Below, piece by piece: positions 1 through 64,000 of a DNA stretch of 64,000 bases. Source of the DNA: Plumapathes pennacea (Eukaryota > Cnidaria > Anthozoa > Antipatharia > Myriopathidae). Within the stretch, counting starts at the first letter, position 1, and every line of letters begins with the position of its first letter. The notes under the pieces are model-generated. The model did no database searches. It saw only the letters and a program-made list of their open reading frames with translations, and was not told where the DNA came from. Location of the stretch: NCBI GenBank assembly GCA_964036295.1, contig OZ038471.1:10806184-10870183 (forward strand). The letters are read 5' to 3'. The translations under genes were made by a program, and so were the position numbers.

Positions 1-196
1 TGATTCCCTTCAAATTTGCATTTTATGCACTAGCCGACTGTACGATTTCATGTACTTGTAGTCCAAAGTTCTACAGGTAATATAGTTCTTTACTGTGAGA
101 TGTTGTCTAATTTTATAGAACAGACGGCCTGGTTGAAAAATTGAAGCGAAAATGTACTGACTTGGCAATTCGGACCGCCGAGCCGTTTAGGAGAAT

Positions 197-209
197 CTAT
201 TTTTCATCG
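197..209 (-). CDS. Possible terminal exon of the SH3/ankyrin gene
   Basis: After the phase-2 donor at 515, an acceptor CTAACAG at 216-210 would join a 13-nt exon that completes a Ser codon and adds D-E-K and a TAG stop (199-197). The fit is good but the exon is so short that chance is a real possibility. No AATAAA signal is visible between it and the window edge. The gene may instead continue off the window. Confidence 0.3.
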
Positions 210-281
210 CTGTTAGCATTCCATCATTTTTGATGAATAAAGACAGTTTTATTGTGAAAGTTTTGAAGTTCTATGTTATAA

Positions 282-470
282 AACAAATAAACCAGCTTCA
301 AGCGTGCTCCGTTCAGAAATAAAGCACTTAGCAAGTGCCGAGAGCACTCAAGAAGTGGGGAAAAACGCTCGCCTTGGGCTCGCGTTTCTCCCTACACTTC
401 TTTCGTGGTCTCGTCACTTGCTAAGTGCTTTATTTCTGAACGGAGCACGCTTGAAGCTGGTTTATTTGTT
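282..470. repeat. Fold-back element with 56-bp perfect arms
   Basis: Arms 282-337 and 415-470 are perfect reverse complements. The inner 77 bp are also largely self-complementary (GCTCGCC facing GGCTCGCG), so almost the whole 189 bp can form one hairpin. It lies in the intron after the basic exon of the SH3/ankyrin gene, or just outside the gene. No coding content. Confidence 0.9.
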
Positions 471-515
471 AATTAGCTATAGTAAATGATATAGTAAAGA
501 TTGAAATAAACTTAC

Positions 516-610
516 GATGCATGTTTCTTTCGACGGGTGTCAGTGGTATTTAGGTCAGGGGATGAGTCATTTGAAGACATTCTGGTAAAACATTCCTGAG
601 GGATTGGAAC
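516..610 (-). CDS. Post-ankyrin basic, Ser/Thr-rich exon
   Basis: 95 nt, phase 0 in (acceptor TTTCGCAG) and phase 2 out (donor GTAAGT). It encodes VPIPQECFTRMSSNDSSPDL followed by a short tail with the basic cluster RRKKH. It has no counterpart after blocks 1 and 2, where an SH3 exon follows instead. It may therefore mark the true C-terminal region of the protein. No RING-type cysteine pairs are present. Confidence 0.65.
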
Positions 611-3600
611 CTGCGAAACAAAAATACCCACGTCAGCCATATGTCCACCTTGTTGTAATAAAACAACACAATAATAAGTTGGAGTGTCTCAAACCCAAAA
701 AAACTCTTATCAATGAAATCGATTGTATATCAAGTAAATAGGTGACTCGTCGAATAAACCAGTTATAGTTAAAAAAAAAAAACACGTCAGTAGTTTTGAT
801 TATTTATATTACATTTAAAACTTATAGAAGAAAAAATACAAAATATTTGATAAATCGGAAACTCAAAAAATCGGAAAGATTTAATCACTCGAGAAACTCG
901 GAATTCCGAGGTTGACGTCGTGTAATTAACATATTCGAAATGTTTACACTCACAGACAAGCCATTCAAATTTAGAAATATACACTTTACACACAATCGAT
1001 TTCAGGGAAAAATATTGGAGTTATGGCTACGTTAATGCTAAACAAATATATGTACAGTAGTTCTTTTATCATTAGTCAAAAGCGGCTGCTCTTTCAGTTG
1101 CACTATGATTGTGTAAGAACAAGTACAAGAAGCTAGTTAGTAGAGGCTTTGTTACCACCATAATTATTTTGTTGTTATTATCAAACTAAAATTTGAGCAT
1201 AGCTTCTTTCCAGGGAAGCACTCTTACCAGTTGAGCTTCCTGGAGCGTTGCTCCTCTTTCTAACAGCAAGTCAGCCATGGCTTCAAACTTCTTGGTCATT
1301 GCCAGTTGCAGGGGAGTTTCATTTGCGTCAGTCAGGGCATCAATTTTGACTGTCTCCTGGAAAATACATTTGTCATCAAAAGCGAAACCAAGGGGGGAGG
1401 GATGCAGAGAAAAACGAACCTCTGGCAACTATCTAGAAGTTATTTAATCACCCATGCTTCGCCTATCCTGCAAGTTAATCGATTGATCAATACATGTATC
1501 AATTTATCTGTTTTATCCACCTTTTACATGATATTGACTGGCACGACTAGATAGATTATAACTCACCGTTTGTAAAAGAAGTTGAACAACTTCGCGCCTG
1601 TTTGATAATACAGCTAAATGAAGCGCAGTTAACCCACTGCTATTTGGCTCATTTACGTTCGAGGGACACCGCTCTATCAATTTCCTCAAGGCGCTGTAAA
1701 GCAGATGACGGAGATTAATAAAAATAGAATAGATTACTGTTTAAATCAATACCAATGTCTCATCCTCCTTCGCTTTTCTGAAATTAGAAGATACGTAATA
1801 GAGTTACCGCTTGAACGAAGGACGGCAATGCGTAAATAAACAAATACTTGTATATCACATGTGATGAATATGTTTCTGTTATTTTGTTTGTTTGTTTGAT
1901 AGAGGTCCTATAAAATCTAGCTACTACAGTTGTCAACAAAGAATTTAAAGCGGCTTTGGATCTGTGTTTACACCATACAGAGCCTTCACATTAATGTTAA
2001 TGTTTAACATGTAATCAATATAATTATACAATTCAAAGCAATTGATTTCTTGTTTTATTAAATACAATCAAAGCAGCAAGGCAGCTGTAAGCTCGCGAAT
2101 TTGTAAAAAGTACTTTTGCGGGAGTGGGTACTTAATAGAACTGCCTCAAGGCCACATCATAAAAATTGCTCAATTTTAGGTATGTGGAAGTTCGCATCCG
2201 TTTCCGTGGGCCTCCACTTTTACTGAACCGCGTATTCGATTTAGTCTCAGTTTTGAAAACCCTCATTTACAAGGCAGCAGAGGGTGAAACTTATAAAACT
2301 TAGATGCTCGAATTAGGAGAATTCAAAATTCTTCACCGAGTGCCAAATCTTTGAACCGGAAGGAGACCTTCCGGAGTCGCACTGAAAAAAGTATATCCGT
2401 GACTTCATTACTCATGTCATGCACAGCTTATGTTCAACATCTACATATTCATCAAAGGCCATGATACTCCAGCCTGGGCTGCATTCATACTAAATACGTG
2501 CTTAAAGAAAACACGCCTTTCTTCTTTTGGCTGAGTTTCAAGTCGAATAAGTTTAAGTGAAATCTGATAACTTGTTGACATTACTTGCGGTTTTGGTTAA
2601 ATTCATTTTCGAATTCTTCTTCCAGTCCCCTACAGCATTTTTCATTGCTGGCGAAAACTATGCGAAGCAAAGCAAACTATAATCAAACGATAGAAATATT
2701 TGGACAAGCTGAAGTCGCTCAGGGCTGTCAGTGGTCACGGGTCTTTCAACTTTGACTTGTCAAACAACCGAGAATTTACCAAAACCTGTGTGATAATGGT
2801 TCTGAAGTGCAACAAATCTACTGGCAATTCAGGAATACAATGATAAAAATCAAAATAACTCCAGAAAACGTCTTCCCATCTCTTCGTTTCTTCATGCGTA
2901 TTCGCTGATGCCCAAATTTCAAAGGCAATTGTTGACACAGCATGACGGACTGACTGACTGACGCAGTCTTGCTGCAACAAGGTAGGACGCTTAAAAATGC
3001 CACCGCAAAAACTACTTCGACGATCGCGTTCTCGATTTTGTTGCGTTGTCGGTAATATCGATACTGCCCAAATTGGGAAGAGAACGACTTCCATATTTGA
3101 AATCCACTGTTGACAGCACTGGGACATATTCCATTGGACTGGATCGCATGAAGCTTCGCTTTTCACCACTTCGTGGTGAACGCAAGCTTAAAAATGGTTT
3201 TTGCAGTGTGGCCAAGTGGTTAGGGCGCTGGACTTGAAATCCGGAGATCCCGGGTTCAAGTCCCGCTCTGACCATTAGCTGGATTTGCAACAGGGTAGCC
3301 CTGAGTTCAAATCCTCGGCCACACTATGTAAATAGCCAACTGGTTAGCCTCCGACCAATTGGGATTCTTGACGAATTTGTGTTCAGTTTTTAATATTTCG
3401 TTTCTGCATTTCAAGTCTCCCCAATTAGCACGGCAGTGCTAAATACATTGAGACTTAAATAAAGTGATTTATTTATTTTTTATTTTTTCCTTTTTGCAAC
3501 TCTGACCCGCTGGATTAATCCCAAAACATCTGGCAGTTTTGTAATTACAAATGGATACTTTTTATACTTGATGTATCTTTAGTTTGTTTGTAACCGTCGG

Positions 3601-6600
3601 ACATGCACATGGGTATTCCTACTGCATAAAAACAGTTCAAAGTCTACAGTTGCTTCCCCTTGATGTGGCCAGCGACCTGTCACGACAAAAGGCTCGTAAT
3701 TTAGCTGGTTTTGGATTGAACGACCAAAACGTTACTACTTATCGATCAACAGTACATTAAAATCCAATCACTGAGCGAGTTTGAAATTAATTGGTGTAAC
3801 GATTGATTGATTCGTCTTTTAATCCGCCATTCGCACGGTCATGTGGCCATAGTATCAGTATAAGCTTTGTATTAAATAAAGTGAAAATCCGACAACCTGG
3901 ACATACCTCTTTTATAAGCTGCACGACAGTGTCTTACACGACAACGTTTGACATGAATTATTAATCAAAGGCTCCTATGAGACAACTTGTAAATAAAATA
4001 CCCGGTATCAAATAATTATTTGTTTCAATTATTTTACTGTTAATTTTTGCAATCAAGCCTTATTATATTTTACCTTATTGAAGGGCGTATCAATCTCGAA
4101 GAGCAAGTTGAGCAGTTTCCGGTTTGCCAACTTCGACCTTAAAATTGCAATAAAACTGTCCCTTGATTCCGAGTCGGTTGACTTCGGTCCCTGTTCCATA
4201 AAACGGGTTTTTGCACACTCAGCCGCACTATTTTTGATTACTATCTGACAGCTTGCCGATAAAAATACCGAAATACTTGACGTTTCTGTCAATTCGCTTG
4301 GAACCCATAACAAAATAATATTCATCAAAATTAGTTGCACTAGTCATATGCTACGCGCAAGATTAATGTTAATTGATCGCATAATTATGTCAAGATCGCG
4401 GTCTGAGCAATTCTGCTGCCCTCAGGAACTCGTACAAGTCAAAAACTCACCGATTACATGACTTTCGTAGAAGGTTTTAGATCTCTTCCAGCAAATAAAA
4501 CAAAACTCAAAGCATTATTATTCCGTCTAAGTCTTCAATGATTTCAAATTAAAAGGCAGTGCTTATACAGCACAAAAGCTATGATTTGCATTGAGTGCCA
4601 GTGCACCGGTATCGCAAATGTAATGGATTCAATTACCGTTGATTCCCGCTTTTTCTTTCCCGGGCTGTCCTTGCAACTGCTTAAGTTTTTTCATAACTGC
4701 GAGAGTTACTTTCACTATCATTCTGTTGTACTTTATTGTGATCAAGCTACAATCAGTAACAAAAGTCTTGAGACACTCGCACAGTTTCAGTAATTTCTCT
4801 ACTGTTTCAGTTGAAAGACAACCCCCCTCCTCCCCGTTCAATGTTGAAGTGGCCTGTTACGTTATCTGTGTTGCTTGGGCTTTGTAGAGGCACACACAAC
4901 AACGTGTATTGAACAAAAACTGTCTTTAATGTTGATCTGCCAAGTGCATACAGTTGACTGATGTATCGGTTATTGTAGTCTGTTAATGGAATGCTAATCA
5001 TTCTAAATATCACGATAGGATTATGTTACGAATACGATACGATACTAAATGGCTATTTGTGTAATTGAACTGCTAAATGTCAAACTGTCACAGGCCTGAA
5101 CTTGTTTTCCCAAACACACGCAACATTGTACAGAGGGGAGGGGGGAGAAAAATGGTTTCGCGCCTTTCAGTACGCTTAGTCAATGACTTGTGTCTGAGAT
5201 ACATCAATTTTTGAAAGTGTCCCAAGAACTTTTGTCACTGATTGTCTGAGACTACGTGTATCAGTTTATTCGTAATCTATAAGTTTCAGCCGGGAAAGTC
5301 TTGCACTTTTCTGCTAAATCCGACAAGATAGGATACCGCATATTATTATATGGTCCCTTTATAAAGAGTTCGCGGTTTGGTTTCTGATTTAATGATTTAG
5401 AAACATGTACGTCCAAAGGCCAACCGTCACTTTGCGCGGTTTGAATGATGCACAAGGGTGAAGCGAACGCAACATACTAGACGTAGATTTCATTGAACCT
5501 TTTGAATTGGAGTCTGATCGAAGATTTTATGCAAGATTGTGCTCCTTCTGCAGTTTCAAATTACACCGACAAAAGCAAGGAGACTGAGCCAGAGAAATGT
5601 GAGACCTCTGCGGTTACCCGTGAATTACGTGTGGTGGCCATATTTCACTTCAATACGCAAAATTCCGAGCAAGAACAGAGTTAAACGCTTAGTCAGTTGA
5701 AAAGCATCGCAAGACACATCATTTGTGCTCACAATGAAAATGATTTGCTGTGAATGTACAGAGATACCACGAGTAACCACGAGTAACCGCTGTGATTAAA
5801 CAGTAACACAGTATTTGTTATTATCGGTGTGGTTACTCATGGTTACTCGTGAGAAATCTTTTGTCAGGCCGATTTTCTCGGTTATTGTGTTTGTTTCAAA
5901 CGTGCTTTTGTCAGCTCGGATACGTTTCCGGGTACTACAGTATTTTTAAGCAGCAGCGGCTCAGAAAACGAGGAAAGTGTTGCAAGTCTTGGGTAACCAT
6001 TTAATTAGCATAAGACAATATCGTTCACGACACGCTAATCCCACGGGGTTAAGTTAATAACTATGTATGATTGGAATATCGGTTTTTGATCACTGGAGTT
6101 CGTCTTCCTCTCTGGTATGATTTTGGTGGGTTTTCACGATCGGTTTGTTTTAGAGAATCTTGATAAATAGATAATACGAACAGAAAACTGTTCTTAGTTC
6201 TATTTTGTCATCATTTCAACATAGCAGTGTCACGCTGTCACATCTTTTCCGGCTTTTAAGTTTAATTGGACTAAAGCCAGGACCCGTTGATGGAACTCAA
6301 AAAAACACCGCAGCTATTTCGGCTAAAGCTGCACTATTAGCGGCAATTTCCTTACCCGGCTCGCTCTGCTGAGCCCACATCTGTAACCAGATTTGTTTGA
6401 CCCGTCAAAAGCTCACTTTCGCGCACATTTTAAAGTGCTCCATTTCCGCTGCTCAAACAAAATTACACCTTCACTAATCACTAGTAACAATCGTCATTTT
6501 TTACAATGCGATCAAAAAGACCCTGCATCCGACCCTCTGGCTTGAAGCATCATTCGATTACGCGTCTGTGGGCGCCCGCGCGCGGTCAGCGGTATCACAT

Positions 6601-9600
6601 ATTTCATATAAAATCCAACCACATACAAAACTAAGAGCATCTGGTGGGTCTATACGACACTGTATATGTATTCACAGTAGTTTCTTTTAAAATCGGAACG
6701 ATATTTACGAGCATATTATGTTATCACGCTTCTCATCTGTTGGTATTAGTCAAAGCATCAATTGAAACAATTATGCCATGATTTCGGTAGACGTTGATGC
6801 GATGTTTTTTTGCAGAAGTAAACATTTACTGAAAATTAGCCGAAATCAAGGTCATAACAGGTGTTTAAAGCATATTTTTTGTTATAGTCCTGAATAACCA
6901 GTCAAGACAATCAGTGACAAAAGTCTTGGGACACTCGCACAGTTTCAGTAATTTCTCTGTTTCAGTTGAAAGACAACCCCCCTCCCCCCGTTCAATGTTG
7001 AAGTGGCCTGAACTTGTTTTCTCAAACACACGCAACATTGTACAGAGGGGAGGGGGGAGAAAAATGGTTTCGCGCCTTTCAGTACGCTTAGTCAATGACT
7101 TGTGTCTGAGATACATCAATTTTTGAAAGTGTCCCAAGAACTCTTGTCACTGACTGTAGCTCCAGTCGATCCCTCAACTAAATCGTTTCAATCATTTTTC
7201 CAGCTGGCAAGCGTGCCTCCGATAAACATGGCAAATATCGTTTACGGCCGTCCGTCAAACGGCTTGGCCTTGTATCTGTATCTTGCTTAGAAAACCACCG
7301 GTTGTACCCCGCTTCGGTCCTCATCCACATTAAATGAAACTTGTAAGCCTGGAGGCTGCGAACTAAAGGACATTATGAAACGTCTTGATTATAACCATCG
7401 CAAAGGTCGGGGATCATAAGAGAAACATTTCTTTATCTGTTGGTTGACGAAAGAGGGGGTGAATAAATTAAACGCGTCAAATGGGCCCGTAAATGTGAAT
7501 AACCAACAATAGATGCGATTTGTTTGATAAAATCAAACGCGGGTATCAAAAGTTTTCATTTAAGAAAACCTGTACAAAAGAAGTGGTCAAAATTGAACCT
7601 AAATCAACCCGAATCGTCTGGTTTACAAAGAACTCTTCACAGCAGTCATCTCACTGATTAGCAAGGCTTTTCAAGAAGTTACTTCTCGTCAATTACAAGG
7701 CGCCGCTTCATTGCGTAGAAACCTCCCATGATTTGAAAGCAGAATTTGCACCGTCAAAGACCAGATTTTAGACGTGTATAATAAAAGCAAACTAATCTGA
7801 GTTCCAGAGAACATGCCCAGGACCTGCATCAGTTCCAGCTTGGTGCTCAGCCTTTAGGGAAGGAGCACATTTGCAATGCGTTGATATCTTCGTCGTTGTT
7901 GTGTTCCTGTTACGGCTCAGAATTTTCCACACAGCAGCATATACCACCAATAATCATTAAACCAACAGCATCCGCGTGGTTTGTAAGCAATTTATAATCT
8001 CCTGGCGGAGAATATACAAAAATATCGCATCCTTAAAACCCATTAAAAGGGCGAAAAGATATCTGCGATTATCCTTTTTCTAGCACTAAATTATTTCCTG
8101 CAGGTCATGGCCTCTTTAAAAAAACTGACCAAAATTTAACAGACAGTCATCTAAACACTCAGTTTTCCAGAAAAAAAGAAAAATGCACACGTCAAGGAAA
8201 AAGAGGAAACATCTTAAGGCTGTCTGACTTTGCTTAGACTTACATATAATCAAAGCAGCGATGCCGCTGTAAGGTCGGCTCTCTTTTTGATTGGCAGACT
8301 TTGGTTGTGGTCTAGTTCGTACAACAGGCTTGTGTCTTAACTGCTCTATAGTAGGGATTGCCTTGGGTGAATATAGTGGTAAAGTGATGTCACAAAAAAA
8401 TATCCGAATATGGATTTTAGACAATTCTGTGGAATGCCCTGTCTAAAACAAGACTAGCGTTGCCAGTGAGCTCACTGGGTAGGTTTGAGACCAAAAGAAA
8501 CTAAAATGGAAAGTAGGGACAAGAGCGAAACCCCCAAAAGAGACTTGCAGTTTCTCACCAGAAAAATATCACACAGTATACATAACTTGACTTTTCACAC
8601 CTTGCTCAAATGAAACCTATTGGTATATATTGTCATTACAACACTCATACACTTGCTTCTTAAAGGTTGAGCGACTCTGCATTTTGAGCTTTGGAGTGAA
8701 AAGTTAGCCAGCAAGAAAAGAGTAATGCGTGACCTATCTTTTCATGCATAGTCGATTTTGACAGTTTGACTTTGAAGACTTATTTGTAATCAGAGGCCAC
8801 GATAAGCTACAATCCTGGCCAAAAGTATGTGGGACACTCTGAAAAAATGCTATGTTTTCACCACCACTCCTTGTTGAACAACGAAAGCGGCTCCTGTTTC
8901 CGAAACTTAGTCCTCCCCCTCCCCCCATACAATGTTGCTTAAAGGGAGTGCACTTTGAGCACATTCATTCAACATTGCAAGGGGGGAGGGGGGCGGGAAG
9001 AGGGAAAGTGTCATAATTTTTAGATAAAAGGCTAAGTGTCCCACGACTTTTGGCCAGGATTGTAGCCTTCGCTTCAATACTTATGTTTTTTTACTGAATG
9101 TTTTCTTCTATGAGGCTTTCGAGCATTCGCGCTCTGTAACAAATAAATTGAAAGCGAGGAATGTAACATGAGACTTGTTTACGATATTATTGCTATTTTG
9201 TTCACAGCGCGTTCAGTCATTTGTGACTAACAAACTCAATGTTCAGGACTACTTCGGTTTATTTGCTCCCGACTGCGGCGAGCTTAAAAACGGAGTTTGT
9301 TTGTTTGTTTGCTTTCGTTTTCTTTTTCTGGGTCGAGAATCAGCACACGGTGATTAGTTCAAATTACCACGTGATATGCCATGACGTAATTGACTTCGTG
9401 AAACAACTCGAGATTTGGCCAGCCGAATTGCTCGTTACTTGTGTGTAAAAGTTAACTGCATTCCATCAAAACTCAAACATCGTTTGGCTATGTGGAACAT
9501 GCACGGATAAACTGGATTTTAGGGAACGATTTTGGCTTGCGTTCTTAAGTTTACCGCGGAAGCTTTGAGAATAGCCGTAAACAAATGTTTGATGGATACC

Positions 9601-12600
9601 TCTACGGAATTGAAAATATCTTTGTCGTCGTTAATTATTTAGTCCCGACGAAACTTTCTGTGATGACACGAAGTACTTCTGGGAAGATACCAGGCCAAAA
9701 ACGAAAACCAAAGCAATGATGAGCTTTAGCCGTAAAACAATGGCGTTTTATGCTTTACACTGTACATGACATCTGTTACCTCATAAAATGCTTCTGCTTA
9801 TCGTACATTGCCTGTTGAAATGTTTCTTTCATTCGATCAAGTAGCCTTTGTTTTGCAGTGGTAATTGTATACTAGGATTGAGTTTGCAGTCACAAATGGA
9901 CTGAACACGCTGTGAACAAAACCGCAATAATGTTGTAAACAAGTCTAGTGTTACATTCCTCGCTTTCAATTTTATATTTGTTACAGAGCACGAATACTCG
10001 AAAGCCCGATAAAAGAAACGCATTCAGTTAAAAAAAGAAACACTATTGAAGCGAGGGCTGGATTAATCGCGGCCTCTGTTTAGAAACAAGTGTTCGAAGT
10101 CAAAAGTCTAAGTCACGCATTACTCAGCTTTTCTTGCTGGTAGTCCCTCAACCTTTAAGAAGCAAATGCATGAGTGTTGCAATGATAATTCATAGTTTAC
10201 ACAGGTTTCATTTGAGCGAGATGTCAAAAGCCAAGTTCTTTATACTGTGTGATATTTTTCTGGTGAGAAACTGGTCTCTCTTGGCAGTTCCGCTCTTGTC
10301 CCTACTTTCCATTTAGTTTATTCTGGTCTCGACCTAACTCACGCCGTGAGCTCACTGGCAACGCCACTCTAGTTTACATTTCTAGTATACAAAATACCAC
10401 TTCGAAACAAAGGCTACTTGATCATATGGAATAAATATTTCAACATGCACTGTACGATAAGCCGAAGCATTTTGACATCTGTCACGCTCGCGTGGAGCAA
10501 CATATTCACAGACGCATTAGTCGAGTCTAAAGCCCTGAGAATGAATATTTTCGTGACAAAAACGGATATACTTCCGGCGAAAAAACTTTACAAACAGCTA
10601 CAGCATGTACGAGGCAACATATGTCATGTAGTGTAAAGCATAAATCATCATTGTTTACGGCTAAAGTTTGTTATGGCTTTGTTGTTCCGTTTTCGGCCTG
10701 GTATCTTCCCAGAAGTATTTCGTGTCGCCACAAAAAGTTCGTCGGGACTAAATAATTAGCGGTGACAGAGTTATTTGCAATCCTGTAGCGGTAGCCATTA
10801 AATATAATCGAATCCATCAAACATTTGTTTACGACTATGACGGTGAACTTAAGAACGCAAGCCAAAATCGTTCCCAAAAACCTAGTTTATCCGTGCATGT
10901 TCCACAGAGCCAAACGGTTGAGTGTTGAGTTTGGATGGCATACAGATAACTTTATACACAACCATTAACGTACGATTCAATCGACTACATCTCAAGTTGT
11001 TCGCGAAGTCACCTTACGTCATCACATATCACGTGGCAATGTGAACCAATCACCGTGTGCTGATTCGTAACCCAGAAAAAAAAATATGACGAAGATGAAG
11101 ACACGGTCTCTAATCCTAAGCTCATCGGGGCGTAGCTCCAACGAACAAAAAGGTCACACAAAAAAATAGCTCTTTAGCGCATTGAAAAGCTGAGATATGG
11201 GCTATTGAGGTTCAAATTGCTCAATACTAAACCCTCTTGTTTGGTATTGGTTCCTTTGATTTAGAACTGATGCTAAATACGAGAGTTCAGTATGGAGCTA
11301 TCTGGTTGCTGTCAGTAGGGCTAGCGATTTCAAACTTTGCACAAGTTTGTGCAGCAGCTGTGTATGTTCAGAGATTCGAATGGAAAATTTTGCAAAATAA
11401 CGACGTCACGCTTTACCACCACAGTACAGGGAACCCAACACGCTTGCACTCAATCAAGCGTAACATGCATATTTAATGAGGCAATCGGCTCCTCAGCTCA
11501 CAGAGTCAAATAATTGCTCTTTAAACCTCAAAGTGGCCTAATCCTCTCAACTCAAAGCGAACACTGGCAGGATATATTCTAAAGTGCACAAACCTTGCCC
11601 GTTTTACCGGCGTTCAAATCATTTTGAGCGGCGTAACTTCCTTCCAAGCGGTATACATATTCACGGATAATCATTAACTCGGAGTTCAAATGACAACGGA
11701 TACAAATGCTTTCTCAAGAGTGAAGTTTACTATAGTCACATGAATGACCTGTCATAGAAGGTTCACATTTTTACGGTCTCGGTAATCCGATGAAACAGAT
11801 AAATATTAACCGGATGACTGAATACGTACATACGTACAAGAATGTGTTGTTTTCTTGCATAGTTCGTTCCAGCGAACTCTTAATAATTGTAACTCATTAT
11901 CAACAAAGAACACCAAAGTAACCTTTCGTTCAAGGGCTTCGGCATACGCAATATACTTCAAGTCTTGTGGTAAGTTATCCAGGCAAATTTAAACTGAGGA
12001 ATGTAAACAAGTAAATCGCGCGCGTCCACTGCACAATGAGTGTCGATAGAGATGAACGCCGGGTTCCTGTGTACGGTCAACCGACTGAAACATTGACACG
12101 AAATGATAACTGCACGTTATAAAGTCCGTACCGTTACGCCAGTATGAAATGTTGTTTTCACAAAGAGTTTATCAGAAAAATCGGGCGATGCTTGAAACAC
12201 TCGAGGTATCGGCTGAGAGCAAGTATAAACCTTTGGAGCGTCTTCTGCATTCATACTTTCACCAAAAGCTGTGATTCAAAGGCCGTAAAATTTAATCGAT
12301 CTCTTGAAATGTATCTCACCGTGCGTAATCGTGCCCAAACTTGGAATAAACTTCCTAATTTGGAAGTCTATTGTTGACACAGCATGACGACTGACTAAGT
12401 GACGGTGTCATGTCCGCAATAAGGTCGTGCTTCTCACTTTCGTGAGACACCGACCTTAAAAACTACTTGACTTTGTGTGGTGTTTTATGCATAAAGAAAT
12501 TGGCATTATGTCTATATCCAGTATATTATTCTAAAGTTAGGATTTTTAGAATTATTGGCATTTAGAGAAGTTGTTGGACTTTTCGACTACTTGATTCTGT

Positions 12601-15600
12601 GAGGACAGTGCACAGCATATTGTTTAGGATTATACATATTTTACGTTAAGAATATAGAATTACTGTCAGAAATGCTGGCATGATATTTTTCTAGCTGGAA
12701 TTTATTAAAACAATGTCAATAATATTGTACTTACAAGTTGTTGAGAGATTCCACGGCTTCATGAAATATGTTTGAACCACTATTGTTCCGACACAAGGGG
12801 TCAAACGTTGGACTTTGAACAATTGCAAGCATTATGGCATCCTTCTCTTGATTGATTGCATAATGCATCGGAGTGTTTCCCTGGCAATCCTACAACATCG
12901 AAGAAAAATTGAACAATTTAAAAGTCATAAAATGATCAAAAGTTGATGTGAATAAGCAGTTTTCAAGTCAATAGTCATATAATTGCAACAAAATAGTTAC
13001 TCTTGCTAATAAAAAGGGTAATTTAGAACACCATTATCTTTTATCTATCGAATTTGTTTTAAAAATTTTACGAAAACTAAAACAAGTATCTTCAGTTTTT
13101 CCAAAAATATTATCTCGTATCGGCTATGACCGATGTTTATCAGATATGTGCTAAAAGTTCTCTAAGAGCCGCATCACTACTAAAAAAATGTTTTACTGAA
13201 ACAAAATTATCCAAAGATATTTTTGAAAAGTCCGAGGAGGGGGGGAGGGGGGTGTTAAGGAATGTTTATCCGACCCGCCTCCGTTGCTTGATCGCACAAA
13301 CTTGTGCTGTTTTTTGTTTGTTTGTTTGTTTTGCTTTTTGTTTTTTATTTACACAAGTATTTTGGAGTACAATTTCAAGTGCGTAATATGCTCAACATGG
13401 GGACTCTTGCAAATAAAAAAAACATTTATGTATAGTTATACTTGGCCCAGTTACCTTTAAGTTTGGATTGCATTTATGCTCAATCAATACTTTGGTGGCT
13501 TCTTCGTTGTTACTGAGCACGGCATAATGTAATGGTGTTAGATGATGTGTTTCAGCGGTATTAACATCTACGTCTGCTTTGTGGTCGAGTAACACAGAAG
13601 CTGAGAGTCCAGACTTGTCTCTAAATTGGAAAAAAAATCAAAATTAATATGCTTTCAAGTATGCAGTGGTATATACGAATGTATATCACAACCATAATAC
13701 GAAGCTCGTTGTTGCTATGCATTCTATTTAGTAATGAACAATGTTAGCATCGTAAAAGATTATTACCTTTTTCCTTTAGCCTCTTTCCTAGACAAAACAT
13801 TAGCGATGTCTTGTCGGACATGTGGAACTTAGTAAATTACCCTATTTATAATGTGACGTACAAAATGGACAGCCCTCCATTATTTCCCATTCGCTTATCC
13901 GCATATCAAAAGACACCATGACGATATCAAAGCTCTGATTGTTTTCTATCCCCAATGCTTGGAATATAACCCCTTTCGGCGGAACCTCCTCGAGCAGCCG
14001 TTCATATAGAGTGCACCCCCTTCCTTCCTCGGCATTTTTACATATTGCCTGTAGCAAAAACACACCCGGTTACATCTGTAAATGTACGTACCACCAGCTA
14101 CTTTCGAACAAAAACAGCCCACAAATAAGGACTGCTACATACAAACCACAGTGCAGCACAGTTTTACCAAAGTATGTTTATCAAAAAGATCCCCGTAAAG
14201 CATATTTAGTGATAGATGCGGCCCCACAAAACAAGTTATTGTCTCCAAAACATCACTAATCCGAACATTTATGATCAATCAAAACAAGGCGAGTCCGTAC
14301 TTTACTGTTCGTTTTGAACAGCGAGAAAAGTCCCAAAAAAGTCCCCTCAAGGCATGTGTCTCAAAATTTATCATATCTCTGCATGTGTACACTGCCGAGA
14401 CTTTGAACCAATAAAGTTGCACGCGAGTATATACACAAATCTTATGACTGACCTATTTGCTTGCAGTTGCACGTCGCGTGACAGCTGTCCCTACGAAGGC
14501 GCACGTTTTGCAAGGTGCTTAATTCTAACCTTACTGAAATGCGGTTTTGTTTGGTCTTGAATTGTGCACAAACTGAACTACAGTAATCGAAACATAAAAG
14601 GAAAATATTTTCTTATGGGAATCCTCTGTCACGCTGCTCTTGTTACTCTAAACATTGGCTATTTTCAGTAACAAGTAGGTTTCCTTGCCAGTTTGACCAT
14701 TCAGTGCTACTCCATAACGTCAACAACACCGAGGCCGACACGCAGCTACCCTAATCCCGAACCAAAACAAATGCTTTTTGCTTTTAAAACCAATACAACT
14801 AGAAATAACCAACAAGGTCAGTTGAATGGTACCGAGGCTTACCCTCGCTAATCAAACCAAGTCAGAACACAAAAGCAAGAAAAAATTTATTTGTTTACAA
14901 CTGTAACTAGATAACGTACGGTGGCTATCCACTTGACTGAGGAAGAGAGCAGTCGAGCGAAGAGGGTATGTAAATTTCTTTCTTTCTAAATTAGCATGTC
15001 AGAAGCAACTTTGTTCGCTTGTGGAACAATTCTTTTTGAAATTGGAATGAGTTTGGAAAGAGAAGATGAGCTGCTAAGCTACTAGATATGGGATTACTGG
15101 GGCCAGATTAAGAAACAACACGAGATATTTTGATGTCGATTCATTGTCGAGTTGTGCAGTCGTTTGAAGATGGGATGACGCAATTGTATCACAATTTCTA
15201 TGTCGAAATTGGCACACTTAACAATAAATGTCCAAGATGCTCTTGAATACTGACTTGCACTTCCAAAAACAAAAAAGAAAACAAGGTTTGGTCGCAGGAA
15301 CAAACAGTAAAAAATGAAAAGAGAATTACTTGACATCGGGTATTCCCTATCCAAGTGTTAACATGTCAATATGTGTCAATACATGGCACTAGCTCTGATA
15401 ATCAATCAGTAACATGTGGAGTACCACAGGGGTCAGTACTGGGTCCACTTCTTTTTCTAATATATATGAATGACATGTGTAAATGTTCAAACATTTTAGA
15501 ATTCCATCTTTTTGCTGATGATACTAATTTATTTCTTGAAGATAAAAATATCATAGACTTAGAATCTATCTTAAATACCGAATTAGAAAAGGCGTGCAAA

Positions 15601-18600
15601 TGGCTAAAAGCAAATAAACTATCCTTGAACATAGATAAAACTAGCTTTGTAGTATTTCATTGTCCACAAAAGTAATAAGGTGAACCTTATAATTTCTAAC
15701 CAATTCATCAAGCAAGATAGTCAAGTGAAATACTTGGGTCTTATTATTGATGCCAACTTACATTGGAAAGCACATTTACATGAATTAAATAAGAAAGTAT
15801 TCCGAAGTGTTGGAATACTTTCTAAAATAAAGCACTTTGTGGACAAACATATACTGCACCAGCTGTATTATTCACTAGTCTACCCATTTCTTGTTTATGG
15901 ATTATCTGTATGGGGTAACACATATCATACATCATTAAAACCTATCATAAGTCTTCAAGGGCTATACGCATCTTAACCTTTTCAAAACCAGATGAACATT
16001 CTGAGCCCCTTCTCAAGCAACTCGAAATACTCAAACTGGTTGATTTAGTAACTTTCTACAATGCTCTCTTTATGTACCAATTTCATCATAATCTCCTTCC
16101 AAAATCATTTGAGAATTTCTTTCAGACAGTTTCGTCAAAGTACCATTATAATACCCGACTTGCCTCCAGCTCAACCTATTATATCAATGCTGTTAGAACA
16201 AATTATTGTAAATTTAATATTCGATTTGCAGCTCCTAACACCTGGAATAATCTCACTGACAGCATGAAACAACTTCCTCTGAAATCATTCGAGACAAAAG
16301 TTAAGTCAAGTATCCTTCAGTTAAAATGAATGCAATATTAGTATATTTCTAATTTCTCGACCTTTCACCTGGTTTTCTTTTTTTGTCACTGTATTGTTTT
16401 TATTATTATTATTATTATCGTATTTTTCTTTGTGTGTGCTTCTTTTCATTAACTTAGTTTATGCCTTATTTGCCAACCATATCTAAATGTATTAACATAG
16501 TTTACAGTTACTCGGCTCGATTAGCTTTCTAGCTATTTCTGAGTAACCTTTACCTAGCTCTGACTTTTATATACCATTGTAAATACTTTAATGAACAAAA
16601 AAGGTAATAAACTATCTATCTCTTCTCTAACCCCGTCCGATCAGGCATAATATGCGAGTTTGTGAACTTTTACCGTAATAAACTATAGATAGCAATAAAG
16701 AAATAATCAACCAGGTTGCTTGATTTATGAAATTGCTAAGCAAAGCTACCCCGTATCTTTGGGGGTCCCGCTAGTAATAAATATTGTTTTAAATGCATAG
16801 ATGTGCAATATGTTTTAAACCTTACAAATACTTACTGTGCAGCTGAAAGATGTAGAGGAAATAGACCAACTTCATTCTAAAAAAAAAAGAGCATCCGTGA
16901 ATAAAGCATCATGTGTTGGTAAGTTTTAATTTTATGGAAGGTTGTTATATTCATTCGCACAGACAACACGGAAACGAGATGGACCGGCAATAATGGTCTT
17001 ACGGTAGAGTTCTACTTAGCATTCTGGCCAATCCTTGGAAAGCATTTGGTAGCTTCTTTTAACTATTCACATGGCCATGGAGAATTATCTAACTCTCAGA
17101 AGCAAGCAGTTATTACTTTTTTGAAGAAAAAGGGTAGAGACAAAAGATTAATCAAAAATTGGAGACCAATATCTCTGATTAATGTTGACACAAAAATTGC
17201 CTCCAAAGTTCTGGCCAAACGTTTGGAACCAATCCTACCAAATCTGATTCATTACAATCAAAATGCCTATGTCAAAGGAAAGTCAATTTTGACGCTGTAA
17301 GGACAATCGAGGATGTAAGAGATTACACTAAACGTACCGGTATTGCAGGAATTCTAATTACAATAGATTTCGAAATAGCTTTCAACTCATTAAATCACAA
17401 GTACTTATTAAGAGCTCTTCAAGCTTTTAACTTTGGGCCGTCCTTTGTTCAATGGATTCGAACTTTTTATTCGAACGTGTCCAGTTATGTTTTAAATAAT
17501 GGTTTTACTTCTAATTATTTTAGTGTCAAGCAAGGGGTGAGACAAGGTGATCCTCTTTCATCACTGTTATTTATATTAGTTCTAGAAGTTCTTGCATGTG
17601 ATATTAGGCAAAATCGAAATATCCAAGGAATCAAAATCGGAAATGGAAAGGTCAAACTCACTATTTTTGCCGATGACATGTCTTGTTTTATAGGAAACAA
17701 GACAGGCCCGTGGCCAGTGCGCTTGTGGCGTCATTAGTACAATGAATAGAGACACGCGGGGTCCCAGGAGAGGAACTTTTGTCGAGACTTTATATACAAA
17801 GATACTATAGCCGAGTCAGTTTTTGCACATGGCGGATCCAAGAGATCCCTTTATTTTTCTTGCCCTCTTTTCTTCTAATTTCGGTCAAACAGATATTCAC
17901 GAAAAAGTGTTTTATAATAATTGAGAGAAAACAATTATCGAAGGCCCCGTAGGAATATTCTTCGTTTTTCACGGGTCACGCGACCGGAGCATCCTCCAAA
18001 AATAACATATTGTACCTTTTTGACTCCGGAACTGAACAGAACATGCCTGAATTAGTCAAGATGCCAATTTTGGATTGTCTATGCTTCATTTTGGCGAAGC
18101 AGCGGCAATTTGTCTTTTGGAAATTTGATAAAGAGTTTGTAAGCGGCCGCACCAAGGTTGTCCACCAACTGGCGCCCCCCCCCCCCCCCCCCCCCGGGGG
18201 GAGGGTACTCCCATATATTTCCTATATAGGGTCTTCTGTCTTAAACAGGGTATCAAATTTTACATTTTCGTGTCTTAAGCAGGGTTATTTTCCAAAGATT
18301 TTCTCCTCTTCCCCTCCCCCCTCAACCACATTTTTGCTCTCGCCATTTCGCGCGATTTCTTCGTATGCTCCAGTGGAAACGCGTGCAACGCAGGCTAACT
18401 TATCTAAACTTAGTCTTGAACATGGTATCAAATTAGAGCACTTTGTCTTAGACAGGGTAGCAAAAGATTTTTGTGTCTTGAATAGGATCAGGGTTTTATA
18501 GAGTCAGCGGAACTCCCCTACCCAAATTCCTATTGAGTACCCCCCCGGGCTGGCGGCCCATAACTCGAAACATGAAATGAAACTGATCTGTGTCTCAGCT

Positions 18601-21600
18601 TGATGTTATGTTACTTCACATCTTTCACAGTGCCAATTTTAAAATGTTTTGCGAAGGAAAACTTTATAATTCAGACGCAAGCACCGTTTTTGTTCGGCCA
18701 CGAGCGTGTCACACGGCTTTGTTGTCACGGTATTCAAACGTCCATAGCTCCCGACTCATGCAGGGTATGATGTTTCATACGGAATAATATTTTCAATGAG
18801 TGATTTGCTTTTGCCTTGAGTGATCGTTTTTGCCGGGAGCATTTTGAACTTGCTTTCCGATGCACGTGACAGTACTGGTGTGACGCTTGCTATATAACCT
18901 GGCAACCTTGTTGAGTGAATTTTCAAGCTGACATGTTTTGTGGAGGTGTCGGAAATCAACTTCCGTTATATATTGTTATTGTTAAGATTGACAGCTTGTA
19001 ATTAGCATATTAGACATGTGCTCAGAGAGCGAGGAGAGTGTCGTGTTACGAACGAACCCTGAACGATGTAAGTTTCAAGCGAAGCTTGCTCAGAATCAAC
19101 CAAGGGAATAAAAAGCTTTTCTCATTGCCATTCTCTTTAATATTGCTTGTTTATGCCTATCTCTACAGCAGATGTTGGAATGTTTCAAATGTATCATGTA
19201 CAAGTAGCTGTAATAACAGCTTTTTAGTCTTATCTCGTCTTTGCTAATCTTCCCAGCGTGTGCATCATGTTCAAGTAGCTGTAATTGACAGCAGCACATT
19301 AAAACATGGTACTTCCCATTTTATCTGTCCTGTGGTGAAGTTATTTCGTATGAAAAAGCCATCTCAGAAGTTACGCATCCTACATGTGCAAGTCTGATAC
19401 ACTAATATGTTCAAGACTGTTATGCATTAAGCTTTAGTGCAAAATTCTGGGTCGATACGAAATTAATCTCTATCGAAAGCTGCAGACGTTTGCATACCGT
19501 GACAACAAAGGCGTGCATCACGCTTGTGAAGCGAACATTAGACTCGGATAGTCGGATATCAACATTGAGCTTTTGACGACTTCGAGGTATTCAGTGACAA
19601 ATATTCTCGATGTAATCATCTGCCGGTCTTCCCTGCTTTTGTTAAAGCAGCGTGAGTGAAAGCTAAGTAGCTGATGATTCGGGATTCCCCTTTCTATGAT
19701 ATTATGCTCGTGGCATTTCATTGACAGATCTTGTATCTTAATCTCGCGTGATATTTGCCTCAAACCTATTAGTAATTCAGTATCCTCAGGCAATAAACAA
19801 AGAACCTTTACTGCACGCAAAACGAAGTTAAATGCCGACTGTTCGTATACGCCGCGCGTTACACAAAGCCCCCGAGTTTCCGACAAAGGGAGACGCTCTG
19901 CCCGCAGGGAAAAGTTCAAGTTTTATCAAGTTTTGACACGTCTTCTACTTATTCGATGTTCTTTCACACAAATATTGCTCAAAACACAGATACATTGGTT
20001 GAAGCGGTATCTATAATCGAGCATTTGCAAAAACACAACCCTTCGTACTTTACGGGGGTTCAGCTGGTAACACATCAAGCATTTGTGTACGGCTATTTTC
20101 AAATCTTCCGACGCTTAAAAACAATGCAAGCCAAAATCTTTCTTAAAGTATGGCTTCCGTGCATCCAGAAAGCCAACCGATGTTCAGTTCGGATGGGATA
20201 CAGGCTAACTTTAACACGATTCAATTTCAGTCTCTTGCTTCAATCGCCGACATCTCAAGTCGCTCGCGAGGAAAGTCAATATTGCATAACGTCATCGCAA
20301 ATCACGTGATAATGCGAACCAATCGCCGTGTGCTGATTCGTAACCCAGAAAAAAATTTAAAGCTTGTGTTAGCCACAAGCAATAAGGTGTCTACGAAAAA
20401 GGAATTCTTTTAAGAATTTAAAAATCTATCAAGAAAACTTTAAATAGGTGAAGGTGGAGAGGGCTAACTCTTCTAGGAAAAATTCAAATTGTTAAATCTT
20501 TTGCCATTCCGAAATTTGTCTACAGCAGCTCTTATTCACGTCTCTAACGACCTTGTTCAGGCTGTAAACAAAGAACTTTATAATTTTATCTGAAACGGAA
20601 AGGATAAAGTCAAACGTTCCGCTTTAATCAACGAATTTGAACATGGTGGATTGAAGATGCTGGACATAGAATGCATGATTAAGGCCCAAAGAATTATTTG
20701 TCTAAAGAGGTACATCGAAGTTTATGTTAGCCCTTGGAGATTTTCCTGGATTACTATCTAAGAAAAGTAGGTGGTAAGTTTGTTTTGAAGTGTCAGTTTG
20801 ATATCCGGCGTTTTATAAGGACTGTCTTGACGCATGGTCTGGTCCCATAAAGAAGGATGTTGTTACTTATGAAGATATAATAAACCAAGTAATGTGGAAT
20901 AATAGGAATATACTTAGTCAAGGAAAATCCTTATATCAGTCCTGTTTTCATAAATGTGGAATAACTAAAGTTGGGGATTTGGTTTCAAAGGAATGCATTC
21001 TCCTGAAAAGCGAAAAAGTGCTGAAAGCTAAACTATCTCCAAGTCAACTATTTGCTTTGATGGGGGTGGTGAACGCCATACCAAGTGAGTGGCGTTCCAC
21101 TATAAAAGGAACAAGACTGGAATTTGCCGATGAGCTCGTGGCGCGAGTTGGGTCGAGACCAGGATAAACTAAAGTTAAAAGTAAAGACAAGAGCGAGACT
21201 CCCAAGAGAGACTTTCAGTCCCCGGGGGAGGGGGGTACTCATCATAATTTTGCGTGGGTGTGCCGCCCGGTCCTGAAAACCGTTAACCTATTTCAGACCA
21301 AAATATCTGATTTTCTATACGGTATTTCAGACCTAACTTCAAAAATGTACACGGCACATACCTTACCCCACCAGGTTTCAGTCTCACCAGAAAAAAAATA
21401 TTATACACAGAGCATAGAGAACTTGGTTTTTGAGACTTTGCTCAAATAAAACCTGATTAAATTATAAAATTTCATACAACACTCATAAGAGTAATGCGTG
21501 ACCCTGTGCGTGACTTGCGACATTTACTGTATTTTTGACAGTTTGACTTTGAACACTTATTTCTAATCAGAGGCCACGATTAATCCAGCCATAGCTCCGA

Positions 21601-24600
21601 TACGTATCTGTTTTCTTTTTACTGAATGGGTTTCTTTTATTAGGCTTTCGAGTATTCGCGCTTTGTGGCAAATATAAAATTGAAAGCGAGGAATGTAACA
21701 AGAGAGTTGTTTACAATATTCTCGCGGTTTTGTTTCACAGCGTGTTCAATTCATTTGTGACTAACAAATTGAATGCTTAGGGCTATTTCGGTGTGTTTTT
21801 CATTTCTAGTATACAGTTACCATTGCAAAACATAGGCTACATGATCGAATTGAAGAAACATTTCAACAGCACTCTATACGATAAGCCGAAGCATTTTGAC
21901 GGCACAGGCTCGCGGTATGATACATGTAATATGCTCACAAAGGCGCTTTGATTGAGTCTTGAGTTACGCTGATGGATATTTCGTCACACAAGGATCTATT
22001 TTCGGCGAAAAAAACTGTACAAAACAGCTAACAGTATGTATGAGGTAACATATGTCATGTACAGTGTCAAATGTTTACGGCTAAACAGTCATCGTAGCTT
22101 TGGTGTCTGTTTTCAGCAAAAAGCAAGCCAGAAATTTGAGTGAGACACGAGCAAGGCGGAGCTCAGCAATGAGCGATAATTAACGGGCGATAACTGAACA
22201 AGAATCGAGCGAGACACTTGACTGACCGTGACATATAGATGGCTTGTTTCTGGAGAGTATATCGCCCGTCATTGGACTCATTTTTTCTACGAAATTATCG
22301 CCTGTCATTTGACTTATGTATCGCTGGTAAACAAATGGAGTTCACATAACCAACGACAACGAGTTGATTCAAAATTGCAATTTAATTATATATTGATCTC
22401 TTAAGACAGTTGTTCAAAGTACAGTGAAAAGTCTCAGTCGTCAAACAATATTGGCTAACATACCATATCACATCGATGATAGAATTCTCGCTCAATTCCC
22501 TCACTTTTGGCTGCTCGCCATTCGATCAGAAGTCTTGACAGAAATACGTCTTTCGAAAAATCGCTTTTCATTGGGTTTTTACAAGAATCCTGGTCGGTAC
22601 ATACAGAAGGTTGGGGCTCCTATTCACTTGCTCAGGTCTTGGGCAGTGTTGATGGCGAACGGTTTCAATCTTATCAACAGTCCCACAGCCGTACCGAACA
22701 TCTCGCCACACGCCTGTGCGTGTTACTCAAAATAGCAACTTCACACGAATTCGCTCTCGCTTGAAAACGCAAACAAAATGAACGTTGCCATCGCAGTAGC
22801 AACAAACGTTTTCAATCAATCGAAGCTAAAGCAACTGATGTCCCGTTGAAGTCGTTGATAAAACCACTACTTAGCGCCAGTGATATTATGTTTTTACAGC
22901 CCTGATGTAGCCAATCAGGAAGCTCACTCAGGGTGCACAGGACGAAAAGTGTCATCCAAGATAACACGAATCTTCGTTTCCTCACGCTATGGTTCCTGTA
23001 AACGTTTCGTAATAAATTGTAAAACTGTTCTAAAACAATATGCTGCGTTTACGTGTGGATTGATTGGGTTAATTTACGTGAACAGACATTGCGTGCAAAC
23101 CTTACCGCACCGGAAGATGCGCACTCATGTTACAAGTTTGTCTTAGAAGCAGAAGCGGTTGTGTACATTGCACAACTCAGTACTTTGAATGAAAGGAAGA
23201 TTACAGTACAAGAATATTGCTGTGCTAGTGACATCAGATAAGTCATGCTTAATCTCAAACACGCTTAGTGTTAGTCCAAACCCAGCGTTTAGGATTGACC
23301 GATTTGTCTCGCTGCCGTCTCGTTCAGCCTTCAACCGATTACATTTGATCCACCCCAAAAGCAAAATTTATCCCGCTATGTCTCGTTCATTCTCGCCGAT
23401 AACCGCCCCATAACACGCTCAAGCAGAAAAATATGTCTCTGTGTATCTCGTTCAGTCTGGCCGTGTTTTCGCCGATAACGCAGCGAGACAAATGTCACGC
23501 TGGCACATTGTGGCGAGACAAAAAGTCTGTCTCACTTTGTCTTGCTGAAATTTCACCGTAAAAATCGGATTATGGCCAGAGTCGGGCCCGTTTCTCGCTA
23601 AGTCGGGTAGCAATTTTCGTACGGGAAAATACAATTCAATCGCATCTCAAGCTGTTCGCGATCACCTTACGTCATCGCATATCACGTGACAATGTGAACC
23701 AATCAGCGTGTGCTGATTCGTAACCCAGAAAACTAACATGACAATTAAGACACACTGTGCAATCCTAAGCTCGTCGGCCACGAGAAAATAGATCTTATTA
23801 ACCGAGCGCGCGGTCCGTACAGTAAGTTATGGACCGAGTTTTTTTCGTCGCCTTATGGCCCGAGCGCGCTTCGCGCAAGGGCCATAAGGCGACGAAAAAA
23901 ACGAGGATCCATAACTTACGATACGGACCAAGCAAACGAGGTTAATAAGATATTTATTATATGGCTTTAGATCTTTCGGCAAACACAAAACAAGGCCTCA
24001 ACGAGTACTCGTCTCGTTCATTCAACAACATCAATCGCGATCAGGCATGAATTACGCACGTTTGTTTTCACAACAAATTCAGTTAACAGCTTACAATTCT
24101 ACCGATTTGAAAATCTTGAAAGAAAATAAACGTCTGTCGAACCAACTGCCTAGATAAATACTAATTTGTTCTGAGCTGAATAAAATGGCCCATGGCGTGT
24201 GTCAAACAACGACACTGCAGTGAACTTTATTCGGTGAACGACTCGAACTCGCCCTTGCTCGCTCACTAAAGATTTAAAGAAAACTGCAGTCTTATCTCTT
24301 TCCAGAAGAAACTGCTTTGTAATTCAGAGTATTTTTTATTCTTTTGAATAAGTTTTCTTACACGTACAATAATGTAGAAGGCAAAATGGCACTAAAAGAA
24401 AATCATTTCATCACAAACTGCGACCGACACATCGTTGAAAGTTATATTATTCAAAACTCACCGCTTAATTTTCCTGCCTCCTCGTGGAGCGTTTAGGTTT
24501 CTTCCAGCAAAATAAACGCCCTCAAATCACCACGGCGTTTTTGTCCCAGTCAGTGATTTCGAAATACAGAGTTCTCGTGCATTGTGAAAAATTTATTTAC

Positions 24601-27600
24601 AGTCTTCACAGTGCGCCATGACGAGCAAACATGTCTGCAAAACTTGATTCTTGCACGGTTTTAGTCATAACTGTTCACGGTGATTGTTCGCTTTCCACTT
24701 TCTTCCTGGCAAGTGTGCAAATTTTAACACAGAGGTGAAACAACCCTCCATACTCTGCATCGCTTGTTGTCAATGACGGTTGAGGTCGCAAGCAATTATT
24801 TCCTCGGATGCTTTCCTACTTCGTAACGGTCATTTTCCAAGATTGTAAGCTTTCCCCGATCATCATAACTTAACAGTGAGTATCCGGAACGTTTAAACTT
24901 CCCATTGCACTTCTGGGCCTTTTATGACAAACGTTTAGCAACTTTTCGAGTAATCATTTGCGATCAACATGTGCAAACTGATTTTGCGGTCCGTACAGTA
25001 AGTTATGGACCGGTAAAATTGACCAATCAGAACGTGCGTAAAATCAATTTGCGGTCCGTACAGGAAAGTATGGACCGGTAAATTAACCAATCGTAGCGTG
25101 CGTAGTATCAGTGCCATATAATAAACACTTTTACTAAACCATACCCTTTTAATGAGAATTGCTTTCTTCTGCCAGTAAAGGGTGAGATGGTGGACCTTTT
25201 AGACATCTCCAAAATTCTTTATAGTAAATTTTGTTACTACAAAGTGACCCTCCTACTGCTCAGGCCAGATTAAAGGACAAATATCCAAGCCTTTCAGTTG
25301 AATGGAAGAAAATCTATTCGTTAGCATTTAATGTTACTTTGGACACGAAACTAAGAGTTTTTCAATACAAATTGTTAAACCTTATCATATACACTAACAA
25401 CAAAATGTTTGCTTTCAAAATGGTAGATTCACCGTATTGCACGTTCTGTAACAATGAAGAGAAATCCCTCGAGCATTTTTTTTTTCTGCCAAGTAGCAGA
25501 CCTGTTTTGGAAAGAGGTTTTGTCTTGAATAGCTCTGTATAGAAGGGAAATAATGGAGATTTCACTTATGGACGTAATTTTTGGTAAATTCAACTCGGAA
25601 AAAGACTTCATTGTAATTAATCACATACTACTACTAGCAACATTTTATATTTACAGATGCAAACTGGACAAAACCAACCCATCACTTGACGTGTTCAAGG
25701 CTAAATTGAGAGCCACTTGTAATTTAGAATTCCTTATTGCAAGGACGAACGGTACTCTTTCAAAACATTATATTAAATGGGACTCCTTCGTTTTTTCTTA
25801 ATCTTTTTTTTAATCTTTCGTAATCCCTCTTACCAATACCTATAAGAATCTTATGAATCTTATCAATTGCCACCAATACCAATACTTATATTTACAGTTT
25901 ATCAGCCTGTGTAATCATTGTTGTAGGAAATGTAAATGTATATGGCCCCCTTTTCTCTTTCTCGACGTTTGTATAATTAGTTATGCATCGTATTGTAATC
26001 ATATTGTAAGTATTGTAATTTTTCACTTTATATTTTGTATTTTATTAGTGTAACAGTTTTGTAAAAAAATAAAAAACTTGTTCCAATTAAAAAAACCATG
26101 GACCGTATATTCAGTCTGTCAAGGTACTGAGAGCGTTCATTTACTGCTATTTCTTGCTTTTCTTTATTTTTGAATAATAATCTGTGTTGGTCGTGTAAAT
26201 GGTAAGAGTACATGAGTGAAGCAATGTGTAAAAGCTTGACCTATTTTCGGTCATTGTAAGCGTAGTTCACTACAAAGGCTAATAATCCGAACTTTTGCGA
26301 TATTGGTCAAACGAACTAATTGAAGGAAATAATACGTGTAGACAGCTGGTTTAGCTGAGTAGCTTATGTTTTCTTACCGGTAACTTGCTGTTAGCCCCAT
26401 GGTCCAGGAGTATTTTGACAACAGTGCTTAGTCCACTACTGCATGCCAGATGAAGAGCAGTAAAACCTCTTGATCGATGATCAACCTGCGGTTCGAATCA
26501 GTAGTTTAAAACCTGTAACTTAAACATCTCATAGTTATATCGAAGCTTTTGTACATGTGTGTACTTTCGTTTCCATTTTGTAAATAACTGTGTGCATGAT
26601 TACTGACTTGACTTTTGTGATCAGCTCTAGGCCTTGTGCAAGCACGATAAACAGATAAATGCACAGAGATTGAGTATTGTGAAACAAAGGTACCAGGTAC
26701 TTTACGTGGTCATTCTGTGTGCACGATGTATTTCTTATTACGTGGCGTCATGAAAACGCTTTTTGGACGACGTCAATAACATGACGTAAAGAGTTTTATT
26801 ATATACATACTGAGACATACTCACGAAAAAGCCATATCGTAAAATTTCGTACGCAAATGAGTTCTAGCCAATGAGAGGCCGCGAACGACGCTTTTCACAC
26901 GTGAAAAAAATCGTTCGTCCAATCACAAGCTGCGAACGACGATTTTTCACTACTTTTAAAGGGTTTCCCGGTCCCATCATAAATGTCTCAGTATGTATAT
27001 AATAAACAGAAAACATCATGGAAAGTGCTTTGTACAGTGTTTATTCACTCGTTGTTTCGTATCATAAAACTCACTCGCTCGCAAAGCCTCGTTCGTTCGT
27101 TTTATGATACTTCACAACTCGTGAATAAAAACCGTACGCGCGCACTTTCCATGAAGTAATCTCTATATACCACCTACATCAAACCCACATCTAATTTTAA
27201 GCCCTGGCTAAACGGATGCAACATTTCATGCAACATATCGCAACACGGTTGGGTTTTGTTGCAACATGTTGCGCTGGGGCTGGCCAAACGAACGCAGCAT
27301 GTTGCAACATGTCTATTTATTCATCATTTCAATCAACTAATCAGTCAAACTCCTCACAGCCTTTGAAACTTTTCTCGATTTTTTAGCTCTCATCTTCTCT
27401 TTCTTGTTTTTCATTAACTAAGACAAGGAAATTGCATTTCGCCACCTTACAAACACGTACCCATCATGCCAATCGTGCTTTAAATTAGAACATGCGCATG
27501 CCCCAATGCAACAATGTTGCGCGAAGGTGGCCAAACAATCGCAACAGGAAGCAACAACTCAGAGAACAAATACAAAGTTGCATAATGTTCCACGAAAGTT

Positions 27601-30600
27601 TGACGAAAATCAAACTTTATCCAACATCATGCAACATCGTGCTACAGAGCGGCCAAACGGACGCAACATGTTGCGTGCAACAGTTTTGCAACATATTGCA
27701 CTGAAATGTTGCAGCCGTTTGGCAAGGTCTTTTACGTCATGTGTATCGCAAGTCTCAGATAATAGTCATATTATGTGCTTAGTTTTACCTAAAAGAAAAC
27801 TGATTCTGATGTAATCAAATATTCACCGAAAACTCACCAGTTCAGGTTTCTTTTGAAGGATTTTACGTATGTTAGTCAAATGACATGTAACTGTAGCTGT
27901 GAGGAGAGCCTCTGCTGTTAATTCATCTTTCACACCATACAGTGTTTCGTCAGCATCAGGAGGTGTCACTGATACAATAAGGTGATAATGAAAAGAAGCG
28001 TAATAATGACAAAATGGTATGTCTTTTAATGTTGCAATCGTGGTAACTGTAAATACTATTGTCAACCTGTGAAAGCGTAAAGAGTACATACAGTGTAAAC
28101 AGTAGACATTATATAAGTGAACAATTCATGTGGATATTAACTGTATTCGAGTTATTAGCCATCCGAATTAAAGACTTTTATTAGTCTTCAACAAGTAGTG
28201 AAATAGTCTACAACAACTAGCACAGAACAACGGCAAAACGCTAAACTTGCTCCATCGAGAAATACCTTGAGATCTTCCAAATAAGGTAATGAGTTCCGCT
28301 GAGTTACAATGCTTACTTTTTTTGAAAAAGAACAATTCATACAGAGTTTGACACTAAAGCAAATATTACCGCTGGAAATTTAATACTTTGGCAAGTTCAA
28401 ATTTTCCGAAATATCGCGAAGCGTGATATATTACATTCTTCATAGGGTTTGTGTGGGGAAAAAGGAGGCCGTATCACAGCCAGCAGTTTCGAAATTGAAT
28501 AATTGAATGTCTAAACATAGTAAGAAAATGGTCCACTTGCTAAATGTGGTTTCCATTTTTAAGTTGCCAGCTTTGCTTTTTTCTCTGGCCAAGCTTTACA
28601 TAGGAGGTGTTCAGTCTGCACTAAAGGTATGATTTGGAAAGGATAAAACAGCATAATGTAATCATTATAGTAATTTACCTTCTTCTTCAGGATAATAAAG
28701 AGGTACACCAGTGGGATCTGGCCTGCTGACAAAAATTAGTGCGTTCGGATGATAAGCAAACGTAATCTGCTTATCACTTCCCTCGCTGTCAAATATCACT
28801 TCAACTTTGCCCTTCTTGTTGACCTTTGACACCTTTCCCACTCTGTCCAGTGTCTGAAACAACGTAATATAACTTTACTAAAAACGAGGTGATATAACAG
28901 CGTGAAGACCTGTGACTAAGTATGCTAAACAAAACGAAGTCTCTTTACTACCCATATAGTTAGAATCAGCAGTGTATTTATATTTTATCGCCTTCCTATT
29001 CATTCTCGGTATAAACATTTTAAAATGTTACCTTTTCCATCGCGTGAACCCATTGCACGTTTTGAAGGCTGCTTACGACTTCTAAGTCATGATTAACCTT
29101 GACTATATCTCCCATATGAAAGGCTGGATAAAAGGATGGAGCAACCATTTCGATGGAACTTTGACTCTATGAACCAGACATACTTTAATTACATAAATTG
29201 TGAAAACAAACACCAAAAAAATAGGAACAGAAAAGGCTGAGAAAGATTAGGATGCATTCTTTCGGGACTATTCCGTCGATTCATATTCTGGAATAGGAAT
29301 AACAGAATACATAGGATACCAGTTCTTAAAGAACAGACTTTGAGCTATTCCGAAAACAGAAAAGCTGACGTAACAGAATACGGCTAAATATACCAAAAGA
29401 ACACGATTACCGACTGGTTTGTCCATATCGAATAAACCACTATTCCGCCTATTCTGCTACAGAGAGCAGAATGGACGGAATACTATTTCGTTCATTCCAG
29501 ATCAGAATAGGTCTGAAAAGAACATGATTACCATCTATTCACAATATTATAGATATAATTATATGGCCTAAACGTGAGCGCAGCACTTGACACAGAATAA
29601 TGAAACGATCACAAAATAGAACATATAATTTAGATAATCATTAGTAATGTGTCACATCGGGTAAAATTAGGCAACACATCCGGGACTTTTTTGAGATGCC
29701 GGCGCCAAATTTTAAAGCAAATTAGGCAAAGCGCGCTTGAAAAAAATAAAGAAAAGGGTGGCCTTATAACTTGCTCGTTTAAAGGCAACCCGTATTTGTA
29801 CCAATTACATACCACTTGGCCTTTTTTACTAGATCAATCAATAAATAACTCTTTCCAGTATCGATGTCCTTGCGTTCGTGTAAATATTATTTAAGTGGTA
29901 CTGAATACTGGCCATTTGACCGTACAGCTTCTATGATAAATCGCGTTTGATGTATTTTGAGAGGGAACATCGCTTAAATTCAATTTACCATCTGGTTATG
30001 TTAATGTTATATCTCAAGATGCCTCTTGTGGGGCCAATTTTTTAAATAAGGTTTAGACCGCGATTAAGATAGTCCTGGTCTAAACAAGGTCCAAACAGTA
30101 GCCATGCTTATCGGACCATGACTTTAGCGCGGTATTTATGAACCAAAACCAATCCTGGTTTTATAAATGCAAATTAGCTTTTGGCAAACTATGGTTTACA
30201 GACTTTGCCTGACCTTCAGTTTAGCGATAAACCAGGTCTAAGTTAGGATTCGTTTAAAAAATCGGCCCGTAAACTTTTGTAGGGTTGTAGTACTTAGAAG
30301 TTCATTTAAACCCAAGTGTATGAAATCTATCCACGTTGTTATGGGTTTTGAGCACGTTACAAACTCCCACGAGAATACGGTCAGCTGATTTCAAATTACG
30401 TGCGGTATATTAATTGCTCTTAGGTCCTGTACTTTCTTGTGGTGGTCTTAGCCCATAAAGGGGTTGGTTGACTTCTTACAAGAGTACGCAGTGCTTGGAG
30501 ATAAGGCCAAAATTTTCTACAGAAGCAAAATAGACTTTAAAGAGGGTTAGAGGGTTTAAAATATATCCTACCTCTGCCATAGATGCTTTTCCGGGACTAT

Positions 30601-33600
30601 TAGACGAGCTTAGTGAAGGAACGCCAGGCGACGAAAATCTAGCCACTTCATTTTCGTACATCTCCAGCAAGCGTTTCACAATAGAATGCATATTTCTGCT
30701 AGATGCAATGGCAAGGGCTGTCCTGTTGTCACAGCCACGTGCATGGATATCACACATTCCCTAAACAAACAAAAAATGTGCATAAATATGATAGCTCCAA
30801 CTTCGAAAGAAAAAATAACACAACATTGATCATTACTAAAATGGTAATCTTATTATAAGTTTTACTCATCTTCCACCTAAGTTATAAACTGCAAAGAGTA
30901 TAACAATTTTTTGGGGGAGAAGGTCTACTAACAGTGCATTCTGATTAGTTGTCGCAGTAACGTGATGTGCACTGCGCGTGGAAAGATGGACGATTGATTT
31001 GGATCGGCCCTTGAATCTTCCTTGCCTGGCGGACTATATCAAAATACATTGACTCTCAGCCCTTGAACACTTGAAAGCAACCGACGACGAGGGATGTAGT
31101 GGAAAACTAGGGGGAATGGAAGTCTCGGAAGTCTGAAAAGAGTACGAGGACTGTTGCCTGAAAGAAGCCGCGTTGCAAGAAAGGTGACTTTAAATGTTGA
31201 CTGCCGGCTTGTTTAGAACAATGGATTTTAGAAAGCAATACGTTTGGTACTTCAGTACATGAAGAAACTTCAATTTGCAAATAATTTCCTCTACGCCGAT
31301 AGTGCTGTTGTTTTAACTCCTGTTGATGCTTACCGATTCTGCAACGCGTAAAATATCTTTAGGGAAACAACATCGGTAACACTTCACTTACTCCAGGTCA
31401 TTATCCTTTGGTGCACTGATATCTGCCTGCAATAACTTGCAAGCTGCTGCTGGATTTAAGATTTTCGGTAAACAGTAAGGCATCCCAGGAAAATTATTAT
31501 GGGAAAGTCGAATCTGTCGAACGTTTTGCCGCCAAATACCAATAATTTGTTCGTGAGTATTTATTAAACACGACATTACGTAATTATATCCTCAAGAACA
31601 TAATTCAAGCCATGTTCCAAGATCAAAGGTAATATCGTGTGATGTCGCACAAATGCATTTACTAGAGAGCTAGTGTTAAACTATTGGCTACAATTCTCCG
31701 ACTGTGACAGAAAACATGCGAAACAACTTCGAAACTCCTAAAGAATACCAACTAGAAATACGATATTCGCAGAGGCCCCACGCCTACCTAATCGGTTTTG
31801 TATGACATTGCTAGAGCTCTCATGTACTGTATGCTTTCACCACACATCTCAATATCATCCCTGAGCGAAGCAAGGGTAATAATCACAACGCTAATGCAGC
31901 AAAATCGCCTTGTTTGGAGACTCCAAGCGGATCGCCATCTCGAAATTTAATGTTCGTCTGTCAGTCAGTCTGGCAGTTGAGCAGTACCAAAGTAATAGTC
32001 GCCAGAGCGAGGGGGTATCTGCAATTATCGTATTTCTAGTATAATGTAATTAAAGGCGGACGACATTATGTTAGCATTTACATGATATTAGCATGTGTCC
32101 TATTTCGGGGAGTATTCATCATAATTTTGGGTAGGGGTGTGCCGCCTGAAGCTGAAAACCTCTTACCATATTTCAAACCAAAATATCTGATTTACTATAC
32201 CCTATTTCAGATCTGACTCCATACATATATACCCTATTTCAGACCTGACCCCAAAATGTATACCCTATTTAAGACCTATTTTAGAGAAATATTTCTTTTT
32301 CAACCATTTCTGCCCTGTTTTTTTCCATTTGCCGTGCATTGTCCGCTGCGACACATTTCTATTAAAATCATACCTTATCCCCCCCCCCCCCCCGGTCCCA
32401 CTGCTGTTTGAAGAGTACAGTAATCTTATTATATAATATGTAGGGTGGTCTTGAAAGAAGGAACTTCTCACGATATTATTTCATCATGCCATGTCCATTT
32501 CACAGTAATTTATTTTGTCTCATAAGAAAGTATAGAGTCAGTCTTTGCACTACATTCATTGGTAAAATACTGTATATTAAATACTTCTCATGTACCTGTA
32601 GGTTACATTATACTTCTCAGAAGTTCTCAATATTGTTGCATGTGCTGACGTAGTACATGTACAAACACAAAATCCCATGCCAGAGAAATATAGCCCTAAC
32701 CCTATATTCTTCTGTGAGTGAAAATGAAAAAGTGCACTATAAATATTCAATAATTTTACAGAATATTAGACAAATGAGAGTCAGGTTTGCACATCATCCA
32801 GCACTGTAAGATGCTGTGAGACATGAGAAGAACATCAGTTTAGTACTGTATTGACATTCTTATCTTAAAAAAGTCTCATTTCCCATGTCATGTGGGTATA
32901 AATTAAACTAACTCTTCCTAATCATAGAAAGATACTTTTTCCAGTTAGACTTAGTGAACTTCGTGTTTGTCTTGATATTTAGAGACCTATGAAAAACAAA
33001 ACAAGCATCAAGAATCAAAAATGTGTGTTCTGTTGCTTGAGATAGATGGGTGGGTGGGGAAGCAGATTGTGTTGGGGTAACAGTTTAGACAATATCTCAC
33101 CAGAAATTAATGTCATGCAGCTGCATGGAAAAAAACTTGTTCAAAAGAAAACCTGATAAAATATCATTACTAATATTCTATTTGGGAAAAGGAAAAAATT
33201 TATGCTAAGTGCTGGCTTAAGTAAAATGAAACTGTGGTAAATGCAAATTGACTTGTTTGGCTGTTATAATTATGTATCTTTGCAAATGATTTTTGACCAT
33301 TAGTCCATTGAAGGCATTTGACTTGTCAGGGTATTATCTAATTGACTTGTTTAGATCATGGCAATTTTTTTCTGCCCACATCAGCTACTAACACAGGAAT
33401 CTCTTCTGAACATTACTTTATACACAGTAATGTATAAAATACAGCTAAACTGCTAATTTAAAAACGCAAAAGGAAATGCAGCAATAAATTATATTTCTTT
33501 TTCTGATGCCAAATTGACAAAATAATCATTCATAACAATTTCTAGTTTACCAAACATCATTCTGTTTATTTGTATATACATTTTATAATAGTGTATATAC

Positions 33601-36600
33601 TATAACTTATAGCAAAGGGAAGGGGGGGGGGGGGGCTTTGTAAGATGAAGAAGTATATACAAAGACTGTATTGTTATGGAAAGTAGTGGCCGGGCTTTGG
33701 AAGTTTAGCCCAGCATAAAAAACACAGTTCAAATAATATTTGACTTATAGTACTTATACAGTGTTATACAGTACATGATAAAAACAGCCGAGCAGTAAAA
33801 AAAAAGAAAAAAAAAAACACAAGTTTTTGCACGGTATAATTTCACAGAGGACAAATATTTTTATCTGTTCTTTGATAAACTCAAATGGTTTCTAGTGCTG
33901 CAATTTCAATGAACGCAGTTCTCTCTGATCAAATGCACAGAAACGCCAAATTCTTCTGTGTGAGTGATATATATGTTGTGATTTTGTCTTTTAAGCAAGT
34001 TGTCAAGTTGCAAATTAACCTCTGCACTGTATGACACTGGAAGTTGACTCAAACGGTCAAAACTGTCGTGAAAATTTATAGCATCACAACAACAAAGTTT
34101 TATCGCGGCCGCAAAATGTCCGATAAGCTCGAAGCAATGCATAAACGGACGAGTTGAGTGAACAAAGTAAATAGAGGTGTCTTACCTGCCCCTATTTTCT
34201 GTCCTCCTGCTGTTCAATGGGTTGTCAGGGTTAGCCCATCCACGGCTAGGCAGATATTGTTGCCTCTGGAAGCGCCGTTCTTCGACAAGAGACGAACATT
34301 GCCCATGGGTCGATTGTTGGCCTCGTTTTGAGCATGAAGCCTACGGGCTGTTTCTCCGGACGTTTCATTGTGGCGTCTGGAAGCAGCTCATTCTCGATCG
34401 GCTTTCATGCGCTGTTCTCTTTCCTGAGCTGTTTCTTGGGCTCGCTTCTGCATATGATGCTCCCGGGCGGCTGTAGTGCACCGTTCTCTTTCCTGGGTTG
34501 TCTCCTGAGCTCGTTTCTGCTTGTAACACTCTCGGTCACGCCGTTGCTTCTCTTCTTTGACAGCGACAGTATTGTCCTGTCTCAACTGCTGTTGTTTTCG
34601 TTGGGCGGCTGTTTGCCGTCTGCGCTCGAGACAAATACTCCGCTGTTGGCTTGTCTCACGAGTTCGTCTTAGTCTTTCTTGCTCTCTTCGTTTTTGAAGA
34701 CGAACTTGTTTTTCCTCATGAGAGTGTTCTGTTTGATTCTTTGCTTGATTCATATTCACTACGTAGTTCAGCAAGAGTGCAAAAACTCATTCAATCTCCT
34801 GTCGTGTCCGTTGCTTCACAACGGACTACCAGAACACCACGTGATCAAAAGTCGGTCGGTGAAATACAGACATTTCAACATGAGATTCGGGGTTGAGGTC
34901 AGGAGAGGAAAGAGCCTGGGAATGAGGTTGGAGATTCTGTTCCGATGTTTTACCCAGCAAACCCCGGGTGCGAGGACGTAATTCTGTTCCGATGTTTTTT
35001 ACCCAGCAAGCCCCGCTGCGCTGGGAGGTCGGTCCGTGAAATACAGACATTTCAAAACGATATGGTGTTCAGATTAGTACCCACGCAGGGCGTGGGAATA
35101 AACTCTAGCCAAGAAGGTGAAATTGTTAATGTTTCAAACGTTTTCACTTCGTATCAGATTTTCGAATTGTCACTCCCGAAACTGTATGCATGGGATAAGA
35201 AAACATGTCCAGCGTTTGGGAAAACGTGCATGAAGTGTGGGAAAATTTTTTTTTTTTTGATTCAATGCCAACTGGACACAGATGCCACATGTAATGTCAT
35301 GTCCCACGACTGTTTGTGCGAAATCAAACAAAGCGGGAAACCAGTTCTGTAATCCACCACAGCACAGCTGACGTTCTATGACGAAAGCGTGGTACAAGCC
35401 CTGGCAGAATGCAGTCTACAGTGCAAATTCAAGAGTGAGCAAAATCAGCTCAACTTCAATATTGTGGAGGGATCCCCACAGCCCCCGCTGCAAGGCAAAA
35501 CGTATACCAAGATGGGAATTATCACTGTACATGTAGTGAACAACGTCAACATGTCTACAGTAACAGTTCACAAGATAACTTCACAGAATTCAAGGATGTG
35601 TTCAAGGGATTAGGATGCCTCCTTGGAGAATACCATCTAGAGGTAGACCAGAATGCCACACTTGTGAAGCACACACCAAGAAAGGTAGCCATTTAGCTAA
35701 AAGCCGAACTTAAGAAACACATTAAGCACCTAGAGAAGATGCAAGTACTCAAAGTCACTGAATCGACTGAATTTGTAGCACGAAAAGGCGACAAGTTACG
35801 TTTGTGCATCGACCCAATGGGCTTGAACAAAGCCCAAAAGCGCCCACATTATCCAATGCAAACGATCAATAAAGAAATATTGCCTGAACTCACTAAAACC
35901 AAGGACTTTAGCGTAGCAGATGCAAAAATGGGTTCTTTACGAACCAAGCAGCTACAATCCTGGCCAAAAGTCGTGGGACACTTTTATCTAAAAATTATGA
36001 CACTTTCCCTCTTCCCGCCCCCCTCCCCCCTTGCAATGTTGAATGAATGTGCTCAAAGTGCACTCCCTTTAAGCAACATTGTATGGGGGGAGGGGGGAGG
36101 ACTAAGTTTCGGAAACAGGAGCCGCTTTCCTTGTTCAACAAGGAGTGGTGGTGAAAACATAGCATTTTTTCAGAGTGTCCCACATACTTTTGGCCAGGAT
36201 TGTAGATTACGAGTGTGACCCATTGCGACGACTTACCGACAAGGATGCAGAATGGGAATAGGAAACATCACCAAGACGCCTTTGACCGTCTCAGGCATCT
36301 GGTTGCAGACTACCCTGTCTTAAGCTACTACACTACAATCTGAAGCTGCCCGTCACCATCCAGTGCGACAATAGCGACACTGGCATGGGAACCACCCTAC
36401 GTCTAGAGGGACAGCATGTGGCTTTTGCGTTCAGCAGATTGACACCAAACTGAACGAGGATATGCCTAGATAAAAAAAGAATGTCTGGCCATAGTCTTCG
36501 CCAGCGAAATATGTAAGCAGTACATCTTCAGAAGAGATCCATTAGCATACAGAGTCAGAGTCTACAATGGTATGCTGTACAAAGTTGATCGAGTCATCAT

Positions 36601-39600
36601 CCCAACTGCAATTCACAAGGAAATGATAAAGCGCATTCAGGCAACTCATCAAGGAGAACGAGCATGTCTTAAACAAGCTAGAGAGGCTTTATTTTGGCCT
36701 GGTATGAGCCAACAGATTAAAGAAACTGGCAGTTTCTGCGCTAAGTGCACACCAGCCTAGCCGAATAAACCACTGATAACTCCAGAACTGCCAACCCAAC
36801 CTTGGAGTATTGTGGCCCAGGACCAACCCCGTAAGGGCAACGACTGTCTGATAACAGCAAACGCCTTCAGTGGATACTAGAAAGTCAGTGAGATGTCGCA
36901 AAAGGCAGTCCAGGCAGTCATTCACAAGACAAAGCAACAGTTCGCAAGGTATGGCATTCCAGATAGAGTGTACACTGACACCCGGCCGTGACTGTGCCGA
37001 ATATCCAGATTTGCCAAAAACTGGTGATTTGAGCACTACACGTCATCGCCCACAATCAAACGGACTGATCGAAGCAGCTATAACGACTACAAAGACACTT
37101 TAGAAGGCAGCAAAAGCAAATAAGGACCAGCGGCTGAGTTTCCTGGATTACAGAAACATCCACAAATGGTATGGATAGTAGTCCAGTGCAAAGGTTGATG
37201 TCCAAGAGAACCAATACCACGCTGCCAGTAGCACAGCATCTGCTATAGCCTGATATACAGTCAGACGTAAAAAAAAGAGCTCACAAGAGAGTGAAGAAGG
37301 GCTAAGAAATACTATGACCGGCGGTCCAAAGAACTTCCTGAACTGGAAAGTGGCCAGCCCATTAGGGTGATGCCAAACAAGAAATGGAGAAGAGAGGTCT
37401 GCTTTGACAAAGTAGCTCCACGTTCTTACATAATAGAGGTCAATGTGTCGATGTACCGAAGAAACAGGAAATTTCTATGCAGGGCAAGTGGTTTACAAAA
37501 AAAAAAAAAAAAAAAAAAAAAAAGCCTAAATATGTATCAATACATACCAACATTGAGTGCTTTCTGGGATAGTTTTCTTTTAAATTCACACAAAACTGCG
37601 CCATCTAGTTTGGATTCCTTGCCTCTCAATCCCTTCAAGAAAACTGTGATTATAGATCCTACGCAAGAATCGAAACTCTCGCCGAAAGCGCAACCCTTAT
37701 AACAATTATGGATTTACAGGAGTCAATTCCTTACCCATGCATTGGTACAGAGAAACCAGAAAAAACACTTTATCAATATGACTGCTTAATTCAGAAAAAG
37801 AAAACAGAATAAGCTTTAGGCTGTTCTTCCTGGCCTCCGATCAACAACCGACAGAGCAACTTCTCGTTTCTAGATGACGTCACAATGGTAGTGATTCCTG
37901 TACCGAGAAACTCTGGTATGTGTAGACGAAAGTAGGTGACGGAAATGTGAAGTACCCTGAAAATGCTGGAAACAGCATTTTAGACGAACTAGTCTAGACT
38001 CTAGAAGTTTACGCCACCTCTCACACAATACTTATCAACCCCAAAATCAGAATTAACCTACGACAAAATCTAACAAAGCCATTGAATATGATGGACTTAC
38101 CGTATCCAGCAATATATTGGCTACTCCAGAATGACGTTTCAAGCAGGCCAAATGAAGAGGCATCATTTTATTATCGTCAGCCGTACGAACATCCACAAGT
38201 TCTGGAACCTTATTCAGCAGCTGCCTCACAATTCTATGATAATATGAAAAAATTAATATGTGCATAAAAAGTATAGTCTTTGTTTTAACAAAAGCTGGCT
38301 GGTTTATTAGGTTCAACAGTCGGTGTTGCAAAAACACATAGTCTTTGTTTAAAAAATTGGCCCGCTGAGTTTGGGCATCCTTTGAAAAAGATATCCAGTA
38401 CTGTTATTAGATCAATTTTTTGTCGTGGAGTAAATATCCAACAATCGCCTTGTGCCGCCAAAGTGTGCTAATGTGTCAATATGTCGAACACCAACCAGTG
38501 AAATCGAATCACTAACGCGATTGACATTTGTTTTTTTTTTTTTTTTTTGCCAATATCAAGCAAACGTCCCCTTCACAGTGGTTCAAAAAAGCTGGCCATG
38601 TCAAATTTAGGAAATTGAACTAGAGGCTTTTCTGTAGGTCTACCACTATTTTTCTACTTGATCAGCCTATACTTTAAATGTATCCCCCCACCCACAAATA
38701 TATTGTATCAATCACTCAATTAATACCAGTTTAAACTAAATGCAAGACAGTGCATGTAATATTGCTTATATCGTGAGCAATCCGACAGTCACAAATAAGT
38801 TCATTATAATACTGATAAACCAAAAACTGTTGTTACTTACAATTCATTGCCATTTAGGACAGCCAGATGGAAGGCATTTAACCCCTGGTCATTTGTCAAC
38901 TTAATTTTTATTGCAGGTGATGCAATCAGAGCCTTGACTATATCGTTTTTGTCAGCTCCAACAGCTTCATGAAGTGCAGTACTGCCCTGTATGAACTGAG
39001 CCAATATGTCAAAAATTACTTAACCCAATAGTTAATTTAAAATATAGTTAATGCTACCACATCAAGACTGCCAATAAACAAGGGAGAATAAAACTTTTAA
39101 TTGCTAAAGAAATAGCTCCATCAGTTACATACTGAGAATCTGGTGTTTGTTGTTGTTGTTGTTGTTGTTATTTTATCTATATTGTTCCTGGGTGATTGCC
39201 TACAATTATTGATATAGAAGACCGATTGTGCTTTTTTTTTAAGGTTCGAGTTTACCATTAAGTAATAACTACTTACCAACAACTACTTAAAATTATTGAA
39301 ACAATTGCCAAAAAAAGACCATAATTTCGTTTCTGGCTTCTTGCATTCTTTCAAATCACAACTATTTCACAGTTCTCCCCTCTCTCTTCAATGAGTGCAT
39401 GAGTGGCTGACCAAAAATCTTCATATTTCAATAAGAGTGACAGGAGTAGGGGGTAGTGAAGCATTAGTTGTCCAAGGCTGTGAATTTTCACATTTTTCGA
39501 GCAACTACTTTCGCAACTGTAGCAAGAAAAAGTTCCTCAATTAAGGAACATCAAAATAACTTAGAGTAGAAATAATTATACTAAAATAATTATACGAAAT

Positions 39601-42600
39601 AACTAAGAGTAGAAATAAAAAAAGTAATCATACTTTACTGTTCACATCGCAATCCATTTGCAGAAGAACATTGACAGTGGCTACATTAGAACACAAAACA
39701 GCCAGATGGAGTGGGGTAGCAGAACAAACGTCAATAGCTTTGTCGTTAACCATGGCTCCAAAGTTCAGTAGAAGTTCTGCCACTTTACCACTTCGATTTC
39801 TGAAGGGAAATTTACCATTTGACAATTAAAATTGCTCTATAGGCAAAATAATATAATATCTATGATACTATGCGCGTTCTCATTGGCTAAAAAAAAGGTG
39901 TAAGATAAGACTACAATACACGCTCCCAGTACGGTCCTGAGCAAACTCGGTCAATAAGAAATTTATTACACAACGTGATCATTGAAAGCATTGGTAATCC
40001 TTAAAAAGTTCCCATATCATACTCTATATTACAAAACATCAAATACACACCCTATGGCAGCGTGATGCAATGGTGACAGTCCCATGGCGTCCTTCAGAAA
40101 AGAATGCAGATTTTTCTGAGCAACCTACCAACAAATTACAAACTACTCTCTAATTCAGACGCCGTTTATCATAAGATAATTATGTAGAAAATACAACAGG
40201 CTACCTTTCAAAATGAAACAAGACTCAGACTGGCGTTGCCAGTGAGCTCGTGGGGTCATTGTACAGTGAGTGGGGTCAAAACCAGAGCAAACTAAAATGG
40301 AAAGTAGGGACACGAAGAGTTCCGAGTGAGGAAAACCAATAATATGATGAAGACACACTTTGCAATTGCTAGTGGAGAAAATATTGCGAATAATACAAGA
40401 CCCAACGGAAGGGTTGGCAGGGGATGCTCCATCTACTACCTTCACAGCTCTTACCTCCTTGTACGATTGCTGGGTATTAATTGCATTTATGTCAGAAGGT
40501 GAATTGCCCTCTTGCTAAAATTGATTTGTCGACTCTTTTGTCCGTTTCTTCATCTGCCGTATGTTTTCAAGTTCGAAGAGTGAACAATATGTTATCCCCG
40601 ATTATATACAGCAGGATTTGAGTTTCATCTCCCTTCCAACCTTGTTGTCGATATATTGTAACGAACACTGATCATTGTGTTGCGTTTAGTTGTTACTGAT
40701 TACAGTACAGTTCGTGCTTGAATCTATTAAGTCATAACTCAGATATCTTTGGAATATAAGTTTAGCACAATGCTTGATTATTACCGTGAACTAGCCCTTC
40801 TTTTTTTGTTTCATCTTTTTGTATAGCCTTTGTAATAGTGTATAACTATACTTGTACTTTAGGCATGAGAGGGAGATTGCTGAGTTGCTCGTAGCGTTCA
40901 GACCGTTTGTGATTAAAGTGTTCTATTAGTGACCCGTGATTTTATTCTACTCTGCCCTCGGCAAGCGTTACAATATATACGAAAACTGCAAATTTCAGCC
41001 TTTTTTTTAGCCACTGGAACCTATTTTCGTTTTTGATAGAACCCGGGAAAGACGACATATACACAGACACACGCTCACGAACAAAATAATGGAGTGTATT
41101 ATTATTATTATTACTCCTATACTCGCACTTTTCCTAACAAACCTTGGCGTCAATGCTTGCCCCTCTTTCTAGTAAGACCTCCACTGCACCAACCGCACCA
41201 ACTTTCGAAGCAATATGTAGGCCAGTTAAACCGGTTCCTCCTTCCATTGCTAGCGTGACCTAAAATCCAGAAACAGTGCACATTATCATATCATACCTAA
41301 CATCATGTGATTAAAAGCAAAATAAAATATGATCAATTTAGCGTTGATGCGATGTTTGACAGTAAGAAAAGCCGTTCTCTTTATAATTTTGTAGCAAATT
41401 TGTTTTCGTGATTTAGAGCGGGTTCTCGGATTGAATGTCAAAAGTAATTCGATAGGTCTAAACAATTCTTAGTAAATCAGAAGCAAAAAGAAAAGAACGG
41501 AAAATCTTCGTGCAATTTGGCGACAAAAGAAAAGAAATTGCAAGAGCGCATTGTCGCACTAATAATGATGTCTTACTTAAAGTAAGTGTAATAGTAAATT
41601 TCTAGTTAGTTAATAAGTGATTTCATATGTTACGGCTTACAGGAGGAGAGTGACATGATTGGATCGACTTTATTTCAAAGCATTGTTTAAAAGTCTGCTT
41701 TTTTCAGCAGTTGTTCTGACAACGTATGCCATTTTTGCTCGCGGGGGCCTGGGGCCCAAGCGAGCTTAAAAACGCAAATTTTTATTTTTATCTTTTTTTC
41801 CTTTTTGTGGGTCGAGAATCAGCACACGGTGATTGGTTCATATTATCACGTGCTGGGCGATGACGTAATTGACTTCGCTAAACAACTCGAGATGTGGCCA
41901 GTGAATTGCTCGTTACTTGTGTTTAAAAGTTAACTGCATCCCATCCAAACTCAACACCATTTGGCTCTGTGGAATATGGACGGATAAACTGGATTTTCGG
42001 GAACGATTTTGGCTCGGGTTCACCGCGGAAGCTTTGAGAATAGCCGTAAACAAATATTTGATGGATACCGCTGTCGCCGATAAATATTTAGTCCCGACGA
42101 AACTTTCTGTGGCGACACGAAATACTTTTGGGAAGATAACAGGGCGAAAACAGAAACCAAAGCTACGGTGAGCTTTAGCCGTAAATCAATGACGCTTTAT
42201 GCTTTACTCTGTACATGACATCTGTTGCCTCATAAAATTCTTCTGCGTATCGTACATTGCCTGTTGAAGTGTTTCTTTCATTCGATCATGTAGCCTTTGT
42301 TTCGCAATGGTCATTGAATACCAGAAATGAAAAATACACCGAAATAATTCTGAGGATTGAGTTTGCAGTCACAAATGGACACTCGAAAGCCTGATAGAAA
42401 AAACGTATTGAGTTAATAAAAGAAAACATATAAGTAGTGAAGCGAAAAAGTTAACTGCATCCCATTCAAACTCAACGCCATTTGGCTCTGTGGAATATGC
42501 ACGGATAAACTGGATTTTAGGGAAAGATTTTGGCTCGCGTTCACCGCACAAGGTTTGAGAATAGCCGTAAACAAATGTTTGATGGATACCACAGGGGTAT

Positions 42601-45600
42601 TGCAAATATCTCTGTCGCCGATAAGTATTTAGTCCCGACGAAACTTTCTGTGGCGACACGAAATACGTTTGGGAAGATACAGAAACAGAAAAACAGAAAC
42701 CAAAGCTACGGTGAGCTTTAGCCGTAAAACAATGACGCTTTATGCTTTACTCTGTACATGACATCTGTTGCCTCATAAAATTCTTCTGCGTATCGTACAT
42801 TGCCTGTTGAAGTGTTTCGTTCATTCGATCATGTAGCCTTTGTTTCGCAATGTTCATTAAATACCAGAAATGAAAAATACACCGAAATAATTCTGAGGAT
42901 TGAGTTTGCAGTCACAAATGGACTGAACACACTGTGAACAAAAGCGCAATAATATTGTAAACATCTCTCGTGTGACATTCCTCGCTTTCAATTTTATATT
43001 TGTTACAGAGCACGAATACTCGAAAGCCTGATAGAAGAAACGTATTGAGTTAATAAAAGAAAACACATAAGTAGTGAAGCGAAGGCTGGATTAATCGTGG
43101 CCTCTGATTAGAAATATGAGTCAAGGTCAAACTGTCATAATCGATTGTGCATAAAAAGACATGTCACGCATTCTCAAGATGCAGGGTCGCTCAACCTTTA
43201 AGAAGCAAGTGTATGAGTGTTGTAATAATAATTTTTAGTTTAATCAAGGTGTCAAAAGAGCAAGGTGTCAAAAGCCAAATTATGGTGAGAAATTGGAAGT
43301 CTCTCTTGGGAGTTCCGCTCTTATCCCCTACTTTCCATTTTTATATTCTGGTCTCGACCCAACTCACGCCGAGAGCTCACTGGCAAGGCCAGTCTAGTTT
43401 TAATATAATCTAGCTATGCTAGTAGTACTTAAGGATATTTTAGTAACTTAAAATATAAACAACTACATATAAAGAAATATATATATCCTATTAGACACTT
43501 AGGCGTGTAGTACGGCTGTATATTTTTACGAGTCGTCACAAGCGACGAGTAAAAATATACAGCCGTACTACACGCCTAAGTGTCTAATAAGTTATTTATT
43601 ATACAACTCCCTTAGTAAAAGATGAGAATTATTTTTAAATCGCGGTACGTTGTGTGACCAAAGTGACATGTTTTCCGCGCGCGATATGTCAATCAAGTTT
43701 AGTGCCGTGTGCAGTGTAAGAAAGCGCGGATTTTGTACTTGCAGTACTTCTAGTCGTTGTTTTCTGAGCCGAGTAACATTGAAGCTGAAAGAGGTACTTT
43801 AAACAAAGTTTGTGGGGAGATCTGAGATACTACATCATATAATGTGCTCATAAACAGAACAAATTGGACGAACGAGATGTGTCAACATTTTCATTTTCGT
43901 CGAGTGCCATGAATCAACAAACAGCCAGTTCTCGCCTTCTCCTCGCTTATGAAGTATGAAAAGGACTTTATCTTGTGACCAGTGGTGGTACAGTTCGCAT
44001 TGCCGTTTCTCGATAGAGGTAATCATTGCCTGTTGTTGCAAGTCGATGCCATAGATCTTGGACTGGAATTACACGCCGAGGCAAATCCAACGGCTGCCAT
44101 GTTGAATGCCGACAAGAACTCGTTTCGAGATTGACAGGGATTCTTAAACTGCTCTCAGAAATATTGATCTGGCTGGAAACAATATGGTCTGATAACCGAA
44201 CTGTGGTGTGTGGTCTGACATTTTGTGGAACGAAAGATTAGTTATGTTGCGGCAAATTCAGTTGATTTTCTGACGAAGAAGCTGGTCTCCGCGCTCGATC
44301 TTGCGTATCGGATAGTAAGCCAGGTCAGTTTAAATTCTGTGCTTCCTTCTTTGTTTAATAATCTCTAGAAGTGATGTAAATACCATCTGTGCACAGGGTG
44401 ACCTTTATACGGAAAGCGAAAGAAAAGAATTAACTGCAGCGAATGAAGAAAAAGTTTTTTTTCCTTAGCAACGTTGAATACGGCTGTATCTTTTTTACGT
44501 GTCTATGGAGTTATTCGCACGTTACTATGCGGTATTTTCACGTTACTAAGGGAGTTGTATAATAAGAATCATTTTTGTAATTGATGTGTCATATTTGATT
44601 ATTTTAACTCTTTGTTAAGATTTCTACATGTTCTAGGCAAAACCAAACCTTACAAACGGTATTTTGTTTTGAATGATCCCATGTTTGACCTCAGCTAGAA
44701 CCCTCGAAAACAATTATATGATGTAGAAAACTTGACAGACTACCCATTATTTACTAAGAAATATTTTAACAAATTTATTCTTCACTACCAGGTTTATGAA
44801 AGCAATATCTTTCATACATAAAGCATAATAAAATGCGCGAAATAAATTAACATAGGACTTCAGTAAATGATAGAAATAACTCCTCACTCTTGTAGCCCTT
44901 TAATTGTGCAGCAGAGTTCCTTAAAACACTAAAAAGACGCTAAAAAAGTGATAGAGCGGTTCTCGGATGACTGTCGAAAGTAATTGTGTGATTGCTTTGG
45001 TTTTGCGTTTGCTTCGCTTTCGGATTGGTCCACACGAGTTTGTTAGCATGCTCAGCCAATCAGGAACAAAACCAATACCAAAACCAAACACTTCTAACGC
45101 AGGCGATGGCGTGTACTCGCACTGCTGATTGGAAAGTAAAACCAAACGCAAGACCAACCGCAAATTACTTTGGCTTCCAATTGGCTGAACTGTTTTCTCT
45201 CAGTCTCGTGATTGGCCTTTGTGATTACTTTGGTTTTGGTTTTCGACAGTCATCCGAAAACGGCTCTAGTATTTAGGTATTTACCCCATGAGGATACACA
45301 TCCAAAATGTTCCTAATACTGGATTTATGACACATGCTGACTGCACGAAAAAATGTTATCGACGGATGGTCACTCATGTTTCCAGGTGGTCCGATCAACG
45401 TCTTCTCGGAATGTAATGCTGTAAAATAAAGTTGCATTTTGAGAATGTAGTTGAAATAGATTTTAGATAAATCCAACACTTCACCCCAAAATAGCTAGAG
45501 GGCTACGCTTGTTTCTTTAATGGGGCATCTTCCGAGTTGCAAAATCGTAATAGATTGCATACTGCCTCATGTGCTTCTCAGCTAAAAAGCCTGCTGCTGT

Positions 45601-48600
45601 CTTGCACGGCTAAAGAGCATTTTTGACGATCTGTAATTGTAACAACACGGAAGTCGTTTTGTTAATATTAATATTTGACCACATTTGGAAGCTGTCCATT
45701 ATGTTGTAGACGGTCGTGCAATGATCCCAGGTTTGCTCGCTCGCCCTAAATTATAAGAATACGCTGAAATTAATGCGTGTCTTTTTAACAAAAGCAAGTA
45801 ACAAATACAGGTGAGTTATCTTTCATGAAAATAAAGGATAAGTGTTACCGATAAGAGTCTTGAGTAAATGATGAAAATCTGTCGGAAAAAAAGGAACATA
45901 CAAAATATTATGTTTCATTTAAGTAAAATAGTTGCTAACATGGCAAGATAGTACGCTAACCAAGAGTACAACAACTCACACACACACAGACACAAACAAA
46001 TACAATTAGATACCAGACTTATCATACTGCCGGATTGATAATCGGAGCTTGTAGTTAACAACTAGAAATACGATAACCGCAGATACCCCCTCGCTCTGCC
46101 ATTGATTGGACTTTTACTTTAGCACTGCTCAACAAGAGCAGCCTTTGTTTTACCAAAATGTTGACGCAAATCCTTTATTAGAAGTCAACACGGTAGCCCT
46201 GAGTTCAAATCCTCGGCCACACTATGTAAAGAGCCAACTGGTTAGCCTCCGACCAGTTGGGATTCTTAACAAATTTACGTTCAGTTTACGATATTTGGTT
46301 TCTGCATTTCAAGTCTCCCCAATTAGCACGGCATTGCTAAATACACTGAGACTTAAATAGTGATTTATTTGTTGATTGGACTTTTACTTTAGCACTGCTC
46401 AACAAGAGCAGCCTTTGTTTTACCAAAATGTTGACGCAATCCTTTATTAGAAGTCAAGTGCTACACGCAAAGTAAGGAGAAAAAGAATGGTGTGAGTTAT
46501 ACTTTTGCGTTGAAAAAAAAAATGGTTTTCCAATTTCGAATTAATTGGCAGTACAATTAAATAGGCTTCCTGTGCGATGTTGTTTTTTACTCTGGACTGC
46601 ATGCAATAGACTCAGGCATGCATATTTAATGAGCTCAAATTGTTCTGTATGTGAACCCGCTTAAAACAGCATGATTTCTCCCAGAATCAAAGCAAAACTC
46701 GAACAGTTTACTTCAAAATATACACGGGCTTCAGACCATAGTCATAGTTCAAAGGGCTTGGGAACGATTGTCGCTGCAATCACCGCGTGTAAGATTACGG
46801 CATTTGTTACAGTTTTAGTCTTGAAAGAAAGAAAGAATAAGACATCTGACTAAATCATTCAATACTCTAAGTTCTGATTGCTCTGAGCGAATACGGTAGC
46901 CGAAACTGGCGACAACAGCGTATTAAAACAATACTTCTAGGAAAAATAATCAGCATGCAGATTTTATTACATTCTTGAAGTGATCGAGTTACAAAATACG
47001 GGATAAAATATATTTGTCACGGTGATTGTTCGATTTCCACTGACTGACCTTTGTTGCTTGTCCTTTCTGAATAACTATCTGAATTTAACACAAAACGGCG
47101 TCTGAAGCTCCTGATTTGTTTTCAAGCGCTGTTCCCTTCGTGGAGCCTTTTTTTCGGCACGCTTCTGTTCATGATGCTGTCGGTTATAACATGTTTGTCG
47201 TCTTTTCTCTAGACGTATTTGGCGCTGTTTGATCGTTTCACGATTTCGCCTTGCCCGTACCTGTTCACTTCTCTTTTGAATACGAGCTTCGCGAGACCGT
47301 TCTGTTTCAAGTTTTCCAATTTTCCAATTCATTTTCATAAATGCAGTTACGTACAATTGTTGTCAGTAAAATTAACCACTGGCGGAGACGCCAATCGATA
47401 GTTATTAAGTCATTGCTTAGGCACCTGGCCTAAAAGGTCGTCCGGTGACTAACGAACATTAAATTTCGAGATGGCGACCCGCTTGGAGTCTCCAAATTGC
47501 GCATTAGCGTCGAGATTATTGCCCTCGCTTACGCTTGGGGATTATTTGCCGAAGTGGAAGTGAATAGCAGTAGCCATTTTCCCAGCCGCTTCAGCAGGGT
47601 AATTAGCCACCTCTATTCCCCGACATTGAGAAGAAAATTTGTTTTAGTACACACAACATAAGTTTAAAAGCCAGCCTCCTATTTTCTTATTTTCCGACAA
47701 AGGTTGAGGTATTTTTTCTGATTACGTGCGCAAGACCGATTGCAACCGAAATCAACACGAGAGTTTTGAAGGAATTTGTGTAATTTGCCAGAGACATTTT
47801 TTCCAACAGAGCTCTAAGTTTTCTTCCTGTTGAAACCATTCTGCAAAACATGAAATTTTTCACCTTAGAGTTTAAAACATTTAGCTTTCGCAAGCTTGCA
47901 TAAATTGATACCTATATTGTATAAAACAAAACACAAAACAATTCGTACCAACGCCCTAGTACCGAAATGAAACACAAAAGTTCACTAAAACGAACTTTGT
48001 AGCTTTCTTTGTGCTGTCCGGTACAGCTGCCTTGTTTACCGAAACAATTCTGCTACGGTGGCGCAGCAGCAAAACAGGCGCCGTTTGGTTTTAAACCGGA
48101 AGTCGCCGGAAGGTGAATAGCACTTACTATTCCAAAATTAAGTAGCCAATCATAGCGTGCGGAAAGCACAATTCAATTGTGTTTTATATACTGAAAACAA
48201 GTTATATATATTGAAAAATGGCAAGCGATAAAAACTCGTGAAGTTCAGTAAAGCCGATATAAAATCGTTCACTGAAGAGCAGAAAAGCGCTAACACGAAG
48301 AGAAAAAACATCCCTACTTAAAATTGTTCAAAAAGATCCTTGTAAGTGAAGACGAAAGTTAAAAAAATTGAACAAATGCCGTAATCGATATCCTTTCTTG
48401 TAAAGAAGTGACGTGTACCCTCCCCCCTTTTTTTGGAAAGAAAAAGACGCTTCCCAACTATCCCGAGCTCTGCAAGGGTAATAAGTGAATAGATAATGTA
48501 GGGGGATGCTCTCTCGCTTTTAAATGTTCTTCAGTCAATCAACGATCCGGCCTCTGTCAAGTATAGAATAATCGAACGTACGTTGCCAATTAGAACAATT

Positions 48601-51600
48601 ACAATTTAAGCACAAAAGCCATATTCTCTCACAAGTAATTTGAATTCTTGGTGAAATTAACATACTATCTTTCCTCATTTTTTCAATTAGTATTCTAAAT
48701 CTGTCTGACGGTATCTATGTCTGTTGTATGTATGTTTATAAAATAAAAGTTATACAAATTTTTGGACTGCTCGATTTTAGTGAAGTTCCCGGTTCTTCAT
48801 TTGACCCGAGTTTATGAGAAAACGAGAAATTATAAGTATACGTACGTACATACGTATGTATGTATGCGTGTGTATAAGTGTGTGTAGTATTTTACAACTT
48901 ATTATATACACCTTGGCTTGATTCCGCAAGACTGTCTTCGTTCCTCTCGTCTACTAATTCCAGTAGAGAGGGAGAGAACCAGAAATAATTATCGAGTTCT
49001 TTAATGTAGCATGTGATGCGCCCGTCGAAAGAAATATCGATGACTGTTCCAACTTTATCTACAGTCTGAAAAAGAAAAGTTAGAATTAAATGTGAAATAC
49101 ATAGCATAGCGTATGGAAGCTGTGTCTAGTTATTGTGTTAATGCTGTAGCTGTTGAGTCAGAAAAAGACGTAAAGATCGGACGCAAACATTTTATCGTGC
49201 TTGTGAAATGAAAGATTGACTGAAATGAACATATAATTATTCTGTGTAGTTACAAATATAGTTTTCTAAAAAGGTATGCATACCGTTCACAGTTGGCTTG
49301 GGTTTACTGCGAATACAGTGGAACCGTGCTATCGCGATTTCCCGCTATCTCGAAATATTGATCGCTTCGCTTGAGAGTTCGGGATAGTGGGGTTCTACGG
49401 TATCAATTTTTACTTGTGTGAGGTTTTATGCAGAAATGATACCTCAATATCGATATTTCACAGAGATACACTTACCAGTTGCACTGTAGGCGTTACATGT
49501 AACATTCGTGCTCTTTGCGATGTCATGCACACTCGATCACCAATCTTAAACAGTTTTCTCTGCAGCGAAAAATGAAATATAGGCAAATAGGAAATAAAGT
49601 ATTTTTTATGCAAATTAAAACGTAAATTTATCCCCGACCTCCGCGGTAGTATCATGTTGTTTGGAGACTTTAAGCAAGTAGCCATCTCGAAATTTAATGT
49701 TCGTCAGTCATGGTACAACCTCCAGGCGAGGTTACCAAGCATCCAAGTATAATTCATTAGGCAACAAGCGAAAGAGAACCGACAGATTAATTTTATATTA
49801 TATATTACATTATGCAGATACCAGGCCAAGCAATTCGACCGACGGCTATAAATGATCCAGATAATATGCCAATGCATTGGAGGCAAGCTCGCTAGCTGTA
49901 AAAGGAGTAAAACAATTTGCGTCGACTGGAGCTGACCTGATCACAATCCAGGCGCCAACATTGTGTTAGAACTCCGATACTTCTTCAGAAAGGACAAGCA
50001 AAATACATTCGGTGGAAATTGAACAATCACTGTGGCAAATTTTACTGTTTGATCGTTCACAAGGTGATTCAAGTTTTGAAAAGATCGCCGCGGGTGCTCA
50101 ATGCAATGGAGAATGGAATTTTCGAGCTATATGAGGATTGCTCTATATTTTGAAATCACTGAAGAATAACGTAGTCGACAATGTTTGGAGTTTTGTTTCA
50201 TTTGCTGGAAAAGAAACACTACGACTTTCAGGAACCGGTAAGTCTTTAATGCATACAGTTGATGACAGTGGATGTTAATTGCAGACGTCTTTATTGTATT
50301 TTAGCAGTCGCCGTATTTTTTGTAGTTTAATGCCCCGGGACTGTGATGAAGGCAAAGTAGGAATGTAGTGTGAGAAAACTTAAAAGAGGAATCACTCTGC
50401 ACTACACGTAGTTTGAACTATACCAGACTCTATGCGACAAATAAATTACAGGTTGGTTTTAAGAGTTAAATACAGCAAGTCTTGGAGTTGCTGACACCCG
50501 GCAAAGCTTGCCACTAAGTTTGTACGGTCAAAACCTCGGGTGATATTTTCTCCGTACAGACCTCACGCTCGGTCAATAAGAAGTGTGTACGGACCGCAAA
50601 ATCAGTTTGCACACGTGGATCGCAAATGATTACTCGAAAAGTTGCTTAACATTTGCCATAAAAGGCCCAGAAGTGCAATGAAAAGTTTAAACGTTCCGGA
50701 TACTTACTGTTAAGTTATGATGATCGGGGAAAGCTTACAATCTGGGAAAATGATCATAACAAAGAAGGAAAATATCCAAGGAAAAGTTTGCTTGTGACCT
50801 CAGGCCGTCATTGACAACAAGTGCTGAGGACTTATGGATAGGGTTTTTCCACCCTTGTGTTAAAACTCGCACACTTGCCAGGAAGAAAGTGGAAAGTGAA
50901 CAATCACCGTGAACACTTCTGACTAAAACCGTCCAAAAATGTTTTGCAGACGTGCTTGCTAGTCATGGCGCACTGTGAAGACTGCAAATATTGTTTTCAC
51001 AACGCACGATAACTCTATATTTCGAGATCACTGACTGAGACAAAGACGTTGAGGATGTTTAGTTTGCTGGAAGAAGCCCAAACCGAATCCACGAGAAAGC
51101 AGGAAAATTAATCGGTGAGTTTTGAATAATATAACTTTCAACATCAATGTGTCCGTCCCAGTGTGTGATGAAATGATTTCCTTTTAGTGTCGTTTGGCCT
51201 TCTTCATTCTTGTATGTGTAAGAACTAATTCAAAAGAATAAAACAATGCTCAGTTACTAAAACAATTTCTCCTGAAATAAGATAAGACTGCAATTTTTTT
51301 AAAGCTTTAGGGCTGAGTGAGCAAGAAACCACTCACGGGCGAGTTCGGCAATGAATAAAGTTGACTGTGTCGTCCTTTGACACACTATCTGCTAATTCAT
51401 TCCACTCAGAACAATAGGCCATAGGATTTATTTAGGCAGTTGGTTCGATGGACGCTTCTCTTCTTTCAAGATTTTCAAATCAGTTGAATTGTAAGCTGTT
51501 AACTGAATTCGTTGTGTAAACAAACGTGCGTAAATTCATGCCTGATTGATGTTGTTGAATCGTTTGCCGAAAGATGTAAAGCCATATAATAAATATCTTA

Positions 51601-54600
51601 TTAACCTCGTTTGCTTGGTCTGTACCATAAGTTATAGATCCTCGTTTATTTTTGTCCCCTTATGGCCCGGGCACGAAGCGCGCTTGGGCCATAAGGCGAC
51701 AAAAAAACTCGGTCCATAACTAACGGTATGAACCGTGCACTTGGTTAATAAGATATATATATATACAAAATTACAATCTAAGCTAATACGATAGCTATTA
51801 CATATAAAATGTAAAACATTAATGTGTTAAAACAGACTGTAGGGTACTTTGCTTAAAGTGCCTATAAACCTTCAGACGTTACGTTTTTATATGAAAGTAG
51901 GAAGTGATCTAAGCAACTTATACTCAAAGAAACTCCGTTCCGAAGCGTTCTTATACTTTTTTCACGCTGTTGAATTCAGAATTCCGAAATCTTGACCGAG
52001 CGACATGGGAGACTGGGTCTGTGACGTCAGAGAATGGACCGGCATCGCTTTGGCGTCTCTTTGCCTTAGTTGTTTTTTCCCTTGGTTACGTTTTTCTCGA
52101 CAACACATCTATGAGGCATAATTCTCACCTCGCCAACTGCAAAATCTGTGTGAAAGTTTTGTTTGACAAGAAACGAGTCCCTCCTCTGACGTCATAACCC
52201 AGGCTCTCGATCGAAAAACTTTGCGCGGTCAGATTCAAAATGGCGGTCAAAATCGCATGTTTGCCGGGCGGAAAAATATATAAAAACGCTTTGGAGCGGA
52301 GTTTCTTTGGCCATAAGTTGTTTAGATTACTTCCTACTTTCATATAAAAACGTAACGTCTGAAGGTTTATAGGCACTTTAAGCGTAGCTGTTGCATAATT
52401 TACAGTAGCCGTTTTCGACGGATGTAATCTTTTCTTCTTATGGCATTTTTTGAGCTTAGGGTGGGTATGTTTCTTTCTGTGGTCAATAGTTTTGACCGTA
52501 AGTATGTTATTGAATGTTTTCTGTATGTTACGGTGTTGAACCAGGGCGTTCTGAAGTCTGTGCTTCTGAGGTTGTTGATTCGCTAGTTGGAAGGAAGTTG
52601 ATTCGCTAGTAAATAAGTCTTTCGATGTAGGTTGGTGCTAGGTTATGCTTGACTTTGAACATTAAAATTAGTGTCCTGTAGTATTCTGTTCACTGTAGTC
52701 CTGTAGTCTTCTCTTCTGTTCATTTTTGTAATCTTCTACCACGTTGTTTTCAGTTGCAAATCGGTCTCGCGCGTGTAATCAGTAAATCGACTCTTTGTCT
52801 TCAGTTTGTCGGAAAATAAAGAAAATGGAAGGCTGGCTATTAAACTTCTGTTGTATATACTAGAACAATTAATCTCCTCAGTGTTGGTGAATAGCAGTGG
52901 CTATTTACCTTGCCAAAGCGACTCTGATAAACGTTTGAAATATTTCAATTTGAAGGAGACGGAGGTTTGGACCAAAAACCCCCCACCCCGCCCTGTGCTC
53001 GACCAGCTTTTGAATAAATGTACCTTGTAAGTATAATAAAGCATATATTTACCTTTCCCGTCGGACTAAACGTAAGCACAGACATTTCGGTTGTCATTTG
53101 CATTGCGCTCGTAAGTGATGTATCGGTGCCTCTCTGAAGGATTGGAAGCACCTTAGGACTTGGACGAGAGGTAGCCAAATCTGTTGCACTTTTTCCACTG
53201 CTGTCTTGCGCCTTAATATCACACAGCCCCTTTTGATAAAAAAAAAACAGTAGTTATGTTTTATCTCAGTCACCTATTTCTGAACATGGTATAATCCAAA
53301 CGTTCCTCTTTCTTAAAGTTATTGCTCGTGACTGCGGTGAGCTTAAAATGGCAAACTTTTTTTTTTCTGGGTCGAGAATCAGCACACAGTTGTTGATTCA
53401 CAATGTCACATATGCGATGACCAAATAAATTAAGTAAGATGACTAAGTAAATTAACTTCGCGAACAACTTGAAATGTGAGCTATTAAATTGTTCACTACT
53501 TGTGGGAGTGGAAAAGTGGATTCAAAAAAAACTTCTAACGTTCAGAACTTTTTTTATCTTTTAATATTATTTAGAGGAGCGGTAAAGAAACTTACTTTTT
53601 AGAAGAAAAGTAGGGGTCACCAGAAGTTTAAGAGAGTTATTTTGACAAATAGTATCCAAGCACCATGTTTTGTTAACATCTCCACTGTGCGTACACGACG
53701 TTGCATTGCGTCAACCATTCTTTATATGCGAGCAAAAACTGTGCGCATAAACAATCCGCGCGAACATCCTTAAGCCAAAATCGCTCCCTAAAATTCCAAC
53801 TTATCTGTGCATGTTCCACAGAGCCAAACAGTGATAAGTTCGAATGGGACTCAAAAAAGTAACGTACGAGGAAACATTGAAATCAAGTAATACATTCAAT
53901 TGCCCACATGTCACGTTGCTCACGAAATCACCTTATGTCATCACATATAACGTGACAATTTGAACCAATCACCGTGTGCTGATTTTTGACCCAGAAAAAC
54001 TAAAACAAAAATCTTTCAATCTTTCTTTTTCAGCTTGTGGCTACGCTCCAAGAGCAATTATTTGTAGTTTTTAAAGCAATAGAAAACTAATGTCATTAAA
54101 TATGATTTTAATGATTACCATCGGTATCAATCAGCATATATACTGAATTTGATTGAAAGGCTTCGTGGCATGAAGAACCTAGAGCATATCGTAAAGCTCT
54201 TTTTATTTCGAGCTTTTAGAAGTTCCTGTTAAATTTTGATGTTCTCTAAAGAATTACGAAAGTCAGGTTGTTATTTCATTGCAATTTTGGCGCCCACATA
54301 AAATTTCGCCTAAAAACCCTATAGAGCCACCTTAATTCAGAAAAAAGGAACCGAAATTATCCTTCCTTTTTTTCTTTTCTTCTTGACCTCCGATCAACAA
54401 CAAAAAGAGCAGATATTTGTTGTTAGATTTCCATGCTGGAAGTGGTCCCTGTCCCAGCAAGCTCATTGCATAAAAATAGAAGCTTCTCGCATATTCAAGG
54501 GAATATTAATTATTATTAAAAAATGGACCACGGTTACAGGATTTGTAGGATTTTGATTGGTTCCTCGGACACGGGTTATCAGCTCATAACTTATCTGTGG

Positions 54601-55816
54601 ACAAATATACACCTCATTCCAAAATGGCCGCCGCGCAGATAAAACCCGAGTCCAGCTACATGGAAACGAGGCAACGAGGGCCTCATTGCTTTGGTTCCTT
54701 ATTGTACATTTCTGTATTTGTACAATGCGGAACACAACAGTTCTGAGGCATTCTGAAACAAGCATACAAACTAAACAGCTGGTCTAAGATTTCCAACGGT
54801 TAAACAGTGGCCCTCATGACCTCGTTTCTATGTAACTCGACCCAGGCTAATCCGTGAGGCGGCCATTTTGGAATAAGGTGAATGGTCAATTAACATGTGA
54901 GCGACGAAGTACTGTTGAGAAAGTTTTTTTCAAGAGTGGCTTGCAAGTCCCGGGTGAGACAAATTTACAACACTAATTGAAGAATAAGCAAAGAGGAAAT
55001 ATATGCATGCCTCAAGTGTTTGTTAAAACAGATCAGCAAAGGGAACAAGACGGCACCTTCGCTCAAGCGGATACAAGCAGCCATTGATCAATTGCTTTCT
55101 TCGCTTCGCCTCCACGGTGCAAACAGTTTCCCATCACCACCGACTCTGCCCTCACAGAAGCAAATGAAGTATGCTTCATCACTATTCCTTGCTATTGTTC
55201 AAGAATCTCCAGTTTCATTTCTTATTTAGCACAGCCAGTTGTCAGTTTCAAGCTGCATCACAAACGTCGCACATGGCGAGCAAGGAAAGCGATTCCCTCT
55301 CTAATGCGATGTTTACAACCGTACTAACTTCCAAGTTTTTCATCATTTTGGTACATCACATTAAGAGACTTTTGTAAGCTCCTTCCGAGTGTTTTCTGCC
55401 GTGTTGTCTCCATGTATTCTTCACCCAAATTCCATTCATTCAGCTATCAGCCCGTTTGCAAAGACGTAATAGTAGCAGTAATCATGTGATCATTGCATTT
55501 TTGGTGTGGAAATTAAGTCGTCTCCCCGTCTCTTTTACATTAATTCAAATCAGGGCAGAGTAATTTGTGGTCCATTTTTTAATTAAACAATTATTCTGCT
55601 CGGGCTTGCCGAATATGGAATGATAAATAACCAACTCGGCGCCATCATTCCATATTCGGCGCGCCCTCGTACAATAATCGTTAAACAGACGAGAAAGAGG
55701 TTATAATTGTCGTTGTTTTACGACACCAGATAATTTTTTTTGCTACACTGTAATTTATCTCTTTAGTCTAATTTTTACTTCCGTAAAACGCATACAATAT
55801 GCGTTTTATTAAGAAC

Positions 55817-55892
<76 letters not shown>

Positions 55893-58800
55893 GTAATTGT
55901 TTTGCTACTGAGAATATATCAAACGTGTCAGTACCTCATTGTTGAAGTCTCTCGCGGTTTCAAAGTGCTCAAAAGCACCCATACAATGTACAACTATCCT
56001 CCCTCATGCTGTGTTCGGGTTGTGTATTGTGCTTGCTACTCAGTTCATGGTGGCAATTTCTGGTCCCTCCATTCGTTACCAAAAGTTAGTTAGACCATTA
56101 CATTTCTAGTTTTCCAGTTCTAAATCCACTTCATCAACTCAGTACAGATGCGTAAGCCTTTGTTTTGGTTCAAACGTATCTCAAATATGTTGATTTCAAA
56201 AAGTATTGGATTTCGTGTTAAGCATTTGCGCAATGCTATTGCACATTGAAAAGCGAGAGAGCATCCTATTGCTACCCTCGCACAGCTCGGGAATAATAAA
56301 GACGTGATTAAAAGGTAATTTATTGATACCAACAAGTAATTGTGCCTGGGTTGACGTTAGTTCATTAACATATTCGAAGTATAAAACCTTTATAAATTGT
56401 CTCAAACCAAGAAATATTTCAATAGTAAACTACTTCATTGATGTATAAATCGATTTTAAGGAACACTAAATTTGAGGTTATAGAAACTTTATTATCAGAT
56501 TGTAAAAGAGTAAAAGACAGAAACAGAAAAAAAAAAACGAAAAAAAATGACTAAAGGACAAAAACAAAGGAGGAAAGCTATATAACGAGAAGATAAATAA
56601 ACAAATTGTGCCAACTATACCGTTTCCAAGAGCAGTTCTGTAGTTTCGACGTCGTCATTTAGAACTGCAAGGTGCAGTGGAGTCATTCCATTTGTGGCCG
56701 GAATGCGTACAATATCAGGTTCATAGGCCACCACCATTCCCAAAGCTCTGCTTGCAATTAAAAACGGTGGATACTGCATGAATTATTTAATGTGATCCTA
56801 TCATAAACTAAAAGTATAAAATATACATTTTGCATCCTGTACTTTCGTCGAAGAATCGCACAAGATTATAAGTCCTTTTCATAATGAATAGGTATCGTAG
56901 TACTTACACTTTGAACCCATTCTTTATTGCCAAATGAAATGGATTTAGACCTTTATTATTGCACACGTGGAGGTTCACAGCTTCTGAGCTTAGCAGCAAG
57001 TTAACCATGGCGATGTCACCATTTCTGACGGCTTCGTGTAGGGGTGTGTCCCCCTTGACGTGCTGAAAAGATACATGCAGATCAAAAACTGCCCTCTTTT
57101 AATTAAATCAGACTTGCATAACAGCAAAGGAATGAGTGAAAGGATGAAAACTAAATAAAAGTAAAACTACAGCAGTACGATATTCTATATGTTATATGTT
57201 AGGATGGTAAACTCTACATGAGGTTCTTCAAACAAGAACTACAGCGTACTTTACCCCCCCCCCCCCCCCCCAAAAAAAAATACATTAGATTCAAACAATC
57301 GTCAGATTTAGAAAAAACATTTTGAATTAAGTAATATATGATGAAACTAGCTGAACTTGGGATTGCGACAGGGACCGATCGTCGACTTACACTATTGTAT
57401 TTCACATTGTGTTAAATTAAAAATTCAAAGTGAGACAATTTTCCCGATACAAATCCTTCGTACTTTTTGGCACTTGCTAGCTCAGTGCTTTACTACTAAA
57501 AGAAATCATTGACGGTACGTTTTATAGGTAGGCTGCATTCTTTTGTCACCAAGAACTTTTTCTACTCTGTTGTCGAGTAAAATAGATCCTAAGACTGTTC
57601 AACGATGAATACATGGAATATTTTTAAAAATACGGTATAGTTAGGAACCGTATTTAGGCCTACGCATCGCACATCAAATAACTCCAAGTGAACTTAGGTA
57701 TTCCCAACTGTTTTTGAAAACATAAAGCCATACACATTTTTTTAATGTCATGAACAAGACTGATGTATATTTATATGTAATAGGATTACATGCTGGACGA
57801 GGCCGCAGGCCGAGTCCAATTTAGCAGTCAGAGGAATTTTCGTATTCAATTATTTCCAAATAGGATAGCATGTACTCCTGTCATGTGTTAATTATATCGC
57901 ACACGACGAAATAAATATAGCAATTGCTCGACAGAATTGCACTTCTACACCCTGGCTTTTAGCACACTCGACAAGATTGCTCTTCTGCACGTCCTTCCTT
58001 TGAACTCGGCATATATTTTAGTCAGTACGCCGTCCAGTTCTTCAACGGGAATGTCCTCCAAGTCTCGTTCTTCTCCGCGTGCAAGTTTCACTCGTTGAAA
58101 AGGTTTAGCCTAGTTGACGTGCTTTTCTTGGTGTTTTTGTTTTGATTTTCTTCTCTCATCTTCTCCAAATCCCCTTCCGACATATTTGGAACCTGCTGGA
58201 ACTTCTTCACTAAATTACTCGTTAAACATCCCAAACTTCAAACTCTGCCATTTTTGTAAAATACTCATTTCGGCTTTGCTGCGTGTACACGTCAACATTG
58301 AACACAGACGTGCGCTGATTAGTTCAGTTTTCATTTTCATTGATTTCTAAGCATTTTCATTGGCTGAGTCCAACTGCCCCAATTATTCTCAAATTGGATA
58401 CGCAAGTTTTTCTGAGGAAAAAATGTTATGTAAAACTGTCCAAATTAATCCCAATTTGGATAATTTAAAAAATTAAGAATACAATGGTTGCTTGTATAGA
58501 ATTTCGATTTGTACAATATAATTAGTACGTTAGTTGTAAGTTTAAAGTAACGGAGTACCACAGGAATACATTATAAAGTTATGTATATCATTCAGGGTCA
58601 TTATTTCATCTATTCGTATGACTATGACCAAGCCTTGCATCTAGTGATTAAAGAGCAAAACTAACAAGTTACTCTTGAGATTGATTAGCAAATATACATA
58701 TATTCGTTAAATAGATCCATTGAACGGAACATGGCAGTTACAAATTGTGGTGTTAAATTGTGTAATTTGGTAATGTTTTATTACGTATACCTGCACGTTT

Positions 58801-58953
58801 ACGTTGCACCCTTTCTGAATAAGCACATTTGCACATTCGTGATTATGTCTTTCTACAGCTATGTGCAGTGGAGTAGTCATTGCAGAGTTTCTGTCGTCGT
58901 CAATTTTTGCACCACATGTCAGCAAAAAGCTGGCAGTCATAGCCTTGAAATCT
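516..58953 (-). CDS. Mind-bomb-like multi-module SH3/ankyrin gene (spliced, incomplete at 5' end)
   Basis: Minus-strand gene assembled from 23 exons listed separately, with a possible tiny terminal exon at 209-197. All introns are GT-AG and all phases join without a break, giving about 1,024 codons in this window. It contains two complete blocks of an SH3-like domain plus about eight ankyrin repeats, and the end of an earlier block. The SH3-like domain (motif F-x-x-GD-x-V with a second half beginning T-[LV]-D-[RK]-VG) resembles the last MIB/SH3_15 repeat of Mind bomb proteins, and ankyrin repeats follow it as in MIB. MIB proteins are cytoplasmic E3 ubiquitin ligases acting on Notch ligands, but the RING fingers and MIB/HERC2-ZZ domains that define ligase activity are not visible, so that function is not claimed. 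The 5' end lies beyond 58953 or off the window. Alternative reading: tandem paralogous genes whose end exons I missed; the phase-compatible junctions and lack of internal start or stop exons argue against that. Confidence 0.8.
1228..1356 (-). CDS. Block 3 exon: last ankyrin repeat
   Basis: 129 nt, phase 0 at both ends, donor GTAAGA. It encodes NETPLQLAMTKKFEAMADLL then LERGATLQEAQL. It occupies the place of the longer 177- and 189-nt exons of blocks 1 and 2 but lacks their linker. If the donor were skipped, the frame would stop at 1186. The in-frame exon at 610 supports splicing. Confidence 0.82.
1567..1693 (-). CDS. Block 3 exon: ankyrin repeats
   Basis: 127 nt, phase 2 in and phase 0 out, donor GTGAGT. 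It encodes GLTALHLAVLSNRREVVQLL ending LQT. Same length as the block 1 exon 56747-56621. Confidence 0.87.
1694..2730. other. Intronic sequence without recognised features
   Basis: AT-rich intron sequence downstream (in gene sense) of the fold-back region. I see no exon, RNA gene or clear repeat in it. Confidence 0.5.
2880..3170. repeat. Dispersed repeat related to 12340-12480
   Basis: Shares stretches such as TTGTTGACACAGCATGACG and an AAAACTACTT end with 12340-12480 in the same orientation. Open frames across it have no protein features I recognise. Ends are undefined. Confidence 0.5.
3207..3475 (+). mobile_element. tRNA-derived SINE
   Basis: The head has tRNA-like RNA polymerase III boxes (A box near TGGCCAAGTGG, B box GGTTCAAGTCC) and a tRNA-Ser-like anticodon loop. 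A second B-box-like segment (GAGTTCAAATCC) leads to GGCCACAC, which pairs with GTGTGGCC at the start. The body ends in a T-rich tail after GAGACTTAAATAAAGTG. The body recurs at 46189-46371, which identifies it as a mobile repeat and not a tRNA gene. Confidence 0.8.
4750..5244. mobile_element. Mariner-type MITE (family 2), interrupted
   Basis: TIRs begin CAATCAGTAACAAAAG and end with the inverse. The element matches 6908-7156 closely but contains an extra 236 bp (4857-5092) flanked by a 6-bp duplication GGCCTG. The interior has CCCCTCC/GGGGAGG stretches facing each other. Confidence 0.8.
4857..5092. mobile_element. 236-bp insertion inside a MITE with 6-bp target duplication
   Basis: GGCCTG at 4851-4856 and 5093-5098 brackets this segment. 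The related MITE at 6908-7156 has a single GGCCTG and no insert. This is a dated, nested insertion. No strong TIR is visible in the insert, so its class is unknown. Confidence 0.7.
5245..6907. other. Intronic sequence with a small hairpin
   Basis: Mostly featureless AT-rich intron. A short inverted repeat, CACGAGTAACC repeated twice at 5768-5788, faces its near-perfect complement at 5831-5851. Open frames here show no protein features. Confidence 0.5.
6908..7156. mobile_element. Mariner-type MITE (family 2)
   Basis: Uninterrupted copy of the element at 4750-5244, with TIRs CAATCAGTGACAAAAG and inverse. About 249 bp. It serves as the empty-site reference for the insertion in the other copy. 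Confidence 0.8.
7157..8452. other. Intronic sequence without recognised features
   Basis: I see no exon, RNA gene or clearly bounded repeat here. Confidence 0.5.
8453..10373. mobile_element. Long-TIR fold-back element
   Basis: The ends are mirror images (GCGTTGCCAGTGAGCTCAC at the left and its inverse at the right), and the inverted similarity continues for several hundred bases on each side. Shared landmarks include AAACTAAAATGGAAAGTAGGGAC, CAACCTTTAAGAAGCAA (inverse at left) and GAAAGCGAGGAATGTAACA. A mariner-type MITE is nested in the left arm (8810-9062). Related ends occur at 21113, 40228 and 43402. No transposase frame is recognisable. Confidence 0.7.
8810..9062. mobile_element. Mariner-type MITE (family 1)
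   Basis: TIRs CAATCCTGGCCAAAAGT and inverse, flanked by TA on both sides as expected for Tc1/mariner targets. The second copy is at 35955-36202 in the opposite internal orientation. The centre carries CCCCTCCCCCC and its complement, which could pair. Confidence 0.85.
10385..11130. repeat. Inverted partner of 9330-9850 in the fold-back family
   Basis: Reads as the reverse complement of 9330-9850 with moderate divergence, including landmarks such as the GTGTGCTGATTCGTAACCCAG end. Together with the 8453-10373 element it makes a composite of opposed arms. Confidence 0.65.
11131..12340. other. Intronic sequence without recognised features
   Basis: No exon or bounded repeat seen. The last part borders the dispersed repeat shared with 2880-3170. 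Confidence 0.45.
12735..12889 (-). CDS. Block 3 exon: ankyrin repeats
   Basis: 155 nt, phase 0 in and phase 2 out, consensus donor GTAAGT. It encodes GNTPMHYAINQEKDAIMLAI followed by GSNIFHEAVESLNN. Same length as block 1 exon 57062-56908. The next intron is about 11 kb and is filled mainly with fold-back and TIR elements. Confidence 0.87.
13455..13620 (-). CDS. Block 3 exon: ankyrin repeats (166 nt)
   Basis: 166 nt, phase 2 in and phase 0 out. It encodes a helix ending LLDHKADVDVN and then LTPLHYAVLSNNEEATKVLI. Same length and phase as exon 39799-39634, with clear residue similarity. Donor GTAACT. Confidence 0.87.
15350..16622 (+). mobile_element. Non-LTR retrotransposon, 5'-truncated (Jockey/CR1-like reverse transcriptase)
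   Basis: The plus-strand translation contains VPQGSVLGPLLFLIYMNDM and then FADDT, the reverse transcriptase B and C motifs, followed by L-N-x-x-K-T and the YLG and AAPNTWN motifs typical of the C-terminal part of these elements. At least two frame changes (near 15672 and 15965) break it. It starts mid-reverse-transcriptase, so it is 5'-truncated. It ends in a short CTATCTATCTC-type tail after the stop at 16329. It is antisense to the host gene, in the 3.2-kb intron before the 41-nt exon. Confidence 0.85.
16836..16876 (-). CDS. Block 3 micro-exon: ankyrin helix (41 nt)
   Basis: 41 nt, phase 0 in and phase 2 out, with a long polypyrimidine tract before the acceptor and a consensus donor GTAAGT. 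It encodes NEVGLFPLHLSAA and the first two bases of a Gln codon. It was found by predicting, from block 2, that a phase 0-to-2 exon must lie between 26378 and 13620. It joins in frame to both neighbours. It sits between introns of about 9.5 and 3.2 kb. Confidence 0.78.
16990..17700 (+). mobile_element. L1-like LINE, piece 1 (reverse transcriptase)
   Basis: Translation shows IKNWRPISLINVDTKIASKV, then an A-box region (TIDFEIAFNSLNH), the GVRQGDPLSSLLFIL motif and FADDM, the reverse transcriptase core of L1-type elements. There is a frameshift near 17290, and the left end lacks the endonuclease. The sequence breaks abruptly near 17700, just after FADDM, and LINE coding resumes near 20390. Confidence 0.85.
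17701..20389. mobile_element. Insertion 1 in the L1-like LINE: mixed repeats
   Basis: Foreign sequence between LINE pieces 1 and 2. It includes a poly-C tract followed by GGGGGAGGGTACTCCC (18176-18210), a repeat family also seen at 21220-21400 and 32110-32395, and the GTGTGCTGATTCGTAACCCAG end of the fold-back family near 20329-20349. Open frames inside it have no recognised domains. Confidence 0.6.
20390..21112 (+). mobile_element. L1-like LINE, piece 2 (post-reverse-transcriptase region)
   Basis: Shifted plus-strand frames encode the region after reverse transcriptase, with landmarks FAIPKFVYSSS, NKELYNFI, EHGGLKMLDIECMIKAQRII and LSPSQLFALMGVV. Several stops and frameshifts mark it as dead. 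It ends at the start of a fold-back-family element near 21113. Confidence 0.75.
21113..25139. mobile_element. Insertion 2 in the L1-like LINE: fold-back family plus 1.2-kb TIR/hairpin element
   Basis: Begins with the fold-back family end (GATGAGCTCG, GGGTCGAGACCAG), contains the GGGGGTACTC repeat (21220-21400), arms similar to 8453-11130, and the hairpin element starting at 23786. I see no host exon in this stretch. Confidence 0.6.
23786..25120. mobile_element. Hairpin-headed element, copy 1
   Basis: Starts with a 156-bp hairpin (23794-23949; CTTATTAACC facing GGTTAATAAG, with GGCCATAAGGCGAC arms inside). About 1.1 kb of sequence follows that recurs, reverse-complemented, at 50556-51755. The far end has GCGGTCCGTACAGTAAGTTATGG-type repeats that echo the hairpin. 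No coding potential recognised. Confidence 0.75.
25140..26090 (+). mobile_element. L1-like LINE, piece 3 (C-terminal region and 3' end)
   Basis: Translation includes LLDISKILYSKF, DKYPSLSVEWKKIYSLAFNV and the Cys/His motif YCTFCNNEEKSLEHFFF, the CCHC-like C-terminal motif of L1-type ORF2 proteins, then KTNPSLDVFKAKL and a stop near 25800. An A-rich tail lies near 26066-26090. Frameshifts occur near 25230 and 25490. Confidence 0.82.
26378..26485 (-). CDS. Block 3 exon: ankyrin repeat
   Basis: 108 nt, phase 0 at both ends, donor GTAAGA. It encodes a near-canonical repeat: GFTALHLACSSGLSTVVKIL followed by LDHGANSKLP. The intron that follows is about 9.5 kb and contains the split L1-like element. 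Confidence 0.88.
26796..27005. mobile_element. 210-bp MITE with 23-bp perfect TIRs
   Basis: 26796-26818 and 26983-27005 are perfect inverted copies (TTATTATATACATACTGAGA and three more bases). Internal sub-repeats GCGAACGACG... face each other. Intronic. Confidence 0.85.
27017..27153. repeat. Hairpin element adjacent to the 210-bp MITE
   Basis: CATGGAAAGTGC (27017-27028) faces GCACTTTCCATG (27142-27153). Inside, TATCATAAAAC faces GTTTTATGATA. It lies 11 bp after the preceding MITE. Confidence 0.7.
27203..27735. mobile_element. Harbinger-like MITE rich in GCAACATGTTGC motifs
   Basis: Ends read AGCCCTGGCTAAACGGATGCAAC and the approximate inverse GTTGCAGCCGTTTGGCAAGGTCTT, with TTA on both flanks, consistent with the 3-bp TWA target of PIF/Harbinger elements. 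The interior contains many palindromic GCAACATGTTGC units. Confidence 0.6.
27838..27968 (-). CDS. Block 3 exon: linker into ankyrin repeats
   Basis: 131 nt, phase 1 in and phase 0 out, donor GTGAGT. It encodes an acidic linker and a degenerate ankyrin helix pair (LTNIRKILQKKPEL). Counterpart of 45418-45285. Confidence 0.83.
28679..28853 (-). CDS. Block 3 exon: SH3-like domain, second half
   Basis: 175 nt, phase 0 in and phase 1 out. It begins TLDRVGKVSKVNKKGKVEVI, and the domain ends near YHPNALIFVS. A proline- and glutamate-containing tail follows. The 178-bp intron upstream splits the SH3-like domain at the same residue as in block 2 (before T-[LV]-D-[RK]-VG). Confidence 0.88.
29032..29166 (-). 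CDS. Block 3 exon: SH3-like domain, first half
   Basis: 135 nt, phase 0 at both ends. It contains FHMGDIVKVNHDLEVVSSLQ followed by W-x-x-A-M-E-K. This closely follows the pattern of the terminal SH3 repeat of MIB proteins (F-x-VGD-x-V, D-L-E, L-Q, W-x-x-x-M). Of the two SH3 copies seen, this is the less diverged. Confidence 0.88.
30031..30270. mobile_element. TIR element (GGCC-AATTTTTTAAA ends)
   Basis: GGGGCCAATTTTTTAAAT at the left faces GTTTAAAAAATCGGCCCG at the right. A partial further end (AAAAAATTGGCCCG) is at 38350-38364. Interior pieces GGTTTAGACC and AAACCAGGTCTAA are also opposed. Confidence 0.65.
30572..30760 (-). CDS. Block 2 exon: last ankyrin repeat and Ser-rich linker
   Basis: 189 nt, phase 0 at both ends. 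It begins GMCDIHARGCDNRTALAIAS, continues as a helix, then a Ser/Pro-rich linker (VPSLSSSNSPGKASMAE). Its donor GTAGGA is phase-compatible with the SH3 exon at 29166. The last-repeat-to-SH3 junction is therefore repeated just as between blocks 1 and 2. Confidence 0.85.
31748..32041. mobile_element. TIR element (ACTAGAAATACGATA ends)
   Basis: ACTAGAAATACGATA near 31749 faces TATCGTATTTCTAGT near 32041. The same end with its neighbouring GCAGATACCCCCTCGCTCT occurs at 46060-46099, and interior sequence (GATGGCGA, AAATTTCGAGATGG) recurs near 47460-47500 and 49655-49710. Confidence 0.6.
32110..32395. repeat. GGGGGTACTC-type repeat with short internal tandem units
   Basis: Shares a GTGTGCCGCC core and CAAAATATCTGATTTACTATAC-like units with 21220-21400. 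Units of the form TATACCCTATTT(C/A)AGACCTGA are repeated three to four times. It ends in a poly-C tract (about 32380-32394). Confidence 0.7.
32396..34180. other. AT-rich intronic sequence
   Basis: No exon, RNA gene or bounded repeat identified. A poly-G tract is at 33622-33634. A 78-codon minus-strand open frame at 34142-33906 shows no known motif and may belong to the Arg/Glu-rich element next to it. Confidence 0.45.
34388..34774 (-). pseudogene. Arg/Gln/Glu-rich coiled-coil ORF remnant (transposon-associated)
   Basis: 128 codons from ATG at 34774 to a TGA at 34388. They consist of imperfect R-x-x-RR-x-x-x-R-x-RR-x-x-ET-type repeats (for example RLQKRREQERLRRTRETSQQ). Coding-like sequence continues past the stop (RRHNETSGETARRLHAQNEA) and then shifts frame, ending at a GTAAGA splice-donor-like site near 34190. 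A related but shorter ORF is at 47356-47075. From memory such repeats occur in invertebrate transposon-linked proteins; the family is not identified. Confidence 0.55.
34851..35090. repeat. Short direct repeats before the Gypsy remnant
   Basis: TTCTGTTCCGATGTTTTACCCAGCAA-type unit occurs near 34934 and 34981. A GGTCGGT(C)CGTGAAATACAGACATTTCAA unit occurs near 34853 and 35029. Two tandem or duplicated units of about 45 and 175 bp spacing. Origin unclear. Confidence 0.6.
35140..37460 (+). mobile_element. Ty3/Gypsy LTR retrotransposon remnant
   Basis: In order on the plus strand: a zinc-knuckle fragment (CPAFGKTCMKCGK, near 35206), an aspartic-protease-like motif in which the usual D-T-G reads D-T-D (near 35276), the N-terminal part of reverse transcriptase (LRLCIDPMGLNKA, near 35802), an RNase H fragment (about 36360-36530), an integrase zinc-binding segment (36572-36760) and an integrase core fragment ending in a PQSNGL-E motif (near 37048). 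The reverse transcriptase catalytic motif is missing, and there are many stops and frameshifts. A mariner-type MITE is inserted at 35955-36202. No LTR pair was recognised. The element is dead. It lies antisense in the 7.3-kb intron after exon 38233-38101. Confidence 0.82.
35955..36202. mobile_element. Mariner-type MITE (family 1) inside the Gypsy remnant
   Basis: Same TIRs (CAATCCTGGCCAAAAGT) and TA flanks as 8810-9062, with the interior inverted relative to that copy. It interrupts the reverse transcriptase region, so it arrived after the Gypsy element. Confidence 0.85.
37497..37523. repeat. Poly-A tract
   Basis: About 25 consecutive A within the decayed 3' part of the Gypsy region. Confidence 0.9.
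38101..38233 (-). CDS. Block 2 exon: ankyrin repeats
   Basis: 133 nt, phase 2 in and phase 0 out. It encodes MMPLHLACLKRHSGVANILL followed by the DT end shared with the ET/QT ends of the block 1 and block 3 counterparts. Donor GTAAGT. The following intron (about 7.3 kb) holds the Gypsy remnant and an Arg/Glu-rich ORF remnant. Confidence 0.87.
38841..38986 (-). CDS. Block 2 exon: ankyrin repeats
   Basis: 146 nt, phase 0 in and phase 2 out, consensus donor GTAAGT. It encodes GSTALHEAVGADKNDIVKAL and then GLNAFHLAVLNGNE. It is equivalent to the 155-nt exons of blocks 1 and 3, and the GLN-FHLA core is also present in block 1. Confidence 0.87.
39634..39799 (-). CDS. Block 2 exon: ankyrin repeats (166 nt)
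   Basis: 166 nt, phase 2 in and phase 0 out, coding for 55 full residues including ATPLHLAVLCSNVATVNVLL. It is exactly the same length as the block 3 exon 13620-13455 and 3 nt longer than block 1 exon 58953-58791. It is a good anchor for aligning the three blocks. Confidence 0.87.
40051..40115 (-). CDS. Block 2 small exon: ankyrin helix
   Basis: 65 nt, phase 0 in and phase 2 out. It encodes a short stretch ending GLSPLHHAAIG. It supplies the first helix of the repeat completed by the 166-nt exon at 39799. The block 3 counterpart is reduced to 41 nt (16876-16836). Confidence 0.8.
40228..40390. repeat. Fragment of the fold-back family
   Basis: GACTGGCGTTGCCAGTGAGC end plus about 130 bp matching the start of the 8453-10373 element (AAACTAAAATGGAAAGTAGGGAC). 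It lies in the 1-kb intron between exons 41259-41143 and 40115-40051. Confidence 0.7.
41143..41259 (-). CDS. Block 2 exon: ankyrin repeat
   Basis: 117 nt, phase 0 at both ends. It encodes GLTGLHIASKVGAVGAVEVL and ends in the ankyrin turn GASIDAK. The donor is GTTTGT, off-consensus at +3 and +4, but no other site fits the frame. Counterpart: 26485-26378 (108 nt). Confidence 0.83.
41805..43402. mobile_element. Fold-back family copy with internal tandem duplication
   Basis: Begins GGGTCGAGAATCAGCACACGG and ends with the GAGCTCACTGGCAAGGCCAGTC family end. About 500 bp (41920-42440) is repeated in tandem at 42450-43080 with high similarity, including AAACAAATGTTTGATGGATACC and CTTTATGCTTTACTCTGTACATGACA. 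It is in the intron before exon 41259-41143. Confidence 0.75.
43489..43589. repeat. Palindrome with 41-bp perfect arms
   Basis: 43489-43529 and 43549-43589 are perfect inverse copies. The 19-bp centre itself contains TCGTC and GACGA. It directly abuts the TIR element at 43596. Confidence 0.9.
43596..44565. mobile_element. 970-bp TIR element
   Basis: TIRs of 23 bp: 43596-43618 (TTATTATACAACTCCCTTAG...) and its inverse at 44543-44565. Near the right end TACGGCTGTATCTTTTTTACG echoes the arm of the neighbouring palindrome, so the two are probably one family. No recognisable transposase; small open frames inside lack motifs. Confidence 0.75.
44952..45268. mobile_element. MITE with GAGC(G/C)G...TCGGATGACTGTCGAAA ends
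   Basis: Left end TAGAGCGGTTCTCGGATGAC and right end GTCATCCGAAAACGGCTCTA are mirror images, with TA at both borders. The interior is rich in AACCAAAAC/GGTTTTGG. Relatives at 60249-60475 (left end kept) and 62990-63229 (right end kept). It lies 16 bp from the splice-donor edge of exon 45418-45285. Confidence 0.85.
45285..45418 (-). CDS. Block 2 exon: linker into ankyrin repeats
   Basis: 134 nt, phase 1 in and phase 0 out. It encodes a polar linker and then a degenerate ankyrin helix pair (ITFFRAVSMCHKSSIRNILD). Its counterpart at 27968-27838 is 131 nt with the same phases. A TIR element (44952-45268) ends 16 bp downstream of the exon in the sense direction, leaving the donor GTAAAT intact. 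Confidence 0.8.
46102..46188 (+). repeat. 87-bp direct repeat, copy 1, flanking SINE fragment
   Basis: Starts TTGATTGGACTTTTACTTTA and ends GAAGTCAA. It is repeated at 46372-46457 with a single 1-nt length difference (GCAAATCC versus GCAATCC). Confidence 0.9.
46189..46371 (+). mobile_element. SINE fragment
   Basis: Matches the body of the SINE at 3207-3475 from GGTAGCCCTGAGTTCAAATC to the GAGACTTAAATA..GTGATTTATT tail. It lacks the tRNA-like head. It lies exactly between two copies of an 87/86-bp direct repeat. Confidence 0.85.
46372..46457 (+). repeat. 86-bp direct repeat, copy 2, flanking SINE fragment
   Basis: Second copy of the 46102-46188 segment. Together they look like a very long target-site duplication or a recombination scar. 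Confidence 0.9.
47075..47356 (-). pseudogene. Arg-rich coiled-coil ORF remnant, relative of 34774-34388
   Basis: 93 codons, ATG at 47356, with the repeat pattern RNRETIKQRQIRLEKRRQTC also seen in the ORF at 34774-34388 (ET-x-x-QR-x-x-x-LE-RRRQT). It ends soon after. It lies next to sequence shared with the ACTAGAAATACGATA TIR family (46060-46099 and 47460-47500), so it may be cargo of a larger member of that family. Confidence 0.5.
47580..48900. other. Intronic sequence without recognised features
   Basis: No exon or bounded repeat seen. A short TATG/TACG microsatellite-like stretch lies near 48838-48866. Confidence 0.45.
48912..49065 (-). CDS. Block 2 exon: SH3-like domain, second half
   Basis: 154 nt, phase 0 in and phase 1 out. 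It begins TVDKVGTVIDISFDGRITCY and contains WFSPSLLELV, matching the VG-x-V strand and the W/Y-F-x-P-x-x-L end of the MIB SH3 repeat. The donor is GTGTAT, weaker than most in this gene but required by phase for the next exon. It matches the 175-nt exon 28853-28679. Confidence 0.8.
49476..49559 (-). CDS. Block 2 exon: SH3-like domain, first half
   Basis: 84 nt (28 codons), phase 0 at both ends, consensus donor GTAAGT. It encodes RKLFKIGDRVCMTSQRARML and a short tail ending VQL. The F-K-I-G-D-R-V motif is the opening beta strand of MIB-type SH3 repeats. The domain is completed by the next exon. The block 3 counterpart (29166-29032) is longer because it carries extra N-terminal and loop residues. 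Confidence 0.82.
50556..51755. mobile_element. Hairpin-headed element, copy 2 (inverted)
   Basis: Reverse-complement relative of 23786-25120. It includes the hairpin at 51597-51752 (CTTATTAACC facing GGTTAATAAG) and matching landmarks such as GATCGCAAATGATTACTCGAAAAG (inverse in copy 1). Divergence is moderate, with small indels. Confidence 0.75.
51852..52382. mobile_element. 531-bp TIR element with 54-bp perfect TIRs
   Basis: 51852-51905 and 52329-52382 are perfect inverse copies (CTTAAAGTGCCTATAAACCT...). Beyond them the inner ~40 bp are imperfectly opposed (AAAGAAACTCCGTTCCGAAGCG facing CGCTTTGGAGCGGAGTTTCTTT). Intron between exons 53053 and 49559. Confidence 0.9.
53053..53229 (-). CDS. 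Block 1 exon: last ankyrin repeat and linker to SH3
   Basis: 177 nt, phase 0 at both ends. It opens with GLCDIKAQDSSGKSATDLA, a final ankyrin half-repeat, then a Ser/Thr-rich linker ending SPTGK. The block 2 counterpart begins GMCDIHARGCDNRTALAIA. Its donor is phase-compatible with the SH3 exon at 49559, which makes the join between blocks 1 and 2 possible. Confidence 0.83.
53330..54000. repeat. Fold-back family fragment
   Basis: GGGTCGAGAATCAGCACACAG at the left faces ACCGTGTGCTGATTTTTGACCC at the right, the same end motif as in the 41805-43402 and 9330-11080 copies. Confidence 0.65.
54590..54890. repeat. Imperfect inverted repeat (CATTCCAAAATGGCCGCC ends)
   Basis: ACCTCATTCCAAAATGGCCGCC near 54610 faces GGCGGCCATTTTGGAATAAGGT near 54860. 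GAGTCCAGCTACATGGAAACGAGG faces CCTCGTTTCTATGTAACTCGAC. It is probably a MITE. Confidence 0.65.
55585..55690. repeat. Small hairpin element (GCCGAATATGGAATGAT arms)
   Basis: AACAATTATTCTGCTCGGGCTTGCCGAATATGGAATGAT-like left arm (55585-55624) faces ATCATTCCATATTCGGCGCG...AATAATCGTT at the right. No coding content. Confidence 0.7.
55817..55893. repeat. (ATT)n microsatellite
   Basis: About 25 uninterrupted ATT/TTA units. Confidence 0.95.
56621..56747 (-). CDS. Block 1 exon: ankyrin repeats
   Basis: 127 nt, phase 2 in and phase 0 out. It encodes a repeat containing GMTPLHLAVLNDDVETTELL. Identical in length to the block 3 counterpart (1693-1567) and 6 nt shorter than the block 2 counterpart (38233-38101). 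Only 160 bp of intron separate it from the preceding exon. Confidence 0.87.
56908..57062 (-). CDS. Block 1 exon: ankyrin repeats
   Basis: 155 nt, phase 0 in and phase 2 out, with a consensus donor GTAAGT. It encodes GDTPLHEAVRNGDIAMVNLL and then a second half-repeat GLNPFHLAIKNGFK, completed in the next exon. It has the same length and phase as the exon at 12889-12735. Confidence 0.87.
57063..58790. other. Intronic sequence with poly-C tract
   Basis: No exon recognised. A poly-C run followed by poly-A is at 57255-57279. Confidence 0.5.
58791..58953 (-). CDS. Block 1 exon: ankyrin repeats (equivalent of the 166-nt exon)
   Basis: First visible exon, 163 nt, entered at phase 2 and left at phase 0 (donor CAG/GTATAC). 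It encodes an ankyrin helix pair with the signature TTPLHIAVERHNHECANVLI and ends in CNVNVQ. It aligns with the exons at 39799-39634 and 13620-13455, which share length, phase and the T-PLH-AV core. Its phase-2 entry requires a further upstream exon, which I could not find between 58954 and 64000. Confidence 0.85.
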
Positions 58954-59611
58954 CTGTAAAAAAATGTTTACACACCAAGTTAGGCGAGTCTCTTTGGATC
59001 GATTTAATTTACGCTCATCCACATTAGTGACCACAAATACAGACAGATATTTTTGTTCTTGTTCTGTCAAACTAGCTTATCTATATATCCCTAAAAACCT
59101 CTGAGACAGGCAGATAATTATCATATATTTGATTTATATATTTTGTAAACAATATTAGACAATATTGTTGGCACAACATCATGTTTTGTGCCTCTGACAC
59201 GGCGGTCACGCTCCTCCTTCCCTCTCCTTCTTCGATGTTGAACAGTGCTCAGGCAACCACGACACATTGTTAGTGTGTTGTCAAGTCTCAACTGTGAGAG
59301 AAGGTGTCCCATAAATTAAGATATTAATACATTTTGAGTTTCAATTCGTTTGTTTCTTTGTACCAAATTAACTTCTAAACGGCCTTCAACACCCAATCAA
59401 ACTTTCTGTGATGGTTCGGTTTATTATTTAATAAGAGAAATTCTAAACTGTATCGCTCCTAGTCAACAATGTGTATTTCCGGGCAGTTCAAAATACACTT
59501 AGCTTATAGTTTTTTCAAATACCCAAGTTACTTCAGAACGGGAAAGAGTTGCTAACTGAGACTGACTTTATAAGAATTTGTAGTTCTCAATAATCGAGAT
59601 TGTTATGTCTT

Positions 59612-59862
59612 ATGGCCTGGCAAAACGAGGACACATTGTGTCCTTCGATGTTTCCAGGGTGGCAAAACGTGAGGCAACATTGTTGCGTTCTGCGTGGACA
59701 CAACAGATGTTTCTGAAGTTTTTCAGAAACTTTTTTTGTGTCCAGGACAAATTTGTGTCCGCAACAAATGTTTTGCGCGTGGCAAAACGGGGCAACATTT
59801 GGGAAACATGCGCGCGCTAGCAATGTTGCCGCCACAATGTGCCCTCGTTTTGCCAGGCCTTT
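59612..59862. mobile_element. Harbinger-like MITE (GGCCTGGCAAAACGAGG ends)
   Basis: GGCCTGGCAAAACGAGGACACATTGTG at the left faces its near-inverse at the right. TTA lies close to both borders, consistent with a PIF/Harbinger target. The interior repeats GGCAAAACG and CAACATTGTTGC motifs. Open frames on both strands here are by-products of the palindromic structure. Confidence 0.65.
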
Positions 59863-61071
59863 AGACAGGCCTGTACTAAACTTTTATAATAGCTGATTAA
59901 GAAGATTAGCTTATATTTATTAAATTCGTCATACACATATTAAATATATACAAAATAATGAAGTATAATGACAGGAAAAAGAAACAGGACTTGTGTCCCA
60001 ATTGATATCCAGGTTTTAGTTGAACTTATTTTATCTTAGATAGTAAACATGTTTTCAACCCTCTAAAATTTGTTGACGTTTTAAGACAAGAGTAATAATG
60101 ACAGGATAATGATAATGGAATACGCAGTTGATATTTTTATCGTTGCTTTTTCATGTGTGCTTTTTGGTGCTTCTTGCGAGTAGTTCGCTCATTAAATACT
60201 GGGCAAACTGATGCAAAATGTAACGTACCATCGTGTAACATTGCTGTTTAGAGCGGTTTTCGAATGACTGTCGAAAACCAAAACCAAAGCAAAACCAAAG
60301 CAATCACAAAGCCAATCAGAGACGCGAGCAAAAACACGTCCCAACAATCAGAAGTGCGAGCAAAACCAAACGCAATACATCGGGTTCGGTTTTGGTTTTA
60401 CTAACCAATCAGAGAGGCGAGCAAACGCAATCGTGTGTTTACTTGCGTTTACTAGCCAATGAAATCTCGAGCTGTTCGAGGTATGGCGTGAGCCGCTCAG
60501 AGAAGGTCCGAAGGAATGCCGAGTGGAATTCGTCTCGAAAATGGAAATTCTTGTAATTCTTCTGCAATTCACGATGATGCCAATTGGAATAAAGTGGATT
60601 GAAGCAGAGGTTGCTGTGGTGTTTGTCTTACAAGTCATTATTTCGTTCACGGAGTCGCTGCGATCGCCGTACCTGTCGACTGAAGTTGTGGAAGTAATGG
60701 ACTTCACAGTCGAGAAATCATAGACTTTGTTCCGTCTTTTAACATCTCACGCCTCTTGGAAGTGTAAGTACATACTTTTTCGTTTAGCTTGGTCGAAAAT
60801 CGCATGATTTCTTTACCGCATGAATCGCTAGGATGAATGTTTGCTTGATCCAGTGTGTTGATCGATGTGAACTTTATTCGCAACTGATCGGGAACTGACT
60901 GAGCCAGCGTTGAAAATAGGCTATTACATTCTTGATCTTCGAAGGAAAGATGTGTTCTCTGATTTGTTTGTGTTGATGGAACAGCGCAGCGCGCCGATGG
61001 CGTAGGATATTTTAGCGCGCGAAAATTGGTATATCTGTACGCGGTCGCGTCGGACAGCCTAACGCAAAAAC
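59863..61071. promoter_or_regulatory. Upstream region of the DM-domain gene
   Basis: Contains a left-end fragment of the 44952-45268 MITE family (60249-60475) and, at about 60960-61060, a CpG-dense stretch (GCGCAGCGCGCCGATGGCG, TACGCGGTCGCGTCGG) directly before the DM-gene ATG, which is the likely promoter area. Donor-like sites are visible on both strands near 60769 (GTAAGT on plus, GTATGT on minus). No TATA box at a standard distance is convincing. Confidence 0.4.
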
Positions 61072-61357
61072 ATGTCCGGCATTGCACATTATTGCAACTT
61101 TTGCCGGAACCACGGTGTTCCGACCCGTGTTTCCGCCCTCCATAGGGCAAATTGCCCTTGGAGGGCATGTGCATGCGAACTTTGCGAGCGGGTAAGACGC
61201 AGAAACGAGTACCGGCGGAATTTACACAGGAGTACAATATCTAACAGTACATCAGTTCCTTCATCTTCCGCCGGTGCAACAGCCGCTGATGTTCTCGCTG
61301 CTGCGAACTCAGCGGCCGGCCCCGCCTGCGCTACTTCAGCAGCCGCTGCAAGAGCCG
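61072..61357 (+). CDS. DM-domain gene exon 1 (DM zinc module)
   Basis: 286 nt including the proposed ATG. It encodes the eight-ligand DM zinc module, an Arg-rich segment and a Ser/Ala-rich tail. Donor GCCG/GTAAGT, leaving phase 1. The region just upstream (60970-61070) is locally rich in GC and CpG for this AT-rich window, as often seen at promoters. Confidence 0.82.
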
Positions 61358-62748
61358 GTAAGTTAACTTTCTTTTCAACATTTCAACTTGTGCAGTGCAC
61401 CGTTGCTTGCTTATATTAATACTGTTATGTATTTTTATAGCCAAAACTAAGCGTCTGAAGGACGAACAGAAGACCTCCGCGTTAAATGCATTTGTAAATA
61501 ACTTCATGGCCAACCTGACGGCGGAGGAACGGCAGCTGCCTGTCTTGATGAACCATGCAAGGGCACTTAAAGCCTTTAAAGAGCAAAGTGTAAGTGATGT
61601 TTATTTTTCTGGCATATACTGTATCATCGGTCAAACTTTGTTTACTTTAATGTTGGTCTTTGAGTTTGGCTCATGACTACACATAAAGTAGCACTAGTAT
61701 TATTACAGGGATGTCAACTGTAACAAACGCTGTATGAGCACTGTAACACGAAGGCTGGTATCCTCCTGACGAAAAAAATAACCAAAGAATCAGAGTTGTA
61801 ACCCTTTCAATGTTTTCTATGAGCATTTCTTTTTCAACCACGTTTAGCCAAAAGGAAAAGCCTCCTAAAATCAAAATTGTATGCTGGATATTTTCTTTGC
61901 TGTTCCGATGTTACTTTTAGTTTCTTAGCAATTTTTGTTTTCTGATTCAGACAAAATTTTCGTATTCTCTGCAAAATTTTGCTGTGCTCCTGGGTTGGTG
62001 CCAGAGAGTTGACACCCCCATAGTAATTTGAATATATTTATTGTCCAATTTACAGTCGTCAAGCAGTGCCAAGCGACAGCCATCAGGGCTTATGGCTCTG
62101 ATGCGCCTTGAGGAGGCCTTTCCCCATATTCCTTATACAACTTTACAACAGTTGTATAGGGACTGTGGGGAAAGTGTCAAAAATGTGTTGGATGTGCTGA
62201 CTGGGGCACATCCAACAGCCTCCTCTGTCCCTGCCGTTCCTCCTCCTCCTGATGTCACTACTGCCCCTTGTGTTGTCCCGTCCGTTCCTTGTGCTGTTCC
62301 TGTTGTTCCTTGTGTTGTTCCAACTGACCCTCCTGCGCCTGCTGCTGTTCCTGCTGACTCCTCTCCTGCCCCATGCATCATGACAGTGGAGGATGCCAGA
62401 AATGCTGAGAGGTTAAATGTATTATTTCCCCAGTTTCTTTCTATTATTTCAGATGGGTTCACTTCGTTTGATTTTAATTTTGTGCAAACAGTTGATTTCT
62501 TGATTTCTTTGTCTGGATCTGGATCTGAACCCCATAACAATGTTTTAAGTTTTTCTTCTGGGGTGGAACAGCTGCCCTCTGTGGGGGGTGAGCCAGATCC
62601 TTTTTCTGTAGTATTGGCCACTCCCACACGGCATGAGGGGGGAAGAAGGCCCTTCAGGTGTCCACACTGTGGGTACACCACAGCTGCTGGGGATTTTCGG
62701 TTCTACCCCAGTTGTGGACACCCTTTGGAGGGCAGACCTCGCCTTTAG
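61072..62748 (+). CDS. DM-domain (doublesex/Mab-3, DMRT-like) protein with CUE/DMA-like and zinc-ribbon-like segments
   Basis: Three exons (61072-61357, 61441-61589, 62056-62748) join into a predicted 375-residue protein. Residues 8-38 hold a complete DM zinc module: C8, C11, H14, H24, C28, C33, C35, C38, with the family hallmark C-R-N-H-G at 11-15, followed by an Arg-rich recognition-helix-like region. DM proteins bind the DNA minor groove as nuclear transcription factors, often in sexual development; that role is family knowledge, not shown here. Residues 156-194 resemble the CUE-like DMA helix bundle of some DMRT proteins (F-P-H, then C-G-E-S-V-K). Residues about 200-245 are Pro/Val-rich low complexity. 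The C-terminus (342-375) has C347-P-H-C350 and Y362-P-S-C365-G-H, a zinc ribbon with one expected Cys replaced by Tyr. The ATG at 61072 is chosen because it immediately precedes the DM module; a start further upstream is possible. Confidence 0.8.
61441..61589 (+). CDS. DM-domain gene exon 2
   Basis: 149 nt after acceptor TTTTATAG; it completes an Ala codon and ends at phase 0 before GTAAGTGATG. It encodes a charged helical segment (KTKRLKDEQKTSALNAFVNN, then LTAEERQLPVLM). No named domain recognised. The upstream intron is only 83 bp. Confidence 0.78.
62056..62748 (+). CDS. DM-domain gene exon 3 (CUE/DMA-like, Pro-rich, zinc-ribbon-like)
   Basis: 693 nt after acceptor TTTACAG, ending in TAG at 62746-62748. 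It opens with a helical segment containing LMALMRLEEAFPHIPYTTLQ, runs through a Pro/Val repeat-like linker and ends in the zinc-ribbon-like motif. A short TIR element begins about 10 bp after the stop codon, so it lies in or near the 3' UTR. Confidence 0.8.
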   Translation, partial: SSSSAKRQPSGLMALMRLEEAFPHIPYTTLQQLYRDCGESVKNVLDVLTGAHPTASSVPAVPPPPDVTTAPCVVPSVPCAVPVVPCVVPTDPPAPAAVPADSSPAPCIMTVEDARNAERLNVLFPQFLSIISDGFTSFDFNFVQTVDFLISLSGSGSEPHNNVLSFSSGVEQLPSVGGEPDPFSVVLATPTRHEGGRRPFRCPHCGYTTAAGDFRFYPSCGHPLEGRPRL

Positions 62749-62756
62749 GTACATTT

Positions 62757-62987
62757 AGGGTGCGTTCGATTGGCCGTATTCTGGAATAAGAATAGCTAAA
62801 ATGATCCAAAGTTTTGCTTTTTCTGTGGGAAATTTTTTTTCGGGATTGTTTTTAAAACCTTCATGCTGACATTTTGAACAGCTTCCGATACATCTCAACA
62901 TAGTTCAGCTCCAAAGCAAAATATTTTTTCAACCAGTATCGCTATTCCTATTCCGGAATAGACCCAATCAAATGCGCCCTTAGTGAC
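62757..62987. mobile_element. MITE at the 3' end of the DM-domain gene
   Basis: GGGTGCGTTCGATTGG...GGAATAAGAATAGC at the left faces GCTATTCCTATTCCGGAATAGACCCAATCAAATGCGCCC at the right, about 38-bp imperfect TIRs. It starts about 10 bp after the stop codon, so it may contribute 3' UTR sequence. Related TATTCTGGAATAGGAATA stretches occur near 29280-29470. Confidence 0.75.
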
Positions 62988-62989
62988 AC

Positions 62990-63229
62990 TTTCGGATTGG
63001 TCCATACAAGTTTGGCAGCATTCTCAGCCAATCAGGAACAAAACCAAAACCAAACACTTCTAACGCAAGCAATGGCGTGTACTTGCATTGCTGATTGGAA
63101 AGTAAAACCAAACGCAAGACCAAATGCACATTACTCTGGCTTCCGATTGGCTGAACTGTTTTCTCTCAGTCTCTGTGATTGACCTTTGTGATTATACTTT
63201 GGTTTTGGTTTCCGACAGTCATCCGAAAA
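62990..63229. repeat. Partial copy of the 44952-45268 MITE family
   Basis: Matches the middle and right end of that element (TTTCGGATTGGTCCA..., then CCGACAGTCATCCGAAAACGG). The left end is missing where it meets the preceding MITE. Confidence 0.8.
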
Positions 63230-64000
63230 CGGATGATACCCTCGTATATGCTTGCTGACAAGTGCTTCATTTCTTTTACATTATGCAAACGATAAATTTG
63301 TAAACAAAACGAAAAAAGAAAGTATGCCCAAAACCAGGGTCAGGTCACATCAAGATGACGCATGCATATGTATTGTATATGTTATTACACTGACACAGTC
63401 TGCAATCAAATGCCAAAAATAGAAATGTGTTTGATTTTGTTTTGAAAAACATGATTGGATGTGATTGTCTGGGTATTAGTCAGTAGTCTTCAGGCAGACT
63501 GTTGCTGTTGACTGATGCAATCAACAGTTACTGTTTAGCTAAAATTGCACTGTGTAAATCGGCCTTCACGTTTGGCTCAGTGGTGTTTGACTGTGTGCTT
63601 TGTCATAGTTTTATTTACCAATGGTCCAGCAGAATATTTCAGCTCAGGAACTGTGCATGGTTTTTAAATGTACAAATGTAAATATCATTGAATGTAAATA
63701 TTTTTCCAAACAAATTATTCAGATTGAGCTGTGTATGGAATTTTGCACACAGGAAAAGATGAGGCTTGGGCAGTAATTTGTAAACTGGGAACTTTGACTA
63801 TTTATAGTAATTTTATGTGCTTTATAACTGTAAACACAACCACTGTTTTCTGTACCAAAATCAGTGGGGGCCATTTTCAGGACAAAAGAGGAAATTAAAT
63901 GATTATTATTCTAGTTTTCAAAATTTATTGAATATATAAAAAGACGACACTGCTTAAATACATTAGCACATACATGTAGATACACAGGACATCAAGTAAT
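63230..64000. other. Sequence without recognised features
   Basis: AT-rich, no exon of the SH3/ankyrin gene or the DM gene seen. It may hold DM-gene 3' UTR or intron of the minus-strand gene. Confidence 0.45.

What the first reader, a model, noticed from the sequence alone, without database searches (positions are those of the whole stretch)
1228..58953. Tandem multiplication of a whole nine-exon SH3 + ankyrin module in a Mind-bomb-like gene
Two complete blocks and part of a third repeat the same series of exons in the same order with the same phases: SH3a, SH3b, linker, ankyrin, small, 166, 155/146, 127/133, last. Lengths per block are 1,188 nt (396 codons) and 1,167 nt (389 codons). Known MIB proteins have one such tail region (terminal SH3 repeat then ankyrin array). 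Here the phases allow block-to-block splicing (53053 to 49559, and 30572 to 29166), giving a beads-on-a-string protein of at least 1,000 residues with at least two SH3-like domains and more than 16 ankyrin repeats. I do not know of a described protein with this layout. It could be a large multivalent scaffold instead of, or as well as, a ligase.
Basis: partly seen in the sequence, partly recalled or inferred. Interest (0 to 1): 0.87.

Follow-up and report, generated by a model that had tools for sequence, protein, structure and literature searches.

The report
Mind-bomb-like gene with tripled cassette
An animal gene, probably from a coral or sea-anemone relative, descends from the Mind bomb protein-tagging enzymes but carries three tandem copies of the family's SH3-plus-ankyrin cassette and shows no sign of the enzyme's catalytic RING end, so it may work as a many-armed binding scaffold rather than an enzyme.

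Summary
The minus strand carries three tandem copies (A, B, C) of a MIB2-type exon series (SH3a, SH3b, linker, ank, 41-nt small, 166, 155, 127, last). B and C lie wholly inside the window. Most of A's first half lies just right of it, and MIB_HERC2-ZZ-MIB_HERC2 exons with an ATG lie further right. The gene spans about 98 kb.

A profile built only from other species' MIB proteins aligns to each block over nearly its full length (190, 169 and 188 bits; best of 200 shuffles 3.9). Neighbour L is an ordinary single-cassette MIB2 with RINGs. Neighbour R has an extra SH3 repeat after its ankyrins, then a RING. No RING was found for the window's gene.

Two-cassette MIB2-like proteins are already predicted in Acropora and Pocillopora, and their duplications look separate from this one. 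So this is a new variant of a known kind: three divergent cassettes and apparently no RING.

SH3 is firm only in C, weak in B and not recognised in A. One exon or boundary before block A is missing, and the 3' end is unknown. That all blocks form one transcript is inferred, not shown.

The parts
58791..58953 (-). Block A, exon '166' (163 nt), ankyrin
   Evidence: external profile hit, E 1.9e-7
56908..57062 (-). Block A, exon '155', ankyrin
   Evidence: E 3.5e-11
56621..56747 (-). Block A, exon '127', ankyrin
   Evidence: E 2.5e-4
53053..53229 (-). Block A, 'last' exon; phase-0 donor facing block B
   Evidence: profile that includes this gene; not found by the external one
49476..49559 (-). Block B, SH3a exon (84 nt)
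   Evidence: SH3_15 weak, 15.0 bits over both SH3 exons
48912..49065 (-). Block B, SH3b exon (154 nt)
   Evidence: E 0.97 only
45285..45418 (-). Block B, linker exon (134 nt)
   Evidence: (E 1.1 to block C's linker)
41143..41259 (-). Block B, ank exon (117 nt)
   Evidence: E 0.0058
40051..40091 (-). Block B, small exon (41 nt)
   Evidence: 41 nt also in L and R
39634..39799 (-). Block B, exon '166'
38841..38986 (-). Block B, exon '155' (146 nt)
38101..38233 (-). Block B, exon '127' (133 nt)
30572..30760 (-). Block B, 'last' exon; phase-0 donor facing block C
   Evidence: not found by the external profile
29032..29166 (-). Block C, SH3a exon (135 nt)
   Evidence: E 0.0023; SH3_15 43.5 bits over both SH3 exons
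28679..28853 (-). Block C, SH3b exon (175 nt)
   Evidence: E 0.18
27838..27968 (-). Block C, linker exon (131 nt)
26378..26485 (-). Block C, ank exon (108 nt)
16836..16876 (-). Block C, small exon (41 nt)
   Evidence: chosen among 13 listed splice-bounded candidates by ankyrin pattern and length; 41 nt as in A, B, L, R; missed by the profiles
13455..13620 (-). Block C, exon '166'
12735..12889 (-). Block C, exon '155'
1567..1693 (-). Block C, exon '127'
1228..1356 (-). Block C, 'last' exon (129 nt)
516..610 (-). Candidate next exon after block C: 95 nt, phase 0 in, phase 2 out, polar linker; no homology tested or seen

Best explanation
One gene on the minus strand, descended from a MIB2-type Mind bomb gene, has had its REP(SH3)-ankyrin cassette multiplied to three copies. 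Shown: the exon anatomy. The cassette is bounded by phase-0 introns on both sides, so whole copies add or drop out without shifting the frame, and the boundaries checked in the neighbouring single-cassette gene L (SH3a, ank, small, 155, 127; start of 166) sit at the same places. Shown: MIB_HERC2-ZZ-MIB_HERC2 exons with an ATG lie on the same strand about 35 kb right of the window. Inferred: all this is transcribed as one unit, giving a protein of about 1,400 residues or more with three separate ankyrin arrays of about eight repeats (my count by eye), and SH3-like repeats leading into the second and third. Inferred: with no recognisable RING it does not transfer ubiquitin itself. It would use the MIB-type head to bind the tails of membrane proteins and the three arrays to bind several partners at once. 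It would then act as a scaffold or competitor beside the RING-bearing MIB2 paralogues next to it, or work with them in one complex.
For: Stop-free chain of 26 exons (1,133 codons, 25 phase-matched junctions) from Ash3b to Clast, plus 206 codons of three head exons; three boundaries (both small exons of B and C, and Ash3b's donor) were chosen with phase as a criterion. Each block aligns over nearly the whole 234-position MIB ankyrin profile built without this locus (1-231, 7-232, 1-234). Block C aligns in one stretch (123-384) to the solved MIB1 chain 8v0e. MIB_HERC2 107.5 bits and ZZ 24.6 bits in the head. No RING on the minus strand, while L and R RINGs score 3.1e-21 and 5.9e-17 with the same profile. 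The R gene model shows ankyrin -> SH3 -> RING with the same phase-0 junction. Predicted Acropora proteins show ankyrin -> SH3 -> ankyrin. RING-independent function has precedent: Drosophila Mib2 needs MIB domains and ankyrins for muscle integrity, and ligase-dependent activity is said to contribute relatively little there (PMC5345843, abstract and section 19). MZM and REP bind separate boxes of Notch ligands (PMC11887331, passages).
Against: No transcript data. The 3' end beyond 516 is unknown, so a very divergent or split RING cannot be excluded. SH3a of block A was not found, and the junction from the 'mid' exon (73133) into block A is unresolved (phases do not match with the donor I used). 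The SH3 of B is below Pfam's cut-off and scores only 2.0 bits with a profile free of this locus; block A including Ash3b gave no SH3_15 match at E<=0.05. Introns are long and hold retroelement pieces. Block A pairs with R, not with B or C, in the tree.
Confidence: 0.52

Rival explanations
1. Separate tandem genes: A is a truncated MIB2 with its own head, and B and C are neighbouring copies that lost heads and RINGs but are transcribed on their own.
For: The genome holds a spread MIB2-like family on this contig (18 of 28 MIB_HERC2 matches on C10). Block C's SH3a exon contains in-frame ATGs. In the tree A pairs with R (91/90) rather than with B or C.
Against: No head exon (MIB_HERC2, ZZ) or RING was found at the block boundaries. 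The gaps are only 3.5 and 1.4 kb, the boundary exons have AG/GT phase-0 splice sites, and in L, the single-cassette gene, the SH3a exon also starts at a phase-0 intron. Promoters were not scanned.
Confidence: 0.17
2. A decaying pseudogene of a once larger MIB2 gene, kept in frame by chance or recent death.
For: RING not found, block A SH3a missing, SH3 repeats degenerate, first MIB_HERC2 domain shortened against the coral proteins.
Against: 1,339 codons over 29 exons (3 head exons plus the 26-exon chain) without a stop, with AG/GT boundaries. Ankyrin core positions kept. Long tree branches with an intact frame suggest fast but constrained change.
Confidence: 0.1
3. A working multi-cassette E3 ligase like the Acropora proteins, whose RING exons lie far downstream or are too divergent to see.
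For: Of six Acropora and Pocillopora proteins examined, five have two full ankyrin units (the sixth, P0131, one and a partial) and four end in RINGs. The gene may continue past block C (candidate exon 610-516).
Against: RING profiles and a RING pattern found none on the minus strand to the end of the fetched DNA at -146000, through the stretch occupied by the opposite-strand gene L (the best downstream piece, E 0.47, is not a RING; one search covered the stretch down to -100000 only).
Confidence: 0.2

Closest known systems
MIB2/MIB1 Mind bomb E3 ligases (canonical; gene L beside the window is one)
   Same: Head MIB_HERC2-ZZ-MIB_HERC2; REP plus one MIB-type ankyrin array; same intron places where checked; exon lengths equal or within a few codons except SH3a (84 and 135 nt here, 105 in L), the 41-nt small exon identical in A, B, C, L and R
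   Different: One cassette and C-terminal RINGs in L; three divergent cassettes and no RING found here
Predicted two-cassette MIB2-like proteins of Acropora (P0124, P0126, P0127; 1,633-1,645 aa)
   Same: Head, then REP-REP-ankyrin-REP-ankyrin: a REP-ankyrin unit repeated after the first array
   Different: Two units not three; RING pair kept; the units group within Acropora in the tree, apart from A, B and C
Predicted Pocillopora MIB2-like proteins (P0122, P0125; 1,307 and 1,452 aa)
   Same: Two ankyrin units after a MIB head; P0122 shows no RING
   Different: Second unit lacks its REP; P0125 keeps RINGs; duplication separate from this one in the tree
Actinia tenebrosa LOC116300724 (P0121; 1,995 aa), best hit of the whole model
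   Same: Two copies of MIB parts in one predicted protein
   Different: The whole MIB2 including head and RINGs is doubled; possibly two genes fused in annotation
Gene R (window coordinates 99131-146305, plus strand), head to head with this gene
   Same: SH3 repeat following the ankyrin array at a phase-0 junction; ankyrin unit pairs with block A in the tree (91/90, flagged as a possible long-branch join)
   Different: One ankyrin unit; ends in a RING

Membership tests
Mind bomb (MIB) E3 ubiquitin ligases | N-terminal MIB_HERC2-ZZ-MIB_HERC2 | tested here: met
   MIB_HERC2 107.5 bits in two stretches (cut-off 33.5), ZZ 24.6 (cut-off 21.4); exons right of the window
Mind bomb (MIB) E3 ubiquitin ligases | Two MIB/SH3_15 repeats between head and ankyrins | tested here: not met
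   Only one weak SH3b-like exon (71169-70968) before block A's ankyrins, not recognised by the REP profiles or by Pfam
Mind bomb (MIB) E3 ubiquitin ligases | MIB-type ankyrin array | tested here: met
   Met three times: 190, 169, 188 bits against an external profile
Mind bomb (MIB) E3 ubiquitin ligases | C-terminal RING fingers | tested here: not met
   None on the minus strand from 1228 to -146000; last RINGs of L and R found by the same profile; 3' end not defined
Mind bomb (MIB) E3 ubiquitin ligases | Ubiquitin transfer activity | not testable with these tools
   Needs a biochemical assay
Two-cassette coral MIB2-like proteins | REP-ankyrin unit repeated in one protein | tested here: inconclusive
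   Met at exon-model level with three units; not shown on a transcript
Two-cassette coral MIB2-like proteins | Duplication shared by descent | tested here: not met
   The eight Acropora and Pocillopora units form one clade (100/100) without A, B or C; W_A, W_B, W_C and R lie on the other side of a weak branch (72/66); long branches make placement unsure

The most novel reading that the evidence does not exclude
A natural, RING-less Mind bomb paralogue with three REP-ankyrin cassettes has left the ligase role and become a multivalent scaffold or competitor for MIB ligands. The cassette's symmetric phase-0 introns let anthozoan lineages multiply it repeatedly and independently, and could let splicing choose one, two or three cassettes.
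Probability: 0.33. Interest if true: 0.66.

Novelty: new variant of a known kind. Interest (0 to 1): 0.5.

Why it matters
Mind bomb proteins activate Notch ligands and are usually treated as fixed four-part ligases. A paralogue that keeps the binding parts in triplicate and seems to drop the catalytic end would separate binding from ligation in nature, and would give a testable case of intron phase driving repeated cassette multiplication in a signalling gene. The surrounding MIB2-like family (three genes in 310 kb; at least 28 MIB_HERC2 matches in the genome) looks like an expansion worth describing. Nine paper searches listed no paper on such a layout or on a coral MIB2 expansion. Searches listed 15 of 50 and 10 of 75 matches, and only open-licence papers are held. 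One listed coral paper mentions MIB2 once (PMC4320547, listing only).

Tried and rejected
Chance or generic ankyrin similarity: rejected by profile scans and shuffles. Transposon origin of the repeats: the nucleotide repeat families in the window are dispersed elements that do not overlap the exons; no exon pair appeared as a DNA repeat there, so the blocks are alike only as protein (ankyrin units of A against B and C 37% and 34% identical). A fourth block or a RING downstream: searched with seeds, patterns and profiles, not found. One weak SH3-like piece at -5891 was not supported by the profiles. Homology search with the SH3 region of C alone: 386 candidates, none at E<=0.01. First homology search with B+C was swamped by generic ankyrin proteins. 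A, B and C as a clade without R is neither shown nor rejected (p-AU 0.065). Naming the species: not settled; a MIB1 comparison did not complete, and the C9 locus was only about 27-54% like six MIB1 proteins piece by piece, so 'anthozoan' rests on the best protein hits only. Cassette counts in the other MIB2-like genes of the genome: not done. PMC2770060 was seen in passages and not used. Structure prediction was not run: the spliced protein is not letter for letter in the DNA and the long coral proteins exceed the tool's size limit.

Full report
What is there. The window is G000:C10:10806184-10870183, in a 290 Mb genome of 24 contigs. Similarity among reading-frame pieces shows the repeated exons, and manual splicing gives 22 exons from 58953 to 1228, 985 codons, no stop, all with AG/GT boundaries. 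Exon phases are identical block to block: SH3a 0-0, SH3b 0-1, linker 1-0, ank 0-0, small 0-2, '166' 2-0, '155' 0-2, '127' 2-0, last 0-0. Three boundaries were picked with phase as one criterion: the small exons of B and C and the donor of Ash3b.

Outside the window. Flanking DNA was fetched. The gene continues to the right. The exons are linker 70368-70274, ank 69160-69053 and small 66739-66699, a weak SH3b exon 71169-70968, a 'mid' exon from 73133, and MIB_HERC2, ZZ and MIB_HERC2 exons at 98858-98648, 82669-82495 and 79478-79247, the first with an ATG. The chain from Ash3b to Clast has 26 exons and 25 phase-matched junctions. The three head exons splice in frame to 206 codons and lead into 'mid' at phase 0; with 55 codons of 'mid' the model has 1,394 codons. 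Two things stay open: block A's SH3a exon was not found, and the 3' edge of 'mid' that I used ends in phase 1 while Ash3b starts in phase 0, so at least one exon or boundary is missing there. Past block C there is a candidate exon 610-516 of 95 nt. From the ATG to that exon is about 98 kb.

Controls. I built ankyrin, REP and RING profiles only from other species' MIB proteins and scanned 17,726 reading-frame pieces of both strands of 310 kb. Ankyrin: 26 hits at E<=1, all in three MIB-type genes (this gene 14 of its 18 ankyrin exons, L 6, R 6). The four missed here are the last exons of A and B and the small exons of B and C. REP: 13 of 13 hits at E<=1 in those genes, three of them in this gene (E 0.0023, 0.18, 0.97). 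RING: L at 3.1e-21 and R at 5.9e-17; of the three weaker hits one is L's first RING exon and two are not RINGs; none belongs to this gene. With profiles that include this locus, 17 of the 18 ankyrin exons are found on the minus strand at E<=0.06 and nothing else before E 1.6, and no RING. On the spliced protein the external ankyrin profile aligns to A, B and C in single stretches at 190, 169 and 188 bits; 34 of 200 shuffles had any hit at E<=10, the best 3.9 bits. The external REP profile gives 31.7 bits in C and only 2.0 in B. Pfam SH3_15 gives 43.5 bits in C, 15.0 in B (below the cut-off of 24) and no match at E<=0.05 in head plus block A. More than one genuine SH3 domain is therefore a reading from exon position and phase; it is firm only for C.

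Neighbours. Gene L (plus strand, left; extra DNA) has head, two REPs, one ankyrin unit and RINGs. Its linker exon was not found. The exons checked (SH3a, ank, small, 155, 127, start of 166) have the same boundaries, and the small exon is again 41 nt. I take it as the single-cassette control. Gene R (plus strand, right) starts head to head with this gene, with 272 bp between the ATGs. Its model has head, two REPs, one ankyrin unit, then a third SH3 repeat at the same phase-0 junction, then a RING exon. The genome search scored 28 MIB_HERC2 matches, a lower bound, 18 of them on C10.

Relatives. Of the seven best hits of the whole model six are cnidarian MIB-like proteins: Actinia P0121 (661 bits) and the coral proteins P0122 and P0124-P0127; the seventh, P0123, is a generic ankyrin protein (120 listed of 3,260 matches). 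Of ten proteins scanned for units, P0124, P0126 and P0127 (Acropora) have REP-REP-ankyrin-REP-ankyrin-RING-RING. P0125 and P0122 (Pocillopora) have two ankyrin units without a second REP, and P0122 shows no RING. P0121 is a whole MIB2 doubled. The other four (P0131 of Acropora, P0052, P0189, P0198) have one unit, though P0131's is partly repeated in its model. The coral and Actinia sequences are database gene predictions as far as their names show. In the tree of 19 ankyrin units, block A pairs with R (91/90), B joins them (87/82), C is a very long branch, and A, B, C and R are one side of a branch at 72/66. The eight Acropora and Pocillopora units form one clade (100/100), with the two Pocillopora units together and the six Acropora units together; the two Actinia units pair (100/100). 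A, B and C alone as a clade is neither shown nor rejected (p-AU 0.065). The tree tool flagged A with R as a join of long branches that may be false. Cassette multiplication therefore looks repeated: within the Acropora and Pocillopora lineages, and older or faster here.

How it may work. In canonical MIB1 the head (MZM) and REP bind two boxes of a Notch ligand's tail (PMC11887331, passages seen). In Drosophila Mib2 the ankyrins and MIB repeats carry the main muscle role while RING deletions are mild there (PMC5345843, abstract and section 19 seen). A protein with the head, three ankyrin arrays and no RING would be suited to binding several partners without tagging them. That is inference. The REP of C lacks the GHGxWN-like motif seen in the second REP of L and in the second and third REPs of R; the first REPs of L and R lack it too. 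So C's ligand may differ. Because B and C are phase 0 on both sides, whole cassettes could also be skipped by splicing without a frameshift; this is untested.

Verdict. One gene with three cassettes is the best reading. A RING-less scaffold is likely but open. The layout is a new variant of a known kind, since two-cassette coral proteins already sit in databases.

Noticed in passing
61063-61416 (+), inside the 66699-58953 intron of this gene: A DM-domain (DMRT-type) reading frame (34.6 bits, cut-off 27) on the opposite strand, so a DMRT-type regulator gene appears nested in the intron between block A's small and '166' exons.
   Followed up: partly
62032-62745 (+): Open frame next to the DM exon that looks to me like the rest of the same DMRT gene (recalled resemblance); Pfam gave only sub-threshold hits.
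   Followed up: partly
98858 (-) and 99131 (+), right of the window: Two MIB2-like genes start head to head with 272 bp between their ATGs, suggesting a shared bidirectional promoter.
   Followed up: no
15334-15672, 17189-17734 (+): Reverse-transcriptase pieces (RVT_1, 51.8 and 66.4 bits) inside introns of block C.
   Followed up: partly
36470-36757 (+): Integrase zinc-binding piece (Integrase_H2C2, 30.3 bits) between B127 and Blast.
   Followed up: partly
9300-10061 and 41779-43083: Dispersed repeat family in several copies at 67 to 97% identity, with near-tandem copies 521-637 bp apart around 42 kb.
   Followed up: no
-50466 to -44439 (+), left of the window: Very long open frames (1,279 and 829 codons) that look like a retroelement, in the gap between this gene's last found exon and gene L.
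   Followed up: no
contig C10 at about 4.80, 8.75-8.95, 9.97-10.13, 10.36, 10.63-10.67 and 10.99 Mb: Further MIB_HERC2 loci: a MIB2-like family spread along the contig, whose cassette numbers were not counted.
   Followed up: no
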